Shown here one piece after another: positions 1 to 64,000 of a DNA stretch of 64,000 bases. A program made the position numbers and the translations under genes. Within the stretch, counting starts at the first letter, position 1, and each line of letters starts with the position of its first letter. Source of the stretch: Hoplostethus atlanticus. Lineage: Eukaryota > Chordata > Actinopteri > Trachichthyiformes > Trachichthyidae. A model generated the notes under the pieces. The model ran no database searches. It had not been told where the DNA came from and saw only the letters and a program-made list of their open reading frames with translations. Location: contig JAXDDX010000003.1 in assembly GCA_034670405.1 (NCBI GenBank), forward strand, positions 7,754,501 to 7,818,500, read 5' to 3'.

Positions 1-665
1 TCAGCTGTAACCAAAGAGAGGGTTTAGCATTTCAAAAGTGTATCCAGGCCTCGCAATAGGCTGGGAGGAGGCCTTGAGCTCAGCGAGAGGGAGAAAGAAA
101 AGAAGGATGCAGGGGGAAAAGGCTTGTCCCTCAATGCCATCTCTCAGTCTCCCCGGTGGAGAAAATGAAAGGGAGGGAGGTCTGAGCCTTTTTAAAATGC
201 ACGAGGCAGAGCAACCCCATGGTAGCACAGCTTCTTCCACCACAGCAAACGCCGGGGGCCCAGGGCAAAGCCTTATGGGAGTTCCTGAGTGTGCAGAATT
301 TAGATCCGCGAGGGATGCTGGCCCGCGCTACGCCGAGCCAAAAACCAGCAGCGCCACATTAAAGCTTCAGACCGGGATCTTTTATTTACTCAGCACTTCT
401 GAAAAAATCAACCTCACCTCCTCCCCAGATGTCCACCTTTAAAAAAAACAACAAAAAAAAAACAAAACACCAATGTCCTTCCTTGGCCCCCCACAGTTTC
501 CACCACGATCACCCTGATCAGCACATTGGGTGCCCTGCAGGACCAGTGGGAGAGTCACATCAAGAGTATTCCCTGAGCTTGTGTGTCATGCATGTTGGAC
601 TGCCCTGTCCTCCGTTCTCCCCTCCAACCCCCTGGGGTAGCCTTTGTGTACCACCCCCCCCCTCA

Positions 666-668
<3 letters not shown>

Positions 669-716
<48 letters not shown>
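669..716. repeat. (CA)n microsatellite
   Basis: About 24 uninterrupted AC/CA units. It creates spurious reading frames of poly-Thr/His on the plus strand and poly-Val/Cys on the minus strand. Confidence 0.97.
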
Positions 717-720
<4 letters not shown>

Positions 721-1464
721 AGTCCCTCATGCACATTCCCTTCCCCTCCTCCATGCCTTACAATCGTCCTGTTGAGGCGACACAATGCGGCCTCCCCGTC
801 CTCGTCCCCGCGGGCTCTTTCTGCACGTTGGCCTGCTTTATCTAAGAAAGGCTCCACACTGACCGGCCACACAAAAAAAAAAAAGGCAAGTCTTAAAAAA
901 AACTGGGCCAAAACAAAATGGGAGGAGGGGGATGGGTGAAAGGATGAACAGGAAGCTAAATCCACCCCCGCCTGCACACCCACACACCATCTCTCTCTCC
1001 CACTCACAACTATATTAGTGGAGTATATTCAGTGTACTGTCCGTTTTAGACATCTGTGCAATACTGTGTCTGCCTTGCAAGAGTTTACGTTTTTCATTAC
1101 AGAGCTGTGGGATTTCTAAGTACGCCATCATTTGTGATCTGAGACAGAACCCAGACGACACCTCTCATCCTATAAGGGCACGCCATTTATCACTTCTGCA
1201 CGTCAACTGTCAAACTGACACGCCAGTCTCACATCCGTGGGGCTGCAGAGCCGACCGCCTTGTTTTTTTTTTTATCAGCGAGCTCCAGACTGAAAAGCTC
1301 ACATGAAGTTATGTCCTGAGAAACGCTCAGAGCGATGCTTCTATTCTTACTCCAGAGGGCTTTACTTTTGTCTGGCCGGGAGTTTAACTGACAGACAGAT
1401 TGACATGGCAGGCGATGCTGGCTAAATACATTATAACAGCTAATCAGTGACCGCGCTGACCAAT

Positions 1465-1493
1465 CCCCCCCACCCCCCCCCCCCCGCCTCCCC
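1465..1493. other. C-tract, G-quadruplex-prone on minus strand
   Basis: Runs of six, thirteen and four C, separated by single or a few bases. On the robo1 sense (minus) strand these are G-runs, so both the non-template DNA and the nascent intron RNA could form a G-quadruplex. Folding is inferred from the sequence pattern only. Confidence 0.5.
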
Positions 1494-1589
1494 ACGTCTC
1501 ACTTGCCAAACCAAAGCCTGGGAAGAAGTGCGGGTTCATTCTTGAGGGGTTTAAAATACCGACAGGGTGGTGCTCGGGGGCCACGGGGA

Positions 1590-1860
1590 CGTTTCCTCCG
1601 TTTTGAAAGAATTATCTGAACTATCTAAATCCTCCGAGTCGCCCAGTCAGACGGGCTTATCAGTCAAGCTGCAGCCGCCGCAAATTACAAACTATCGACG
1701 TCAAATGGATCTGTTAATTAATCCAATTACGGAGCTCTTTCAGGTCCATTATGAGGAAGAGCAGATCATTAGGAGTCACCCGCCCAATTTATCTCCCCTC
1801 AAACAAACTGCTTTGAAATGTTTATCTAGTCCGTCACTAATGACTTGGTTCTCATGAGCA
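1590..1860. promoter_or_regulatory. Candidate conserved non-coding element (homeodomain-rich)
   Basis: Non-repetitive island with TTAATTAATCC at 1714-1724 directly followed by CAATTA at 1724-1729, plus further ATTA cores towards 1800. It happens to be open for 96 codons on the plus strand, but the product has no domain, no splice context and no codon pattern I trust. Composition resembles developmental enhancers. Conservation is not testable from one sequence. Confidence 0.4.
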
Positions 1861-1914
1861 CCGGGAGGACGCGGGCCCGGCCTCCCGCATTCCTCCGTGT
1901 GGTTTCGCTAAGCC

Positions 1915-2000
1915 GAAGTCGGCCTAATCCCGGATCTTTGGGGGTGTAAACCCCGCTTGATTGGGATTAGGATCAGATTAATGGGCATTAGTGGAAGTTG
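1915..2000. promoter_or_regulatory. Cluster of bicoid-class (TAATCC) sites
   Basis: CCTAATCCC at 1923-1931 is mirrored exactly by GGGATTAGG at 1963-1971, followed by AGATTA at 1975-1980 and GCATTA just after. TAATCC is the core recognised by K50 homeodomain factors such as OTX, PITX and GSC. A GTAAACC forkhead-like motif lies between the two arms. Likely continuous with the element just to the left; function is inferred. Confidence 0.4.
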
Positions 2001-2421
2001 TAGAGATAGCGCTCTGCGGGCACTGTCACCTCACACAGGTGTGTCGCTCGTCACACCTCAGAAGGTGTGTGTGTTCCACTACCCTCCCACAACCTACTTT
2101 CATAAAATCACATCTTTTTTGGGGTGATTTTAGGATCGCGACACACAGCGTCAATCACAGCACAGTAACTCATGAACCTGGTTACCTGTGAGCTGGTGAA
2201 GACAGAGGCGGGTCTCACCTGTGGCCTCTGGTCATTAATTGGCTGTGGAGCCTGCTGCGCCCTGTCAGACCGTCGTGATGTAGGAGGTGAACGAGCTCCG
2301 CGATTTATCAGCACTCAAGAGTCAATTTGTCAATACCTCGACTGGTCGGGGCTGCAGGGGTTGAGGCTGATTAACGGGGCACCACTCCCATTGCCCTTCT
2401 CTTTATCAACACTGTAACTAT

Positions 2422-2438
2422 AACACACACACACACAC
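2422..2438. repeat. Short (AC)n run
   Basis: Eight to nine AC units. Confidence 0.9.
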
Positions 2439-2801
2439 CCTCATGCTTAGACATAATAACAACTTTTTCCACAAAGCAGCTCTATTGATTGTGGAGTTTG
2501 GCCACATAATTTATCAAACCAGTTTCAAATCTGCTTACCAACAACCCTTATCTAGAGGAACCCGTGGTATCATATTCAGTGGAAGACATGTGGGCACCTC
2601 CTGCCCTTATCTGAACGGTACCTCTGAGGAGAGATACCAGTGAGAGATAACAACCATTTAGTGCTCAGCGGGAGAATGGATCACCTGATAACAGGGCGAG
2701 ATGTGTGATGGATGGAGGCATCAATTTGCAACCTTCAGACAGACCAAGGCGGCAATAAGCAAGTCACCACAAGTCTGACAAGGGCAAAGATCATCTCATC
2801 G

Positions 2802-2842
<41 letters not shown>
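2802..2842. repeat. Compound (CT)n(AC)n microsatellite
   Basis: A CT run (2802-2820) passes directly into an AC run (2821-2842). Confidence 0.95.
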
Positions 2843-2844
<2 letters not shown>

Positions 2845-4935
2845 AAGAATATATTGCACATACAATATACATCAGAACATCTTGATATAATATGATCCAG
2901 TCACGTTGGATGGACGTTGGAACACCATTAACAATTTACTGCAGAGACTCTCCCATTATCAGCAGATATGAAATCTTTTCCTGGCGAATGGCGTGTAATC
3001 CAATTTTCCTGACATCGAGTGTCTAATCCAAGACCATTCCTTTGAGCATCTGCCGGCCAGTCCGTCTCGTCTCTATTAGCAGGCCCTCTCCTTCTCACGC
3101 CTCTCCCCTTTTCACGCCTATCCCCCCAAGAAAACACAGACATCCCCAGTGCCAGGCGTAATTGGAGACCCCGGTGTCTGAAGGTCCCTCCTCAGACAGG
3201 ACAGGAGCATTCCTGACCGAGACCAGGCGCAGACTCCCCGGTCCGAACGGTGGAGCAGGCCCGGAGCTGCCACCTGGTTCTCCGCGCTCACCTCTGACCC
3301 CCTACTTCCTGTTTAGGTGCTAGGTCCTGTTTCCTCAATCGACAGCGTCACCACTCCGTCACCACGTCTCTGTATCTCGCTGTCTATCTGCCGGCTCGTT
3401 TAACTCCACGGGAAACAAAGACACAATTCAGGAAACCAATCAGGAAGCGTGACTAACATTTGAACTGCGGGACGATAAAATCCTTTAGACAGACACTGAT
3501 TCACACAGCCACCGGTCTCTGAATTAACTCTAAAGGTTTAAGGTTTTAAGAAGAATTGTGTGGCCATATAAAATGACACCCTGCACCCTACATTCAGGGT
3601 ATACTGTGTTCATGTTCTGGGCCTTCAATTGTCCTTCTGTCACTCTGCTTTTAGGCGCATTAGGAAACAAGTATTTAGTGCAGGTAACCCATAATGCCTT
3701 CTCAGGTTTAAACTTGAAAACAATTACCCTGACTCTTACTTATAGGTAATTACATAGGTGTGCTAGGGATACAATACACTGCAGTAAAGAGCCTGGGTGT
3801 CATCACTGTCTCGCTGCTACAGCAGGTTTGTTATGAGTACTAAGAAAAAAAGAAAAAGAAAGACTAAGCACCTTGAGAAAATAGCACCTTGACTAGTTGT
3901 TAATAACATTTAATTTCACGTCTAACTTTTGTTTGGTCTTAAACTGTTCTGTTTTAACTTTTCCATCGTCAGAAATGTCCCATTAGCTTCCATGCAGGAT
4001 GCCCTTCCCCTAATGCCTCATAGTGGAGTGGCAGGCATTTCTCCTTCCTCAACAACACAGGAGCAGCTGACCTGGAAAACCGAGGTCTATAAAGACGTAC
4101 ATGTGATGGGTTGAGGGAGGAAGTATGTAAAAGATCATGAGGAACAATATAGAGGGTATTAAAAGAAACCAAACTGCTGTGTAGCCCCACAGTCAGTGAG
4201 TTAGTAACGGCACAGAAGACAAGTCAAACAAATCCAGCAACCATCACACAACAAAGAAAACCTAGATTTAAAACAACAAGAGCTCATGCCATGTACCGTT
4301 TGATGTGCTGTGAATAGCCACCAATTACAACAACAAAAAAAGTTGCACTCAGCAGTACTAGTCAACCATGGCCAGAATCATGACCAACATGGAAACCTGG
4401 TCTCCATGGGGGCTAGTGCTGTCTATTTGACTGATGATACCTGCTCTCTACACGTATCCCACATGGCTTCAGCACCTTACGTGTGACTTTGTATGTGCTC
4501 AGCTCTTTATAGTTAGTCAACCCCTTCACCCCGATGGTTGACTTTCTTGGGCTCGAGAGAAAATTAAACTTTGCCGTGTCAAAATACACTTTCCTCATGT
4601 CAAAGCAGGCACCTCAAAACTAACACCAGAGACGAGCCTCTGGCAAACATCAGACCAAGGCCTGTATCACAGTGTGAAGAAAGTCTAACGCTCAAAAATA
4701 TTTCCTCATGTTTGGAAGTGTTTGTATGTACGTGTGTCATGCACAGTAACTAAGGATACAATAAATAAAACATAAGCAACTGTCCTGCATGTAGTCCAAT
4801 TGTATGAAGTCATACAGACTTATTTTTTTAAATTGGGAAAGCTTTTCTTTCCTTTTCCCCCTCAAAACATATAAAACCCACACAATAAACCAGAGCCAGA
4901 TTACTTCAGGATAGTGATGGTAGTGATTTACTTAC

Positions 4936-4993
4936 CTGACACATGGAGAATTCCTACTAGAAATACAATTCCAATAGAAGTTGGAGACATCAT
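4936..4993 (-). CDS. robo1: robo1 proximal alternative first coding exon (signal peptide)
   Basis: Reading the minus strand, ATG at 4993 (tandem with a second ATG at 4990) opens a 19-codon frame, MMSPTSIGIVFLVGILHVS, ending in G|GTAAGT at 4936/4935, a near-perfect splice donor in phase 1. The peptide is a short hydrophobic signal sequence. The split codon supplies a glycine, giving ...HVSG joined to the shared SRLRQED start of Roundabout Ig domain 1. This matches the layout of the mammalian short ROBO1 (DUTT1) and ROBO2 isoforms, whose first exon encodes only a signal peptide ending in Gly. The product would be the secreted leader of a single-pass Slit receptor used in axon guidance. The second ATG has A at -3 and is the better start; the first has T. 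It is the first exon closest to the gene body. The Ig1 exon is outside the window, so splicing is inferred. Confidence 0.8.
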
Positions 4994-5960
4994 TCAACGT
5001 CTCTCTCGTATGAGAAAATATCTTGTGTAATCCAAATTATTCGAAAAGCAATGTAGGCATCCGCTCCTTCATGTCAAATTGCAAAATAAAATTTCAGAAT
5101 CCAGAGTTTTAAAATATAATACCCAGGCTTTTAGTTTGTAAAGCAATATAGCGTTACAGTCCAAGAGCAGTTTTTATCAACAGCTTGCTTTGGCTTCTCA
5201 GATAAAAAGGGTTAAAATTACAAAAAAAACAAAAAAAACTGTTCCAAACAACCAATAAACTCAATATAACACGTTGTTGATATGAAGTATCAGTAGTTCC
5301 CTTGAACTGAATGACAGCATGTGTTAAAAGCGTGCAGGGATATTTTAGCAGAGAAGTAGCTCGGCTCTATCCTTTCTTTGAATTCATCCCGTTTCTGCGG
5401 TGCGCGCAACGGCCAAGCGATCTCATTCAAACCGTGTAGATCCTTTGTGCTGTGCAAAAAAAAAATAAAGAAATGAATAAACCACCAACTGAAAGTGAAG
5501 TCTCAAGTGAGTAAAATAAAGTGAGTGGTCGCTGTGGTCCACGCTACAGGCTGCTATCCTTGCTGTCACATTATTTCAGTCCAGTTTTGAATCTGTCACT
5601 TGAGCTCGGAAACTTTGCGAGTTAGTCCTGTCCTCCCTCATCCACCAGATCCAGACAGAAGATCAGTCCAACTTTCCCATCACTTTTCCCTCGTTCGCTT
5701 CTGTTCGCAACTCCGATTGATCCGCGTGTGCGCCGCAGACGCCCGAACCTCAGGGAAGGGGGGGGCGATACGGATTCACATTCACAGCATTTCATTCAAG
5801 GAGAGCGGAATGCCTCGTCAATTGGTTTGTGCCTTTCTACCCCCTCCATAGACCCGACACTGTTTCCCAGAGAAGAAATTTAACCTCTTCCCGCCTGGAT
5901 CCCACAGAGCGCAGCGCAGTTGCAGCGCACATAGGCTACTGTATTGTAGCGGACCAAACC
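4994..5960 (-). other. robo1: Probable 5' leader of the proximal robo1 first exon
   Basis: Sequence upstream of the ATG at 4993 carries no signal that forces a splice, and passes from AT-rich (about 5000-5350) to GC-rich (5600-5960), as in long neuronal leaders. Several upstream ATGs occur. One opens an 11-codon ORF (5072-5037, ending in TAA) just before the start, and another a 17-codon ORF starting near 5850. If the leader is really this long, translation of this isoform is probably restrained by these uORFs. The transcription start is not visible; the right-hand limit is a guess from composition. Confidence 0.45.
5560..5960 (-). promoter_or_regulatory. robo1: CpG-rich stretch, probable proximal robo1 promoter/TSS zone
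   Basis: Within an AT-rich neighbourhood, about a dozen CpGs crowd into 5689-5772, with further CpGs to 5950, just upstream of the leader of the 4993-4936 exon. The sequence right of 6000 turns AT-rich again with TATA-like strings (for example around 6040-6060). This pattern suits a weak CpG-island promoter firing leftwards. No initiator could be assigned. Confidence 0.4.
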
Positions 5961-8323
5961 AACAGATAAAGGAAACCACGCAGAAGTAATCGGGCAACTT
6001 GTTTTTCATCCCTTCTGTAAAGAAACGAAAACTATAATAATGCTATAATATTCTTATAGAGACTTGTAGTGCGGCTGTGGTACTCAATAGTCAGCTTAAA
6101 GAGATATATTTTTTTAATATCCTATGGTAGTCTATACCATGCCTATAATATTCCAATATTAGCAACTATAGTTTTGATATATTTGTGTAATATCCCTCTA
6201 AATTGTATTATAATATTACTATAGTTGTGGTTGGTCAAACAGTGTAAGTCTTCCCTTTTAATTCACAAACTTGGGAGTTGTTATACACTTACAGTTAATG
6301 CTGTTTTACACTGCAGGCTTAATGTTTCCACATATAGCTCTTAGCCTGCTTCAAATATAAGGCTCATATAAGTACAGGCTAATGGTACTTTGCTACCACT
6401 GCTACTCTGAGCTAACCATGAGTTTGTTGGGTATTTATTGTTATGGCATACACCCTACATTTCCCTGTTACATTCACAAATACAAGTACTCTTATAAGCG
6501 AGTTCAAGTGGTTAATAATTGGTTTATCCCAGTGACCAATATTCCCATTTTCATTATTTATTATTATTATATTTATTATTCATTATTTGAGATCATATTT
6601 TACTGTCAATCTCCTCCAAAAGTGTTCTTCCATCTCTTTCTTCAATTGAAATCTCACCAAATTACTTCTTGGCCTATCTGCGAACATTAATTTTCAATAA
6701 TGTCCATCTACTATTGCCTTACAGCCTTTACACTGAGGGGTAACGTACCTAAGACACGGAGTATCTTTATAAGGTCGGATATACATTATTCATCACCATC
6801 CGAGCATAAATCTTAGATAGATCTAGATAGATCCAAAACGTAAAAAATAAATGACAGCATAAACCTGAAGGCCGTTTCATTATATGCCCTCAGTCTAACT
6901 CAGCCCAAGCTGCTCGGTAGACCCCCCACTGAACATTCGTTACCAAACAGCGCCCTCCAGTGACCATCATCTGAACTAACCTAACAAGGGCTTTTACACA
7001 CCATGTTCTGCTATGTGTGTTCAGAACATACTGGTATAAGATGCATGTAAGCTTATCAACCCATTAGTGATCTAGTAGGCCCAAACCTTTTCATGTCAAG
7101 GATCCCCAGATAGATGCTCTTTGGACCACAGACCCACATGTGATGTTGGTTTTGTCTCAAGGACCCCCATGAAAACCTTTGTTGCCTGTCTATATTCTAG
7201 CCGGGGAGATAAAAGTGGAGGAAGTGAAACCCCTGAACCCCCCCCCAGAAACTGAACTATTGTTTATGTGGCTGGGGAGCCCCTGGAACCCCCTCAAGGA
7301 CCCCTGGGGGTCTCTGTATCCCAGTCTCCCTCATGATGAGTGATGAGGGCAGCCTACCTCACTAAAATCCTTCTTTCACCTCCTACTGTGCTTTTATTTC
7401 TCATTCATTCATATATGCCTTATATCTAATCATAGTTTTACATGGTCCATTCCCACTTGGTCCCGCCGTGCCTTGTTTTCCAGAAAGCTTTTACTGTCCT
7501 GGATCTGTAACTGGCTGCTCAGCTGAATACTTTCAATTGAATAGTACATTTTCCTGGAGCCAGCAGGAGGAAACTGTAACATAGAAGCAATTATCAACAA
7601 AGTACCCACTTAGACCCGCCAGCATGGGGTCTGCGAGGACCCGTTGCTACAGGAGGATGTGAGCTGTTCGACTTTATAGAGAGAAAAATGGCAGTTTTGC
7701 TGAAATGAAACTGTCACAGAAAACAGACAATCACAGTTCAGTCACAGCATATACACATATCTCTTTCTCTCTCATTTTGTTTGTAGGAAATTAAGGAATA
7801 ATTTGTTTTTTCTTGAGAGATTGATAAGGTAAAACAGCCCATCATTATAAACGCAGTAAGAGGTGAAATGTAGGCTCCTCCTCGCCCCCGCCTCCTCATC
7901 CCCCTCCACCACCGCTAATTGATAGCCTAATGTTGGACCTACTGTTGTGTTATGATAGCTGAATAGGGAGGCTCTCCTTTCTCTCTCTTCCCCTCCCTTG
8001 CAACCTTGATCAGACCAGCACAGAGGCAGGAAAAATGACATGCTGTCTTGGCCGTGATGGCAGCGGGCCTGAGGTGGAGACATCAGAGAGCTTTTAACAC
8101 CACCGCCAAATCACTTTCCCACAAAACAATCCCCAAGCATATAAAAGGTAGAAAAGGACAACAAACTTCTCCATCTTTGACGGAAACCACTCCAGGGCTT
8201 TAACCCGTGACGTCTGTAACAACCGCTAAAGAATAGCAAAACAACTTTTTGATGCTGTCAAACATTTGAAGAGTCATTATTTTCTGTATGCTGGTTATGT
8301 AATACAGCACTCACTGTACTTAC
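5961..8323 (-). other. Non-coding DNA between the two proximal first exons
   Basis: Intron for the distal isoforms. 6000-6700 is AT-rich, with many TATA/ATTA strings and no coding frame. 7075-7330 looks like an old dispersed repeat. The rest to 8320 shows nothing I recognise. A minus-strand GTAAGT at about 6283-6288 has no ATG-initiated frame leading into it. Confidence 0.6.
7075..7330. repeat. Possible old dispersed repeat
   Basis: A GC-rich block built around recurring AAGGATCCCC / AAGGACCCC words, unlike the flanking AT-rich DNA. The recurrence within the block and the sharp composition change suggest an interspersed repeat, but I cannot assign a family. Confidence 0.3.
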
Positions 8324-8549
8324 TGTGAAAGATCTGGTTACATTTGTGTGGCTTGTTGTGGGAATGCCTCAAAGTCTGGTGGTTTTGGTGAAGTCCAAAC
8401 GCGTTAGCCAGCAGCCGTTTGCACCAGTGGGACTGGGAGTTCTGCGACCCAGTGTGATGATGGGCTCCATGCAGACCCTTATGGTCTTTAGGGACCCCCA
8501 GCATGACCAGCATGGCAAGTAGCACCACCAGCAAACACACAAGCTGCAT
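8324..8549 (-). CDS. robo1: Candidate robo1 alternative first exon with His-rich N-terminus
   Basis: On the minus strand an ATG at 8549 (GCC before it, a good Kozak) opens 75 codons and one base, ending CACA|GTAAGT at 8324/8323, a perfect donor core in phase 1 like the two best-supported robo1 first exons here. Residues 1-19 (MQLVCLLVVLLAMLVMLGV) are a strong signal peptide. Residues 20-75 are hydrophilic and histidine-rich (12 His, including HHH at 30-32) with two Cys at 43 and 70. The split codon A|GN would give Ser or Arg before SRLRQED of Ig1. I know no described ROBO isoform with such a segment, so this may be a lineage-specific leader or an unrelated chance frame. Support comes from signal peptide, donor strength, phase, strand and position between two other first exons. 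No homology is recognised. Confidence 0.5.
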
Positions 8550-11458
8550 GGCGACTGGCAGCACAGACCAGCCTGGCTAGGCTTGATACAGCTATCATAA
8601 AAACACACTAGTTCAATAGGTCCTCCAGCAGGTGTTCACTGTAGATTGCTCCCTCAAAAAAAAAAAAATAACCCAGAATTGATTGTTAACATCCAAATTG
8701 TGAACGCACCAAATCCCAGCTACTCCTTCAAAAGTAACAATTAAGAAAAATGCAGGAAAATGCAGCTACAAACTGCAAAGAGTACGGGTGTACCTCCCAG
8801 CAAGAGTCCTTGATGCTACTACCAATAAGATCTGCCAAACACATAAACGCCTGCAGGCTTAGCGAGCCTCCTAAATCCAATGACAATGTTTCCCCCAGAG
8901 GACGACGGGACCTTAACGAGGGGAACTCTGTATACAAAGTGCATAGTGAAGTCCAAGCCCCTCTCTATCTCCCCATCCATGCCTCTCAATGGACAGACCC
9001 TCTCTCATCTTCCCGCCCTATTATCTCTGATAAAACATTCAAAAGGGAGTTTGTGGACGCTCCGTCTTTTTCTCATGATGTGTCTATGCGTACAGCAGGA
9101 CGGGGGATCCTGTAGACTGCATGCTGGGAGTCCCTTTGAGACGCGTTGGACTCCTCACAAAACCTAGGCCGTCTCAGCGCAGAGGTGATGGGGTGACACG
9201 CAGGCGGGGTGAGGCAAAGGAAGCCCACATTCCCTTCCCCCTGACTAAGACTATTTAATGGCTTTCATTCCCAGCCCACCGGCTCACAAAACAAGATGGC
9301 ATAAAACAAAAACCTCCCCCCCCCCACCTCAAAAAAGATACTCCCCGTTGAGAGGCAAGCACAGCACTCCTCCTCAGAGAGAGTGGTGCATTTTGGGAGC
9401 TGGCATTCCACTGGAAAGTTTTACGGTGCCCAAAAAATAAATAAATGAGGAGGTAGACAGAAACTTGTCAAAGTTGCAGGTAGAGTCACCTTGGTGAGGG
9501 AGTCATAGGTATGTTTGAGCTCCTTTCACTGGCACTTTAGCTGGATGCTTACCATACTTCACTCGCCTCCACATTCACTCCAGCCTTTTATCATTCAGGT
9601 CCCGTCCTTGAGGAACCATCCATTTATTTATTTATTGTGCTGCTTGTCTCTTTATAAAGACAGGAATTCAAATTTGCCAGTCTTTGTCAGTTGGCAATGG
9701 GCAGCGTGTCTCCAAGGTGTTTTGAAAAGATAAACAGGAATAACACGAGGTAAAAAGGATTGCGTTTGATTGAGTTCTTTCAGCGTTTTCCAAGACAATC
9801 AGGTAAATAGCTGGAGGGTGTCGCTGTCCTGCTTCTGTTTTCTGGGGCTGTGATCCAGTTTACAGTTACACAGGCAGCCCATCGCAAATCACAGGCAGGA
9901 TCTATGCTGAATGAGTGAAGCAGTCAGGACCGCGTCGCCCTTCGCCAGGAAGGGGCGAGACTCTGAGGACTGTTTTCTGCTCATAGACAACAGACTGGTG
10001 TGGAGTAGAAGTTAGGACATTGGATAAAACATACTCTGACTGATGGCATCAATTTCCATGATTTCAAAGCCAGGTCCTCTTCTCCTCAGATACCAACCTC
10101 AGTGGATGTCCAGAGGCAGAACGTGCAAGTGCAAACAGATGGGATTGCACTTACCCAACTAAGCCTACATTCATTCCATTTCTTACAACCACATGGAGAT
10201 CTCTCATTTTTACAGCTTCCTGTAGGCAGGGGACTGTTGTATGATTGATATGTGTGGTGACTTGAATCTGCAGGATATATCATGTTGAATGAAGAGTGCT
10301 TTGTCATGCAGTGGGCTTATCCTAGGAAGACAACTCTCACATTCTGTGTCATGGCACTCTTGAGAGAGAGAGAGAGATGAATTTCGAGTGGCGTGGCAGA
10401 TGCTTAACATGGAACTGACAAGGAGCAAAAAGGGGCGGGAGACGAGACGCTAGATGAGGGAGGAGAAGAGACAATCGGGGCTGTCTCAAGACACATTGTT
10501 ACCCAGAGCGAGATGACCTGCAGTCCTGAGGAAGTTACAAATCATACTGGTGTCACTGTACCCCTGCAGGAGGCTACAAATCATCTCTGATTGCAGGTTG
10601 AGGGAGTGGCGAAGCTCCAGGAGCACAAGACATGCCACAACTAAGTGCGTGATGAAACCAGCCATGCTTAGAAAATCTGCCGTGTCTGATTTCAGGTCAA
10701 ATGAGCGTTTATATTTCTCGTTAGTGACGAACATCACAGTTTCTAAAGGTAGACGAGACACACTACAATGCCTTGTGAAAGCTAGGATGGTCAACAGGTA
10801 CAAATGACATGGTTTGGGTCTGTCTGACACATGGACAAGGGACTACAGCCTGTGGGGTAAACTCAACACGTTGGCTGGTCACACTATGACCACATGTATT
10901 TAGATCAAGATACAGGCACACATACCAGCAGAGACTGAAGTCAAATAATGTGCAATCCTGTCATATTTGTGGAACATTTGAGGCAGAAACCTGAGTGAGG
11001 CCATCTTACTCTCTCTGTCCATCCTGGGCAATGCTCTGGTCTTTCAGCTCCATGAAAGAGCTCCAAGAATGCATCTCTCTGGGCTGCAGCCCAGCGCAAA
11101 TACAGAAAACTCACTCAAATAAGCCTCACAAGTAAGCCAAAAAGCGTTTTAAAAAACTGGGCAGGGCTAAAAATGTCTCTTGTCAACATTACATTGAGGG
11201 AATGCCAAAGAGAGAGAGGGAGTACGAGCAAAGAGAGAGAGGAGGGAGAGGCTATACAAAGCAAGTAGGATGCAAAGCAGAGGGAAAGAAAATATAAACA
11301 GAAGAGTGAGAACATTCTCCTCCTCACTGTAGCCTCTCTGTTCAGCTTTCAGACATGATAAAAAAGACAGGGGTCTACTGAAAGAAAATGACAGCAAACT
11401 AAACAAATCTGTTTCTGTTTAGGGAGTGCCCCCATGCATGACGACGCTGCAAGAAATT

Positions 11459-11494
11459 GGGGGGGGGAGGGGGGGGGGCGGGATTGGGGGGGGG
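11459..11494. other. Poly-G tract, strong G-quadruplex pattern on plus strand
   Basis: Runs of about nine, ten and nine G, broken only by A, C-GGG-ATT and similar short spacers. It exceeds the usual four G3+ run rule. It lies on the strand opposite to robo1 transcription, so it would be template-strand G4 or C-rich RNA. Confidence 0.6.
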
Positions 11495-12134
11495 CAGACA
11501 GAGAGGAGAAAGAAAGAGGGGGAGCTTCACAGGATGCCGCGATGTGGTTTGGAGCACAATGCAGGATGGGGCGATAAACAGACTGTTGCTTTTCCGCCTG
11601 CCTGCTCACACTGAATCCCTTTTCCCTGTGTCTTTTAATGGGCCTCACATTAGCATCTGTTTAGCGTCAGCCTCGACATGGCCTGGGGAGGCCGGTTGAA
11701 AATGAGTCTGCTATCATAGCACATCCTGCAAGCAACACCGAAATACAGTCAGACGTCTGGATATTTTGGCAATAGACATCCAGAAAGCTATTCTGAACCT
11801 CCACAGCCTGATAAACATGTACTGTAGTAGCTGCTCCTGTTCAAACTCTTTTCTCAACATATTTGAGGTTTATTATACTAGTAAAGACAAAAGAGTACTG
11901 AGTGTTCAACCTTGAAGATTAATATGTAGCGCTTCAGCAGCACGGTGTCCAATTTGTGCATCGCCACGCATGACTGCACCAGCAGAACAAGCAGATTCAC
12001 AATTAGACAAATTGAAAGTATCTGTGCCGACTATCCCTCTCCTCTGGGGACGCTCGGCTCCTCATCGTCAGACTGCTGAATGACCTGCACCCCCCCTCCG
12101 TCCCTCATACAAATGCACGGTGGCGGAAAAAAGT

Positions 12135-12335
12135 AAAGCATTGTGGGTTTCATGCCTAATTGGCTTAATTGGTTTAGAGGCAGGAGAGCTTTAATGACAG
12201 CGGGGCTCTGGGTAACCGAGCCAAGAGATTCCTTTTGTCCTTTATCGCTATGGGACTCCAGCCAATCACATGACAGCAAGCTGCGAGACAGGATCAGAGC
12301 TGAATCAGAGCAACCGTCCAGATAAAATGATGTCA
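12135..12335. promoter_or_regulatory. Candidate conserved non-coding element (TALE/homeodomain motifs)
   Basis: Non-repetitive island with CTAATTGG (12156-12163) and TTAATTGG (12165-12172) in tandem, then AATCACATGACAG at 12264-12276, which contains a TGACAG MEIS/TGIF-type core. Such pairing is common in hindbrain and neural enhancers. Conservation and activity are inferred from motif density only. Confidence 0.35.
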
Positions 12336-12600
12336 TACATGTTAGGTACCTACGTAATGGTTGTGAGCCTTGACCTTGGTTTGTAGCCTCTTTGGGTCAG
12401 TCAGTAAACATTATCTCTATAAATAGATGAGATGAGACAATAGAGATGTGACAGCACTTTAGTCACAATAATAGAAGCTCAGTTAAGCATTCAGACCTTT
12501 AACAGTGTGAAAGTCAAAAAATGAGATTTGTTGACTCACTTAAATGCTCAGTTCTCAAGCCCAGACAGAAGGATGAAAGGAGGGAGAGGAGGGGAGTATC

Positions 12601-12602
<2 letters not shown>

Positions 12603-12652
<50 letters not shown>
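12603..12652. repeat. (TG)n microsatellite
   Basis: About 25 uninterrupted TG units. Confidence 0.97.
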
Positions 12653-12657
<5 letters not shown>

Positions 12658-15600
12658 GTATTAAATTCAGCACTTGTCCAGATCAGAGTGTAAACTATTT
12701 GTTTTATTTCCACTAGGGGGATCGGCCTCCAGTCAATTTCCTTTTTTCATAAAAAATGTCTTGATATTCCAGAGACAACAGCACATTTACTGCAAAATTT
12801 CGAGAGGCTAAACAAATATTCCTCCTTCAAACCATTTTCTTTTCACATTTTCATACCTTAGAAGACAAATCGATCGAAACACTAAAGACACAAAGACACT
12901 TTCAAACCTCAGTTCCAAGCCCAAACTGCCGCAGGACTGAAAATTGATGGGACATTAGTTTTTTCCTCAGAGTTATTCCTCCTAGAAAGTTTCCAGAGCT
13001 GCACTTATAACATCATTCTGTAGTAGTTGTGGTTTTGAAGGAGCTCACATCAGTGACTGATCTCTCTCTGAAGACCCTGAGCCCAGAAAAATGCAAAGAT
13101 ACTCCTCATGCTAAAAGCATTCGCCATCTCTCAAATAAAAAGCCTATTCTTTCTTTCTCTCTCCCCGGTGCGATCAGCTGCCAAAACAAACCGGCGCTGT
13201 GATGGATGTAATAAATATGATCGATGGGATATCTGGCACCGCTGACCTCACACCACGCGCCAGAGTCCAGGGAGCAGGTGCTGCTCGGATTTACAGCCTT
13301 CATTTCATGATATTCTCCTCTCTCGCACACCAGGACCCGAAGCCCTGCTGAGACACATCCACACCGCCGAGCCTCCACAGCCCCCTGCAGCACCGGGCGA
13401 GTCTAATAGGTCTAATACCGGCCCTCGCTGAACCCGATGTGCAACATGACTATGTATGAATCATATCATCGCTAATAAAACCAGTAACGAGTTCGCCTGA
13501 TCATAAAGCCGTCAGTCATGGCTGACAGTTATTGGACTCATTGGCAAGGGGGAGACAGGGCTGTCAGGTAGAGAAGCGCTGTATCTGTTGGCTTGTAAAG
13601 ATGGCTTATTGACCAGGAAGCTGCTGTAGTGCAGATAGCTGGCAGACACATACTCTGACTGGGAAAGCTACTGTCTTTCTCTGTCCGTCTATTAGAAATC
13701 ACACTGCTCGGCAGGTCGCTTAAAAAAACCTGTAACTCTAACATTATATGAAGTTAGAAACAGCATCGCAGTGCCTCTACACAAAGTGTCTCTCTGAAAC
13801 AGCAGAGCTTCATATAGGGTTTCTCTATGTCATGCATAAGGTATGTTACTTGAGGAGCAGTAGGCTATACGTGCCTGGCTCCGGTGTGTGTGACAGGTTT
13901 TTCCTCTTTCCTTTCTCCAGTTTGGACATAAAGGTGCGTGTGGACTTGTAATGTATAAGCAGGCTGGAGAAAAAAAAAACATGATGAACTGTTTTGTTTG
14001 GTGTAGCTCACAGCTCACAGATTACTCAACCCTGTACGTGAAAATGTGTCAGTGCTAGAGAATATGAGTATATGAGAATATGAACCCACCAGCCCTTATA
14101 AAGAGAGCAGAAAACATTTCCTCCTCCTCCCTCCGTGCAGATGGAGGAGAGTGTGGGCCTTTTACATCCGAGGCAGAAAAACACTCATCATCTTTTCACT
14201 TCGACATCGAGGGTGTCTGACAGGGCAGGGCCAGTTGATTATTAGCACTTACAGTAAAACCTCATCCAATCTCCTTCCCAATTATCACGAGAACACTAGC
14301 AGCGTGAATGTGAATATCCTAATAAACCTCATACTCTTTGTTTCTTTCAACCCCTGCACACTCCTACCAATTCCCATCCCAAATCCTTTCCCCCCCCACC
14401 CCACTCCAGCTCCTCTTGACCACATTACCCCACCGCCACCCTGAGAAGAACGGCTAATGGACCCATTTCCTTGGACGGTGCTAAATTAAGCTGTGCGGAT
14501 CAGGGAGATGAAAAGAGATTGGATGGGGAACAGAAATAAGCCCTCCTGGCCTCAGCAGCTCAGAGGCTGTGGGGAAGGCTGTGTGCGGGACATTAGCGCA
14601 GGGTTATAACTAATTATATCTCAAGTGAATCGCTCCTCCATGCACATGACGGGGATCTTGCTCTATTGTTGCTCCGGTAAGAAACGAAAAGTGTCTTGTG
14701 GTTCTGCACCGGGGATGATGTGCGAGAGAACAGCTGGCTGAACATGTATAGTACTGTCTGTGCTCCTCTCCATTGTGAGCACACCAAGAGTGATGAGCAT
14801 AAGCGAGTGTCGCGGAGATGTGACACGACGCCGCGCTGACTCTCTCGGGTAATGGATGTTGGGGGCGACACTGTCAGGGAAATTGGTTTTCAGGGTGGGG
14901 GGACTCAAGGCCAAAGCAGCAGCCCTGTAATGAGAGCAAAAGGACGAATGGAGAATGGAGCTCTCCATCTCCCTCATGTATAGCCGTCAGTGCCGCGTAT
15001 CCGGACGCAAGCCGCTCCACCTCTACATCAATAAAGGGAACGCAGACACGCCGTCTCCGCCCACTGTTGGCCATGAGTACGCAGGCAACCGACAAGCAAC
15101 AACACTGGCTTCAAGCTACACTCAAAGCCACATGGACGCTGTCCTCGCCTTCATCACTGGCTGCACAGCTTGTATACTTTTGATAGAAATTGAAGAGTGA
15201 GAGCATTGTATCGAAGTGTGTTGATGGATATGGTCTTGTCTATCTGTGCGATCTGTGACTATCCAGCGATATTGACATCCTTGGCTTTGCAGCTTTCAGC
15301 GAGACTTTGCTTTGTTCTCACGCCATCATCCGTCAGTATATCCATCAGTACAGTGAATGGTTTGTTCTCGACGTTCAGGGGCACCCCGGCTTCAGGAGAA
15401 GATAAAGTAGTGCGGCTGTCTGGACCCCCTTCTATTCTGTAGCCAATCAGTGCCGGCAGCGTGGCGACCTTCAGTTCCCTCACTTTCTCTTAGCATCTTT
15501 ATTTCCATAACCTGACAAATAGAGCAGCTCTGTGAAGTTGCGGTCCTTTTGTGATCTGTGACAGACGCAGTGGTAGGCTGTCAGCGGGGAGGGAGGAATT

Positions 15601-16429
15601 GCTGATGTGCTCTCTAAAGTCACGCTCAGCCTTTCATGTCAAGGCAGGAGAACCAAAGACCTGTCTCCTCTGTGTGTGTGTCTGCCCGCCAAGCCGGGGC
15701 TAGCAAGGTAAGTGCAAGAGTTTTAGCATGCCGCTGTAATCTTCACACAGGTCACTCTCATTCATTATGGATATGAAGTTCGGTGCAGGGCTCTTTGATA
15801 TCGGGAAACAATTTGGAGCTGGCCGGGAGTCAATTTCTTGAGGGACCAATAAAAAATACTGTTAATGTATTGTGAAGTTCAGGTCCGTGTGTAGTTCCTA
15901 ATAAAGTTCACAGTCGGCTCTATTAGTCCCAGGTGACTACCGTACTAGTTGCTGCTGTGCCATTGCCTGGTTTTGTGCCAGCTGCTTGTAGTTTTATACG
16001 AACCACCAAGTAAAGTAGGTCTGGTTACAGCATCAGTCACCTTAGGGCAAAATTCGTCCCTCAGAGTGATGCATCTCTACCCTGTATCTTAGCTGTATTT
16101 ACTGTGTACACTACAATGACGTGTTACAGAAGGTCTATTCACTGCCATGTGTTGGGAGTCTGATCAGACACACAGTGACAGTTGAATGAATCAATGGACC
16201 TCTTTCCTCCATGAAGGACACGAAGATCACATGACAAAGGGCCGCAATTAAACACAGCCCGGCACCCAACAGATTCTTCACTGCAACGTTTGAAGGTGAA
16301 CTCCATTTTCACCTGAGCCGAAACTGGCAGCTGTCAAGATTATCTTCACGTTCAACTTCACTTCACCAGCCAGTCACGCTCTCTGAAAATGGAGTCTTTG
16401 GCAGCGGTCCACTTTGTTCTATCAGCGGC

Positions 16430-16620
16430 AGACTGAGATATTAGGCCACATTAGCTTCATTTCCAATTCACTGACTGGGGCCAGATCGATTTTCTTCATT
16501 TTCATGCACAGATGGGATTAAATGGCCAGATTAAAGATGAACTCCTGGCGCTGTCCTCAGAACAGATTTATCATCCTAAAGATGAACCCAAATGCAGCGA
16601 GGCGGATATTACATCGTTCT
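16430..16620. promoter_or_regulatory. Candidate conserved non-coding element
   Basis: Repeat-free stretch with GGGATTA at 16514-16520, an AGATTAAAG motif shortly after and further TTCATTT and CCAATTC words. It lies about 1 kb downstream (in gene sense) of the ROBO1-type first exon. The call rests on composition alone. Confidence 0.3.
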
Positions 16621-17054
16621 CCTCCTTCACACCTCATACAAAAGACTGTAGAAAACTAGGAACATTCAAAACATGCTAACTCAGAGGTTTTAACTAAACT
16701 TTTGAAATATCCTGGCAGCACTGATAAAAGGTACAGGAGTTAATTGCGTGGCAGTAATTGTGCTGTACTGCTTATTATTGTCTAAATAGTGTATAATGAA
16801 CCTAGAGTTGTCTAGCTACCGCACACGGTGATGAACCTCATAACGGTTCTGGCAGTTCATTTGGACTTCCTGTTGTTGCAGAAGATTTCCTGGAGCGCGG
16901 AGAAGCTGTGTGAGGTCCAGTAAATCAGCCATGGAAGTAGGTCTCCTCACTGGGACAACACACAGAGACCACTTTTTTCCCCTCACTCTTGGGGGAAGAG
17001 CAGAAAAGTAACCAAACACATGCGTCATCAGTAATTTGCTCCAGACTCAGTTCC

Positions 17055-17056
<2 letters not shown>

Positions 17057-17099
<43 letters not shown>
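17057..17099. repeat. (TG)n microsatellite
   Basis: About 21 TG units, about 0.5 kb past the donor of the 17.6-kb exon. Confidence 0.97.
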
Positions 17100-17100
<1 letters not shown>

Positions 17101-17562
17101 AGTACATCAGGTGAGAGTCCCATTTCCGATTGTTTCATTTCCCTGCAGAGCTCTGAGGTCTGAGGAGACATTAGCTATGTCAACGGAAACACTCGGAGCA
17201 GTGCAATGTGCCTCATTTTCCCACAATTCTCCTCTTCCTACAACCGGGGATCTCTTAGCAGGAGTCATAACATGCCAATCATGTTAGAAACACACATGGA
17301 AAACCCACTTTTCCCACTTCTAAGGTTATTTATTGTGTCTTGTGTTCAACTGCAGGGGAATTTCCACATGATTGCCATTGTCAATTAAAGGCTTATATAA
17401 TAGAAAACAACTTACTAAAAAAGTCCTATCTGACTGTTAGAATTCATCTACTAAATAACCCAACTTTAACTTGACATGTCCCAGGGCTCTATGTCTGTAT
17501 GAAGCAAATGAAAAATGATGCATCATGGCATTTGAGCAGGAAATTGAAAGCAGCACCGGTAC

Positions 17563-17836
17563 CTGTGTAGCCCAAAGAGTTGTCATCCTCATGCTCGGCG
17601 GTGGGAGCCGGTGTTGCCCCTTCGCTGGCCCCGTCCTGAGCGGCTCCCGTCTCTGTCAACAATAACACCACAGGGACTGAGAACCCTGACACATTCTGCC
17701 CACTTCTTTCCCCACCCACGGTCGCTACCTCCTGCCCTCCGCCACCCTGGCACAGGCAGAGAGAGAGCGCACTGAGCAGCGCCAGGCTCCATCCTCGTAG
17801 CCTCCGTCCCCGGCTGCAGAAAGCGAACACCCACAT
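17563..17836 (-). CDS. robo1: robo1 ROBO1-type first coding exon (signal peptide plus N-terminal linker)
   Basis: This exon identifies the gene. From ATG at 17836 the minus strand encodes 91 residues and one base, ending ACAG|GTACCG at 17563/17562 (phase 1). Residues 1-30 form a signal peptide: a basic stretch RGRRLR, then a hydrophobic core SLALLSALSLCLC. A Gly/Ser/Ala/Thr-rich linker with an N-glycosylation sequon (NVS, 48-50) follows. It closes with PTAEHEDDNSLGYT plus the split Gly. Mammalian long ROBO1 ends its unique N-terminus almost identically (DDNSLGYTG) before the shared SRLRQEDFPPRI of Ig1, while ROBO2 lacks this motif. The product is the leader of a single-pass Slit receptor that repels commissural axons. 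I prefer ATG 17836 (G at -3) to an in-frame upstream ATG at 17968 (T at -3), which would place 44 mostly polar residues before the signal peptide. The internal linker differs from mammals, as is usual for this unconstrained part. Confidence 0.87.
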
Positions 17837-18100
17837 CACAGTGATCAACCAAACATCCACGAGTCTCCGCTCCAGCTGCAGCTGTGTATAATCCAGTCTA
17901 AGTGTCTGGGTTAGCAGGATCCGGGGGAAAAATGGCGTCAGGCGCGTGTCAATCAAATTGTTGAGCATAGATCCATGAGGGAGATGTGCATAGGTGGTGG
18001 TGCGGTCTTCAGCAGGAAGAGGAAAAGCTTGTCTAACTCAGCTCAGCAGGAGTGTGTCCTCTTGTTGTGCTGTGTTGGGGTGGCCATGTTCTGTCTGTGT
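17837..18100 (-). other. robo1: Probable 5' leader/promoter side of the 17.8-kb robo1 first exon
   Basis: Upstream of ATG 17836 lies an in-frame ATG at 17968 and, in another frame, a short uORF starting near 17990 that ends about 40 bases later. No canonical TATA box or CpG island is evident. The transcription start cannot be placed. Confidence 0.35.
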
Positions 18101-18236
18101 GTGTGTGAGTGTAAAATAGGGCTATCTCTAACCTATCAGTAGCCATAAGTGGCTGCACCCCTGTGGGAGCATATGGGCAGGACCGAGGAGGGAGGGCCAG
18201 GGCAGTCTCAGCTCAGCATGATTGACAATGCCACTC

Positions 18237-18294
18237 CACACACACACACACACACACACACAGACAGACAGACGGACAGACAGACAGACACACA
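18237..18294. repeat. Compound (CA)n(CAGA)n microsatellite
   Basis: A CA run (18237-18262) passes into CAGA-type tetranucleotide units with one GACG interruption. Confidence 0.95.
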
Positions 18295-18387
18295 CTCTGA
18301 TGCAAATACAATAATACACCATTAATTTCTAATCAGCACCTTTTGATTCTGACTCGTCTTTGTGTCCTCTTCGGAGTGACAGGTTGA

Positions 18388-18406
18388 GTGTGTGTGTGTG
18401 TGTGTG
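18388..18406. repeat. (GT)n microsatellite
   Basis: About nine GT units. Confidence 0.93.
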
Positions 18407-18528
18407 ACAGGCGGTGAGAGGGTGGGACAGTGGGGGTGGGGGAGAGAAAAAGAGAGAGGCCAAGAGGGCTGGGGGTGTATATGGCTTATGGGGGAGACGA
18501 GAGGCCAACTGTGCCCCTTGTGATGGCT

Positions 18529-18555
18529 GTGTGTGTGTGTGTGTGTGTGTGTGTG
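18529..18555. repeat. (GT)n microsatellite
   Basis: About 13 GT units; the third simple repeat within 320 bp. Confidence 0.95.
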
Positions 18556-19559
18556 GGATAAATCAGACTTGGCCATGCCCACTCTCTTTGTGAGTCGGTG
18601 ACAGGGGGTTAATTTGGGCAGGGCGGTCGGGGTGGGGAGGTAAGAGGAGTCTTAATCAAAGGCGACCCCTTCAGCTAACTGAGTGGCAGTCTGTCGGAAG
18701 TATCTGTTTCCTCAATGAGATCTGGCATCACGCATCAATAGCAGATGGACAGACGGAATAGTTCATCGGAGAGTACTTTAGATCAGCGGAGTGTAAAGAG
18801 GAGGATGAGCCATTATTTCATCTGACCCCCCCACCATTAGAGGGTTGACAGCAATAATCCAGGCAGACTTTTCAAACACAATAATGACCCAAAACCTCCG
18901 CTTCGTAACAGCTTCGGTAATGGTGCACACATCGGCGACGGTATCACACAAAGACAGACATTTTAAATGGTGTGATTCTGTCCTCCTGCTGCTCCTGTAG
19001 TGTTGCAATTAGCGTGACAGTTAAAGGGCCTCATGCTGGGCCGAGCCTATTATCTGGCACTTCTCTGCCTCCCTGTTTATCCACACAACAACCTCTGACT
19101 GACAACACTACAGGAGAGAGGAGAGCAGAGCCTGCGAAACAGATAAGTTACTCCGACTCATGCACATGGATGAAGGGTGCTGCTATGCAATGCGTGACAT
19201 GAGAGCATGCTTGGCACAGGGAAACACAGACATCAAGCATAGTCTGTTGCACTGTCTGACACTTACAGCATGACACCGGTTACAGAATCTGCAGGCGCAC
19301 CTTCAAACCTATCAAAAAAAAGATAAATTGTGCAGAAACGCAACATCTGCTTCTGTCAAAACCTAAATTGGCAATGACAGCAAATCTGGGCCGGGACGAG
19401 GATGGAATTGTAATTCTGTTTGAAAAGTGAATTTTTTTTTTTTTGTTATTTCCTCTACCAGCAGTGTATACACACTACCACTTATACCTTAAATGTCACA
19501 CACATCAAAAACATGAGAGATAAAAGGTAATAGTATATGATTTCTTCCAAGGATCAGAC

Positions 19560-19930
19560 AAATGACAAAGGTTAGCACAGTTTTATTGCACATTTCTAGT
19601 TTTATCAAAACAATAAAAAGTGATCCAGGGTATCAACATGCTTTTGACCCCCTGCTAATAAACTTGTTAGGACAGAAGGAAACAATTAATTGGACTCTCC
19701 ATTACTATTAGGATCAAATTTGTTCATGTATTTCATCCAGTTTGCCTCATGCCTTGCCAGTCTTCTCGTGGGCTCCTTGGGTGGCCGTCAGCCAGCGGCC
19801 CAATTAGAGACCACTTCAGAGCTCATTAACAGGTGGTGCACCCAGCTGCCCTTGGGGCACCGGGACAAAAAGACAGGACCCCAATGTTGCCTCACTGCCC
19901 TCCCCTTTTAGCCTCAGCACTGCACCCTGC
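19560..19930. promoter_or_regulatory. Candidate conserved non-coding element
   Basis: Long repeat-free island centred on the palindrome CAATTAATTG (19683-19692), a good site for dimeric paired-class homeodomains. It also has ATTACTATTA, a CCCAATTAGAG motif near 19800 and a CAGGTGG E-box near 19831. It lies about 1.8 kb upstream of the ROBO1-type first exon, so it could act on that promoter. Inferred from composition. Confidence 0.4.
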
Positions 19931-20923
19931 CCCATCTCCCCTGTCGGCTAATTACTGGGGCCCATGTGCAGATAACTGACGGCTCATCAACAAAGGCCTC
20001 CCATTCCTCTCCCCTGGGCCCTGGACTTAGCACGTTTTGGTTTCTGGGTCACTCTCTTCATTGGACCAAACCATAAGGCACCATTTGGACCTCTTGGATT
20101 CTGAGGTCTACTCTAACTAGATTTGAGTCAAGTGGTTTGTTTGTAACACATGTTGTGGATTTGCGGACCTCATCAGCACTTGAGCTCATGTGCAGCCTGA
20201 CAAGACAAAAAACCTGGCGTCTAACTTATTGCCCCCGTGGCCGGGGGAGTTCAGTTGGACAAATGCAAGGAGTTTCCTAATAGATGTGAAGTAAGGAGCT
20301 GGAGAGCCTGGCTGCTGGGTCATTGTTATCTTGTCATGTATTGGCAGCAGCGCTCTGGCCCTGGCAGCCGGTCGAGGTGATGGATGGGCTTTAAATGATG
20401 AGTGTGTAGAGTCCAACTCTGGGGCTTGTTAACAGGACTGACTGATTGTGTGCTGCGGGACGAGTTCCTTCACACAACCTGATCAAGAAAGGCTGCATTT
20501 TTCTGTAATATGGTCTCGAGCAATTCCAAAGATTAAATTGGTTCTTTGGAAATGTTTTCCCTTTCTTTTTGTGTGAAGACAGAAAGAAAAAACGAAGAGC
20601 CGAGAAGACTGTTAATTGAGAGGCAAAGCCAATGACTTTTTCTTTCATTTGTGTGTCTGATTCTGCGCTATGAACATTTAAACCAGACCACTGCTCCTGA
20701 ATATCCAACCTACGACACCATCTAAAGAGTATCTTCATCATTTTAGACCTGGCTTCAATAGACTTCACCATTATTCACAACAGACAAAAGGAGGAGACAG
20801 CAGAAGCCAGTCGGCCCTGCTTCATCTGTTTCCCCACCTCACAGAACCACTTCACTCATTTCCATTTTGATTACGTTTTCCTTGTTTTCTGCATGACTAA
20901 TGGACTTTTAATCAAGCCTGGAG

Positions 20924-20926
<3 letters not shown>

Positions 20927-20972
<46 letters not shown>
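20927..20972. repeat. (CA)n microsatellite
   Basis: About 23 CA units. Confidence 0.97.
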
Positions 20973-20973
<1 letters not shown>

Positions 20974-23112
20974 GTGAGCACACACTGCCAGAGGGAAACA
21001 GACAAGGAAGAAGTCAGGGTAAAGAAACATTTGTTGTCGTGATTCATTGAAAATAAATCTTTCTTGAGCTGCATCAGCCACATTTTAACCCCCAAACTCC
21101 ACCAAGCCCTCGATATGAAACTGAAAATACAGTAATAAGGAGTTGGTGGGTCTGAAAGACAATATAATAACTCAACAGGGGTCACTCCAGGTAAAGGGAA
21201 AGGCCATGAGAGGGAACCATGATCATACAGCAGAAGTGAAAGAGTATATGGTCTTCCTGTAGGGAGCAAAGAGAACCATCCCCCGTCTTTCCTCACCCTC
21301 CTCTCTCTTTCTATAGACCAAGATAGCAGGATGAGAGCATCCCAAGCCCAGATAACACAGGATGGAGCTCAAAATATTTAAGACCATATGATAAATATAT
21401 GAAAATTATATGATATTTAATGAGTATTGCTATATGGAAAATTATATAAAATATACATTTGTGTGTGTCTGAGAGAGAGAGAGAGATAGAGAGAGGGGAG
21501 TTGTGTCTAGATTTCACATGTATTTGCTGACGTTCCTCCTCTCCCCAGTTTAATATCCCACTCTGTCAACAGATATTTAAGGTTTCAGCCATGATATTGA
21601 CACAACCATGATAACTGAGTTTGATTAAATTACTTCCAATGAGTGATCTGCAATGAAAAGGAAAACATCTTAGATTCGTGTCAACAAATCTTAGCAGATA
21701 TTTTCCATGGACTTCCATGAACAGTCACTGTTTTATTGCTCACTGACTCAGATAGAAAAAAAGCATTAGTGCAAAGGCAATCAGGTAACCATTCTGATGA
21801 GACTTGCCAGTTTCTGACTGGATGCCCACAGGAATTCACCGTTGTGCGTACTCTATCTCTTCCCTTGGTTACAAAGCCCCCAATAAACATGCCCACATCA
21901 GTTCTTGGCACCAGATTTGGCTCATCTTCTGCCTGCATGATTTGTTGATTGCGGTTAATCAAAAGTACAAACGTCAATGAAGAGAAAAATGTCATTTTGC
22001 TAACTGACAGATTTGCTCGGAGGGCATTAGGCAACCGAGAGAAACAGAGAGGCAGTTCCAAAACAAATAGTGCGGGTTGGCTTGAGGGGGTGCTAAATAT
22101 TGCATGGTCACTTCTGTGCTGAACCTCTGTGCGACCTCTCACTCCACAACACCGGTGCCAAGCAGAGTCACGGGGACACAGCAGCTCACAGTCACTGTTG
22201 CTGTCAGATCAGTCGAAACACTGCATGTAACATTGAAGAGAGTTGCTTTGTAAAAGGTTTCCATAGATGTTCTTTTCACGGACCTTGGCGTTACGCAACA
22301 AATTATTCTCTCAAACTACTTGAAACTTTCCTCCTCTGCTCTGCAAAACAACACCGGTGTCAAATGAGTTCAAAGCCTGTGAGGAGTCTGAACTTGCTCT
22401 GACATCCCTGTGGAGCTGAGGCAAGCACCCTGCAAGCTGCCAGAAGACCAGATGTCCATCTCCATGACACTGACTTTTTCTGCCCAGAGAGAGTGGGGAA
22501 AGGGGGTGGGGGAAGGGGGGCAAAAAAAAAAAAAAAAAGCCTCCTCATCAGTGAGAAAATGAGGTCTTTCAGGGATTTGGAGAGTGATGCGTTGTAGCCA
22601 AGGTGAGCCTCTGAATGCGTGCTATGTATCAGTATCAGTCCTAGAGTCCGGAGCTGGCGGTCATGACTCAGGAGCAGCTTGTCAGCATCCGCTCCACCAC
22701 AGCTGACAGGCCGCTGACCTTCTATGACTTTTCTCTACTCAAACAAATCAACACTTACTCATCTTTTTCCATTTTTTTCCCCTCCCTGCTTCTCGTGAGT
22801 ACTCGGGTACTATCAGACTTCTTTTTTATTGTGAGCATGATTTGGTTTAACTTTGAACAATGACAGTGTAGTACATTTAGTGACTTCCTCATTTGCTTCA
22901 TCTGAGAACTGTCACCGTTTTTCCTTTACACCCCAATCACAAGGAGGAGAGGTACATAGAAGGAGAAAGGCGGAGAAAAAAAAAGTAAAAAGTGAAGTGA
23001 CTACAGCAAATGGGTTTAGAGGGCAGTGGAGCAGATCATTCAAGACTGTGGCACAAACTGCAGCGATGCCACCTGTCTCTGCTCTTTGATTTGCTTAATC
23101 AGTCAATGTGCA

Positions 23113-23113
<1 letters not shown>

Positions 23114-23151
<38 letters not shown>
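23114..23151. repeat. (CA)n microsatellite
   Basis: About 19 CA units. Confidence 0.97.
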
Positions 23152-23153
<2 letters not shown>

Positions 23154-24385
23154 TTGTAAATTCAAAGGGAAAGGGAAAAGCCAACCTCAAACAAAATTCA
23201 CATGTTTTCCCTCTAATCTTGGAGAATTCCATCAAAATGCTAATGTGAACAATTCTTTTCCCCCCGAGCAGAAAACCAAGCCTCTAATCTGTGATCCCTT
23301 CAAGCAACACACTCTGGAGCGGCTCCATCCACCATCCACGGCTCCGCGGGATCACAGAATATTTTGTTTGAGCTTTTACAATTTCACTGTATTCCATAAT
23401 AAGGCTAACTGTTTTCACACAATGTGCCCACATCCTTTGAAAAGTACCAAAGGTGTGGATACTGAGTCAGTCTCCTGTTTATTATAAATTGTATTTATTT
23501 CAAACCAGACAAAAGCTTGACATGTCATGTCTATAGCTGTGGGTGAGACTTTTGTATAGAAATCTGTTTATAAAATCCAGCTTGTGCCCCCTTGTACGCC
23601 TTGAGGCTGCTGCTGTCATTAGCTGTGTGTCACGACCACAATGGAGGGGAATTCTGCAACTTTTTAATAAGGGATCCAGAGAGAGGAGAAGATCCACCGG
23701 TGATGCATCATCTCCTCAGTCTTTGATGCGATGACATCCAGCCTTCAGTTTGTACCCGGCCTAGCTATTAATCTCTCTCTTACTCACAAGCTGTGTTATG
23801 GTCCAAACAAATGAGCGAACACCAAATGCATGTTGATTTGGCAATAGTTTGCCGAATAGCTTCTCTGACACTGACACGATTGCTTCACACACTTTTTCTG
23901 ACCTTTGTGTGAATACAACCAAGAATAGAAGCTGAGTTGTATAGAAAAGACGGACAAAATGGACAGTCTCGCACAGTCACAGTTTTGTTGGTTTGGATAT
24001 TTTGTTTTTGGTAAATGAGTTTGTCTGAAAACGATATGACAATCTCATCTAGATCCAAAAATATCAATGAAAATACTAAGCATATCAACGTGACATCAAA
24101 CCTACAGATCCTTAAATGATTCGTGTGGGGGTTCATGTGGCATCGGTGTGTTTTATGGAACTCCAGATATAGCCTGAGACCGATGCACCAATAATGAACA
24201 CAAGTACATCATTGCAGAGTAGCTCTTCTCCAATTTGTTGTTGACAAGGTGTTTTCACTCCCAGCAGCTTGATAACGACTTCAATGTAATTACTTGGTTC
24301 ATTTTTCTATGATTGCCGATGTCACAGTTCAATCGCCATCAGATCTGAAGTCGAGCAACCAGCAAGCACTATCTCCCTCCTCCAG

Positions 24386-24386
<1 letters not shown>

Positions 24387-24430
<44 letters not shown>
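24387..24430. repeat. (CT)n microsatellite
   Basis: About 22 CT units; a pyrimidine tract able to form triplex DNA. Confidence 0.96.
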
Positions 24431-24433
<3 letters not shown>

Positions 24434-27309
24434 CACATTCTCTTGCTACCACTGATTGGTGCTTGTCGGGGAGGAACATGTGTGTGCTAATCTGCCGGAG
24501 CGCAGACCAAATATTCACAGTCCAATGAGAGAGTGCAGATAAACCAACTTAGTACGCTCTCAATATGTCTAGTTCTGATTACAGGAGATGGAAATGAGTC
24601 CCTGTGAAGACGCATGGTGAGAACACTGCCGGCATCTGGCCAACCTCCCGAGTTCTCCCGAAGAGAGAGAGAGAGCTAATGATCTCAGTAGAGCGACAGA
24701 TCAATACCAGCAGCTTAGGTAGCAGAGGCTGTGCCAGCGACTCAACGCTCTTCGCTACGTGTCCACAGATGTTGCAAAGTGGCCGGTGAGACTACAAAGG
24801 GGCCGTAAAGGGATGGTCCAAATCTGCAGGCTAACATGATAAGCCTTGTTCTTTTTTTTGTTGTTGTCGTAGCTTACAGTATTTTACAGCTGGGAACAAG
24901 GATGAAGTGTCAGCGAGCCTGTGGCACGGCTTTGATTTCCCCAAAGTGACATTGGATAGGGATTGCCAGGCTCTTCCCGAGTGCTCCAAATAGTCATGTG
25001 CACGAATCGTGATATCATTTCTGGCAGAGAAATCCCGGGGATCAGTGTTTCAAGCCCCCACTAACTCACTGAAAAGGAATGTAAGACAAGTTGTTGTTAA
25101 GCCAGCTGAGATTAGACCCATTCATGGTGTTTTCTGTTAGAAATAAAGCCTTTGGCAGTGTCGGGATAGCTGTTTTATTAAAAGGAAGACAAATGACGTG
25201 TTAAAAACGCTATAGAAATGAAATTCATTAGAGTGTCAAATTGAAGAAAAGGGGCGTAGGATCAAGGAAACGTAGACTATTTTACCTAGGGCAACATTTG
25301 AGTGTGAGTTAAAATTCTTAAGGGATTAAGATTTACAATGTGAGAACTCACTGTCTGCCTTGTCTGACGGGTTAAGCCATACGTCTTCTGTCCCCATGGA
25401 ACGGTTAAATGGTAAAGCATTCAAGTGAAGAAAATTTTTAGAAAAAGATATCAATCCAACCCCCCTGTTAGAGGTAAGAAAATGCCTCGTATTCTCTATT
25501 GGTTGCTGAAAATGTGACCTTGAATGGACCTGTGAAACAGCATCCCCTCCATGCAGTCCTCCTAACTGTGACCTCATTAAAAATAAACTTGTTTTCACTT
25601 GATATCCTGCCAGAGGCTGTTCAGGTGACAACATAATTACAGGTCATAAAACAATTCATAATGCTCTATCAAGTATCTGTCCTGACTCATATGGGTGCAA
25701 AAAAAAGGGGAATTTATTCAGTTAATTCAGAAATATATCTTTCAATACAGTTATCAGTCTCCTACTGTGTATATCTTTCTGACAATATCATCAATGTAAG
25801 ATGAAACCGTCTGAATCTGAAGACAGCAGAAGGTATGGGGAAAGCAGAGCAGTATTTCTCCATACTGCAGAGTGACTGAATGCAATGTGACACATATGAA
25901 AGTGGATATATGGAAGCAGGATAGATCCCAGCTGTGGTATCCAAGCTATATAACTCACATGGAAATCACATGAAGACTGGTGTTCATCTGGCATGACCAT
26001 ATGAAAAGAGTTACTTGTCTATTATCTCGGTTAACCCTAAATAGCAGGCTTCCCCAGTTTCACTTTTATTCAATGGGTACTAACATCCTGCTATCCATCT
26101 TTTCTCGCTTCTTACTCCAATGGCATCCAATGCAGTCTCAGTTAGATTCAACTTTAATGATCCCAATCAGAAATTGGGTCAACTCCTAAAGTTGGGCTGG
26201 GATGACAACAGAGAACGTCTTATCATTAAGAATGGAGGTTTACTCTCAACAGAGTCCCTCTTGCTCTCTTAAACATTATTATTGCACATTACCTATGAGA
26301 TTGTATAGCAATTTCCAAAAACTAATAATCAAATCAGCTCTGCGAGGGGGTTTCTCAGGCGTTGGGGTGTTGCTCACTACAAAGCGGTGGTGTCACTTGA
26401 CACACGTGAGCGCTGAGGAACCCGAGGGCCGGAGGCTGTGAGAAGCAGATCATAAATCCTGAGGAGGCAAGAAATGCAACAAAAGACAAAGTGCGACTCT
26501 CCACCCCCTGTCAAGGCCTCATGGAGCCCTCCCCTCTGTCACACATTCACTCCACAAAATCAGCCAAATTTATTAGTGGCAGGTGACTCTCTGGATAGGG
26601 GTTAGAATATAGACTAACATGCCAAGGGGTATTGCATTACCATCTGTTAGGCCTGAACACATAAAAAAAAAAAAAAAAAAAATCAAGCGTATTTTTTTCC
26701 CAAAGACACTAACCATGCCGTGCTTGAAAGTTGAGAATGTAAAAAGCAGTCACACACCATACAAGGTCTAATGTAATTGTTCATGCTGCAGTAAATCCGC
26801 AGCTCTCTAAATCATACGAGACATCAACAACATTTTTGTTACATTTATGCGTTCAAGACGGGGCTACAGAGAGGAAAATGAATGCCATGGTGTCAGACAT
26901 CTGGTGGTAATACGTCCTATAGTGCCTTCATGTGGTGTGGGACTATTTCTGTCCTGGTTCCACTTTTATCCTGCACCAGTGGTGTATTCTCCAGGCTATG
27001 TAGGTCTGGTACCAGCATTACTGAAAGGCCAGGAGGGCAGCAGACAACTGGGTAAACATGTTTAGCATCACATTATAAAATAGGTCAAACAGATGATGCC
27101 ATATATTTAGCAGAGAGTGGAGTTATTTTGTTCTTTGTGTTTTTTAGATCCAGCGCAAAACATTTAATGCCACTTTAGTATTACTAATCTGTTTTCACCC
27201 ATTCTCTTCAAAACAGCTGCGATATTTTTAAAATGTAAGACAAAATGTAAGTCAAATGGATCTTCTTTTCAAAATGGAGATACAAAGGGAGTGTGCAGTA
27301 CAACAACAC

Positions 27310-27495
27310 TGGCCTCGTCTCCTTCCAGATTTCAAATTAGCAGATTCATTAAAGAAGGGGTTCATTTGGGGTTTTCTGGTACGGAGGGCCGCTGCCAGTC
27401 TTCATTAGGGCTGATTACTACCGCTGCCAGTGCTGGCCTCGCCACTGACTCATAAATTGTGGATGATTCCCTATTGTTCCCCTAGTCACCTTCCA
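27310..27495. promoter_or_regulatory. Candidate conserved non-coding element
   Basis: Repeat-free segment with two GCTGCCAGT words about 50 bp apart, TTCATTAGGGCTGATTAC, and ATTA-type cores, immediately left of the SINE-like repeat. Weak, composition-based call. Confidence 0.28.
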
Positions 27496-27550
27496 TCCAG
27501 CATAGCAGTCCTAGCTTACAAAATGATTGGGAAATATTAGCAAGCACAAA

Positions 27551-27821
27551 AACAGTGGCTTGATGGTTAGTACTGTCACCTCACAGCAAGAAAGTCCTGG
27601 GTTTCTGTGTGAAGTTTGCACATTCTCCCCGTGTTCGTGTTGGTTTCTTCCCACATTCCAGACGTGGAAGTCAGGTGAATTGGAGACTCTGAGTTGCCCA
27701 CGGGAGTGTCAGCGTGTTTGCTCTGTGATAGCAACCTGTCAAGGGCGTTTCCCTGCCTTCCACCCAATGCATGCTGGGATAGTCTCCAGCCATGACCATG
27801 AATAGGAATAAGCGTGAATGA
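27551..27821 (+). mobile_element. Degraded teleost SINE-like dispersed repeat
   Basis: The order of words matches a repeat that is very common in fish genomes: GGTTAGTACTGTCACCTCAC, then TCCTGGGTTTCTGTG, AGTTTGCACATTCTCCCCGT, GGTTTCTTCCCACATTCCAG, AATTGGAGACTCTGAGTTGC, CAACCTGTCAAGGG, GCTGGGATAGTCTCCAGCC, and an AATAGGAATAAGCGTGAATG tail. It carries many substitutions and deletions relative to the consensus I remember, so it is old. The family name is not assigned. The ORFs crossing it are not genes. Confidence 0.75.
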
Positions 27822-28377
27822 AAAACAGAAGACCTGTTTGAGATAAAAGACCTTAAACTGTAACTGTCTGTACGTGGTGGACTGCTGCATATGGTGAGAA
27901 TGGAGAACTCTTCAGGATTACAGCTGCAATATATACTCAACATTAGATTCAACTGCATCTCCTCTGTGATGTCAATTGACGTTGACTTCAAACCAAAAGA
28001 AAATCTTCGGTCCGTGTTGTGGAAACAGATGTCTCGGGTATCTCCACATCGATGCATGTGGACTGCAGAAAACACAAGCTCAGAGTTAACCAGTGTTTTG
28101 TGAGGAATGTATTTCCATCATGACTGTGCTGATGATGGAAGAAAGAGCTGGGGGGATTCTTGTGGGGGAAATGATGTGTGCAAATGCTGTGTCAGCGAGA
28201 CAGGGGATGCTGATGCACAGACCTCCACATTTCCCACCATGGCCAGCCAACCACTGACACAGCTGGATTGTGCTTACTCTAATGTAGAGCTGCCGCCATG
28301 GCAGCCACACAGTCAACAGCACTGGAGTGGCTATCAGACTGTGATATTCCAAACCTTCTGCGTAGCCTTCCTGTAGG

Positions 28378-28588
28378 GTGAAAACCTTGTATCTCCAAAG
28401 TGTCAACTTTTCAGGAGTTAAGAAAAGCGGCCTTGCTTTCAGCTTGATGACGATGCACTTTTTTGAGTTTGTCCAATTGGGTTTGAAAGGGCTCTATAAG
28501 AACTTCCTCAACCCATAGAGGAGCCATGTAATCCTTCAACTGACGTGAAATATGAAATTCACCAACATCGGAGTTACAAGGTTTTCAC
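28378..28588. mobile_element. Short inverted-repeat DNA transposon (MITE)
   Basis: GTGAAAACCTTGTATCTCC at 28378-28396 is matched in inverse orientation by GGAGTTACAAGGTTTTCAC at 28570-28588, with one mismatch in 19. The element is 211 bp and has no coding capacity. Its internal sequence recurs, diverged, at 32.3 kb in the same orientation, which supports a mobile family. No clear target-site duplication is seen. Confidence 0.7.
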
Positions 28589-29969
28589 ATGACAACAGCA
28601 ATATACCACATTACACGCTTTTAGCTTAAAGCCAAGGTAGACAGTAGACAAGCAGCCAATGTTCCAAGGGTAAAGGTCACCAGAGAACTTCCTGGTCCTG
28701 TTTGACCGCAGCAGCAACAAAGCACCAACGTACCATGGACATGTCTAAGTACTGCTGGTGTCGCCCATAACTTGAAATAACCCTCAGCTTGTGTAACTCA
28801 TGATGCCTCTGGTCAATAGCGTGACCAGAATGTGTCACAACAGAGTGCCTTGGGTGTAAAGATGTTCTGGTTGATGGAGGTGCGAGGCCTCACCTATAAT
28901 TACCACTTCATCAGTGAAGGCAAGGGGAAGCAGAGGCCCAGGCAGAGCTCTCTCTGGGACGGTAAACAGCTTGTCCTGCCTTTACTGTGGTCGGATGGCA
29001 GGCTCTGCTGCTGCCAGCCAGGCAGACTGTCTGCCCTACGTGCATGCCTGCATTTGTGTCTGAATGCCCTATGTATTTCAGGAAACCCAAAGAGAGACTG
29101 TCTCATCAGCGAAAGCGGTAATGAAAGAACTGACAACTTGTTCTTTAAAAAGAACTTGAATATTTATACACGCGTACGCAGAAATCTGCAGAGTTTGTTT
29201 CGTCTGCAGCATTTCTTTGAAACAGCAGTGAAGAGCACAGCTTAAGAAGATAGAATTATAACGCAAGATTCATTTTTATGCTTGCCAGAAACACTTAAGT
29301 CTCTGTAACTCTTCATATTTTCAGGGTTTTTTGTTGAACTGTGCAGATGTGAAATGCCTCTACTGGGAATCTAACAGGCCTGCTGATGTTACTACTTCTG
29401 CTGTGGCTGTTTAGGAGCTTGTAGTTTTTGGGGATTATAGCAAATTTGCACTTGTATATGCACTGACTTGTCTTTGTTTTCTGTTTCTTAAATAGATATC
29501 TAGTAATACTTTATTTAGAAAGAATTTAAAATTTGAAATAAATGGAATATTTATATATTTAAAAATGAACCCCCACAACTAAGCCCACAATTATTCACAG
29601 ACAATTTATTAAACTTATTTACAATAATCATTACATTACAATTATTTATAATAAATGAGGTTATCATGACACCCTCCACACCCAACCTGTCAATCTCGTC
29701 ACTCATCAGTCATGATGTTATCCAACACTGTATACCATTAACTAGTAGCATCCCAGCTGGCAGGCATGTAACTCGTGCTGTGCTAGTCATGTTTGTCTCC
29801 TATGTCACATAGCAACTGATTTTAGGGGACAATCTGATTGAAATACACACAACAGCTACAATATCCACATGTTTTAGTTATACAGCAGTGTGCTCTCATG
29901 GCCTTCTGCCCTGTCTAAGCAAACCTCAAGTAATTAGTTCTGGATTGTCATCTTCAGTTAGCCTCTACT

Positions 29970-29998
29970 AGTCATCTCACCGGGGGGGTGAGATGACT
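29970..29998. other. Perfect 12-bp inverted repeat
   Basis: AGTCATCTCACC (29970-29981) and GGTGAGATGACT (29987-29998) flank a GGGGG loop. Stable as a hairpin in DNA or RNA, but too short for a microRNA precursor. The role is unknown. Confidence 0.8.
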
Positions 29999-30739
29999 GA
30001 CACTTTCTCAAGTCGATGGTTGCTCTTTTTCAACTCACTCAACTGTGCACCCTAATATTGTCTCTATTGAATATACTTCACAACACACTGTATTGCTAAC
30101 GATTTCAAAGAGACACTCTTACATATGACAGTTTCTTTCATATTGCATATTAAAGACAATTCCTCAGCATCTGAACGCTGATAGAAATACTCGGTACGGT
30201 TGAAGGGCTACAGAAGGAAGAGCATCAAAGTCTCTGGTGTCAGAAAAAACAAAAGGAAATACATTAGAAGGACACATAGAAATGCTATATGTGGATGTAG
30301 ACTGAATCCAGATGTGGAAAGCAGGACATCTGTGTGCGCGAAAACATTTCCCTAAGTAAAAATGATGGAATGAAAAATAACAAAGAGGCATGAAAATGGG
30401 GGGGATAAAACATCAAGGAGTAGTGTCATTTGATTTTTAACCTCTAAAGACCTGCCTCAGCACTTAATGACCCTTGACCCCTCCATATCCTGAGAATCCC
30501 AGCGGCCAGTGTTTTCACTCTGGCCCATGCCTTTCACAGCCCCATATTTATGGGCCATGTCTGATCTACACTGTCCACCTGTTTTTTCGCTTCCCTTCTG
30601 CTGAAACAGTTTCAATCCCACTCATGATTTACAGTATCCGCGGTTGTTTTTCCTCTTCATAAAAACAACAAACAGCCAAGGATTGTCTCTCTCTGCACCA
30701 AAGAAACTCGGGATTCCAGGAAAAGTGAAGCAAAAGCCG

Positions 30740-31100
30740 CTGCAAAATAGGATTCGATTTTGCACGGCGTGCGTTATTAGACACCGCCTCGCGTGAGAGA
30801 GAAATACAATCCTTCTGATATCTTGATTTTGCCGATATAGTAAGGGACGGCGGAGAGGCAGGTGCCTTACACTTTGTGCACCGTGGTGAAATGAGTATTC
30901 AGACCGATTGTCAACCCCGAGGCTCGCCCTCATTACAGCCCCGCCATTACCCAGCCTTCCGCGGGGCTGTACTCTGGCTGGTCCCGACCTTGAGTGTGAC
31001 ACGCGGTAATTGAGATTCTCAGCTCATTGTTACCTAATTAAAAAGTGTCTGAACCTTCTGGAGCCTCGGAGAGAATTAGGGGAGTGTGTGATGGAGAGCA
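30740..31100. promoter_or_regulatory. Candidate conserved non-coding element
   Basis: Repeat-free and richer in CpG than its surroundings, with TAATTG at 31007-31012 and CTAATTA at 31034-31040. It ends before short poly-A tracts at 31130-31165. It resembles vertebrate developmental enhancers by composition only. Confidence 0.35.
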
Positions 31101-32275
31101 GGGCTTGGAGAGAAAGAGCAGCAGCCTTGAAAAAAAAAAAAATGACCTCCAGAAAAAAAAAAAAGAAAACATCTGGGTCCTGGTGCTCATTAGCACCTGA
31201 ATTAGTGAATTAGTTTGTGTGTGTGTGTGCAACACATTTCCAAAATATATAATGATATATGGCAGGAGGATAACAATGCACCTTTTTGTAATTTAGTTCA
31301 GATAGTAGATGTGGAAGTGAGAGAGGGGTGAGGAGGGAACATGATGAAATACCACAGTCTTTATAATCCCTCCTTTGAAAGATAGTTTCTCTATTCAATA
31401 GCATGCATTCCCTACACACAGTGAAGTACGCAGAGTGAGTGTTGTGTGCCTGACGGGGGCCTGGGCTGGTTTGGGCCGTGCTGCTGCTGATGAGAGCATC
31501 TCTGTGGTTACGACTGTCTGGACCCCATCTGGCCTCTGACCTAAACCACAAGACTCAGCCCACAGCTCATTAGCAGCCTTTCATTCCACCCTAACCTAGA
31601 GGAGCATTCGGTTCACTCCGGCGTGCTGTACGTCACTGTTGCCATCTATTGGATGGTTGAGTTCATATCCCTTGCATGTACTATTCCAAGAGGAAATGAA
31701 TTCATGCGATACTAAAACCTAAAACTCAAATGTACAATAGAAGCGGTGCAGTTGTGAAGACCCAGCAGAAAGTTGTTCAAGTAAACCAAAACCTGAGACT
31801 TAAGCAAAAACATATTTACTGTCAACTACACAGTGGACAGCCGGTCCAGACAGTCTTGCAGGCGGTGCTATTTATGTCACACAAAGCACAAAATACAATA
31901 CGGCCAACGCTGTTAAAACCATTGTTAAAAAGAAGCAGTCAGACGTTGACATCTCCCACTTCATCTACGTTCCCTGCAGCAATAAACATATCAGGTAAAA
32001 ACTCCAGTCTGTCTGATGGAAATAAGCGTCCCGTACTTTGATAAGATTGTTATACTGCCGGTCTAGGAGGCAGCCGGCCAGGTTTCGGCTCCTATTAGCT
32101 TCGGTAACGATGTAAATCTGCCGTAAATCCCATAATCTGCCTCATCCATCACGGCGATGAGGCTGTCAGGGAGCAGAGACAAAGCCTCACCAAACAGCTC
32201 AAGGCCAGTGGAATCCCACACATCTGGATTTGGGACTCAGGAGGGAGACGGTCCGCCTCGATGACTTGTATATCA

Positions 32276-32475
32276 CTGTCAGGTTAAAACCTCGTATCTC
32301 CAAAATATCAACGTTTCAGGAACTAAGAGAAACAGCCTTGTTTTTAGCTCGATGCCCATACGTTTATGAGTTGATCTGATCGGTTTTGAAAAGGACTGTA
32401 GAATTTCCTCAACCCATAGAGGAGCATGTAATCCTTCAATTCAAGTTAAAATATGAAAATCACCAAAACGCTCGT
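32276..32475. mobile_element. Second, 3'-degraded copy of the 28.4-kb MITE
   Basis: It begins TTAAAACCTCGTATCTCC and tracks the 28.4-kb element through TCAACGTTTCAGGA and the shared CTTCCTCAACCCATAGAGGA-type segment (here with TTTCC) to ATGTAATCCTTCAA and ATATGAAAATCACC. The right inverted repeat is lost. I judge overall similarity to be clearly above chance, with many substitutions. Confidence 0.65.
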
Positions 32476-32816
32476 CTTCATTTGTAAATAATGTCAATAT
32501 ATCAATAATGAATGATGGTGTAATTTGGACTGTGGGTCATCCCACCTGCTGCATGCAGCTGCAGTGTTCTCCTGAGTGTCTCGACTTGTCCAGCCAGTGG
32601 TTGTAAAAAGTCAGAAAGAGGAGAAGACCTTGAAAGCAGGGAGTGAAGCTTCAGGCTGGGGTTGTGTGAGGGGAGGATTAAGGAAGGATCATAGGAAGGG
32701 ACATATCTGAGACGTGTGTGCTGGAGGAGACAAGTCGTCACTAAAAATAAAAAAGCGGTGTTTTATTTATCACAAATGCACGCGCACGCATGAGTGCAAG
32801 CATACACTACACTACA

Positions 32817-32818
<2 letters not shown>

Positions 32819-32865
<47 letters not shown>
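32819..32865. repeat. (AC)n microsatellite, left arm of an inverted pair
   Basis: About 23 AC units. About 50 bp further right lies the complementary (GT)n array. Confidence 0.97.
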
Positions 32866-32867
<2 letters not shown>

Positions 32868-32915
32868 TCCCCTTTTATGCATTAGTCTCACTGGGTTCAT
32901 GTTCAGGCCAGTTAG

Positions 32916-32918
<3 letters not shown>

Positions 32919-33007
<89 letters not shown>
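32919..33007. repeat. Compound (GT)n(GA)n microsatellite, right arm of the pair
   Basis: About 28 GT units (32919-32975) run into about 16 GA units. The GT array can pair with the (AC)n array at 32819-32865 in a long hairpin. Confidence 0.97.
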
Positions 33008-33010
<3 letters not shown>

Positions 33011-35199
33011 GATGTGTCTGTATGAACTCTAGAGGTGCAGGTCTTGCTCTCCTCTTTTCCCAGTCTAAGAAGAGATTTACTCTCAGGCAGCAAATAACAC
33101 CTTGTGACATTATCACTTTTATCGGCAGTCTGCGCTCATGCATGTCACCATCCTCTCTTCCACCGTGGGCTTCATCTGTGTGTAGACCAGAGCATGGCAC
33201 GTCTAGTATCCAAGTGACAAGGCAGATAAACCCATAGACTCTTTTAGAGGTCATGTTTTCATATCTTAGTGGCATACAGCAGATAAAGGATGTTTCCTTA
33301 CTCAGAATCAATCTAATCACAGCCACACGAGGCAAATTTAAATCGCTACTATCAAAATTACTCTTAGCCATCACCTTCCTCCCATGATGCATTTCTTTCT
33401 TTCACAAAATCCTATCAAAAACCATCCAAAGGGTTGAGGTGTATAGCGACGATATGGCCTTCTCAATAATCAGGTATTATATGAACATTCAACGTAAGAA
33501 AGTTGTAAATGTTAGTACTAGTGATTAATTGTAGTTATTAGAATTGCACTTTCCCTATGGTAGATGAGAGGACCAGGCCACTATTTTAAATCAACTGAAT
33601 CTTTATGAAGAGGAAGTGTATGAAACATGTGGCTGGGTCCACTGTCGTAATCCCAAACAGGGCTGCAAACACCTGTGTGTTTTATAGGTGGACTTAACTG
33701 AGTGAAACCTGTCCATATGTGTGCGATTCTCCCCAGTCTGGGTTCTCTGAGAGGCTTAGGGTCAGGTAGAGGATGACGCGGACTCAGAACTCACAGCTGG
33801 ACCGGGCGTCTATAACTCTGCTGTAAAAAAAAACCCCCACATGTTATCAATAAAGTTGAATGACAGGGAGAATGAACACCAGCTTTTTGTGTCTAGTTGG
33901 CGTGGTGTTTCTGGTGCGTATAGAGGTGGAGAGGTTGAAGTATAGAATAGCTTTGTAGCTGTTAGCTGTAAATTTTGTGAAATTAGCCTTCAAATGTTTT
34001 CTTCAACAACTACAATCAAAGTTCCAGATAGACTCCAACCTGTATCCTCTCAGCAGGGCTTTCACACTGCACACAGCCCAAAACACTCCATGCCCAGAGC
34101 CCTTATCATCCCTCTGAAAGCACGGTGATAGCAGAGTGCAACGCAAGCATGCTTTTTACATTTTGTTTTTTGCACATATTCAAAGAAAACACACCAAATA
34201 AAACCCACGAGCTCGAAACGTCGCGGTGTCATCGTCATCTGAAAGCTGTAAACCTGCGTATCCCCTTTTTCACGCTCACGTCTCCTTGGAGAGGCAAGTG
34301 ACCTGCTCTGGGGCTGACTTAGTGCCTCTCCCGTCCTGCTCCAGTCATTTAATCTTGGAACGGTATCAAGACAGCGATCTCCCTTTAACCTCCAGAGAGA
34401 GGGACGGACACAGAGGGACACGCTCGCCCACTTCATCACTCAGCGTCGAGCAGCAGTGGTGGTATGCCAAACAATCCCATTAGCCAGCGGTCTCACGGCT
34501 GGGGGGGAAAGCAGCTCTGTCCAGAATCAACCACAGCTCTCTCCTCCTTTGAACATCCTCTACTGGGGCAAAAAAACATCCATGCACTTATGTGTCAGCA
34601 TATATAATGAACTCCCACACGCCTGCGGAGCTACACTGCAGCTTTTACTAGGAGGAAATAGACCCCATCACCCTGAGTAGCTTTTTACAACTCAACCGTG
34701 ATCAATTAATGACTGAGAATGAGGCGCTGAGAGATGATCGTACAGGAATATGAGAGAGCCGAGAGAGAAAGTAAAGTACCTTGAGACGGATAATAAACTA
34801 TGAATGGCAACTCGTAGCAAAGCCCAACAACAGAGAGACACTTTTCACAGTCACGTACAGTACTGAACCTCTAAAACCTGCCAATGCACGTCAAGGTTGT
34901 TGGCCTCACGCAGAGGATTTCTTTCTTCCTCGCATTCAAGTGTCTGTCACAGAAAAATCGAGCCGAGGCGCCAAAAGCAGCCTGAACAAACAGGATAGCT
35001 CACGATGCTCGGCGCTTCCTGCATTTCTCACGTCAATAGAGGGAAATAAAAAGGACAGTAAAAGACGTAAAAGGTAGAAGGAAAAGGGTTTGGCGATGCT
35101 TGACGGGAAAAAAGGTAAAGGAAACAGAGAGGGAGGAGAGAGAGGAAGAGAGCGAGAGAACAGAGTGGTTTAGCAGAGGTAAGAGGAGGAGTTACTCAC

Positions 35200-35329
35200 G
35201 GCTCCTGTCACCTTTCCACCTCCAGCTTCCCTTGTACCTCCCTGATCCGTCCCCTGGTACACAGACTCCACTCAGCGCCTCCAGCAGCAGCACCAGCAGC
35301 AGCACCAGGGGCATCCGCCCGCTAGCCAT
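35200..35329 (-). CDS. robo1: Candidate distal robo1 first exon (signal peptide)
   Basis: On the minus strand ATG at 35329 has a strong Kozak context (GGC before, G at +4) and opens a leucine-rich signal peptide, MASGRMPLVLLLVLLLEALS, followed by GVCVPGDGSG and a short basic tract RYKGSWRWK. Two donors end it, both in phase 1. AAAG|GTGACA after 35212 gives 39 codons and a split Gly, matching the ...G-SRLRQED junction of Roundabout. AGCC|GTGAGT after 35200 gives 43 codons, adds DRS and splits an Arg codon. A stop (TAA) follows just past the second donor. Strand, phase and signal-peptide design agree with the other robo1 first exons. No homology of the peptide itself is recognised, and it could belong to another minus-strand secreted or membrane protein. 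The coordinates use the longer option. Confidence 0.58.
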
Positions 35330-35960
35330 GCCTGCCTCTAAAGCTTGCACTGGGGGCTAGAGCAGGGAGGAGAGGGGGGCCACGACGGGGGAGTACTGTC
35401 CCACGCTCAAGTCACATCTCACACAGCTGTGCGGCGAGATCCAAAACAACAACACGTCCTCCTCTGCCTCCCTTGGAGCCTCAGCCCTGGGCCACGGCAC
35501 TGCAGCCTCAGAGGGGTCACGCATTCACAGCAGACCCCGTCCTCCTCCCGGGGGATTGGAATGATCCCTGTGAAGGCGTCTGCAATAGCTTGGGAGACTG
35601 ACTGTAATTCCAGCATGGGTAGACAGGCACAGTAAGCCTGGATTTCTGGGGCTCCACTCTGAAATATTGATCTTGTTTTGTTTTTTTCTCTCTCCCCACT
35701 CTTCTTCTTCTTCTTCTTCTTCTTCTTCTTCTTCAACGCCTCTTGGAGTTGGAGGGGTATTTATTGCAGTCCTGGGGAAAGCTTAGTGGTAACAGCTCCC
35801 ATGAGCAGAGAGATAGGGCAGGAAGAAGCAAATTGTTTTCCTCATCTTCTTGCAGTGCAGATGTTGTTCAGGTCAGAGAGCGGACCGGTGACATCGGCGG
35901 TGACACATCAACTGATCCAACAGCGGCCACCAACTCCGGCCACCCGCGCAGGCAGTGACT
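35330..35960 (-). promoter_or_regulatory. Possible leader/promoter of the 35.3-kb first exon
   Basis: Moderately GC-rich sequence upstream of ATG 35329, interrupted by a (CTT)n tract at 35699-35735, with another GC-richer patch at 35880-35955. No TATA box and no dense CpG cluster. Assigned only by position. Confidence 0.25.
35699..35735. repeat. (CTT)n microsatellite
   Basis: About 12 CTT units. It reads as poly-Lys on one strand and poly-Phe on the other, giving false ORFs. Confidence 0.96.
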
Positions 35961-36136
35961 GAATGAGTGAGTGTGTCCACGAGTGTGTGGAAGTGCATGT
36001 GCGTCCTCCCCCCCCCTCCCTTCGTCCACCACACACTCCTCTTACCTCACATAAAACAGTGTTGATATGAAAATAAGGGATAAATCACAGAGACAATTCA
36101 CTACAGAGCAGCCTTGACATTGTCAACAGAGCATCT

Positions 36137-36163
36137 GAGAGAGAGAGAGAGAGAGAGAGAGAG
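36137..36163. repeat. (GA)n microsatellite
   Basis: About 13 GA units inside a longer purine-rich stretch to 36230. Confidence 0.95.
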
Positions 36164-36356
36164 TGAGAGTATGTCTAGCAAGAGAGGGAGGGAGATAGAG
36201 AGGAGAGAGACTGAGTGAGAGGAGAGTGGGGGGGGGGTGTGAATGGCAATTTCCCAAGTGCACTGGCTCATGTGCTTTTGCACACCCATGATGCTCGTTC
36301 ACAAGAGAATATTTCATTGTGGACAACCCCACTGCCGGGGCTCAACGGTTGTAACC

Positions 36357-36360
<4 letters not shown>

Positions 36361-36400
<40 letters not shown>
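36361..36400. repeat. (TG)n microsatellite
   Basis: 20 TG units. Confidence 0.97.
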
Positions 36401-36403
<3 letters not shown>

Positions 36404-36594
36404 ATCTAATGCCTTCACAGACTCTTGTTGGAGCATGCCAACCTTCCCTAAACATGCACCTGTACAGACATGTATGCAGGAAGGTTTGACAGGGTGTTTG
36501 TGTGTGTGTGACAGAAAAGCTCTCATTGCTGCAGATGAGTACCTGCAACACTATTTAGAGTAGAGGGATGAACACTATCACTATCACAACACAG

Positions 36595-36860
36595 GTAGAC
36601 TTATACAGGGTGTCTGACGGTCTTTAGCAAGTCTGGAAAAGTCTTAAATTATCTAAATCTAAGACCTTAAAAAGTGTTAAAATGTCTTAAATTCAGTTAT
36701 TAGAGGTCTTATTGCTTCCCGATGTATCTGCTTTACTCAAAACAACTGGACACCATGAATTAACGTTTCATTTCCTGGTGTCTTTTTGCTTATATTGCCT
36801 GTTTATGGTTGCTTTCAATTGTTGTGCTCAATCAGAAATTGTGGTCTTAAAATCAAAATG
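36595..36860. repeat. Probable dispersed teleost repeat
   Basis: A run of AAGTCTTAAATT / AAAATGTCTTAAATTCAG words and TTATTAGAGGTCTTATTGC matches a repeat I remember as common in fish genomes. Family and exact ends are not assigned. Confidence 0.4.
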
Positions 36861-37327
36861 ACACTAATGTTTAGGCTCCCACCTGCATGACATCATTAAG
36901 GCTGTAAGGTATTATTATAAGGTTTATTCCACATGAAATAAGTTCATCTTGCTATGACATTTAATCTGGAAGCAGGGGGATAGTAATTATGTCGTTAGTG
37001 TATATATAGTATTGATTGTGTTTAAAATATATATACACACACACTCCCACACCCACACAAACACACACATATATGCACACACACTCACACAGGAACACAC
37101 ACACAGTATTTTCGTAAAACGCCAGCTCAGCAAGTCTGGGTTTTGAGTTACACCACCCGTTTCCTCTGGCCGGCCAGGCTGTCAGGAGGCAGGTGAGTGC
37201 AGGGTAACGTGGGAAACTGGAGGTGTCAGCATCACCTCCACCTCAGCCCACCCCCATGTCTCTCTCATATGCCCTTCAGTGCTGTTTCGCCATCACCTCC
37301 TCCCTCTGGCACATATGCTCACGCTTT

Positions 37328-37329
<2 letters not shown>

Positions 37330-37376
<47 letters not shown>
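37330..37376. repeat. (CA)n microsatellite
   Basis: About 23 CA units. A looser CA-rich zone lies at 37035-37105. Confidence 0.97.
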
Positions 37377-37377
<1 letters not shown>

Positions 37378-37694
37378 GTGACAAGTGCATAATGCTCCCA
37401 AACATATGTAATCAACCTAAATGAGAATCTATGGTGGAAGACTTTGGTGAGGTAACCTTGAGGTGACCATTACATGCTCTGCTACTGCCATAGCAACGGT
37501 CCACATCTAACCTCAACTCAACACACATTGACCTGTGTACTGCATGCTTTAGGTAATGAATCACTTAATTACCAGATATGTGCAGGTAACATACTCAAAC
37601 GTCTGAATACATGACCTTCAGTTTGTCTTGAATGGTGTGGACAATGCTTGACTAAAGCGTCCCTATTTGTCAGCCGTGTAATCCTGATGTAGAG

Positions 37695-37925
37695 ACCCTC
37701 GAGGACCAGCGCTCCTGGAGTTGTAATTAATGGCGTTACATTAGCCGCTGATGGAGGTCTTATTAAAACAGCTCTCTAATGATTAAACCTCTGGAACAAT
37801 TACCACCACAGAGAGGACGGGCCACTCCGACGCCTCGGGACGCCAATCCAACACTCCCACCTGCGAAATGTCACTGCTAATGCCAACTGCTTAGACACTC
37901 CAACAATGCAACGCTAATTCCAGCC
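37695..37925. promoter_or_regulatory. Candidate conserved non-coding element
   Basis: TAATTAATGG at 37724-37733, then CATTAGC, CTAATGATTAAACC near 37777 and AACAATTACC. Four or more homeodomain cores occur in 100 bp of unique sequence. Confidence 0.4.
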
Positions 37926-39291
37926 AGGAAGAAGAAATGGCACGTCAAGCTACAACAGAAGTATGTTTATATAAGTTATGCCGGTGTTTCTTTCCTGCTG
38001 AGAAAGATGTTTGCTTGTCGTCTTGTTTACGCCCGTGGGAGCCAAAGGGGAAAGTCCCTCAGGTTGATAACATGCCTGGTGAAAACACATAACTCTCTTT
38101 GCCAGGTAACGGAGAATAGCAACACTGATCAAAGACTGTTACATAAGTCAAATCTCAACACAGTTATTATGGACTTTAGTGAGGTTCTTTTGTTTTGTGT
38201 GCTATAGAGAACCTATTTTTATGCCTACCAGAAGGGCAAGCATCTACATGTGTCGCTAAGAGACTGTCGGGGTTTGATTTGGTCCTCGATGAACTGTGCA
38301 TGTCTAGTTCACATTTCTCTACAATTCAAATCGCTTGCCGAAGCATTTTGCTAGCTAGAAGATCATTTCAAGTTCCTTGGTTTCCTGATCAGTCGAGTTG
38401 TGTCATTTTTACAAAATTAGATGGTTTGATTTCGATCTTGCATGTTTTTTTTCTTGGACTAAGTTCTAAGTGTGTTGTTGTGGATGTAACATTAAGCCTT
38501 ACAACGTGTATGTTAGCAGTGATGCTAGGTGTTTGTCTATTTTTAATTGCCAAGATACTCACAGCTAGCAAGCGTGTAACTAGCGCATTCAACTAGCTAG
38601 TTATCACTTGTTTTATTCTTTATTTAACCCAAAATAGTGAACATCTTTCATCAATCACAAAAATGATTGCTGAAATATTTTATCCTCTGTTTTTTTGTCC
38701 TCTCTTTGTGTTTATTGGTGGAGTAAGAGTGAGCTGGCTGGATAACACTGCATCGTGGAGCTGAATAGAAACAATACCGCACACACATATCACCTCTAAA
38801 CGGCAAGAGATATTCTCTCAATGACCTTGTGCCTGAGAAGTGATTTAGCAGCTGGCACCCTGTAGTATGTAATAAACTGGGGGTCTTTTCTCCATGCCTG
38901 TCTCACTCCTCGGTATCTCTGAACTTCATATCTTTCTCTTTCTCCCTGAGAGTTCAATGTTTATTTTTATGGACACAGAGACAATGCAATTGAAGATTAT
39001 TGCATGCCGGCATTACAGAGGCCAACAATACATCTTTCACACTCCAGCAACTGTAAGGTCTGGGAAAATTAGATCCCCTTTGTATTCTGTTACTCTCTCC
39101 CCGTTGCAGCATGGAGCCTATGGAGCTTGCATTCTGGCCTGTCTCAGCTTTGCTGCCAGTGCTATGTGACAGCAGGGTTGATGGGTGGTGCAAAGACACC
39201 CAGCAGGGAGGCACAGGAGTGGGAATGGACATCGCTACACAGCTTGGAGCACAGCGAGAGACTGAGGGACTGGCACCCATTTCCTGCCACT

Positions 39292-39315
39292 CACACACAC
39301 ACACACACACACACA
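39292..39315. repeat. (CA)n microsatellite
   Basis: 12 CA units. Confidence 0.95.
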
Positions 39316-39986
39316 AAAATGAACAAATGAAACCTGCTGTAACAAGTAAAGTAAAAGGTATTCAATTCAAACACATTTTGATATTCTGGAGCTGGACTAA
39401 ACACTATACGTATGCCACCAACAGAATATGGTCCTTGACCTGAATGCCCAGCAGCTGTGCCCGAGTCAATACCTCCCAAAGCCAGAGCTGAGGTCACTCA
39501 ATACCAGACGCAGTGTCTCAGACCAGGCCAGATAAAGCATGCTCTCTCTTATCGCTTCCTCTGGCAGGTGACACTTTCAACCCCTAACACACAAATCCTA
39601 GAATATCCGCTCGATGCTTTGTTGAGTGTGGCATTCAGCTCGGCAAAGCAGCTGTTGTCACCGTTATAACACCCTCACATAACATGGTGAGTCTGAATCT
39701 GCACTTTTAGTTGTTTATAGTATGATGTATTTATGTCTTTTTCAGAGCAATTTTAATCATAGTGGTGTTATTGCTTCAGAGGGAGGCAGATGGAGCATGA
39801 ATTAGCCATCAGGATTCTGGCTGTACAGTCACGCTGCGGGATGACAGGATTTTTTTTTCAAGCTTCATACCAGATTTCCAAGCAATTCATAATTCATCAC
39901 TGTCTGAAGCTCAAGAGTGGACAGAGAAAGCAGGATCCATCCACATTCCTGATGAAGGGGAATCAAACTGAGCTAAGAATTACTCC

Positions 39987-40020
39987 ATTTACAACCTGTG
40001 GGTGTCCACAGGTTGTAAAT
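39987..40020. other. Perfect 15-bp inverted repeat with 4-nt loop
   Basis: ATTTACAACCTGTGG (39987-40001), loop GTGT, CCACAGGTTGTAAAT (40006-40020). It ends 20 bp from the left edge of the transposon at 40041. It may be a fossil footprint or palindromic insertion hotspot; function is unknown. Confidence 0.85.
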
Positions 40021-40040
40021 ACTGCTCAGCACTGGCTCTC

Positions 40041-40749
40041 TATAGAGTGGTGCAGGGATGCTGTATTTTTGTAGGCCAACCCGGACGTTAGCATCGCCCT
40101 GGTTCCCTCGACAAAAAGCCAATGGGAATTTTCCATTGGATTTTGGATTATTGCAGAAAATAAGCTCTGAGACAAACAAAAGTTTATGATACTTACACGT
40201 TTTGTTCAGCAAGATAACCTTCACCAATGAACACCACTTTTATGATTTTTGAAGCGTAAATGCAATCGCCAGAAGTAAAAAGCTAATGTTAGGCTATAAA
40301 TGAACTACACCACGGTCGCATGATTTCAACGTCACCACCACTAAAAATACTATAAATTGATAAATCTACAAGTTGGAAAGTTTGAGTTAGAATAGTTTGG
40401 AAGAGCGCGAGTATAAACACAACTAGAGGCTGTAAAGGCGGACTAGTGAGTAGATGAGTTACCGTGTTCGGCGTGATGGCGTTTAATGTCCCCGACAACC
40501 TCTGTAGTCTCATTTAGCCACTTGTTAGCAACCGCCTTTTTTAAGACACGTAAAAGCTTCAAAATTCACGACGTATTTTATGTCGTAGAACAAAACGTGA
40601 AAACCTCTTAAGCTTGTGTTAACCACAGACCTTATTTCAGGCATCTAACCAAAAACCCATTCAAAAAACACATAGACTTCGAGACGAGGGAACCGGAAGT
40701 GCAAAAACTAATTTCCTGGTTTTAGGACTCATTCCTGCACCACTCTATA
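40041..40749. mobile_element. Non-autonomous DNA transposon with TIRs and TATA/TA duplication
   Basis: TATAGAGTGGTGCAGGGATG at 40041-40060 is mirrored by CATTCCTGCACCACTCTATA at 40730-40749, with one mismatch in 20. The TATA at both edges can be read as a TATA target duplication, or as TA duplication plus TIR bases. The 709-bp interior has no transposase frame, so the element is non-autonomous. The interior contains CCAATGGGAATTTTCCATTG and GCCAACCCGGACGTTAGC, which I remember as a high-copy element of percomorph fish. The strong TIR match suggests moderate age. Confidence 0.82.
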
Positions 40750-41834
40750 CTGACACCCCAGTATGTGTTGGCTCTCTGGTGGAGTGCAGTAATACTGTTT
40801 TCACCAACAAGTATTAGCGCTCCTGCTGCAGAGATCCTGGCGATTCTGAATGAGTTACTGTAAGCAGCGTGACCACACCCTGCATTCCTGGCATGGCCAG
40901 GTTACAATGGCCCAATCAATCAAAACCGCTGTCCCACCCATGCCTCATCCCCCTATAAGTCCCCCCAAGGTGCCACACACCAATCAATGGGAAGTCACAG
41001 GAGAAGAGCCTGGCTGAAGGTTAATGTGCACTGGGAAATAAATATGTGGTCACCCACAAATGCAGAGAGAAAAAGAAACGCCATGCTAGCTGCACAATCT
41101 TCAGTCTAATAAACAAAGAAATGCCATACTGCTGGTTGCTTGTGTTTGCTCAAATATATCCCATGTGCACTCAGATATAATAAATACTGCGTTGGAAGGG
41201 GGTGCTCTATTTGTGTTATTGTGATTCAGTCCGTCCCAGATTTCATGGAGGTTTCATGTAATTACTGCAACTAAAACCATATGATTTTGCTGCGGCATGA
41301 AGATGGAGGAAAATTGCGAGTCAAAGAACAAACTTCTGACGTTAGGCTTGCTGACAAGTACTCGTATTAGACTGTTTATTGAGGTAGAATTGTGATCATT
41401 CATGAAAACTCTTTTTTCTGAAGAATGTAAGTCATATTTATGATTTATTAAATGTTTTGTGAAATTGTTGCAAAAAAACCTTGAAATCTCAAATTCACAA
41501 ACTGATCGCGGGGCCTTTAACAGGTCAAGACAAAAGGGTCCAAACAGAGAATGACTGAATACAGCAGATCGGTGTCTTTGTTGTAAGACTAGCTGTAACT
41601 GCTGCGATCGTACCAGCGCCTGCTCTCTTATAGAGACAAACTGGGATGGTTCTGTTTCACCCCCAGTCCTGGTCTCATACTTTGTAAGGGCTGTCGTCAG
41701 CTGTCTCACCTTGCAGTGAGCTTCCAGCCCTGCAGCACTATCGTCCAGATTGCACAGCACACTGTGATTTACAGCTGCTGTTACCGCAGGGCCATCTGGG
41801 CCATAACCACTCCTGAACACTCAGCATTAGACTC

Positions 41835-41836
<2 letters not shown>

Positions 41837-41873
<37 letters not shown>

Positions 41874-41885
41874 ACACACACACAG
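41837..41885. repeat. Compound (CT)n(CA)n microsatellite
   Basis: A CT run with one TTT break passes into a short CA run (41872-41885). Confidence 0.94.
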
Positions 41886-42797
41886 ACCAGCAACTTCAGT
41901 CTAACAGCAAAGGTAAATTTGCTCATCTTCCAATAAGAATTTGCTTTTTCTCACATAAAAGCAGCACTGAAGTTGGAAATTATGTTTGATAGGTCCTGAC
42001 AAAAGTCCACACTGTTATCAGTAGACAAGACCCTACAGTGAGTTTGTACTAAAGACATCTGCACCATCCAGTCTAATGTATCTGCCGCACAAAAAAAAAA
42101 CGTTTGTGAGAGGGGGAACACGCCTGCTACGATCCATGAAACACTGGCGCTGGCATTCCCCCAAGTACATAGGTGATAATCACATAAGCCGCCGTGTAAA
42201 TGTGCCCCATTCATGATTATGGGAGTGTCATAAGTGTGGATCTGCATCTTTTAATGTCCCGTGCCTCTGACTCAATGAGTCTCTAAAGGGCCTTCTGCTG
42301 CAGTTTGTGTTCATTGGGGTGTGTGATGAGAACCAGGTTAAACATCTGGTGCCGTATAAAAGGTGTTAGAGCATTAAGAGCAGAACCGTACAGGCTTCAA
42401 AAGAGCAGCCAAATATAGAGCAGATGTAAGGGGGTGCTGCTGAGGTCAAGTGTGAAATATGACTATCCCCCAGCAGGAGGCAGTATTAGGCCCAGTCAAT
42501 ATTAATGTTGGGCATCTAGACCACTGATTCCACCCCAGGGAGGTTGGAGACACTCAGGGCGGATCATGGTTTTAGGTGTTGACCCGACACCTGGCTGCTG
42601 GGTCCTGAAAGAGACCCCTTTTAGATGTGATCTGTAGATCCGCCGCTCTCTATCTCTCAGATCACTTACACCACAGATTGATTGGGATAAATAATTTACA
42701 GATCATATGGAGGTACACAACCCTACGAGAGCCTCAAGGACGGGCACTTTCTCCAGTCAATCGGATAGCACAGGAGGAGTGTGAGGGGCATGTGCGA

Positions 42798-42824
<27 letters not shown>
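42798..42824. repeat. (CA)n microsatellite
   Basis: About 13 CA units. Confidence 0.95.
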
Positions 42825-42828
<4 letters not shown>

Positions 42829-43224
42829 CGTTGAATAAAAGTGGCATTGACAGTACATTACATAATCTCTAGATGACCCCAAGGACAGTGACGTACGTAG
42901 AGGAACAAGCTCAATACATCAGACAGAGAGCACAACAACACAAAGACATTAACTGCATGCCGTTTTGCCTGTGCACATTACCGAACATGAAAAACACTCA
43001 CTTCACAGACTGTTGCAGCTCAGGAAACAGAGTGAAACCTCTCTATAATTTATTTCATCTAGCAGCTGTGGCGTAGTCTCTCTGGTCTTTAGGGAGAGCG
43101 CTGTGAGGAAGTACAGCGAGACAGAGCTGCCACCCTCTTATGAGAGACCAGGAGAGATGCTGAAGTCACCTTGCACCTTCTGGCCCCGGAGTTACAGTTC
43201 AGCTTTCATATGAAAACCTCATAT

Positions 43225-43312
43225 CATGTATGCGTGTGTGTGTGTGTGTGTGTCTATGCATGTGTGCATGTATGTATGTTTGTGTGTGTGCGTGAGAGAG
43301 AGAGAGAGTGTG
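43225..43312. repeat. Degenerate (TG)n / (GA)n zone
   Basis: A TG run near 43232-43252, imperfect TGTATG units, then a short GA run at about 43293-43308. Confidence 0.9.
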
Positions 43313-44379
43313 AGTTTATTGCACTGATACAGCCAAGATATTGCATACACACAAATAAAATCTCTACGTGCAGCAAAAGTCATCCACATAAAACATTTAC
43401 ACCATAAAATTGTATGAGAAATGTCTCCCACATAAAAGTAGCAGTGCTTAGTATTAAACTTGAGGATTTGCTTTTGTTCTTTGAGGAGGATGCTGGTGTG
43501 AGAAATACACCTCATGGCCAACAGGTGGCACTCTTTAACAGGGAACCAACCTGTGCCTTGAATGGAGGTTTTGAGACCTCGCTGACTGCAGCAGCTGAAG
43601 AGAGGATTGTTCCCGTCTCCTTTAAATTACACGGACACGTTTCTCCTACTTTCACATCAAAATGAAACTTCTTCTAGTGTTTTTAGTTTACTGTAGAGTG
43701 CAGCAGAGAGCAGTCAACCCCCCCGTTTTTAGTAGACAACATGAATGATGAAAAAAATACAGATGAGGGGAGATAGAGAAAAAAAGAAGGTTCTGGTAGG
43801 ATACTGGTACAATATGTGGTCCATAAAAGATGAGATTCTCAACCACAACACAATCTCTGTATTAGGGACAGAATATGAGGTACTTTTTTATGCCATTTCT
43901 AATGCACATTTCTTGGATTAATAGCTATATTGATGTGTGACTTTAATTCTTCTTGTGTCAAAGAAATGTGGGGTATATTGATTTTTAATTATTTGTAAGT
44001 TTGTTAGAGGTGTAATTCCTGACCGTGCCAAAAGAGGGCAGTAGAGCCTCATATTGTGAGCCATTAGGGCCCACAGTGGTTGTTACACTGCCCATTCATT
44101 CCTTGAACACATTCTCTCCTCGTGTCGTTTCACTGGGACTAATTACAGTGTCCTTCATCAAAAGCAAAATGTCTGATTGATATAGTTTGTTCCCAAATTG
44201 ATGCCAACATGTCTGCATTGGGTAAGCGCTCACTAATTGGTGATATATATACTCATATACAGAGAGGGGGGTCTGAAGGGAGAGAGGGAGTCTCTCACTC
44301 CCTCTTTTCACTCTCTTACACTCCTTCCTCTGTCTCTCCCTTTGAATTGCCACACCAATAAGCCTTTAATCCCTTTAAT

Positions 44380-44660
44380 GCGAACTTCCAACAGAATCAC
44401 TTTTTAATTGCACAAAATAAACAGCGAACGCCATAACCAGATCTCCTCCCAGGATAGATTTAGTTCGGCCTCAGACGGCGGATTAAGTTGAAGAGTAAGA
44501 GTTATTTTGAGGGAAAAAGACGAAAGAGCAGAGAATAGGATGTCGTAATAATTCTTGTGCAGCTAGGAGTTATCCAACACAGGAGCAGAATAATCATATG
44601 GAGATGATGGTGGTGGCTCTGTGATTAATGGGCCCATTTTCCTTGCACAGCTTGGATAGT
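44380..44660. promoter_or_regulatory. Candidate conserved non-coding element
   Basis: Unique sequence with GGCGGATTAAG, AATAATTC, AATAATCATATGG and GTGATTAATGGGCCCATT. ATTA density is high, and no simple repeat intervenes apart from a short T run further right. Confidence 0.33.
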
Positions 44661-45099
44661 GGGCCTACTTGGCCCCATTAGGAAGAAGCCTAAAGCCACC
44701 CTCTCCTTCTGGATGCCATTCATCAGGCAGAAGATATGAGCAACGTGTGGCGATGTGATCTAGCAGAAACGGCTGACGCTCAACATCCGTGAAATATGCA
44801 CTACGCAACATACAGAAACACATTTCCTTTTTTTTTTTTTTTTCTTCAGTTGACTCCATCCATCCAGAGCTATTTATGGATATTACCTATCGCGGTGTCA
44901 GAGGGCGTCGTGCCTCGAGACTTCAGAACCAGAGAGAGGGAGAGGAGAGGAGAGCTGGCCGAAGTCCCTCCTGTCATAATTGGGTCTACCTGCTGTGCAG
45001 AACGGGAGGCGGCAACATGCTCTCGTCTTGTCCCTTCCTTATTTGACGGACTGCGGGGAGCGGGAGCTGCAGACGCCGGCCAGACAGCCGGAGACATGC

Positions 45100-45245
45100 C
45101 AGCGCCCCTTTTAGAGCACTATGCAAATCCACTGTTAAATTTCATTTTTCTAAGCCCTTTAATCAGAAACAGGGGAATAAAGCCAGCTGGTAGAAACCCA
45201 TGTTAAGATGTAATTAAGCATCTGATTGAATTTCAGTGCATACCA
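45100..45245. promoter_or_regulatory. Candidate regulatory element with POU octamer
   Basis: A perfect octamer ATGCAAAT lies at 45121-45128. It is followed by CTTTAATCAG, GATGTAATTAAGC and CTGATTGAATTTCAG. Octamer plus homeodomain sites suggest POU3/SOX-type neural enhancers. This is inference from motifs. Confidence 0.38.
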
Positions 45246-45264
45246 GAGTGTCTGTGCCAAGGCA

Positions 45265-45320
45265 AGAGTAGGAGTAGGAGGAGGGGGGTAGAAGATGGGA
45301 GGGGGGGGGAGGGATGGGCA
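45265..45320. other. Purine-rich G-tract region
   Basis: Several runs of G (five to nine) within GGA repeats on the plus strand satisfy a G-quadruplex pattern. Confidence 0.5.
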
Positions 45321-46589
45321 CTTGCACACCAGACTGAGCGTCGGGGTTGGTGGGGGGACACATTGCCTGGCGACGGGGGACCTGGAGCTCCAGGCTGGCT
45401 TGGTATTTTCCAGCATGCTCTACTGCACGAGTGAACAACGATCAGAGGCGCATTTTTATACATTACTACCAAAGCTCCCATGTCAATCATCTCCCCGCTG
45501 ACTCTGGAATGGTTTTCTCCTGCCTCGCATCTCAACACACGGCACTCGAAAACAGACACATGCGCAATCGCTGCCGACTCCCTCTCATCAAATACGTGGA
45601 AGAAGGCGGCGCAGAGGCTGTTACGGTACACCGTTTACCTGTTAAGTGACTTCTGACAGCCTTCTCACCTCCATCTCATTCAGCATGGGTTTGCTATCAC
45701 CGAGCACTACTCTGCTGGGGTCACCGCTGACAGACATATTGTACGCACACATTCCCCCGCAGCCCACCTGGGGAACAAGCCAAACATGTAATCCACGTTC
45801 TACCCAAACGCAGGTGCATGCGCGTGAACACACACACATAAAAGGGCCGGTAATGAAATTCATTCACCCAGAATCACAGACAGAGACAATATAAAAGCCT
45901 GCTCTGGGGAGAGAGAGAGAGGCTGTCACACTAGTTTAGTTTGGCTGGAGCAGGAAGCTTGGATATAGAAAAGATCCATTACCGAGGCCTTTCATCACCG
46001 AGCAGTGCAAAGCTAAACCTGTGGGGCTCTGTTGGGCCGCGGAGGAAAGAAAGGCACACAAAGACAGGTGACAGAATCCGACAGGTCTTCATGTGGATGC
46101 CCTCCCACCGTCCTTTCCCCTTCATCCTTCATCCTTGCTACGGTTGTCAGCGCCGGAGGCCCACCTGCTGAGCAACCTGCTCGGCTTGACCATCACTACT
46201 AACTCTACCTTCGCCCACCCTGTGACAACGTTAGTCCCATTGCTGTTCACACGCATCTCCATTTGGCAGAGACTTGTTTTTTCATTCTTTTTCTCTGCTG
46301 TCAAAACATTGACAGATTTAATACCATTATTTACAATCATTTACTCTGTGTGTTTGCAAGCATAAACCGCTTTTTGTCCACAAACCACAAGGCGAGGTGA
46401 AGCCGCTGTTCTTTTGTTTACAATGCACCGATAGAGATACTCGCCTCTTTCAGGGAGACAAAAGAACAGAAGTAGGCAGCAGTTTGGAGAGAGGTGATGT
46501 ATGATCAAATGTGAAAGCAGTATTGATTTTCCTCAATTGTGTTTGCTTTGTTTGCCACTATTAAATATGGATTCTGTGCAACTGCCATC

Positions 46590-46790
46590 TTGACTTTCTC
46601 TTGAAATTGACGCTCTCTCAATAAAGGACTATAGCTTTTTCAATAGAGCCCTGTGTCAAGAGAGAGATCGGCCTGACACGACAAGAGACTCCACGTTTCA
46701 TTTGCCTCTGAGGCAGCACATCAATGCCACGGCAGAAATTGGGTTCAACTTTTCTTGGGCCAAGAATCAAACAAAAGCAGCTAGTCAGTA
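46590..46790. promoter_or_regulatory. Candidate conserved non-coding element
   Basis: Repeat-free segment with CTCTCAATAAAGG, TTTTTCAATAGAGCC and two TGACACGAC / GTGTCAAG half-sites. Weak call from composition. Confidence 0.27.
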
Positions 46791-46893
46791 TGCAGGAAAG
46801 AGACTGAAACGGGTGTTCAGGGACTGTGTTGTCTTGAAAAAGACCTTGCCTGTGCTTCCATTGAGATTACAATCAAGGTAACTGTGTCCATGT

Positions 46894-46896
<3 letters not shown>

Positions 46897-46942
<46 letters not shown>
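46897..46942. repeat. (CA)n microsatellite
   Basis: About 22 CA units. Confidence 0.97.
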
Positions 46943-46944
<2 letters not shown>

Positions 46945-48298
46945 GTATAATGACAAAAAGGTTATGAATGTAATGGCCATGATGTTTTTCCTCCACAGAC
47001 ATGCTCATAAAATAAACAGGCAGGGCTCAGTAAGTGGAGGAGATTAATCTTGGTTAAGTTGTGCTATGGCACCACCCCAATACAATCCAGTGATGAAGCT
47101 GTGGCGCTGTTGTTTCGCCCACTCCTTATAGATGCTGGAGCTCAACCACTGGCCATCAGCTCTATCAGGAGGAACCTTGTTAACTGCCGAGGAAAGGGAA
47201 CAGCAGGGTTATTAGAAGGCAAACAAAAGTTAAATATCACCCTTTTTCTTGTTGGGCTGTTATGTATTTTCAAAATAAAATAAAAAAATTTTTTATTAGT
47301 GAAACATAGGCTTTAGTGAAACAATAATATATCAAATGCCTTATTCTGCCTTTCAACAAAAGCCTATAACACATTAACCGACAAAGCGACCACTAAGTTA
47401 ACCTTTATTTTGAAACTATATCCTGAGGTTATAGTATCTCTAGTAGAATAGCCCTGGCGTACCATGTGGCCGTCGCCACACAAGAATAGGTCCCGCAGCC
47501 TCCCTGAGCAGATGCCCCGTTCAGGACTGTTCTGGCTACAGAGAAGAATAAACCTAAGTTGATGTCCATCAGCACTGTTTAGAGCCATTGCCTGTGGCGA
47601 TGGCACATTACCCTGTCCCCGGTTTTGCTGACATGAACACCCATTTCAGTTGCTTTCCTGCATTGTTTAACAAAGACAAAATGGATGCGTCGGCTTAAAT
47701 AGTGTCTATCAGGATTAGAGAGGCAACTTCGCACATTGGTGGCTCCAAATGGCAGCGAGAGGCGAGGTGCAGAACTTCAATACTTCAATACATTACTAAT
47801 GTAATATCAGTAAACTAGTAAAGATCTAACGTTGATGAGTCCAACTTGTATTTTTCTCTTAAGTTTCAGTTTGTCACTTCCTGAGGGAACACGGGGAGAA
47901 TCCACAGGGCCTCAATTAGAGGGGATGGGACTCTCTGCTGCAGCCCCACTGTGTGATTCAGGGTGGTAAGACGGGTGTATGTTTACATAAAACCTTGCCT
48001 AGTGCAGCTTGAAAGTGTTATCACTGACCACCTGAGAATAGTCCCCCCCATTAATATCCACTGCAACAACAATCCTCATCGGTTGTATTGTATAGTACAC
48101 ATCGCAAACCCCAGTAAGCAATGGCCTGCCTGTGCAACAGTGCAACATACTGAATGCATTTCCACCAGGGGGACCTTGAACTAATTTAGCTAATGGTGTT
48201 TCAATGCACAGACTTTTGCTCCATATGAATCAAAAGACCCTCCACAAAACTTGACCTTTGCATTGGTATATATAAACGCACAGATGCATGCATAGTGA

Positions 48299-48300
<2 letters not shown>

Positions 48301-48331
<31 letters not shown>
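48301..48331. repeat. (CA)n microsatellite
   Basis: 15 CA units. Confidence 0.96.
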
Positions 48332-48334
<3 letters not shown>

Positions 48335-48454
48335 CAAGTATATGCCCAAACTGGTATGTTATCCCTACAAAGCTGGTCTCATTATTCTGCGTCCCCTGAC
48401 ATTTCAGCACCACGGAGAACTCCCATATTAATCTTCAACTGCTCTGCTCCCGTC

Positions 48455-48700
48455 CCTGCACACGCCCGGCCCTAATGACAGTTTTATCATAACTTATTAT
48501 TACCGCCCCAACCCTGAGTCCAAATTATGTAAATGCTGCGTGTTTGGTGCAGACAACATCTTTATGTTTTGCTCAACGCTCGCTCAAGCGGGAATCTAAT
48601 TCTGCTCTCCGACAGTAGAAATGAATCGGCTTGTTACGGCTTGAATAATGGCCCGAGCGGCGGGAGACAGGGTCGGCTGGCTGAAGGTTGAGGAGGAGAG
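48455..48700. promoter_or_regulatory. Candidate conserved non-coding element
   Basis: CTAATGACAGTTTTATCATA pairs an ATTA-class core with a TGACAG TALE core and TTTTATCAT. ATTATGTAAAT at 48524-48534 and TTGAATAATGGCC follow. High motif density, no repeats. Confidence 0.4.
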
Positions 48701-49058
48701 ACCCACTTAGCTAGGCACCGCCTTATCGGATTGTGCCCTCGCCTCATTCATTACCTTCCATCACTTCCCTCGTTTGCAATAAGCAATATAGCGTCACGGG
48801 ATGATTTGCCTCAAATGTGCGGTTGGAGCAACACCTCTAGGCAGGAATAACCGTGACTATATTTGTAATTTTGGCTGCAATATAGGCCGGTTATAAAGCT
48901 ACGTCTTTCCCCTTTACCGCCAAGACCTTTAAAGCGCCCACCCACCCCGCCCTCTTTGGTTTTGACTCTCTCACACAAACAGGGAGGGAGAAAAACAGTG
49001 ATGCAGAGAAAAACATTACAACATTTCCCATTTACATTTCCTATATGATGCCTATTCC

Positions 49059-49123
<65 letters not shown>

Positions 49124-49126
49124 CAG

Positions 49127-49180
<54 letters not shown>

Positions 49181-49196
49181 CCTATCTGTCTATATC
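49059..49196. repeat. (TCTA)n tetranucleotide microsatellite
   Basis: About 16 units, a short CTACAGTATC interruption near 49122-49128, then about 14 more units that become imperfect. The reading frame Ser-Ile-Tyr-Leu through it is an artefact. Confidence 0.97.
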
Positions 49197-51469
49197 TTCT
49201 CGTACCCCTAAACCTAACCTAACTCATATCACCTCCTCTTCCTACTATAGCCTGGCTGACAGCTCTCCTCTGACCTATAGAGGAGCACTGGAGCTGTCTA
49301 TTATATTATTGAGCTGCCTCACAAGCAGCACACCTGATTTCCAAACTACTCCACATTTCCATCCCTATATGAGAAAAAGTCTCTGGCCTTGAGCTTCTTC
49401 TTCTGCGCCCTCTGTCTTGATACGCTCGAGCTTACAATACCCGAAGGCTACACTGAGATTATATGCTCAACGTGAGTGATTTTCATGCAGAGTTTGGGTC
49501 TATATGTTAAAGGTATTTCAGGCTCCTGTCAGTTATCATTTCATTTATTGTACTTATGACAGTCTAGAGAGACTCATGCGATCAAAGCTGCCTGATCAGT
49601 TAAACCCAAGTAAGCAGGGGTCTTGAGTACTTAAGTCAGTGTCATTTTGACAAGTTGGATTGGCTTAGTTATCCCTCCACCACTTCTGCCACCATGTGGT
49701 AAACCATTGGTGGGCACGTCTATCGTCTTACTGGTATCCCATGTGATGGAATTCCATCCTCTGTAATTAGAGAGATGTCTCATAACCTCCATTTCAGTCC
49801 ATGCAAGCAGGGCTCTGCGTGTGAGACCCAATAAATTAGCAGCTTGTGATGAAATTAAAAGGATCACTGACCTATTTTGAATCCAAATCCCCTCCTGATC
49901 ATCCATCACTCACATAGCATGAATTAAGTTCACCCGGGAAGCAAAGTAAATTGAGACAAGAATGCGAGGCAAAATCTAACTCTGATACGCTTCTCTGGCT
50001 GACATTTACCATCCCGCACTTCATTTTCTCTCTGAAAATGTCACTCGAAGAAATTAAAAGTTTCTAAATCCTTGCCCTTTGCTGCAGAGTTGATGCTATA
50101 ACACAGATGTTTTGGGGATAGCGTTGGTCAGTGGAGACCAATAAGAAAACAGCATCCAGAGGTGTCACTGAATTGAAATTAAACTGGAGAGAGGGAGTTT
50201 GTTTACCGGAGCAAGGACTGCAGCTGGTGAGTGCTTATGATGAACCCACCATGATAATAATCAAAAAGGCAGCTAGTCTCACTCTTCTCTCATCTACCAT
50301 GTGGAGTGGATGTGTGTCTGTGGCTGTGTGTGATGGAGAGTGGGTGTGGGGGTAGGTGTGGGCAACAGACAACAGACAGAGCGATATACAAAGACAGCCA
50401 GCTCGAAGCACAGAGCTCCACACCTGCAGACCTATCAAGGTTGGAGGGTGGTAGAAATGGAGGAGCGTTTCTCCCCTCTCTCGTCTGCATGGTCACTGAC
50501 TTGTGAGACAGCTGAGGATCGACACAGCAGCCTGCAGGCAGGGACAGATGGGCCGGTGCCGCTGGAATACACCGGCGGCACCGACTCAGTCTCTGCTGTC
50601 GGGGGCCAGGCTATCCCAGATGGGTGGGAGGACAGGGGACATTGAATTATGAGTGATGCAAAACCACTGGGTAAGCATGCCGGGTGAGCGCCGGGGTATT
50701 TGTCATGATTTAGGTTGGTGTGGCTAAGGGATCGGCCTCTCGGCGCAGGACAGCACACTGACATAGTGATACAAAAATAAAATAAATCCAACATAGGTCA
50801 ACGGTTGATTTCCCCGATATTCAGTGGAATAGTGTGGAAGACTACACGCCTCTATTGCGAGGGCATTTCCAGGTGTGCTTGTTACATTTTTATTCACCTC
50901 TTTGTTCTCCCCGTCTGTCTCAGACATGCCCCGCTTTCAAAATAAACAAAGAATGGCCTCTCTCGCCTCTCAATCTCTTGGCAACACACACAAGCACTTA
51001 CACACACATGAATGGCGCACACACAAACACACCCTCCTCCTCCATCGCTGCTGAACTGGAGGCTAGTTCTTAGTCTGTAGACACGTCTGTGTATTTAGGT
51101 GAGTGGAGCCAGAGTGCTTCTCCTTGGCTTTAGGTCAGGGGTTTCATCCGCCAGGGACACCGACTTCCACAGGCTTCTCAGTGCTCTAATGGGGCACCGA
51201 GGGAGAAGAGGTTTCAACTGGGACTATCTGCCTCCTGTGGCAAGCTTAATTGGGTATAAAAAGATATAGTCTCTCCTACGCCCTCCACCTCCGGGCTAAA
51301 CCCCACGGTATGTTTAAGTAAAGGCTCTGGACGTGGCGTGCAGGTTAAAGCAAGTCCGTTGACTTCACTCGCCTGGAAAGGGAAGACGCCTTTGTATTCT
51401 TGAAATGTCCAGAACATTACTCTCAGATGAACAGCTCTCAGTTTTTTTCCCGATGATCACGGCGGTGCA

Positions 51470-51620
51470 CTTAAGGCTCTGTTTGAATTACCCCCTGTTT
51501 CAAGGGGAAACTGGCCTTTACGTTGATAAATGAACTGGAATATCACCGCTCTCCCGCTTTCTTCAATTCCCCCTTTAAACAGATAAATCAAGTCAGACGC
51601 CATTGCATGTGTAGCGGCAC
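51470..51620. promoter_or_regulatory. Candidate conserved non-coding element
   Basis: Unique AT-moderate sequence with TTGAATTACCCCC, two TTGATAAAT / AGATAAATCA words and CTTCAATTCCCCC. Weak call from composition. Confidence 0.27.
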
Positions 51621-52489
51621 TGGGGGGATTTCCAGGACTACAACTGAACATAAAACCTACACACACAGCAAAAAAACAATCCCAATAAAAAGCTGGATAA
51701 ATCACTCTGAATCTGCAGGTCAATACTATTGAACAATAAACGTCTTTTTCACCGTTCCTCCATCAGTGTTCTGAGAAGAGCTGGGAGGAGGGATGCGGTG
51801 GGGGTCGGCTCAGTGTGGAGGGAAGTGCTAATGTGTGTTAATACACTAAAAGCCATGGGGCCTTTTCTAGCCGATGGATTGTCACCACTAAATTACTGTG
51901 TGTGTGACAGCTCCAGTGCTGCGCTATAGGTCAGAAGAGAGCTGTCAGCCAGGCTAGAGTCGGTAGAGGAGGTGATATGAGTTAGGTGTAGGTGTACGAG
52001 CAGAGGGAGGGAGGTAGGTAGAGAGATAGATGGATATTTTGACACACACTATCCCCTTGCTCATTCTGTTCCCATACATGGGGAGTATTCCTCAGTGCTG
52101 GAGCCAGCATAACCACTTGACTGATGGCAAATCAATACTAAGCGGCTCAATTCTCATTGAACATATATGGTGGGAGAGCAGAAACATCTGGGAACGTCAA
52201 GACATCTGAAAGCTTCGGCAATCAATAACCAAACATACCAGACAATCGACAGGTACCAATACATAGAGGAGGATATCCAGTATACAAGAAGTAAAGCTTG
52301 CAATGTGGTTGCATCTTGAGCTCAGAGGTGCTGACGTGGCGTAGCGGTGAAGTGGCCGCGGTGAGGGCTGCTGTCTGACGGCGGGTATCAGATGTACTGT
52401 GGATATTTCACACGGGACCGAAGCGGAGACCTGTCAGCTCCTCACTCACGCCCCGCCGCAGAGCGCCGCGTCAGCTCCTCACCTCGCTA

Positions 52490-52985
52490 TTGATTGTCAG
52501 GCTTCTTTGGGGAATTTGGCTTAATCCGTGGTCAGGGAGCGGCGAAAAACCAATTGAATGAAGAAATCAGATGTATAAATAAGCGACGTTCCGCGTGAGG
52601 GCGCACAGGAGTGACACGATGACACAGTCACCTTGACGTAACCCCCGCAGTTCCCTCCAAGAGCAATCAGCGCTGACCAATGCCGTAAAGCCCCTTCAAA
52701 CTGACACGCTCACATTCCTAATGACTATCTATGTGCTTTTAAATAGAGTGCCAATGTCTTTCGCCGGGGTTCAATTGGAGGCCTTTTTTTCAAAATGTCG
52801 GGCAAATTCCTCAGTCGATTTATATCGCTACTATAAAATTATAAGACAAGTGTTAAATCTGTCATTAAAGGGCTCATTAAAGTCAGTAATTGCTAAGCTG
52901 GATACATTTGGTGCTGTTAAAAAGAGAGTGTCCTGTCATTCGTTATGGTTACCATTACTGTCACAGGCCATCTGAGTATGTACAG
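52490..52985. promoter_or_regulatory. Strong candidate for a conserved non-coding element
   Basis: Nearly 500 bp free of repeats, with CCTAATGAC, GGTTCAATTGGAGG, a long AT-rich core around 52810-52930 (ATTATAAG, CATTAAAG twice, GTAATTGC) and GGTTACCATTACTG. The plus strand is open for 84 codons without domain or splice context. Of all the islands in the window this most resembles vertebrate ultraconserved enhancers. Confidence 0.45.
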
Positions 52986-54449
52986 TACTTTGCCTGGCAC
53001 CGGCTGTGTTCTCGTCAATGGATGTAAAAATCTAGAGAGATCAAACCCAATCTTCTTTACACAATAAACCCCATTTTAGAGACAGATTCAGACGTCTTCA
53101 TCTTTGCTCTACCCACAACTGTGTGTTTCTTCAGATATTCAGTTGCAGATGGAGAAGGAGGAAGGGTGATGTGTTGAAATAGCTGCTTCTTACAGACGAT
53201 TTCCTCCCATAGGTGGCGATGTGCACTTTGAGGATGTTCAAAGGGCCTGAGCACATAGTACAAGAAAAATCATCTCATTCTTCTCACTGATTTGACTCTG
53301 ACAGGGGCCTGCTGCATGTCTCCACAGGTAAATCACAGCTCATAAATAACTCTTTCTCTTTCAACTCTATGATTCTTCTCTCCATACGATAACCACAAGA
53401 CCCTTTCCTCAGAGCAGCCATGAAAAACACATCAATACAAGATACCGCCTTGACTGGGAATATCTGCCCGTTAGACCGTCAGACCACTACTGTAGCACCG
53501 CAGAGAGCAGAGCGGTTCTGTCCTCACCACCATGCTTGCCGTTGCTGCTGCTGCTGCTGCTACTTGCTGGGTCAGGAAACATGAGCTCAGCACCTCGGTC
53601 TTTCCCTCAGACACACACAGAACGGCCATGTCAGCACACTCGGCCGTGACGACAGGATAGTTTCTACCACAGGATGGACCATGCTTCCCTGTGCCTATAT
53701 GGACCTCAAACATCTCAGTCATTCCACTAGTATTTACAACACGATAAGAGTCTGTAGAAAGACAAGAAGTAAACTACACAATGTTGTGTCATACAAAGAC
53801 CAAGGTATCTGTAAAAAAGCTTGGCGCGCTCATAGTTCTGCGGTCCAAAGCTTTAGAGTACGTTCCAATCAGTCACAGGTAGTGATGAGCCACCCCCCCT
53901 CGGTTCTCTCCGTTAGCATTCCCACCTCCACTCAGCACACTCGTCATCAGACACAGCCTCGATCAAGTGATTAGGTGAGTGGTGTACGGTATGGAAGGCT
54001 GAGTAGAACAGGCTGCACTTCCTCTGCGCTCACTTCACCGAGGTAGCCGGGCAGGAGGAAGGGAGCAAGAGAGGGGCGAGGGCAAGGCAAAAAGAATTCC
54101 CCGGGAATGACAGCTCGCCGACAGGAAGATTAATGACCCGACATACAAAGGTCTGGCGCAGCGCTGCCTTTGATAAGACACTCAACGACCCCCTCCGCCA
54201 CCTGGCCGCGATCCATATAGATCGAAAGTCCCAGCGCAGCCCCTGTAGATTCCAGTGGCCAATCAATGAGTGGCTCTGCCAAAACGATGCTGTCCCTCCC
54301 GGCCCCCTAGCCGGCAGCTCTCCATCCAGATAATCTGATATTGTAGCATGGACAGAAAGGAAAAAAAAAGACCTGTCAGAGATTGTGAAGTGCAGTTATC
54401 TATGGTAATGCGCTGGAGTTAGCATGGGCGAGTGGAGTGGGAGTGTGCG

Positions 54450-54451
<2 letters not shown>

Positions 54452-54489
<38 letters not shown>

Positions 54490-54500
54490 GTGTGTGTGTG
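54452..54500. repeat. (GT)n microsatellite
   Basis: About 24 GT units with one GC interruption near 54485. Confidence 0.96.
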
Positions 54501-54849
54501 TACACCGTGCAATTTATGAGCAGTGCAGAGGTAAGTGGGCAGGTTGAAGGCCTCTTCAGCGCCGACGTTCATATGGAAATGAGAAATAATGAAGTCAACA
54601 CTGTCAACTTCACACTCTCTGCATTGTCACAGTGATGAAGGGCACTAGAGGTAATTAATTTCAGTCAAAACACCGAACACAGGATGACAGAAATGATGTC
54701 GCGGGCGCCGAGGGCTGTACTGTGCCGGGGCGCAAGATTTATGTCCTCGCAGATCTGTTGTTTTAAAGATGGCCTCAACAATTTACGTCCATTTTCACCT
54801 GAATCTATGTAAGAGAAGTTGTAGGTATCACATCCCTACCAGATCTCTG

Positions 54850-55066
54850 CAGTATAGAATCCAGATTCTATAGATTCAATTCTATAGATTCTACAGAATA
54901 TTTCTTTCTTTCATTGTTTATATGTATATATTGTTTGACTGTTTGAGTTTCTTTATCTGATTGCTGTGCCGGTCTGTTTCTTTTTTTAATGCACCAACGT
55001 CACCGAGTCAAATTCCTTGTATGTGCGAATGTACTTGGCCAATAAATTTGATTCTGATTGAAGGAT
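54850..55066 (+). mobile_element. LINE-type 3' tail fragment
   Basis: It ends GTCAAATTCCTTGTATGTGC, then TACTTGGCCAATAAATTTGA and TTCTGATTG. Teleost LINE 3' ends commonly read 'CTTGGCAATAAAGCTGATTCTGATTCTG', and the match in order is good. The left part (54856-54898) has two copies of ATTCTATAGATT. No reverse-transcriptase frame remains. Confidence 0.6.
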
Positions 55067-55880
55067 GGTGTCACGTGTCGTACGAAGTAGAGCTTTTGCA
55101 ACGTCATGGAGATAGCATACTATGCCATTTATTTCTGAGGATAGCTCTTGGTAAGGAAGACATTGTCCAAGAGATCTTGGAAGTTGCCAGGGCGCTCTAA
55201 AGACCTCAAGGTCATTGGGAATATGAAGTAATCAATATTTAGCCTCTTCAATATTAAAATGGATGCTGCTGCTATCTATTTCTCTATAGGACTCTATAGG
55301 AGAGAATGCCAACTTTTAACAGCGACAATCTTGCAGGTATAGTTAATCTGGCACTTCCAAATATTTCCTGGCTGGAATGAAATACTTATCACAGGTAGTA
55401 AACGAGTCAGAAATGGCCAAACCAAAGGGCGCTGATCTTTAACCTTCTGCTGTGTGACCGATAATAATGTTACACCAATAAAGGTTTGAAGGGTATATCA
55501 ATATATAGTTTTGAATAGTTACAGCTCAAGGGACGCTATAACCTTCAAGCGACGCCTCGTGCAGTCGACTCTATAGAGCCGATGGAAGCGCAGGCCGAGT
55601 ACACAGCTACACTTGTGCACCAAAGCCTGAAGGTGTGACAGACACAGGCAATAAAACTCAGCAAAGAACAGCGTGATGGTGGAGGCTGCCGCTCTGTTCT
55701 CTCTCACCGTTACTGTCAGAGGCATGACATTAATATGAGGCGGGAAGAACGGGTAGACGGAGAGTGGGGGAAGTGCACCATATGGATGCGAGAGGAGGGA
55801 GCGAAGGGGAAGGGAATGGAGGAGGACGGCTGTCAATGAGGTGACACCTGACATAAGTCACCTGACTCGCAGCTGGGACA

Positions 55881-55904
55881 GTGTGTGTGTGTGTGTGTGT
55901 GTGT
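55881..55904. repeat. (GT)n microsatellite
   Basis: 12 GT units followed by TATATG-type degenerate units. Confidence 0.95.
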
Positions 55905-56159
55905 ATATGTATATGTATGTGTGTTTCTGCGGTCCCGTGGGTTCCCTATTCTTGAATGTTGTGGCCCAACTGTGCGTGTGTTTAACCCCCACACATGGCC
56001 CCCGCCACAGGTCTCTTCATCCAGGCCGATCACATGACAGAGGCCAACGTCCTCTCAGCATCCTTGAGTGCCTGTGATGGGCACCCAGCCAGTGACTGAT
56101 CACCCGCTCCTTCTCCCTCGTCAGCACTTTTGCTCATCCCGCTCGTCATCGGAGCGGCG

Positions 56160-56440
56160 CGGTAATAAAACCAATGTCATCCCCGCTCCTCGTGAAGTTC
56201 ACACGGAGAGATAAGGGTGGAAATTCTGCCAATGGCTTTTGTTCCAAATTAATTCCCCCGCGTTCTTTGTGTAAACCTTTTTCAATTTCCTGGGTGCCGT
56301 TTACCGCTGATAGTTGGCTAATCTCTCCTCTCTCTTTGTCTGATTTTAGCCTTAATTAGGAAAATTAGCTGTTTTAAAGGCGTTTTTCCAGTTGACTTTT
56401 ATCGTCAAGTGTGTGTGTATATGTGTGTTTCTAAATGGAA
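56160..56440. promoter_or_regulatory. Candidate conserved non-coding element
   Basis: Includes CCAAATTAATTCCC, GTTGGCTAATC, the near-palindrome CCTTAATTAGG at 56350-56360 and AAAATTAGC just after. Q50-type homeodomain sites are dense and repeats absent. Confidence 0.42.
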
Positions 56441-57435
56441 ATAATTGATCAGGTGAGGTTTTTTTTTTCTGAGTGACAAGAGCACCTCTTTCGTTAATTA
56501 AAGCTGCATATGGCTGCACTCAAGGTGAGGGGAATGAGGTTGTATATCAAGCTTATTACCTGGACGTAATCGTCAATGTGGGGACTTTGTTCTGGAGCAT
56601 CTCTCAGCCCATGAAGCTTCTCTGCTGAGAGCACCTTGGCTGTCTCCTATTATACAAGGGAAGTAAGTGTGACATTTAGTCCATATGTACGAGGTTCTAC
56701 CAGCTCTGAATGCTAGACATACAGTACGGCTAGTGTTGAGGAAAATTGAATAAAAGTTTCGGCCGTGTTTGGCCATAAATCAAGTTAGGGCCGAGACAGA
56801 GCTATTTTCTTTTCTAATCTTTCTGCTTACTTACTATTTCATCAAAACAGGAAAAATCCTCAAGTCCAGACAGTAATCCTATCTTCCAGTGTCCCCTAAC
56901 ATTTCTTATCCAAATCATTATGTGTGCACTAGACAGCAGCATGTTGGAAACAGGACTAAGAGTGCCCGCAGAGATTATGAGGATGCAGGTGGAACAACAA
57001 CACTAAGAGGAGATAAGGGAAACTCATAAAATAGCAGCTTTTCATTTCCTAAAACCACAAAGGATGCCACGGCTGCCCGGTAGACGACTATCAGTCGGTC
57101 TGTAGAATCAACGCCCGGTCGGTTATCATTCCAGTGAATGGAGAGGGAGCCCGGGACCACATGGGTAGCTGTGGCTGGAATGTTGATGCTGGCATGCAAG
57201 CAAAGTTAGTGTTGAAACTTGAAGAGGAATGGCATCCCTCGTCCCAGTGGCAAAGTGCTGTCTGGTGACCTGCTCGGAGAGTAATTCATCAAAATGATGC
57301 TGAAGATGTGGGGAAATTTGAGAAAGTTCTATCGTATTACTGATTCGTCTCGTCTAGATCGAGTCGACAGTCTCTCCACGCAGGTGCGCTGGCCCCCTGC
57401 TTCAGAAACATGATGCACTTCAATTTTTCATTCTG

Positions 57436-57452
57436 CACACACACACACACAA
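57436..57452. repeat. Short (AC)n run
   Basis: About eight AC units. A similar short run lies near 58378-58392. Confidence 0.9.
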
Positions 57453-59039
57453 ATACATTGCCTCTGCAACACACCTCTGTAATGAGAATTCTCTACACTA
57501 CACACCCAGGCTGTCTCTTCAGTGCTTTAGAGTGATGGGGAAGCAACAACCTGTGATGCCGTGGATATACAGAAAACATGAATCATATGCATTTAGCTTT
57601 CAGCTGCAGTGCAGAGGTGTTTGGGTGGAAAAAGTATCTCTGACAAAACATATGATAAAAGAATGGCCCGATCTTTTTGTAACTTTTCATCATGGAAGGA
57701 CACTTCCTGCAGGTGGACCGAACCCACTTGGCCGGGTGCAGCGTTCTCCACTTTGTAGAGGCAAGCAATGGGAAGACCAGACCCCTCCTTTCTTCTCTGT
57801 TCTTCCTAATCGATTGTCTCCATGTCTGTGCCTCAGTCTCCCGGCAGCAGAAGCCAAAGTGATGGAGACAAAAGGCGGTTTGGGTATTAATTCAGCGGCC
57901 ACTGCTTCTTCTTTCGGGATCCTTTCACATGCAAAGCGCCGGGGCTGCGTCTTGGGCAGAAGGGGGGGACGCTGACAATTACAGCCTCACATAGAGCCAC
58001 CATCGGAGACTCACTCTTCAGGCTGATTGACAAATGAAAGAGCTGAAATAGCTTCCATTTAAAACGAGCACTTGGCAGAATAGGGGGATCATCTCCAATA
58101 TCTTGTCTCAAATGGGAAGGGGAAAAGATGAGCGTGCATGGGAAATTGAGCTCACAATTCAGCGCTTTACAAAGGGCGTTTAGTCTACATACGCTGAATA
58201 CCCAGTGGTACCGCAGATGGCTTTAAAGCTCAAATTCAATGAAACACCGAGATAGGGATGCGTGACTTTCTGGGGAGATTGCATCCAACTGTTCTTTCCC
58301 CTCAACCTAAAAACTTTCCATAATGCACAAACTAATCCAGTCCTCTGCACATACATAAACAAAGATGAACACGCATGCACACACACACACACTGAACAAG
58401 ATTACTCAAAATTGCCTCTTAAATAAACACAGGGAAAAATCAACAAATCTGTCTGGAAATCTCAATGTGATTTCTGTTGGAGATGTTCATTGTCCTCCCA
58501 AGCACGTAGACACATAGATTTTCAATCATGGGTGTTGCTCAATTTGCCTGCCAGTCCTCAATGTTCCTCATCGACACAGCTCCGTAGAGAAGCCAGATCA
58601 ACAGTTTGTCAAGACGAAGCCTATTGAGCACTTCATCACGTGTGAAACCAGAATGACATGAACCCCACCCCAGGTCTGTGACCAATCACAATGTTCTCTC
58701 TCGCAATTAGTTGTGTAACATTTTACTGTCCTTTTTAATTTCCCTTTCCATGTGCCTGAAAAAATGTACATCAGGCACACACGTATATAACAAAGGGCAG
58801 GTTAGCTAACTGGGAAACTTGAACAGCAAAGAAGGAACTCTGGTCAACATAAAAGGCGCTCAGAAAGTGAAAAACCTCCCCCAACGCTGAACAATTCTCC
58901 AACTTGCTGTTACACCCAAAGACATCATTCCTATCACTTAAAATTTAAGTTAAATTTATTTCCTGACCCTGTAAACATACCCTTATGATTTGGATCAAGT
59001 CTCTATCTCTAGTTTCATGGTTATGGCTAAAAATGATAA

Positions 59040-59155
59040 TGGCCGAATGGCATGAATCCCAGATCTGCACTGCCACCAAAATCTAATCAATCTCAAGCCT
59101 ATCTGCCCACCATCTGTCTCCCTTCAGAAGTTTTGGAGATATCTTCTTGCCGAGA
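59040..59155 (+). mobile_element. Probable transposon-derived tail preceding the 81-bp array
   Basis: TTTTGGAGATATCTTCTTGC followed by GACAGACAG resembles the 3' end of common fish LINE/SINE repeats, which read 'gagatatc..gctaacagacagacag'. This suggests the tandem array grew from a retroposon tail. Family not assigned. Confidence 0.45.
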
Positions 59156-59400
59156 GACAGACAGAAAAACAAAAAAACATACTAAAAATAAAAATGGCAA
59201 TGATTTATTTTTGAATTCATCCATGAATATGACATTGACAGACAGAAAAACAAAAAAACATACTAAAAATAAAAATGGCAATGATTTATTTTTGAATTCA
59301 TCCATGAATATGACATTGACAGACAGAAAAACAAAAAAACATACTAAAAATAAAAATGGCAATGATTTATTTTTGAATTCATCCATGAATATGACATTGA
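59156..59400. repeat. 81-bp tandem repeat, three copies
   Basis: Units begin GACAGACAGAAAAAC at 59156, 59237 and 59318, a period of exactly 81 bp. As far as I can read, the three copies are identical. Because 81 is divisible by three, both strands stay open as repeated 27-residue peptides, which is an artefact rather than a gene. Perfect identity means very recent expansion. Confidence 0.95.
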
Positions 59401-60014
59401 CCATCTAGGCTCGCCAGCTCACCTAGATAGCTTCATATGGCTAGATAGTATTTTTTCAGTTAGAGCGCTAGGCTTCATAATGTTAGCTACATCCTCTCTT
59501 ATCTTTTTCATTGGGCTTCAGTCTATCAGTGTAATGTTACTTAGCTAGAATTCAACCAATACGTTTATTTCTGCCTTCAGATCAGCTCTGGCTCCAACAA
59601 ATGTTTGTATAAAACTCCAATCTGCTCCTGTTAGCTTGCATGTACCAGAACAAAAGTACATCAGGCGCACAGGAATATAACAAGAAGAAAGAAACAGTCT
59701 TCTTGTTGTGTGTAGCCAGAGTAGACACAGGTATAAATAACAAGTATTTGTGTCTGAGAGCACAAACAGCTGCAGGGGAGTGTTGCGTACTGCTGTAGGA
59801 GCACGGAGAGGTTCTTTAATGGAGAGAGGGATGTGAGGAGAAATTCATTTGTGAGATGACACTCTCCCACAGCCCCACAGCACAACCCCCCGAGAGGGAT
59901 GCTGAGGCTGGGGGGAGTGAAAAGATACGGAGATGCCTGTGTCATGTCTCTATGGAAATCAATAAACTCTACTGAATGCACAGCACACACCATGTCAAAC
60001 AAACATACGCAAGC

Positions 60015-60015
<1 letters not shown>

Positions 60016-60058
<43 letters not shown>
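60016..60058. repeat. (CA)n microsatellite
   Basis: About 21 CA units. Confidence 0.97.
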
Positions 60059-60059
<1 letters not shown>

Positions 60060-60129
60060 CACAACAAGGTGAATGGAGAAAAAACTGTTATTGTATTATC
60101 TATTCCTATACTGCCTTCTTATTGATTGT

Positions 60130-60360
60130 AAACTATTGATATGGAATGGGGAGAGGTGTCGTTGTATGAGCCTCGTCACATTCAAATGCATCCCAAGGAA
60201 TGTCGATCAATAAAATCCTTATTAAAACCATTAGCTTTGTCATTCGGGAGGCAGACATCATATTGTCGCACAAAAGATGTTCTCATTAGATCGGCAAATG
60301 CCTTCAAAAAATGCCTTCTCAACTTTTCCAGATGAGTTTGAATCCCTGAGAGGGTGCAGA
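60130..60360. promoter_or_regulatory. Candidate conserved non-coding element
   Basis: Unique sequence with CACATTCAAATGC, CGATCAATAAAATCC, a TTAAAACCATTAGC word and CTCATTAGATCGGC. No repeats, and moderate AT content with CpGs retained. Confidence 0.4.
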
Positions 60361-61344
60361 TGCATGTGGAGGAGGTAATGACTGAAAGCAGTCAGCGCTT
60401 TTTATGATGACATTAGAGCTTCAGGTGTTTCTGTTGATCTTGCTTAAACTGCCGGCAATGAGTTGTGCACACCTGTGGGCAGAGCGTCTGACATGATCAA
60501 GGTTTTTTACAGCCTAATTAGATTTCACATTAATAGCGTGTTTTTATAGGAGTGGTGTTTTGTCTTTTGTCCCCTTGCAGTAGCTGTGCTCTCCCCTACC
60601 TCTCCCTTTCTCCCTGAACTAACCTTGCTGAGTGAGTGGAGGATGAGGGTAAAGTCACTCGAGTTGTGGGAAGAGGCCCGTAGCCAAAGGTCTGGAATAA
60701 AGAAATAGCACACTCAAGTTCACAACATCAGATTCCAACCCTGAGAGCCAAATATGAAAAAAAGTATAAGGTGTGCAGGCAGTGTGCAAAGAGGGCTGCC
60801 CTGACAGAAAAGAAAGAAAAAATAAAGAAACCGAATGCCCAAACCTCCTGAAGCAGATTTTTCATCATTAAATGATGGCCTGAAGGCAGATGGAGTGTGA
60901 TGAGGAAACGCTGGCTTCTGCCCTGCTCTGTAATTAAATGGTGGCCGGATGGAGCGAGAGGCAGGGAGATGATAAGCACTGGGCTCCATGCCCCAGGACA
61001 GAGAAATATTGTGAGCTGCTTGAAACAATAAGGTTATCTGTGAACAAAGTTGCTTTTTGTGAAAACAGAGATGGGAGACAGACTGCCACTGCATGCTAAC
61101 CGAATAACTGCAGCATCTCTTCAGAACAGCGATGGTAAAAATGTAAGTGAAGGACTTATGTAAGAAAAACAAGGAATATCTATTGGTATATTTCTGCTCA
61201 GCGAATGAAACAACACAAATAATCAAGTAATCCCCAATATAGAGCTATGCTAACTTTTAACCCAGCCAGCCAATCAACTATCACTACTAAAGAGATCCAT
61301 AGTCTTCTGATTGGTCATTAAGTAAGAAAAAAAGCTTTTTTTCT

Positions 61345-61358
61345 ATTATTATTATTAT

Positions 61359-61393
<35 letters not shown>
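61345..61393. repeat. Compound (ATT)n(AGT)n microsatellite
   Basis: An ATT run (to about 61360) followed by 11 AGT units. It sits within an AT-rich 300-bp stretch. Confidence 0.95.
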
Positions 61394-62639
61394 TAAATCC
61401 ACTTATGTAACACCTGTGTAAAAGCAGAGCTTACAAAGTGCTTAAAAAAATAATAAAAATAATAAATATATAAAGTATACCTTTTATAAAATATATAATA
61501 AAGAGATAACAATTAGGTAAAGGAAATGTAGTTGAAAAACATACAATTAATTAATTACAATTAATGGACAAAATTAAAAAAATACATGATATAAATGTAA
61601 GTTTATAAAAACTTTATGTTTTCGGAAGTTATATAAAAGGTAATAAGATATTAGCAAGCCTACATTCCTCAGGCAGGGCGTTACAGTGTGGGACAGGGTG
61701 CCACTAGTGAAGGGAAAAGGAACAATGCTTTCAAACAAAAGGGGGCCTTTCAGATAGGTGATACTGTACTAAGACAGATACATCAGGGTCCAGTATCACA
61801 TTGTCAGGTCGCCCATAATTCCTAGCAGCACCCCTGGTCTAGGATCCCTGACTGAAAAAATGCAATCTTGAGTTGAGTCTACATTACAGTTTACAGTGTA
61901 GACATGATCCACGCTCACTCACCACAAATTTTCACAGTCTTACTTTTTTCCCCCTAACATTTGAGTGGGCCCTTGTCCATACACATCCCGATGATAAGTC
62001 TAGTTCCAATGTAAACTATTGCATTACAGTTATAATTCCTATAAACACAGAGCACACACAAGATTTGTTCCCCAAACACAAAAGCTACTGTTGATCATAT
62101 TCAACGGTGTCTAAACAGATGAAACCACAAACAACAAACGCCACAGCGCCTTGAATGTAAGATATGAGAAATGGATATACTCTAGAGGAAGAAAATGAAA
62201 ATGAAAAATGGATGGCGTGACAACTGGGACAACCACATGTGCAATTTCAACTGACAAGACAGAGATTGGTTTGCTTTATGAAATCAGTATGGGCAATATT
62301 CCACCAAAGGATATAGTGTAAGCTATTTCATATATGTTTCTGTTTTTATTTATTTATTTTTGTCAATTTTTCTATATTCCTTAATGGAATTATTCTTGAC
62401 AATGAATTGTACAGTTCTCGGAAAAAAACCATTTTATTTCACAAGAATTTCATTACATCAAATGCCGAGCCTTCAATCCGTTTCCTTCTTCAATAATGGA
62501 ACGATGTCCCTGGAGGGAGGAGTAAAAAATGCAGTGGTGAAATGAGTATTTTTCACCTAAATACAATTACAGGGTATTTTGCAAAGTGCTGTATAGAGCA
62601 ACCAGCAATCAGTCTTGAAAGTTGGCGAGGAGAGAAAAA

Positions 62640-62900
62640 TACTTTGTTTAATGTCTGGATTTTTTTTTTTTAAATTGTTCATTGGTAAAAAGCTTTCGTT
62701 TGCCCTGTGCCAAGCCAAGATTGTTGTATCGCTGCCAGTCAGGTTTAGCTTTCTCGGGATGCCGATTGGAGATGAGCACAGCCGTCTCTAAAAAATGGAC
62801 TCCATGGAGTCAGGCCACTGATGCCAAACTAGACCGCTTCATTTTTCTGTCCTTAGTTTCAAATTAGATTAGACATCAGAAACGACCTTCAGATATCAGT
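62640..62900. promoter_or_regulatory. Candidate conserved non-coding element with 14-bp palindrome
   Basis: After a T run, unique sequence contains AAATTGTTCATTGG (SOX-like ATTGTT), the palindrome GACTCCATGGAGTC (62798-62811) and CAAATTAGATTAGAC. Inferred from composition. Confidence 0.38.
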
Positions 62901-63199
62901 AAAGGCAATATGCTGACTAGGATGCATCGGAGAAAAAAAAGGCCAGTGATCAAGATTTATGGAGTGACGCTACGCTGTGTCAAGAGTGATAGGTGTCTCA
63001 TCAACGGTGGAACGACACGCCAAATTAGTTTGCGTGAGGGCATTTCAGTAGTGTGCATCGGCTCGTCTGCAAGAACGCCTTGATGCCTGTTTGTACACAA
63101 GACAGAGAGCGACAGAGAATTCACCGTCAAATGAGACAAAGTGTGAGAGAATGAAAGGTTGGTACGAGATGTCAAGCAGGGTGCTTATAGTGCAGAACA

Positions 63200-63410
63200 C
63201 TAATAAGGAGAGCGTCAGCAGGATAGCGGCAGATCCATTTCCCTCCGGGCTCCATCTTGGCAGTACCTGTTATAAACTTCCTCTGCCGTCTTGCACAATT
63301 GGTTCTGTAATTTAAAAAGGTCAGCGTTGCTCCAGTGTAATTCAATACTCTCATGGTGCTGTATTAGCCACATATTTAATCACCCCCGGGGTGGCGCACA
63401 TGCTGAATAC
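63200..63410. promoter_or_regulatory. Candidate conserved non-coding element
   Basis: CACAATTGGTTCTG, TGTAATTTAAAAAGG, TGTAATTCAATAC, GTATTAGCC and CATATTTAATCACC crowd into about 120 bp of unique sequence. Weak to moderate call. Confidence 0.33.
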
Positions 63411-63689
63411 TGAGTATTACGGGAAGAAGTGGAACCCACAGTATGACACAGAGCCCAGCTGGCCCGTCACCCAACACCTGACTTATGCAGAGGAGGACAC
63501 AGTTTATCACTGAGTTTCCTATTTTGGAAAAAAATGGAAACTGCGTTTTAAAAATGGAATTCAGATGTGAACATGGGATAACATGGCATTGTGAGTTTAG
63601 GGGGAAAGTGTTTGATGAAAGGGTTTGTTTATGAGTAGTTTGCAGCATGAAGCATCACAAATTTAATTTTGCTCAGTCACACTGTGGGA

Positions 63690-63840
63690 ATGACAGATGC
63701 ACATCTGGTTGCAGTGGTGGGAAATCATGTGCCATGAAGGGCCAAGAATATGCAGGTTTCCATTCCAACCAAAGACTACAGCAGGTGATTACACTGATAA
63801 GTTAGTCTTCTCTAGTTGCTAGACAATCAGATTAAAGGAA
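63690..63840. repeat. Probable dispersed teleost repeat fragment
   Basis: GCAGGTTTCCATTCCAACCA, AAGACTACAGCAGGTGATTA and CACTGATAAGTTAG follow the order of an interspersed repeat I remember from perciform genomes. Family not assigned. Confidence 0.45.
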
Positions 63841-64000
63841 AAGTTGCACAAAGAAAATCCTCCCAGCACTGTGTGGTACACAAAGTCAGTGGTCACGTCA
63901 AAGTCAGTGCTCATAAATCTTGTATGCTTGCTTCACTAGCATACTGAAAAACACAACAATTTACATGACTACAAGTGTGTTTGAGATTAAAAAAAAACAT

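Follow-up and report, generated by a model that had tools for sequence, protein, structure and literature searches.

The DNA analysed was a stretch of 64,000 nt from Hoplostethus atlanticus (GCA_034670405.1, contig JAXDDX010000003.1, positions 7,754,501-7,818,500 of the forward strand), referred to as the window. Four segments on its minus strand (Table 1) each had an ATG, an open frame with a hydrophobic stretch and a GT donor leaving one base, as an earlier note on this DNA had claimed for all four, and the common phase 1 that it had ascribed to them was likewise found. The peptide DDNSLGYTG, which we take to be the end of the ROBO1 long-form N-terminal part and to be encoded by exon 2 in human, was matched at 9/9 residues at 17587. 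This was its single occurrence in the six frames (next best match 5/9) and it therefore marks a robo1 long-form exon, which supports the previous assignment of the locus to the 5' part of robo1. The product of robo1 is an axon-guidance receptor, the Slit-binding end of which is Ig1, and the Ig1 exon of ROBO1, starting with SRLRQED, is common to the alternative first exons. An exact search of the 64-kb window with 14 Ig1 peptide patterns did not find this exon and returned two isolated RQED matches only (54119, plus strand, and 59152, minus strand); the five minus-strand frames of at least 80 residues in 1-4935 had no Pfam Ig family match. Rfam and ARAGORN gave no matches. Of the titles covered by a literature search, none dealt with the first exons of robo1 in fish, and the papers searched did not contain the peptide DDNSLGYTG.

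Table 1. Segments and candidate exons at the robo1 locus (positions in the window).
Feature	Position	Strand	Remarks
Segment 1	4993-4936	-	58 nt
Segment 1, candidate robo1b/Dutt1-type first exon	4936..5950	-	Upper limit presumed
Segment 2, orphan candidate first exon	8549-8324	-	226 nt; 75 codons + 1 nt
Segment 3	17836-17563	-	274 nt
Segment 3, conserved 3' part, possible internal exon 2 of the long form	17563..17652	-	90 nt, phase 1-1, E-TGAAQDGASEGATPAPTAEHEDDNSLGYT-G
5' part of segment 3 and preceding DNA	17653..18006	-	Intron (best reading) or part of a leader exon (rival reading)
Segment 4	35329-35212/35200	-	118/130 nt, two donors
Segment 4, candidate long-form coding exon 1	35200..35356	-	ATG 35329, acceptor 35356
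Candidate untranslated exon a	52483..52750	-	CpG-rich stretch and strong donor; upper limit presumed; lead only

Combinations of an ATG, a 10-residue hydrophobic core and a phase-1 donor were scored in a chance scan, with the minus strand dinucleotide-shuffled 60 times in blocks of 2 kb as control. The minus strand yielded 14 candidate donors and the plus strand 3 (shuffle mean 2.7). The number of equally good candidates expected per shuffled strand was 0.00 for segment 1 (0/60 shuffles as good), 0.13 for segment 2 (8/60), 0.20 for segment 4 (11/60) and 2.53 for segment 3 (53/60). Thus segments 1, 2 and 4 stand out, whereas segment 3 does not when taken as an exon for a signal peptide, and its signal-peptide part was rejected as an above-chance leader. 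Two unclaimed candidates, 21030-20973 and 21387-21297, ranked fourth and fifth among the segments in the scan. The donor scores were 8.54, 2.81 and 0.98 for segments 1, 2 and 3, and 2.84 and 0.87 for the two donors of segment 4. Synonymous codon choice was compared with GC-matched open frames (n = 1253 for segment 2), a low fraction being coding-like, and the leaders were aligned with six mammalian peptides (36 comparisons, 1000 shuffles, p floor 0.001). The lowest p values were 0.156, 0.118 and 0.227 for segments 1, 2 and 4, no better than shuffles, and these leaders are therefore assigned by where they lie, by their phase and by their signals.

The weight of segment 3 comes from its 3' end, DDNSLGYTG, which is followed after 17563 by a weak donor leaving 1 nt. 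Within 300 nt upstream there are 8 AGs in a compatible phase, and 17652 alone had a positive acceptor score (1.87, a middling rank of 305/4320); an acceptor as good was present at 60-120 nt for 5/82 comparable phase-1 donors elsewhere. The peptide of 17652-17563 aligned with the human exon-2 peptide at p = 0.001, the floor of the 1000 shuffles. Segment 3 can be read, on this analysis, as an exon 2 of the human type. In human ROBO1, exon 2 starts at cDNA base 89, can be skipped as a whole and is preceded by a separate exon 1, the 5' sequence of which is longer by 52 bp, and by exon a, which is untranslated (PMC1270007). The start codon would thus be on another exon than the LGYTG tail. Given this anatomy, the earlier claim of a first exon like that of mammalian ROBO1 is not supported for segment 3, and given a fish acceptor that yields a phase 1-1 exon, segments 4 and 3 may form one N-terminus rather than two.

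The acceptor at 18006, also in phase, scored 4.54 (rank 86/4320) and thus exceeded that at 17652, which leaves room for a longer leader exon, 18006-17563, that would likewise be internal and not a transcription start. In such a ROBO2a-like arrangement an untranslated exon would be spliced at 18006 into an exon carrying the DDNSLGYTG tail as well as the signal peptide (ATG 17836), and segment 4 would be a separate start or no robo1 exon. Human ROBO2a is built in this way, with a non-coding first exon and a leader-coding exon 2 (PMC7010700), and 17836-17729 is leader-like and coding-like in codon choice (GC-matched fraction 0.013). We nevertheless consider this arrangement unlikely, given that human ROBO1 splits start codon and tail between two exons (PMC1270007), that 17728-17654, just 5' of the acceptor at 17652, is not coding-like (0.897), that the leader of segment 3 is not above chance and that its likeness to the ROBO2a leader is insignificant (p = 0.072-0.088). 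Codon choice was coding-like also in 18037-17837 (0.040), which like 17836-17729 would be intron in the best reading, and undistinctive in exon 2 itself (0.471). The hydrophobic stretch of segment 3 begins about 17 residues in, after a basic stretch, and as the frame is open for 67 codons further upstream the ATG at 17836 is not fixed by the sequence. One of the 36 comparisons, segment 3 with the ROBO1b leader, gave p = 0.004-0.006, which we ascribe to a hydrophobic composition common to both. The codon pattern would also fit a possible mini-exon (17836-17746 or 17836-17716) separated from 17652 by an intron of 93 or 63 nt, but its donors score -0.74 and 1.51, respectively. Segments 3 and 4 had no Pfam matches, and the PDB match of segment 3 was weak (ankyrin-2, E 0.038).

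By position, phase and signals, segment 4 is best read as long-form exon 1. Its donors after 35212 and, 12 nt further, after 35200 both join exon 2 in phase, its start context is GCAGGCATGG and its codon choice is coding-like (GC-matched fraction 0.025); its peptide did not align with that of human exon 1 (p = 0.40). A good acceptor (35356, rank 55/4320) lies 27 nt before the ATG, and segment 4 may therefore not be a transcription start either. The CpG observed/expected ratio is low upstream of the ATG (0.32-0.38) and reaches 0.78 about 500 bases downstream. Tentatively, the untranslated exon a could be 52483..52750, where the donor scores 6.58. Of 25 minus-strand donors scoring at least 4.5, two (4936 and 52483) had a CpG observed/expected ratio of at least 0.75 in the 600 bases upstream; on the plus strand 4/36 passed the same test, and this signature is therefore not rare. 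The CpG peak at 40 kb was rejected as exon a, there being no minus-strand donor of at least 4.5 from 37861 to 41710. By eye only, this peak looks repeat-like.

The model of the earlier note, in which four first exons with separate promoters are each spliced directly to Ig1 and give four or five N-termini, agrees with the shared phase, with the excess of segments 1, 2 and 4 over shuffles and with the coding-like first 36 codons of segment 3. Against it stand the anatomy of human ROBO1 (PMC1270007), the good acceptors that precede the start codons in segments 3 and 4, and the fact that a single ATG of the four has CpG enrichment upstream; we regard it as highly improbable.

The ATG with CpG enrichment is that of segment 1, the most 3' of the four, which likely has a long 5'UTR inside a CpG-rich stretch to about 5950. 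The 500-base windows at 5251, 5001 and 5501 ranked 2nd, 5th and 9th in CpG observed/expected ratio, and no acceptor scored above 1 within 4993-5300. The coding part comprises 19 codons and 1 nt (MMSPTSIGIVFLVGILHVS|G), and its donor is the highest-scoring on the minus strand, although two plus-strand donors (8.52 and 8.17) come close. Against a first exon, 13 ATGs occur inside the presumed 5'UTR (5950-4994). Codon choice was undistinctive (GC-matched fraction 0.657), and the peptide was not above shuffles in its likeness to the mammalian ROBO1b leader (p = 0.37), which is weak evidence either way since leaders diverge fast. Among the four segments, it is segment 1 that has the properties of a DUTT1-type exon, i.e. 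a short phase-1 leader exon that is CpG-rich and nearest Ig1. Segment 1 is best read, again by position, phase and signals, as the DUTT1/ROBO1b first exon, so that at least one of the four proposed first exons is likely a promoter-proximal one. In human, DUTT1 exon 2 starts at mRNA base 1019, which gives a DUTT1 exon 1 of about 1 kb (PMC1270007).

Our favoured explanation, which we hold to be somewhat better than an even guess, is that the locus is the 5' part of a fish robo1 with the mammalian two-promoter layout in compact form, the junctions, promoters and leader cleavage all being predicted. Segments 1, 3 and 4 would then make the two known N-termini. The long-form transcript (ROBO1a) would begin upstream with an untranslated exon, which may end at 52483, and continue with exon 1 for the signal peptide (35356-35212/35200), the symmetric phase 1-1 exon 2 (17652-17563, ...DDNSLGYT-G) and the common Ig1 exon, which would lie left of the window. 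The short form (ROBO1b/DUTT1) would be transcribed from the CpG-rich stretch near 5-6 kb, and its exon of roughly 1 kb, ending at 4936, would be spliced straight to Ig1. The phase 1 shared by the ends of all N-terminal exons, together with the 1-1 phase of exon 2, would keep the reading frame intact whichever leader is used and also when exon 2 is left out. Since the leaders would mostly be removed as signal peptides, lasting differences would lie mainly in promoter control and in the short acidic extension before Ig1.

Segment 2 encodes a strong hydrophobic leader, with the strongest core of the four segments, followed by a His-rich stretch; its start context is GTCGCCATGC, and its codon choice was equalled or bettered by 0.008 of the GC-matched open frames. 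The donor is near consensus on the intron side (GTAAGT) and poor on the exon side (ACA|GT), a near-equal donor lies at 8315 beside that at 8324, and reading through gives a complete frame of 84 residues. No relatives at a useful E-value were found in Pfam, PDB or viral contigs, the best weak matches being Pfam DUF5134 (E 0.042) and CTCF in PDB (E 0.38). Segment 2 may be an extra lineage-specific first exon, an exon of another gene or a chance frame. A true third, fish-specific robo1 first exon, adding a His-rich stretch of about 55 residues before Ig1, is possible yet doubtful: the hydrophobic core, the intron side of the donor, the good start context, the codon choice and the low shuffle expectation agree with it, as does an extra exon between the a-form and b-form starts of human ROBO2 (PMC7010700), whereas the poor exon side, the two near-equal donors, the lack of a CpG peak and the lack of likeness to the mammalian leaders or to families do not. 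Segment 2 is probably unconnected with robo1, being either a chance frame or the first exon of a long noncoding RNA or of a nested gene unrelated to it; no likeness to mammalian ROBO leaders, the unusual His-rich composition, the complete frame on readthrough and the equal candidates in the shuffles point this way, although its strand and phase match those of the robo1 segments, it sits between two likely robo1 starts and its codons are coding-like. Both readings are compatible with the two-promoter explanation.

The locus looks like mostly two alternative starts already known in mammals, not four new ones, with segment 2 as one further candidate. If the layout is true, the ROBO1a/ROBO1b two-promoter system predates the fish-mammal split, and the fish stretch is short enough to be probed by long reads and promoter deletions. 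The use of phase 1 throughout explains how a free exchange of leaders and of exon 2 could work. Were the third exon at 8.5 kb real, it would offer a further means of altering the Slit-binding end of the receptor. It is quite unlikely that segment 2 is a third robo1 first exon (His-rich, with two cysteines and about 55 residues before Ig1) and that 17836-17563 also serves as a leader exon, the fourth. In that case robo1 of this kind in fish would have four or more N-termini to choose from, and some would alter the mature receptor and not the signal peptide alone.

ROBO2 is not known to have the LGYTG extension. Its zebrafish and rat isoforms were reportedly treated by Dalkic in 2006, and mouse Dutt1/Robo1 by Clark in 2002 and Nural in 2007. 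Human and mouse ROBO1a/ROBO1b have the same order as the fish segments in the favoured reading, with the long-form exons upstream and the DUTT1-type exon nearest Ig1, and likewise phase 1, two promoters and a CpG-rich DUTT1-type exon of roughly 1 kb. The DDNSLGYTG tail is presumably common to their long form and fish segment 3, and we take NM_133631 to be the DUTT1 form. The fish layout fits within about 30-50 kb and its leader peptides are not significantly similar to those of human, whereas the two human promoters are about 749 kb apart (hg19), with ROBO1-TSS1 (RefSeq NM_133631) 3' of TSS2 (PMC6389290). The candidate exon 2 has 90 nt in fish, and exon 2 has 81 nt in human by the coordinates of PMC1270007, the text of which also says 88 bp. 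Human ROBO2a/ROBO2b have alternative promoters as in the fish reading, but the a-form leader is on exon 2, after the non-coding first exon, and the b form has a single leader exon; with possibly ten start sites in human ROBO2 (PMC7010700), the suggestion of more diversity than known fails for the family. In human ROBO3A/ROBO3B, alternative promoters alter the N-terminus only, although this is another gene, with the B form starting inside the first intron (intron 1) of the reference gene (PMC5028924).

All four minus-strand segments that the earlier note had proposed as alternative signal-peptide first exons of robo1, joined to one common next exon (Ig1), were found in the sequence; in each, an ATG is followed by an open frame containing a hydrophobic stretch and by a GT that leaves over a single base of the next codon. 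Donors were scored with an approximate vertebrate matrix. The donor at 4936 was the only one among 3941 GTs on the minus strand to score at least 8, and given that two unrelated plus-strand sites scored 8.52 and 8.17, a strong donor by itself is little proof.

Candidate 5' exons of robo1 and their donors
Feature	Position	Strand	Length and donor score
Segment 1	4993-4936	minus	58 nt; 8.54
Segment 2	8549-8324	minus	226 nt; 2.81
Segment 3	17836-17563	minus	274 nt; 0.98
Segment 4	35329-35212/35200	minus	118 or 130 nt; 2.84 and 0.87
Candidate exon a	CpG-rich stretch 52200-52900, donor 52483	minus	6.58

Scoring each ATG that is followed by a hydrophobic core and a phase-1 donor yielded 14 candidate donors for the minus strand and 3 for the plus strand, against a mean of 2.7 when the minus strand was shuffled 60 times in blocks. 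The number expected from shuffles at each segment's own score was 0.00, 0.13 and 0.20 for segments 1, 2 and 4 and 2.53 for segment 3, which indicated that segments 1, 2 and 4 are unusual and that segment 3, as a signal-peptide exon, is not. In a looser ranking of 20 donors the proposed segments ranked 1, 2, 6 (9 with the alternative donor) and 14; two other minus-strand frames of the same type, 21030-20973 and 21387-21297, ranked 4 and 5, above segment 4.

Segment 3 is distinguished by its 3' end, DDNSLGYTG, and not by its leader. This peptide, which we take to be the tail of the ROBO1 long form (ROBO1a), matched at 9/9 residues once in six frames (runner-up 5/9), and the alignment of segment 3 to the human exon-2 peptide scored 67 (p = 0.001, the lowest value possible with 1000 shuffles). 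The host is probably a teleost. No Ig1 exon turned up in the window: RQED was the only one of 14 Ig1 peptide patterns, searched for as exact strings, to occur, twice and out of context, and the five minus-strand frames of at least 80 residues in 1-4935 had no match to any Pfam Ig family.

Human AF040990 presumably begins at the ATG. Its bases 89-169 constitute ROBO1 exon 2, omitted in a splice variant, in a passage that also gives the exon 2 length as 88 bp, inconsistent with these coordinates (PMC1270007). With that start, exon 1 would comprise 29 codons and end in phase 1, and the tail would be carried by exon 2 as an in-frame phase 1-1 exon, so that signal peptide and LGYTG tail lie on separate exons. 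Because of this human exon boundary we tentatively prefer to read the 3' part of segment 3 as a short phase 1-1 exon 2 carrying the tail (17652-17563). Eight AGs within 300 nt are compatible with a phase 1-1 exon that ends at 17563; of these, 17652 alone had a positive acceptor score (1.87; the rest -3 to -12), giving a 90-nt exon encoding E-TGAAQDGASEGATPAPTAEHEDDNSLGYT-G. Counting against it, this acceptor ranks only 305/4320, and 5/82 further phase-1 donors that have an open frame possess one as good by chance. A longer, 444-nt exon containing the ATG of segment 3 would result from the upstream acceptor 18006, which is also in phase and scores higher (4.54, rank 86/4320), and would resemble human ROBO2a, whose first exon is non-coding and whose leader is encoded by exon 2 (PMC7010700). 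Codon choice in 17836-17729 and 18037-17837 was coding-like (GC-matched fractions 0.013 and 0.040, which are rough given a human codon table and overlapping compared frames), as this layout would predict, whereas 17728-17654, just 5' of acceptor 17652, was not (equalled by 0.897 of GC-matched open frames), and the human separation of signal peptide and tail also argues against it.

With the short exon 2 preferred, segment 4 fits coding exon 1 of the long form: it ends in phase 1, has coding-like codons (0.025), a good start context and an acceptor at 35356, 27 nt before the ATG (rank 55/4320), and reads in frame into 17652-17563 with either donor. Its peptide gave no alignment to the human exon 1 above shuffles (p = 0.40), and CpG obs/exp upstream of the ATG was low (0.32-0.38). 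Human ROBO1 is described as having an untranslated exon a and an exon 1 with 52 bp of 5' sequence beyond that known earlier (PMC1270007). A candidate untranslated exon a may end here at 52483, which together with 4936 was alone among 25 strong minus-strand donors in following a CpG-rich stretch; since 4/36 strong plus-strand donors passed the same test, it is a lead only. CpG obs/exp in the window peaked at 1.09 (40251-40750), in AT-rich sequence that by eye resembles a young repeat. Elsewhere, an 81-bp unit is present in three perfect head-to-tail copies (59156-59401), and an inverted repeat with 82-nt arms, 93% complementary and 2.6 kb apart (49217-49298 and 51906-51987), adjoins an (ATCT)n array (49059-49193) and is possibly a mobile element.

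Segment 1 fits the first exon of the DUTT1 form (ROBO1b), which we take to be NM_133631. It is the most 3' of the four, with a short leader and the highest-scoring donor of the minus strand, three 500-base windows (from 5001, 5251 and 5501) had CpG obs/exp of 0.81-0.94 against a median of 0.42, and no acceptor scoring above 1 was found within 300 bases upstream. Counting against it are 13 ATGs ahead of the start within the presumed 5'UTR, the lack of significant similarity to the ROBO1b leader (p = 0.37) and an uninformative codon choice (0.657). In human DUTT1, exon 2 starts at base 1019 of the mRNA (PMC1270007), so exon 1 is about 1 kb, as presumed here; human ROBO1-TSS1 (NM_133631) and TSS2, each conserved in mouse, are placed about 749 kb from one another (PMC6389290). 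Near the left end, 1251-2000 is also CpG-rich (0.81-0.87), with strong plus-strand donors at 2038 and 2064 just past its edge.

Segment 2 has the strongest hydrophobic core of the four, a good start context and the best codon evidence (0.008 GC-matched, 0.029 without GC matching, both as rough as the fractions for segment 3). No CpG peak was seen there in 500-base windows across the window, its donor has a poor exon side, two donors are near-equal (8324 and 8315), and no relatives were found in Pfam, PDB, viral contigs or the mammalian ROBO leaders compared. A third start specific to fish, a nested gene and a chance frame are all possible readings.

As the candidate exons share a phase-1 end and exon 2, on this reading, has phase 1 on both sides, the promoters would be exchangeable and the receptor would stay intact with or without exon 2. 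That exon is 5' of segments 1 and 2, which thus cannot include it. The leaders would mostly be cleaved and the long form would probably retain an acidic extension ahead of Ig1. Hypoxia is reported to reduce especially the N-terminally longer human ROBO1 isoform (PMC3411717), in keeping with the two starts being controlled separately. Two alternative N-termini are already known for ROBO1, a similar pattern is found in ROBO2a/b and ROBO3A/B (PMC7010700, PMC5028924), and human ROBO2 possibly has up to ten start sites, with more than 30 coding transcripts (PMC7010700). The layout proposed here is therefore of a kind already known, plus one candidate exon.
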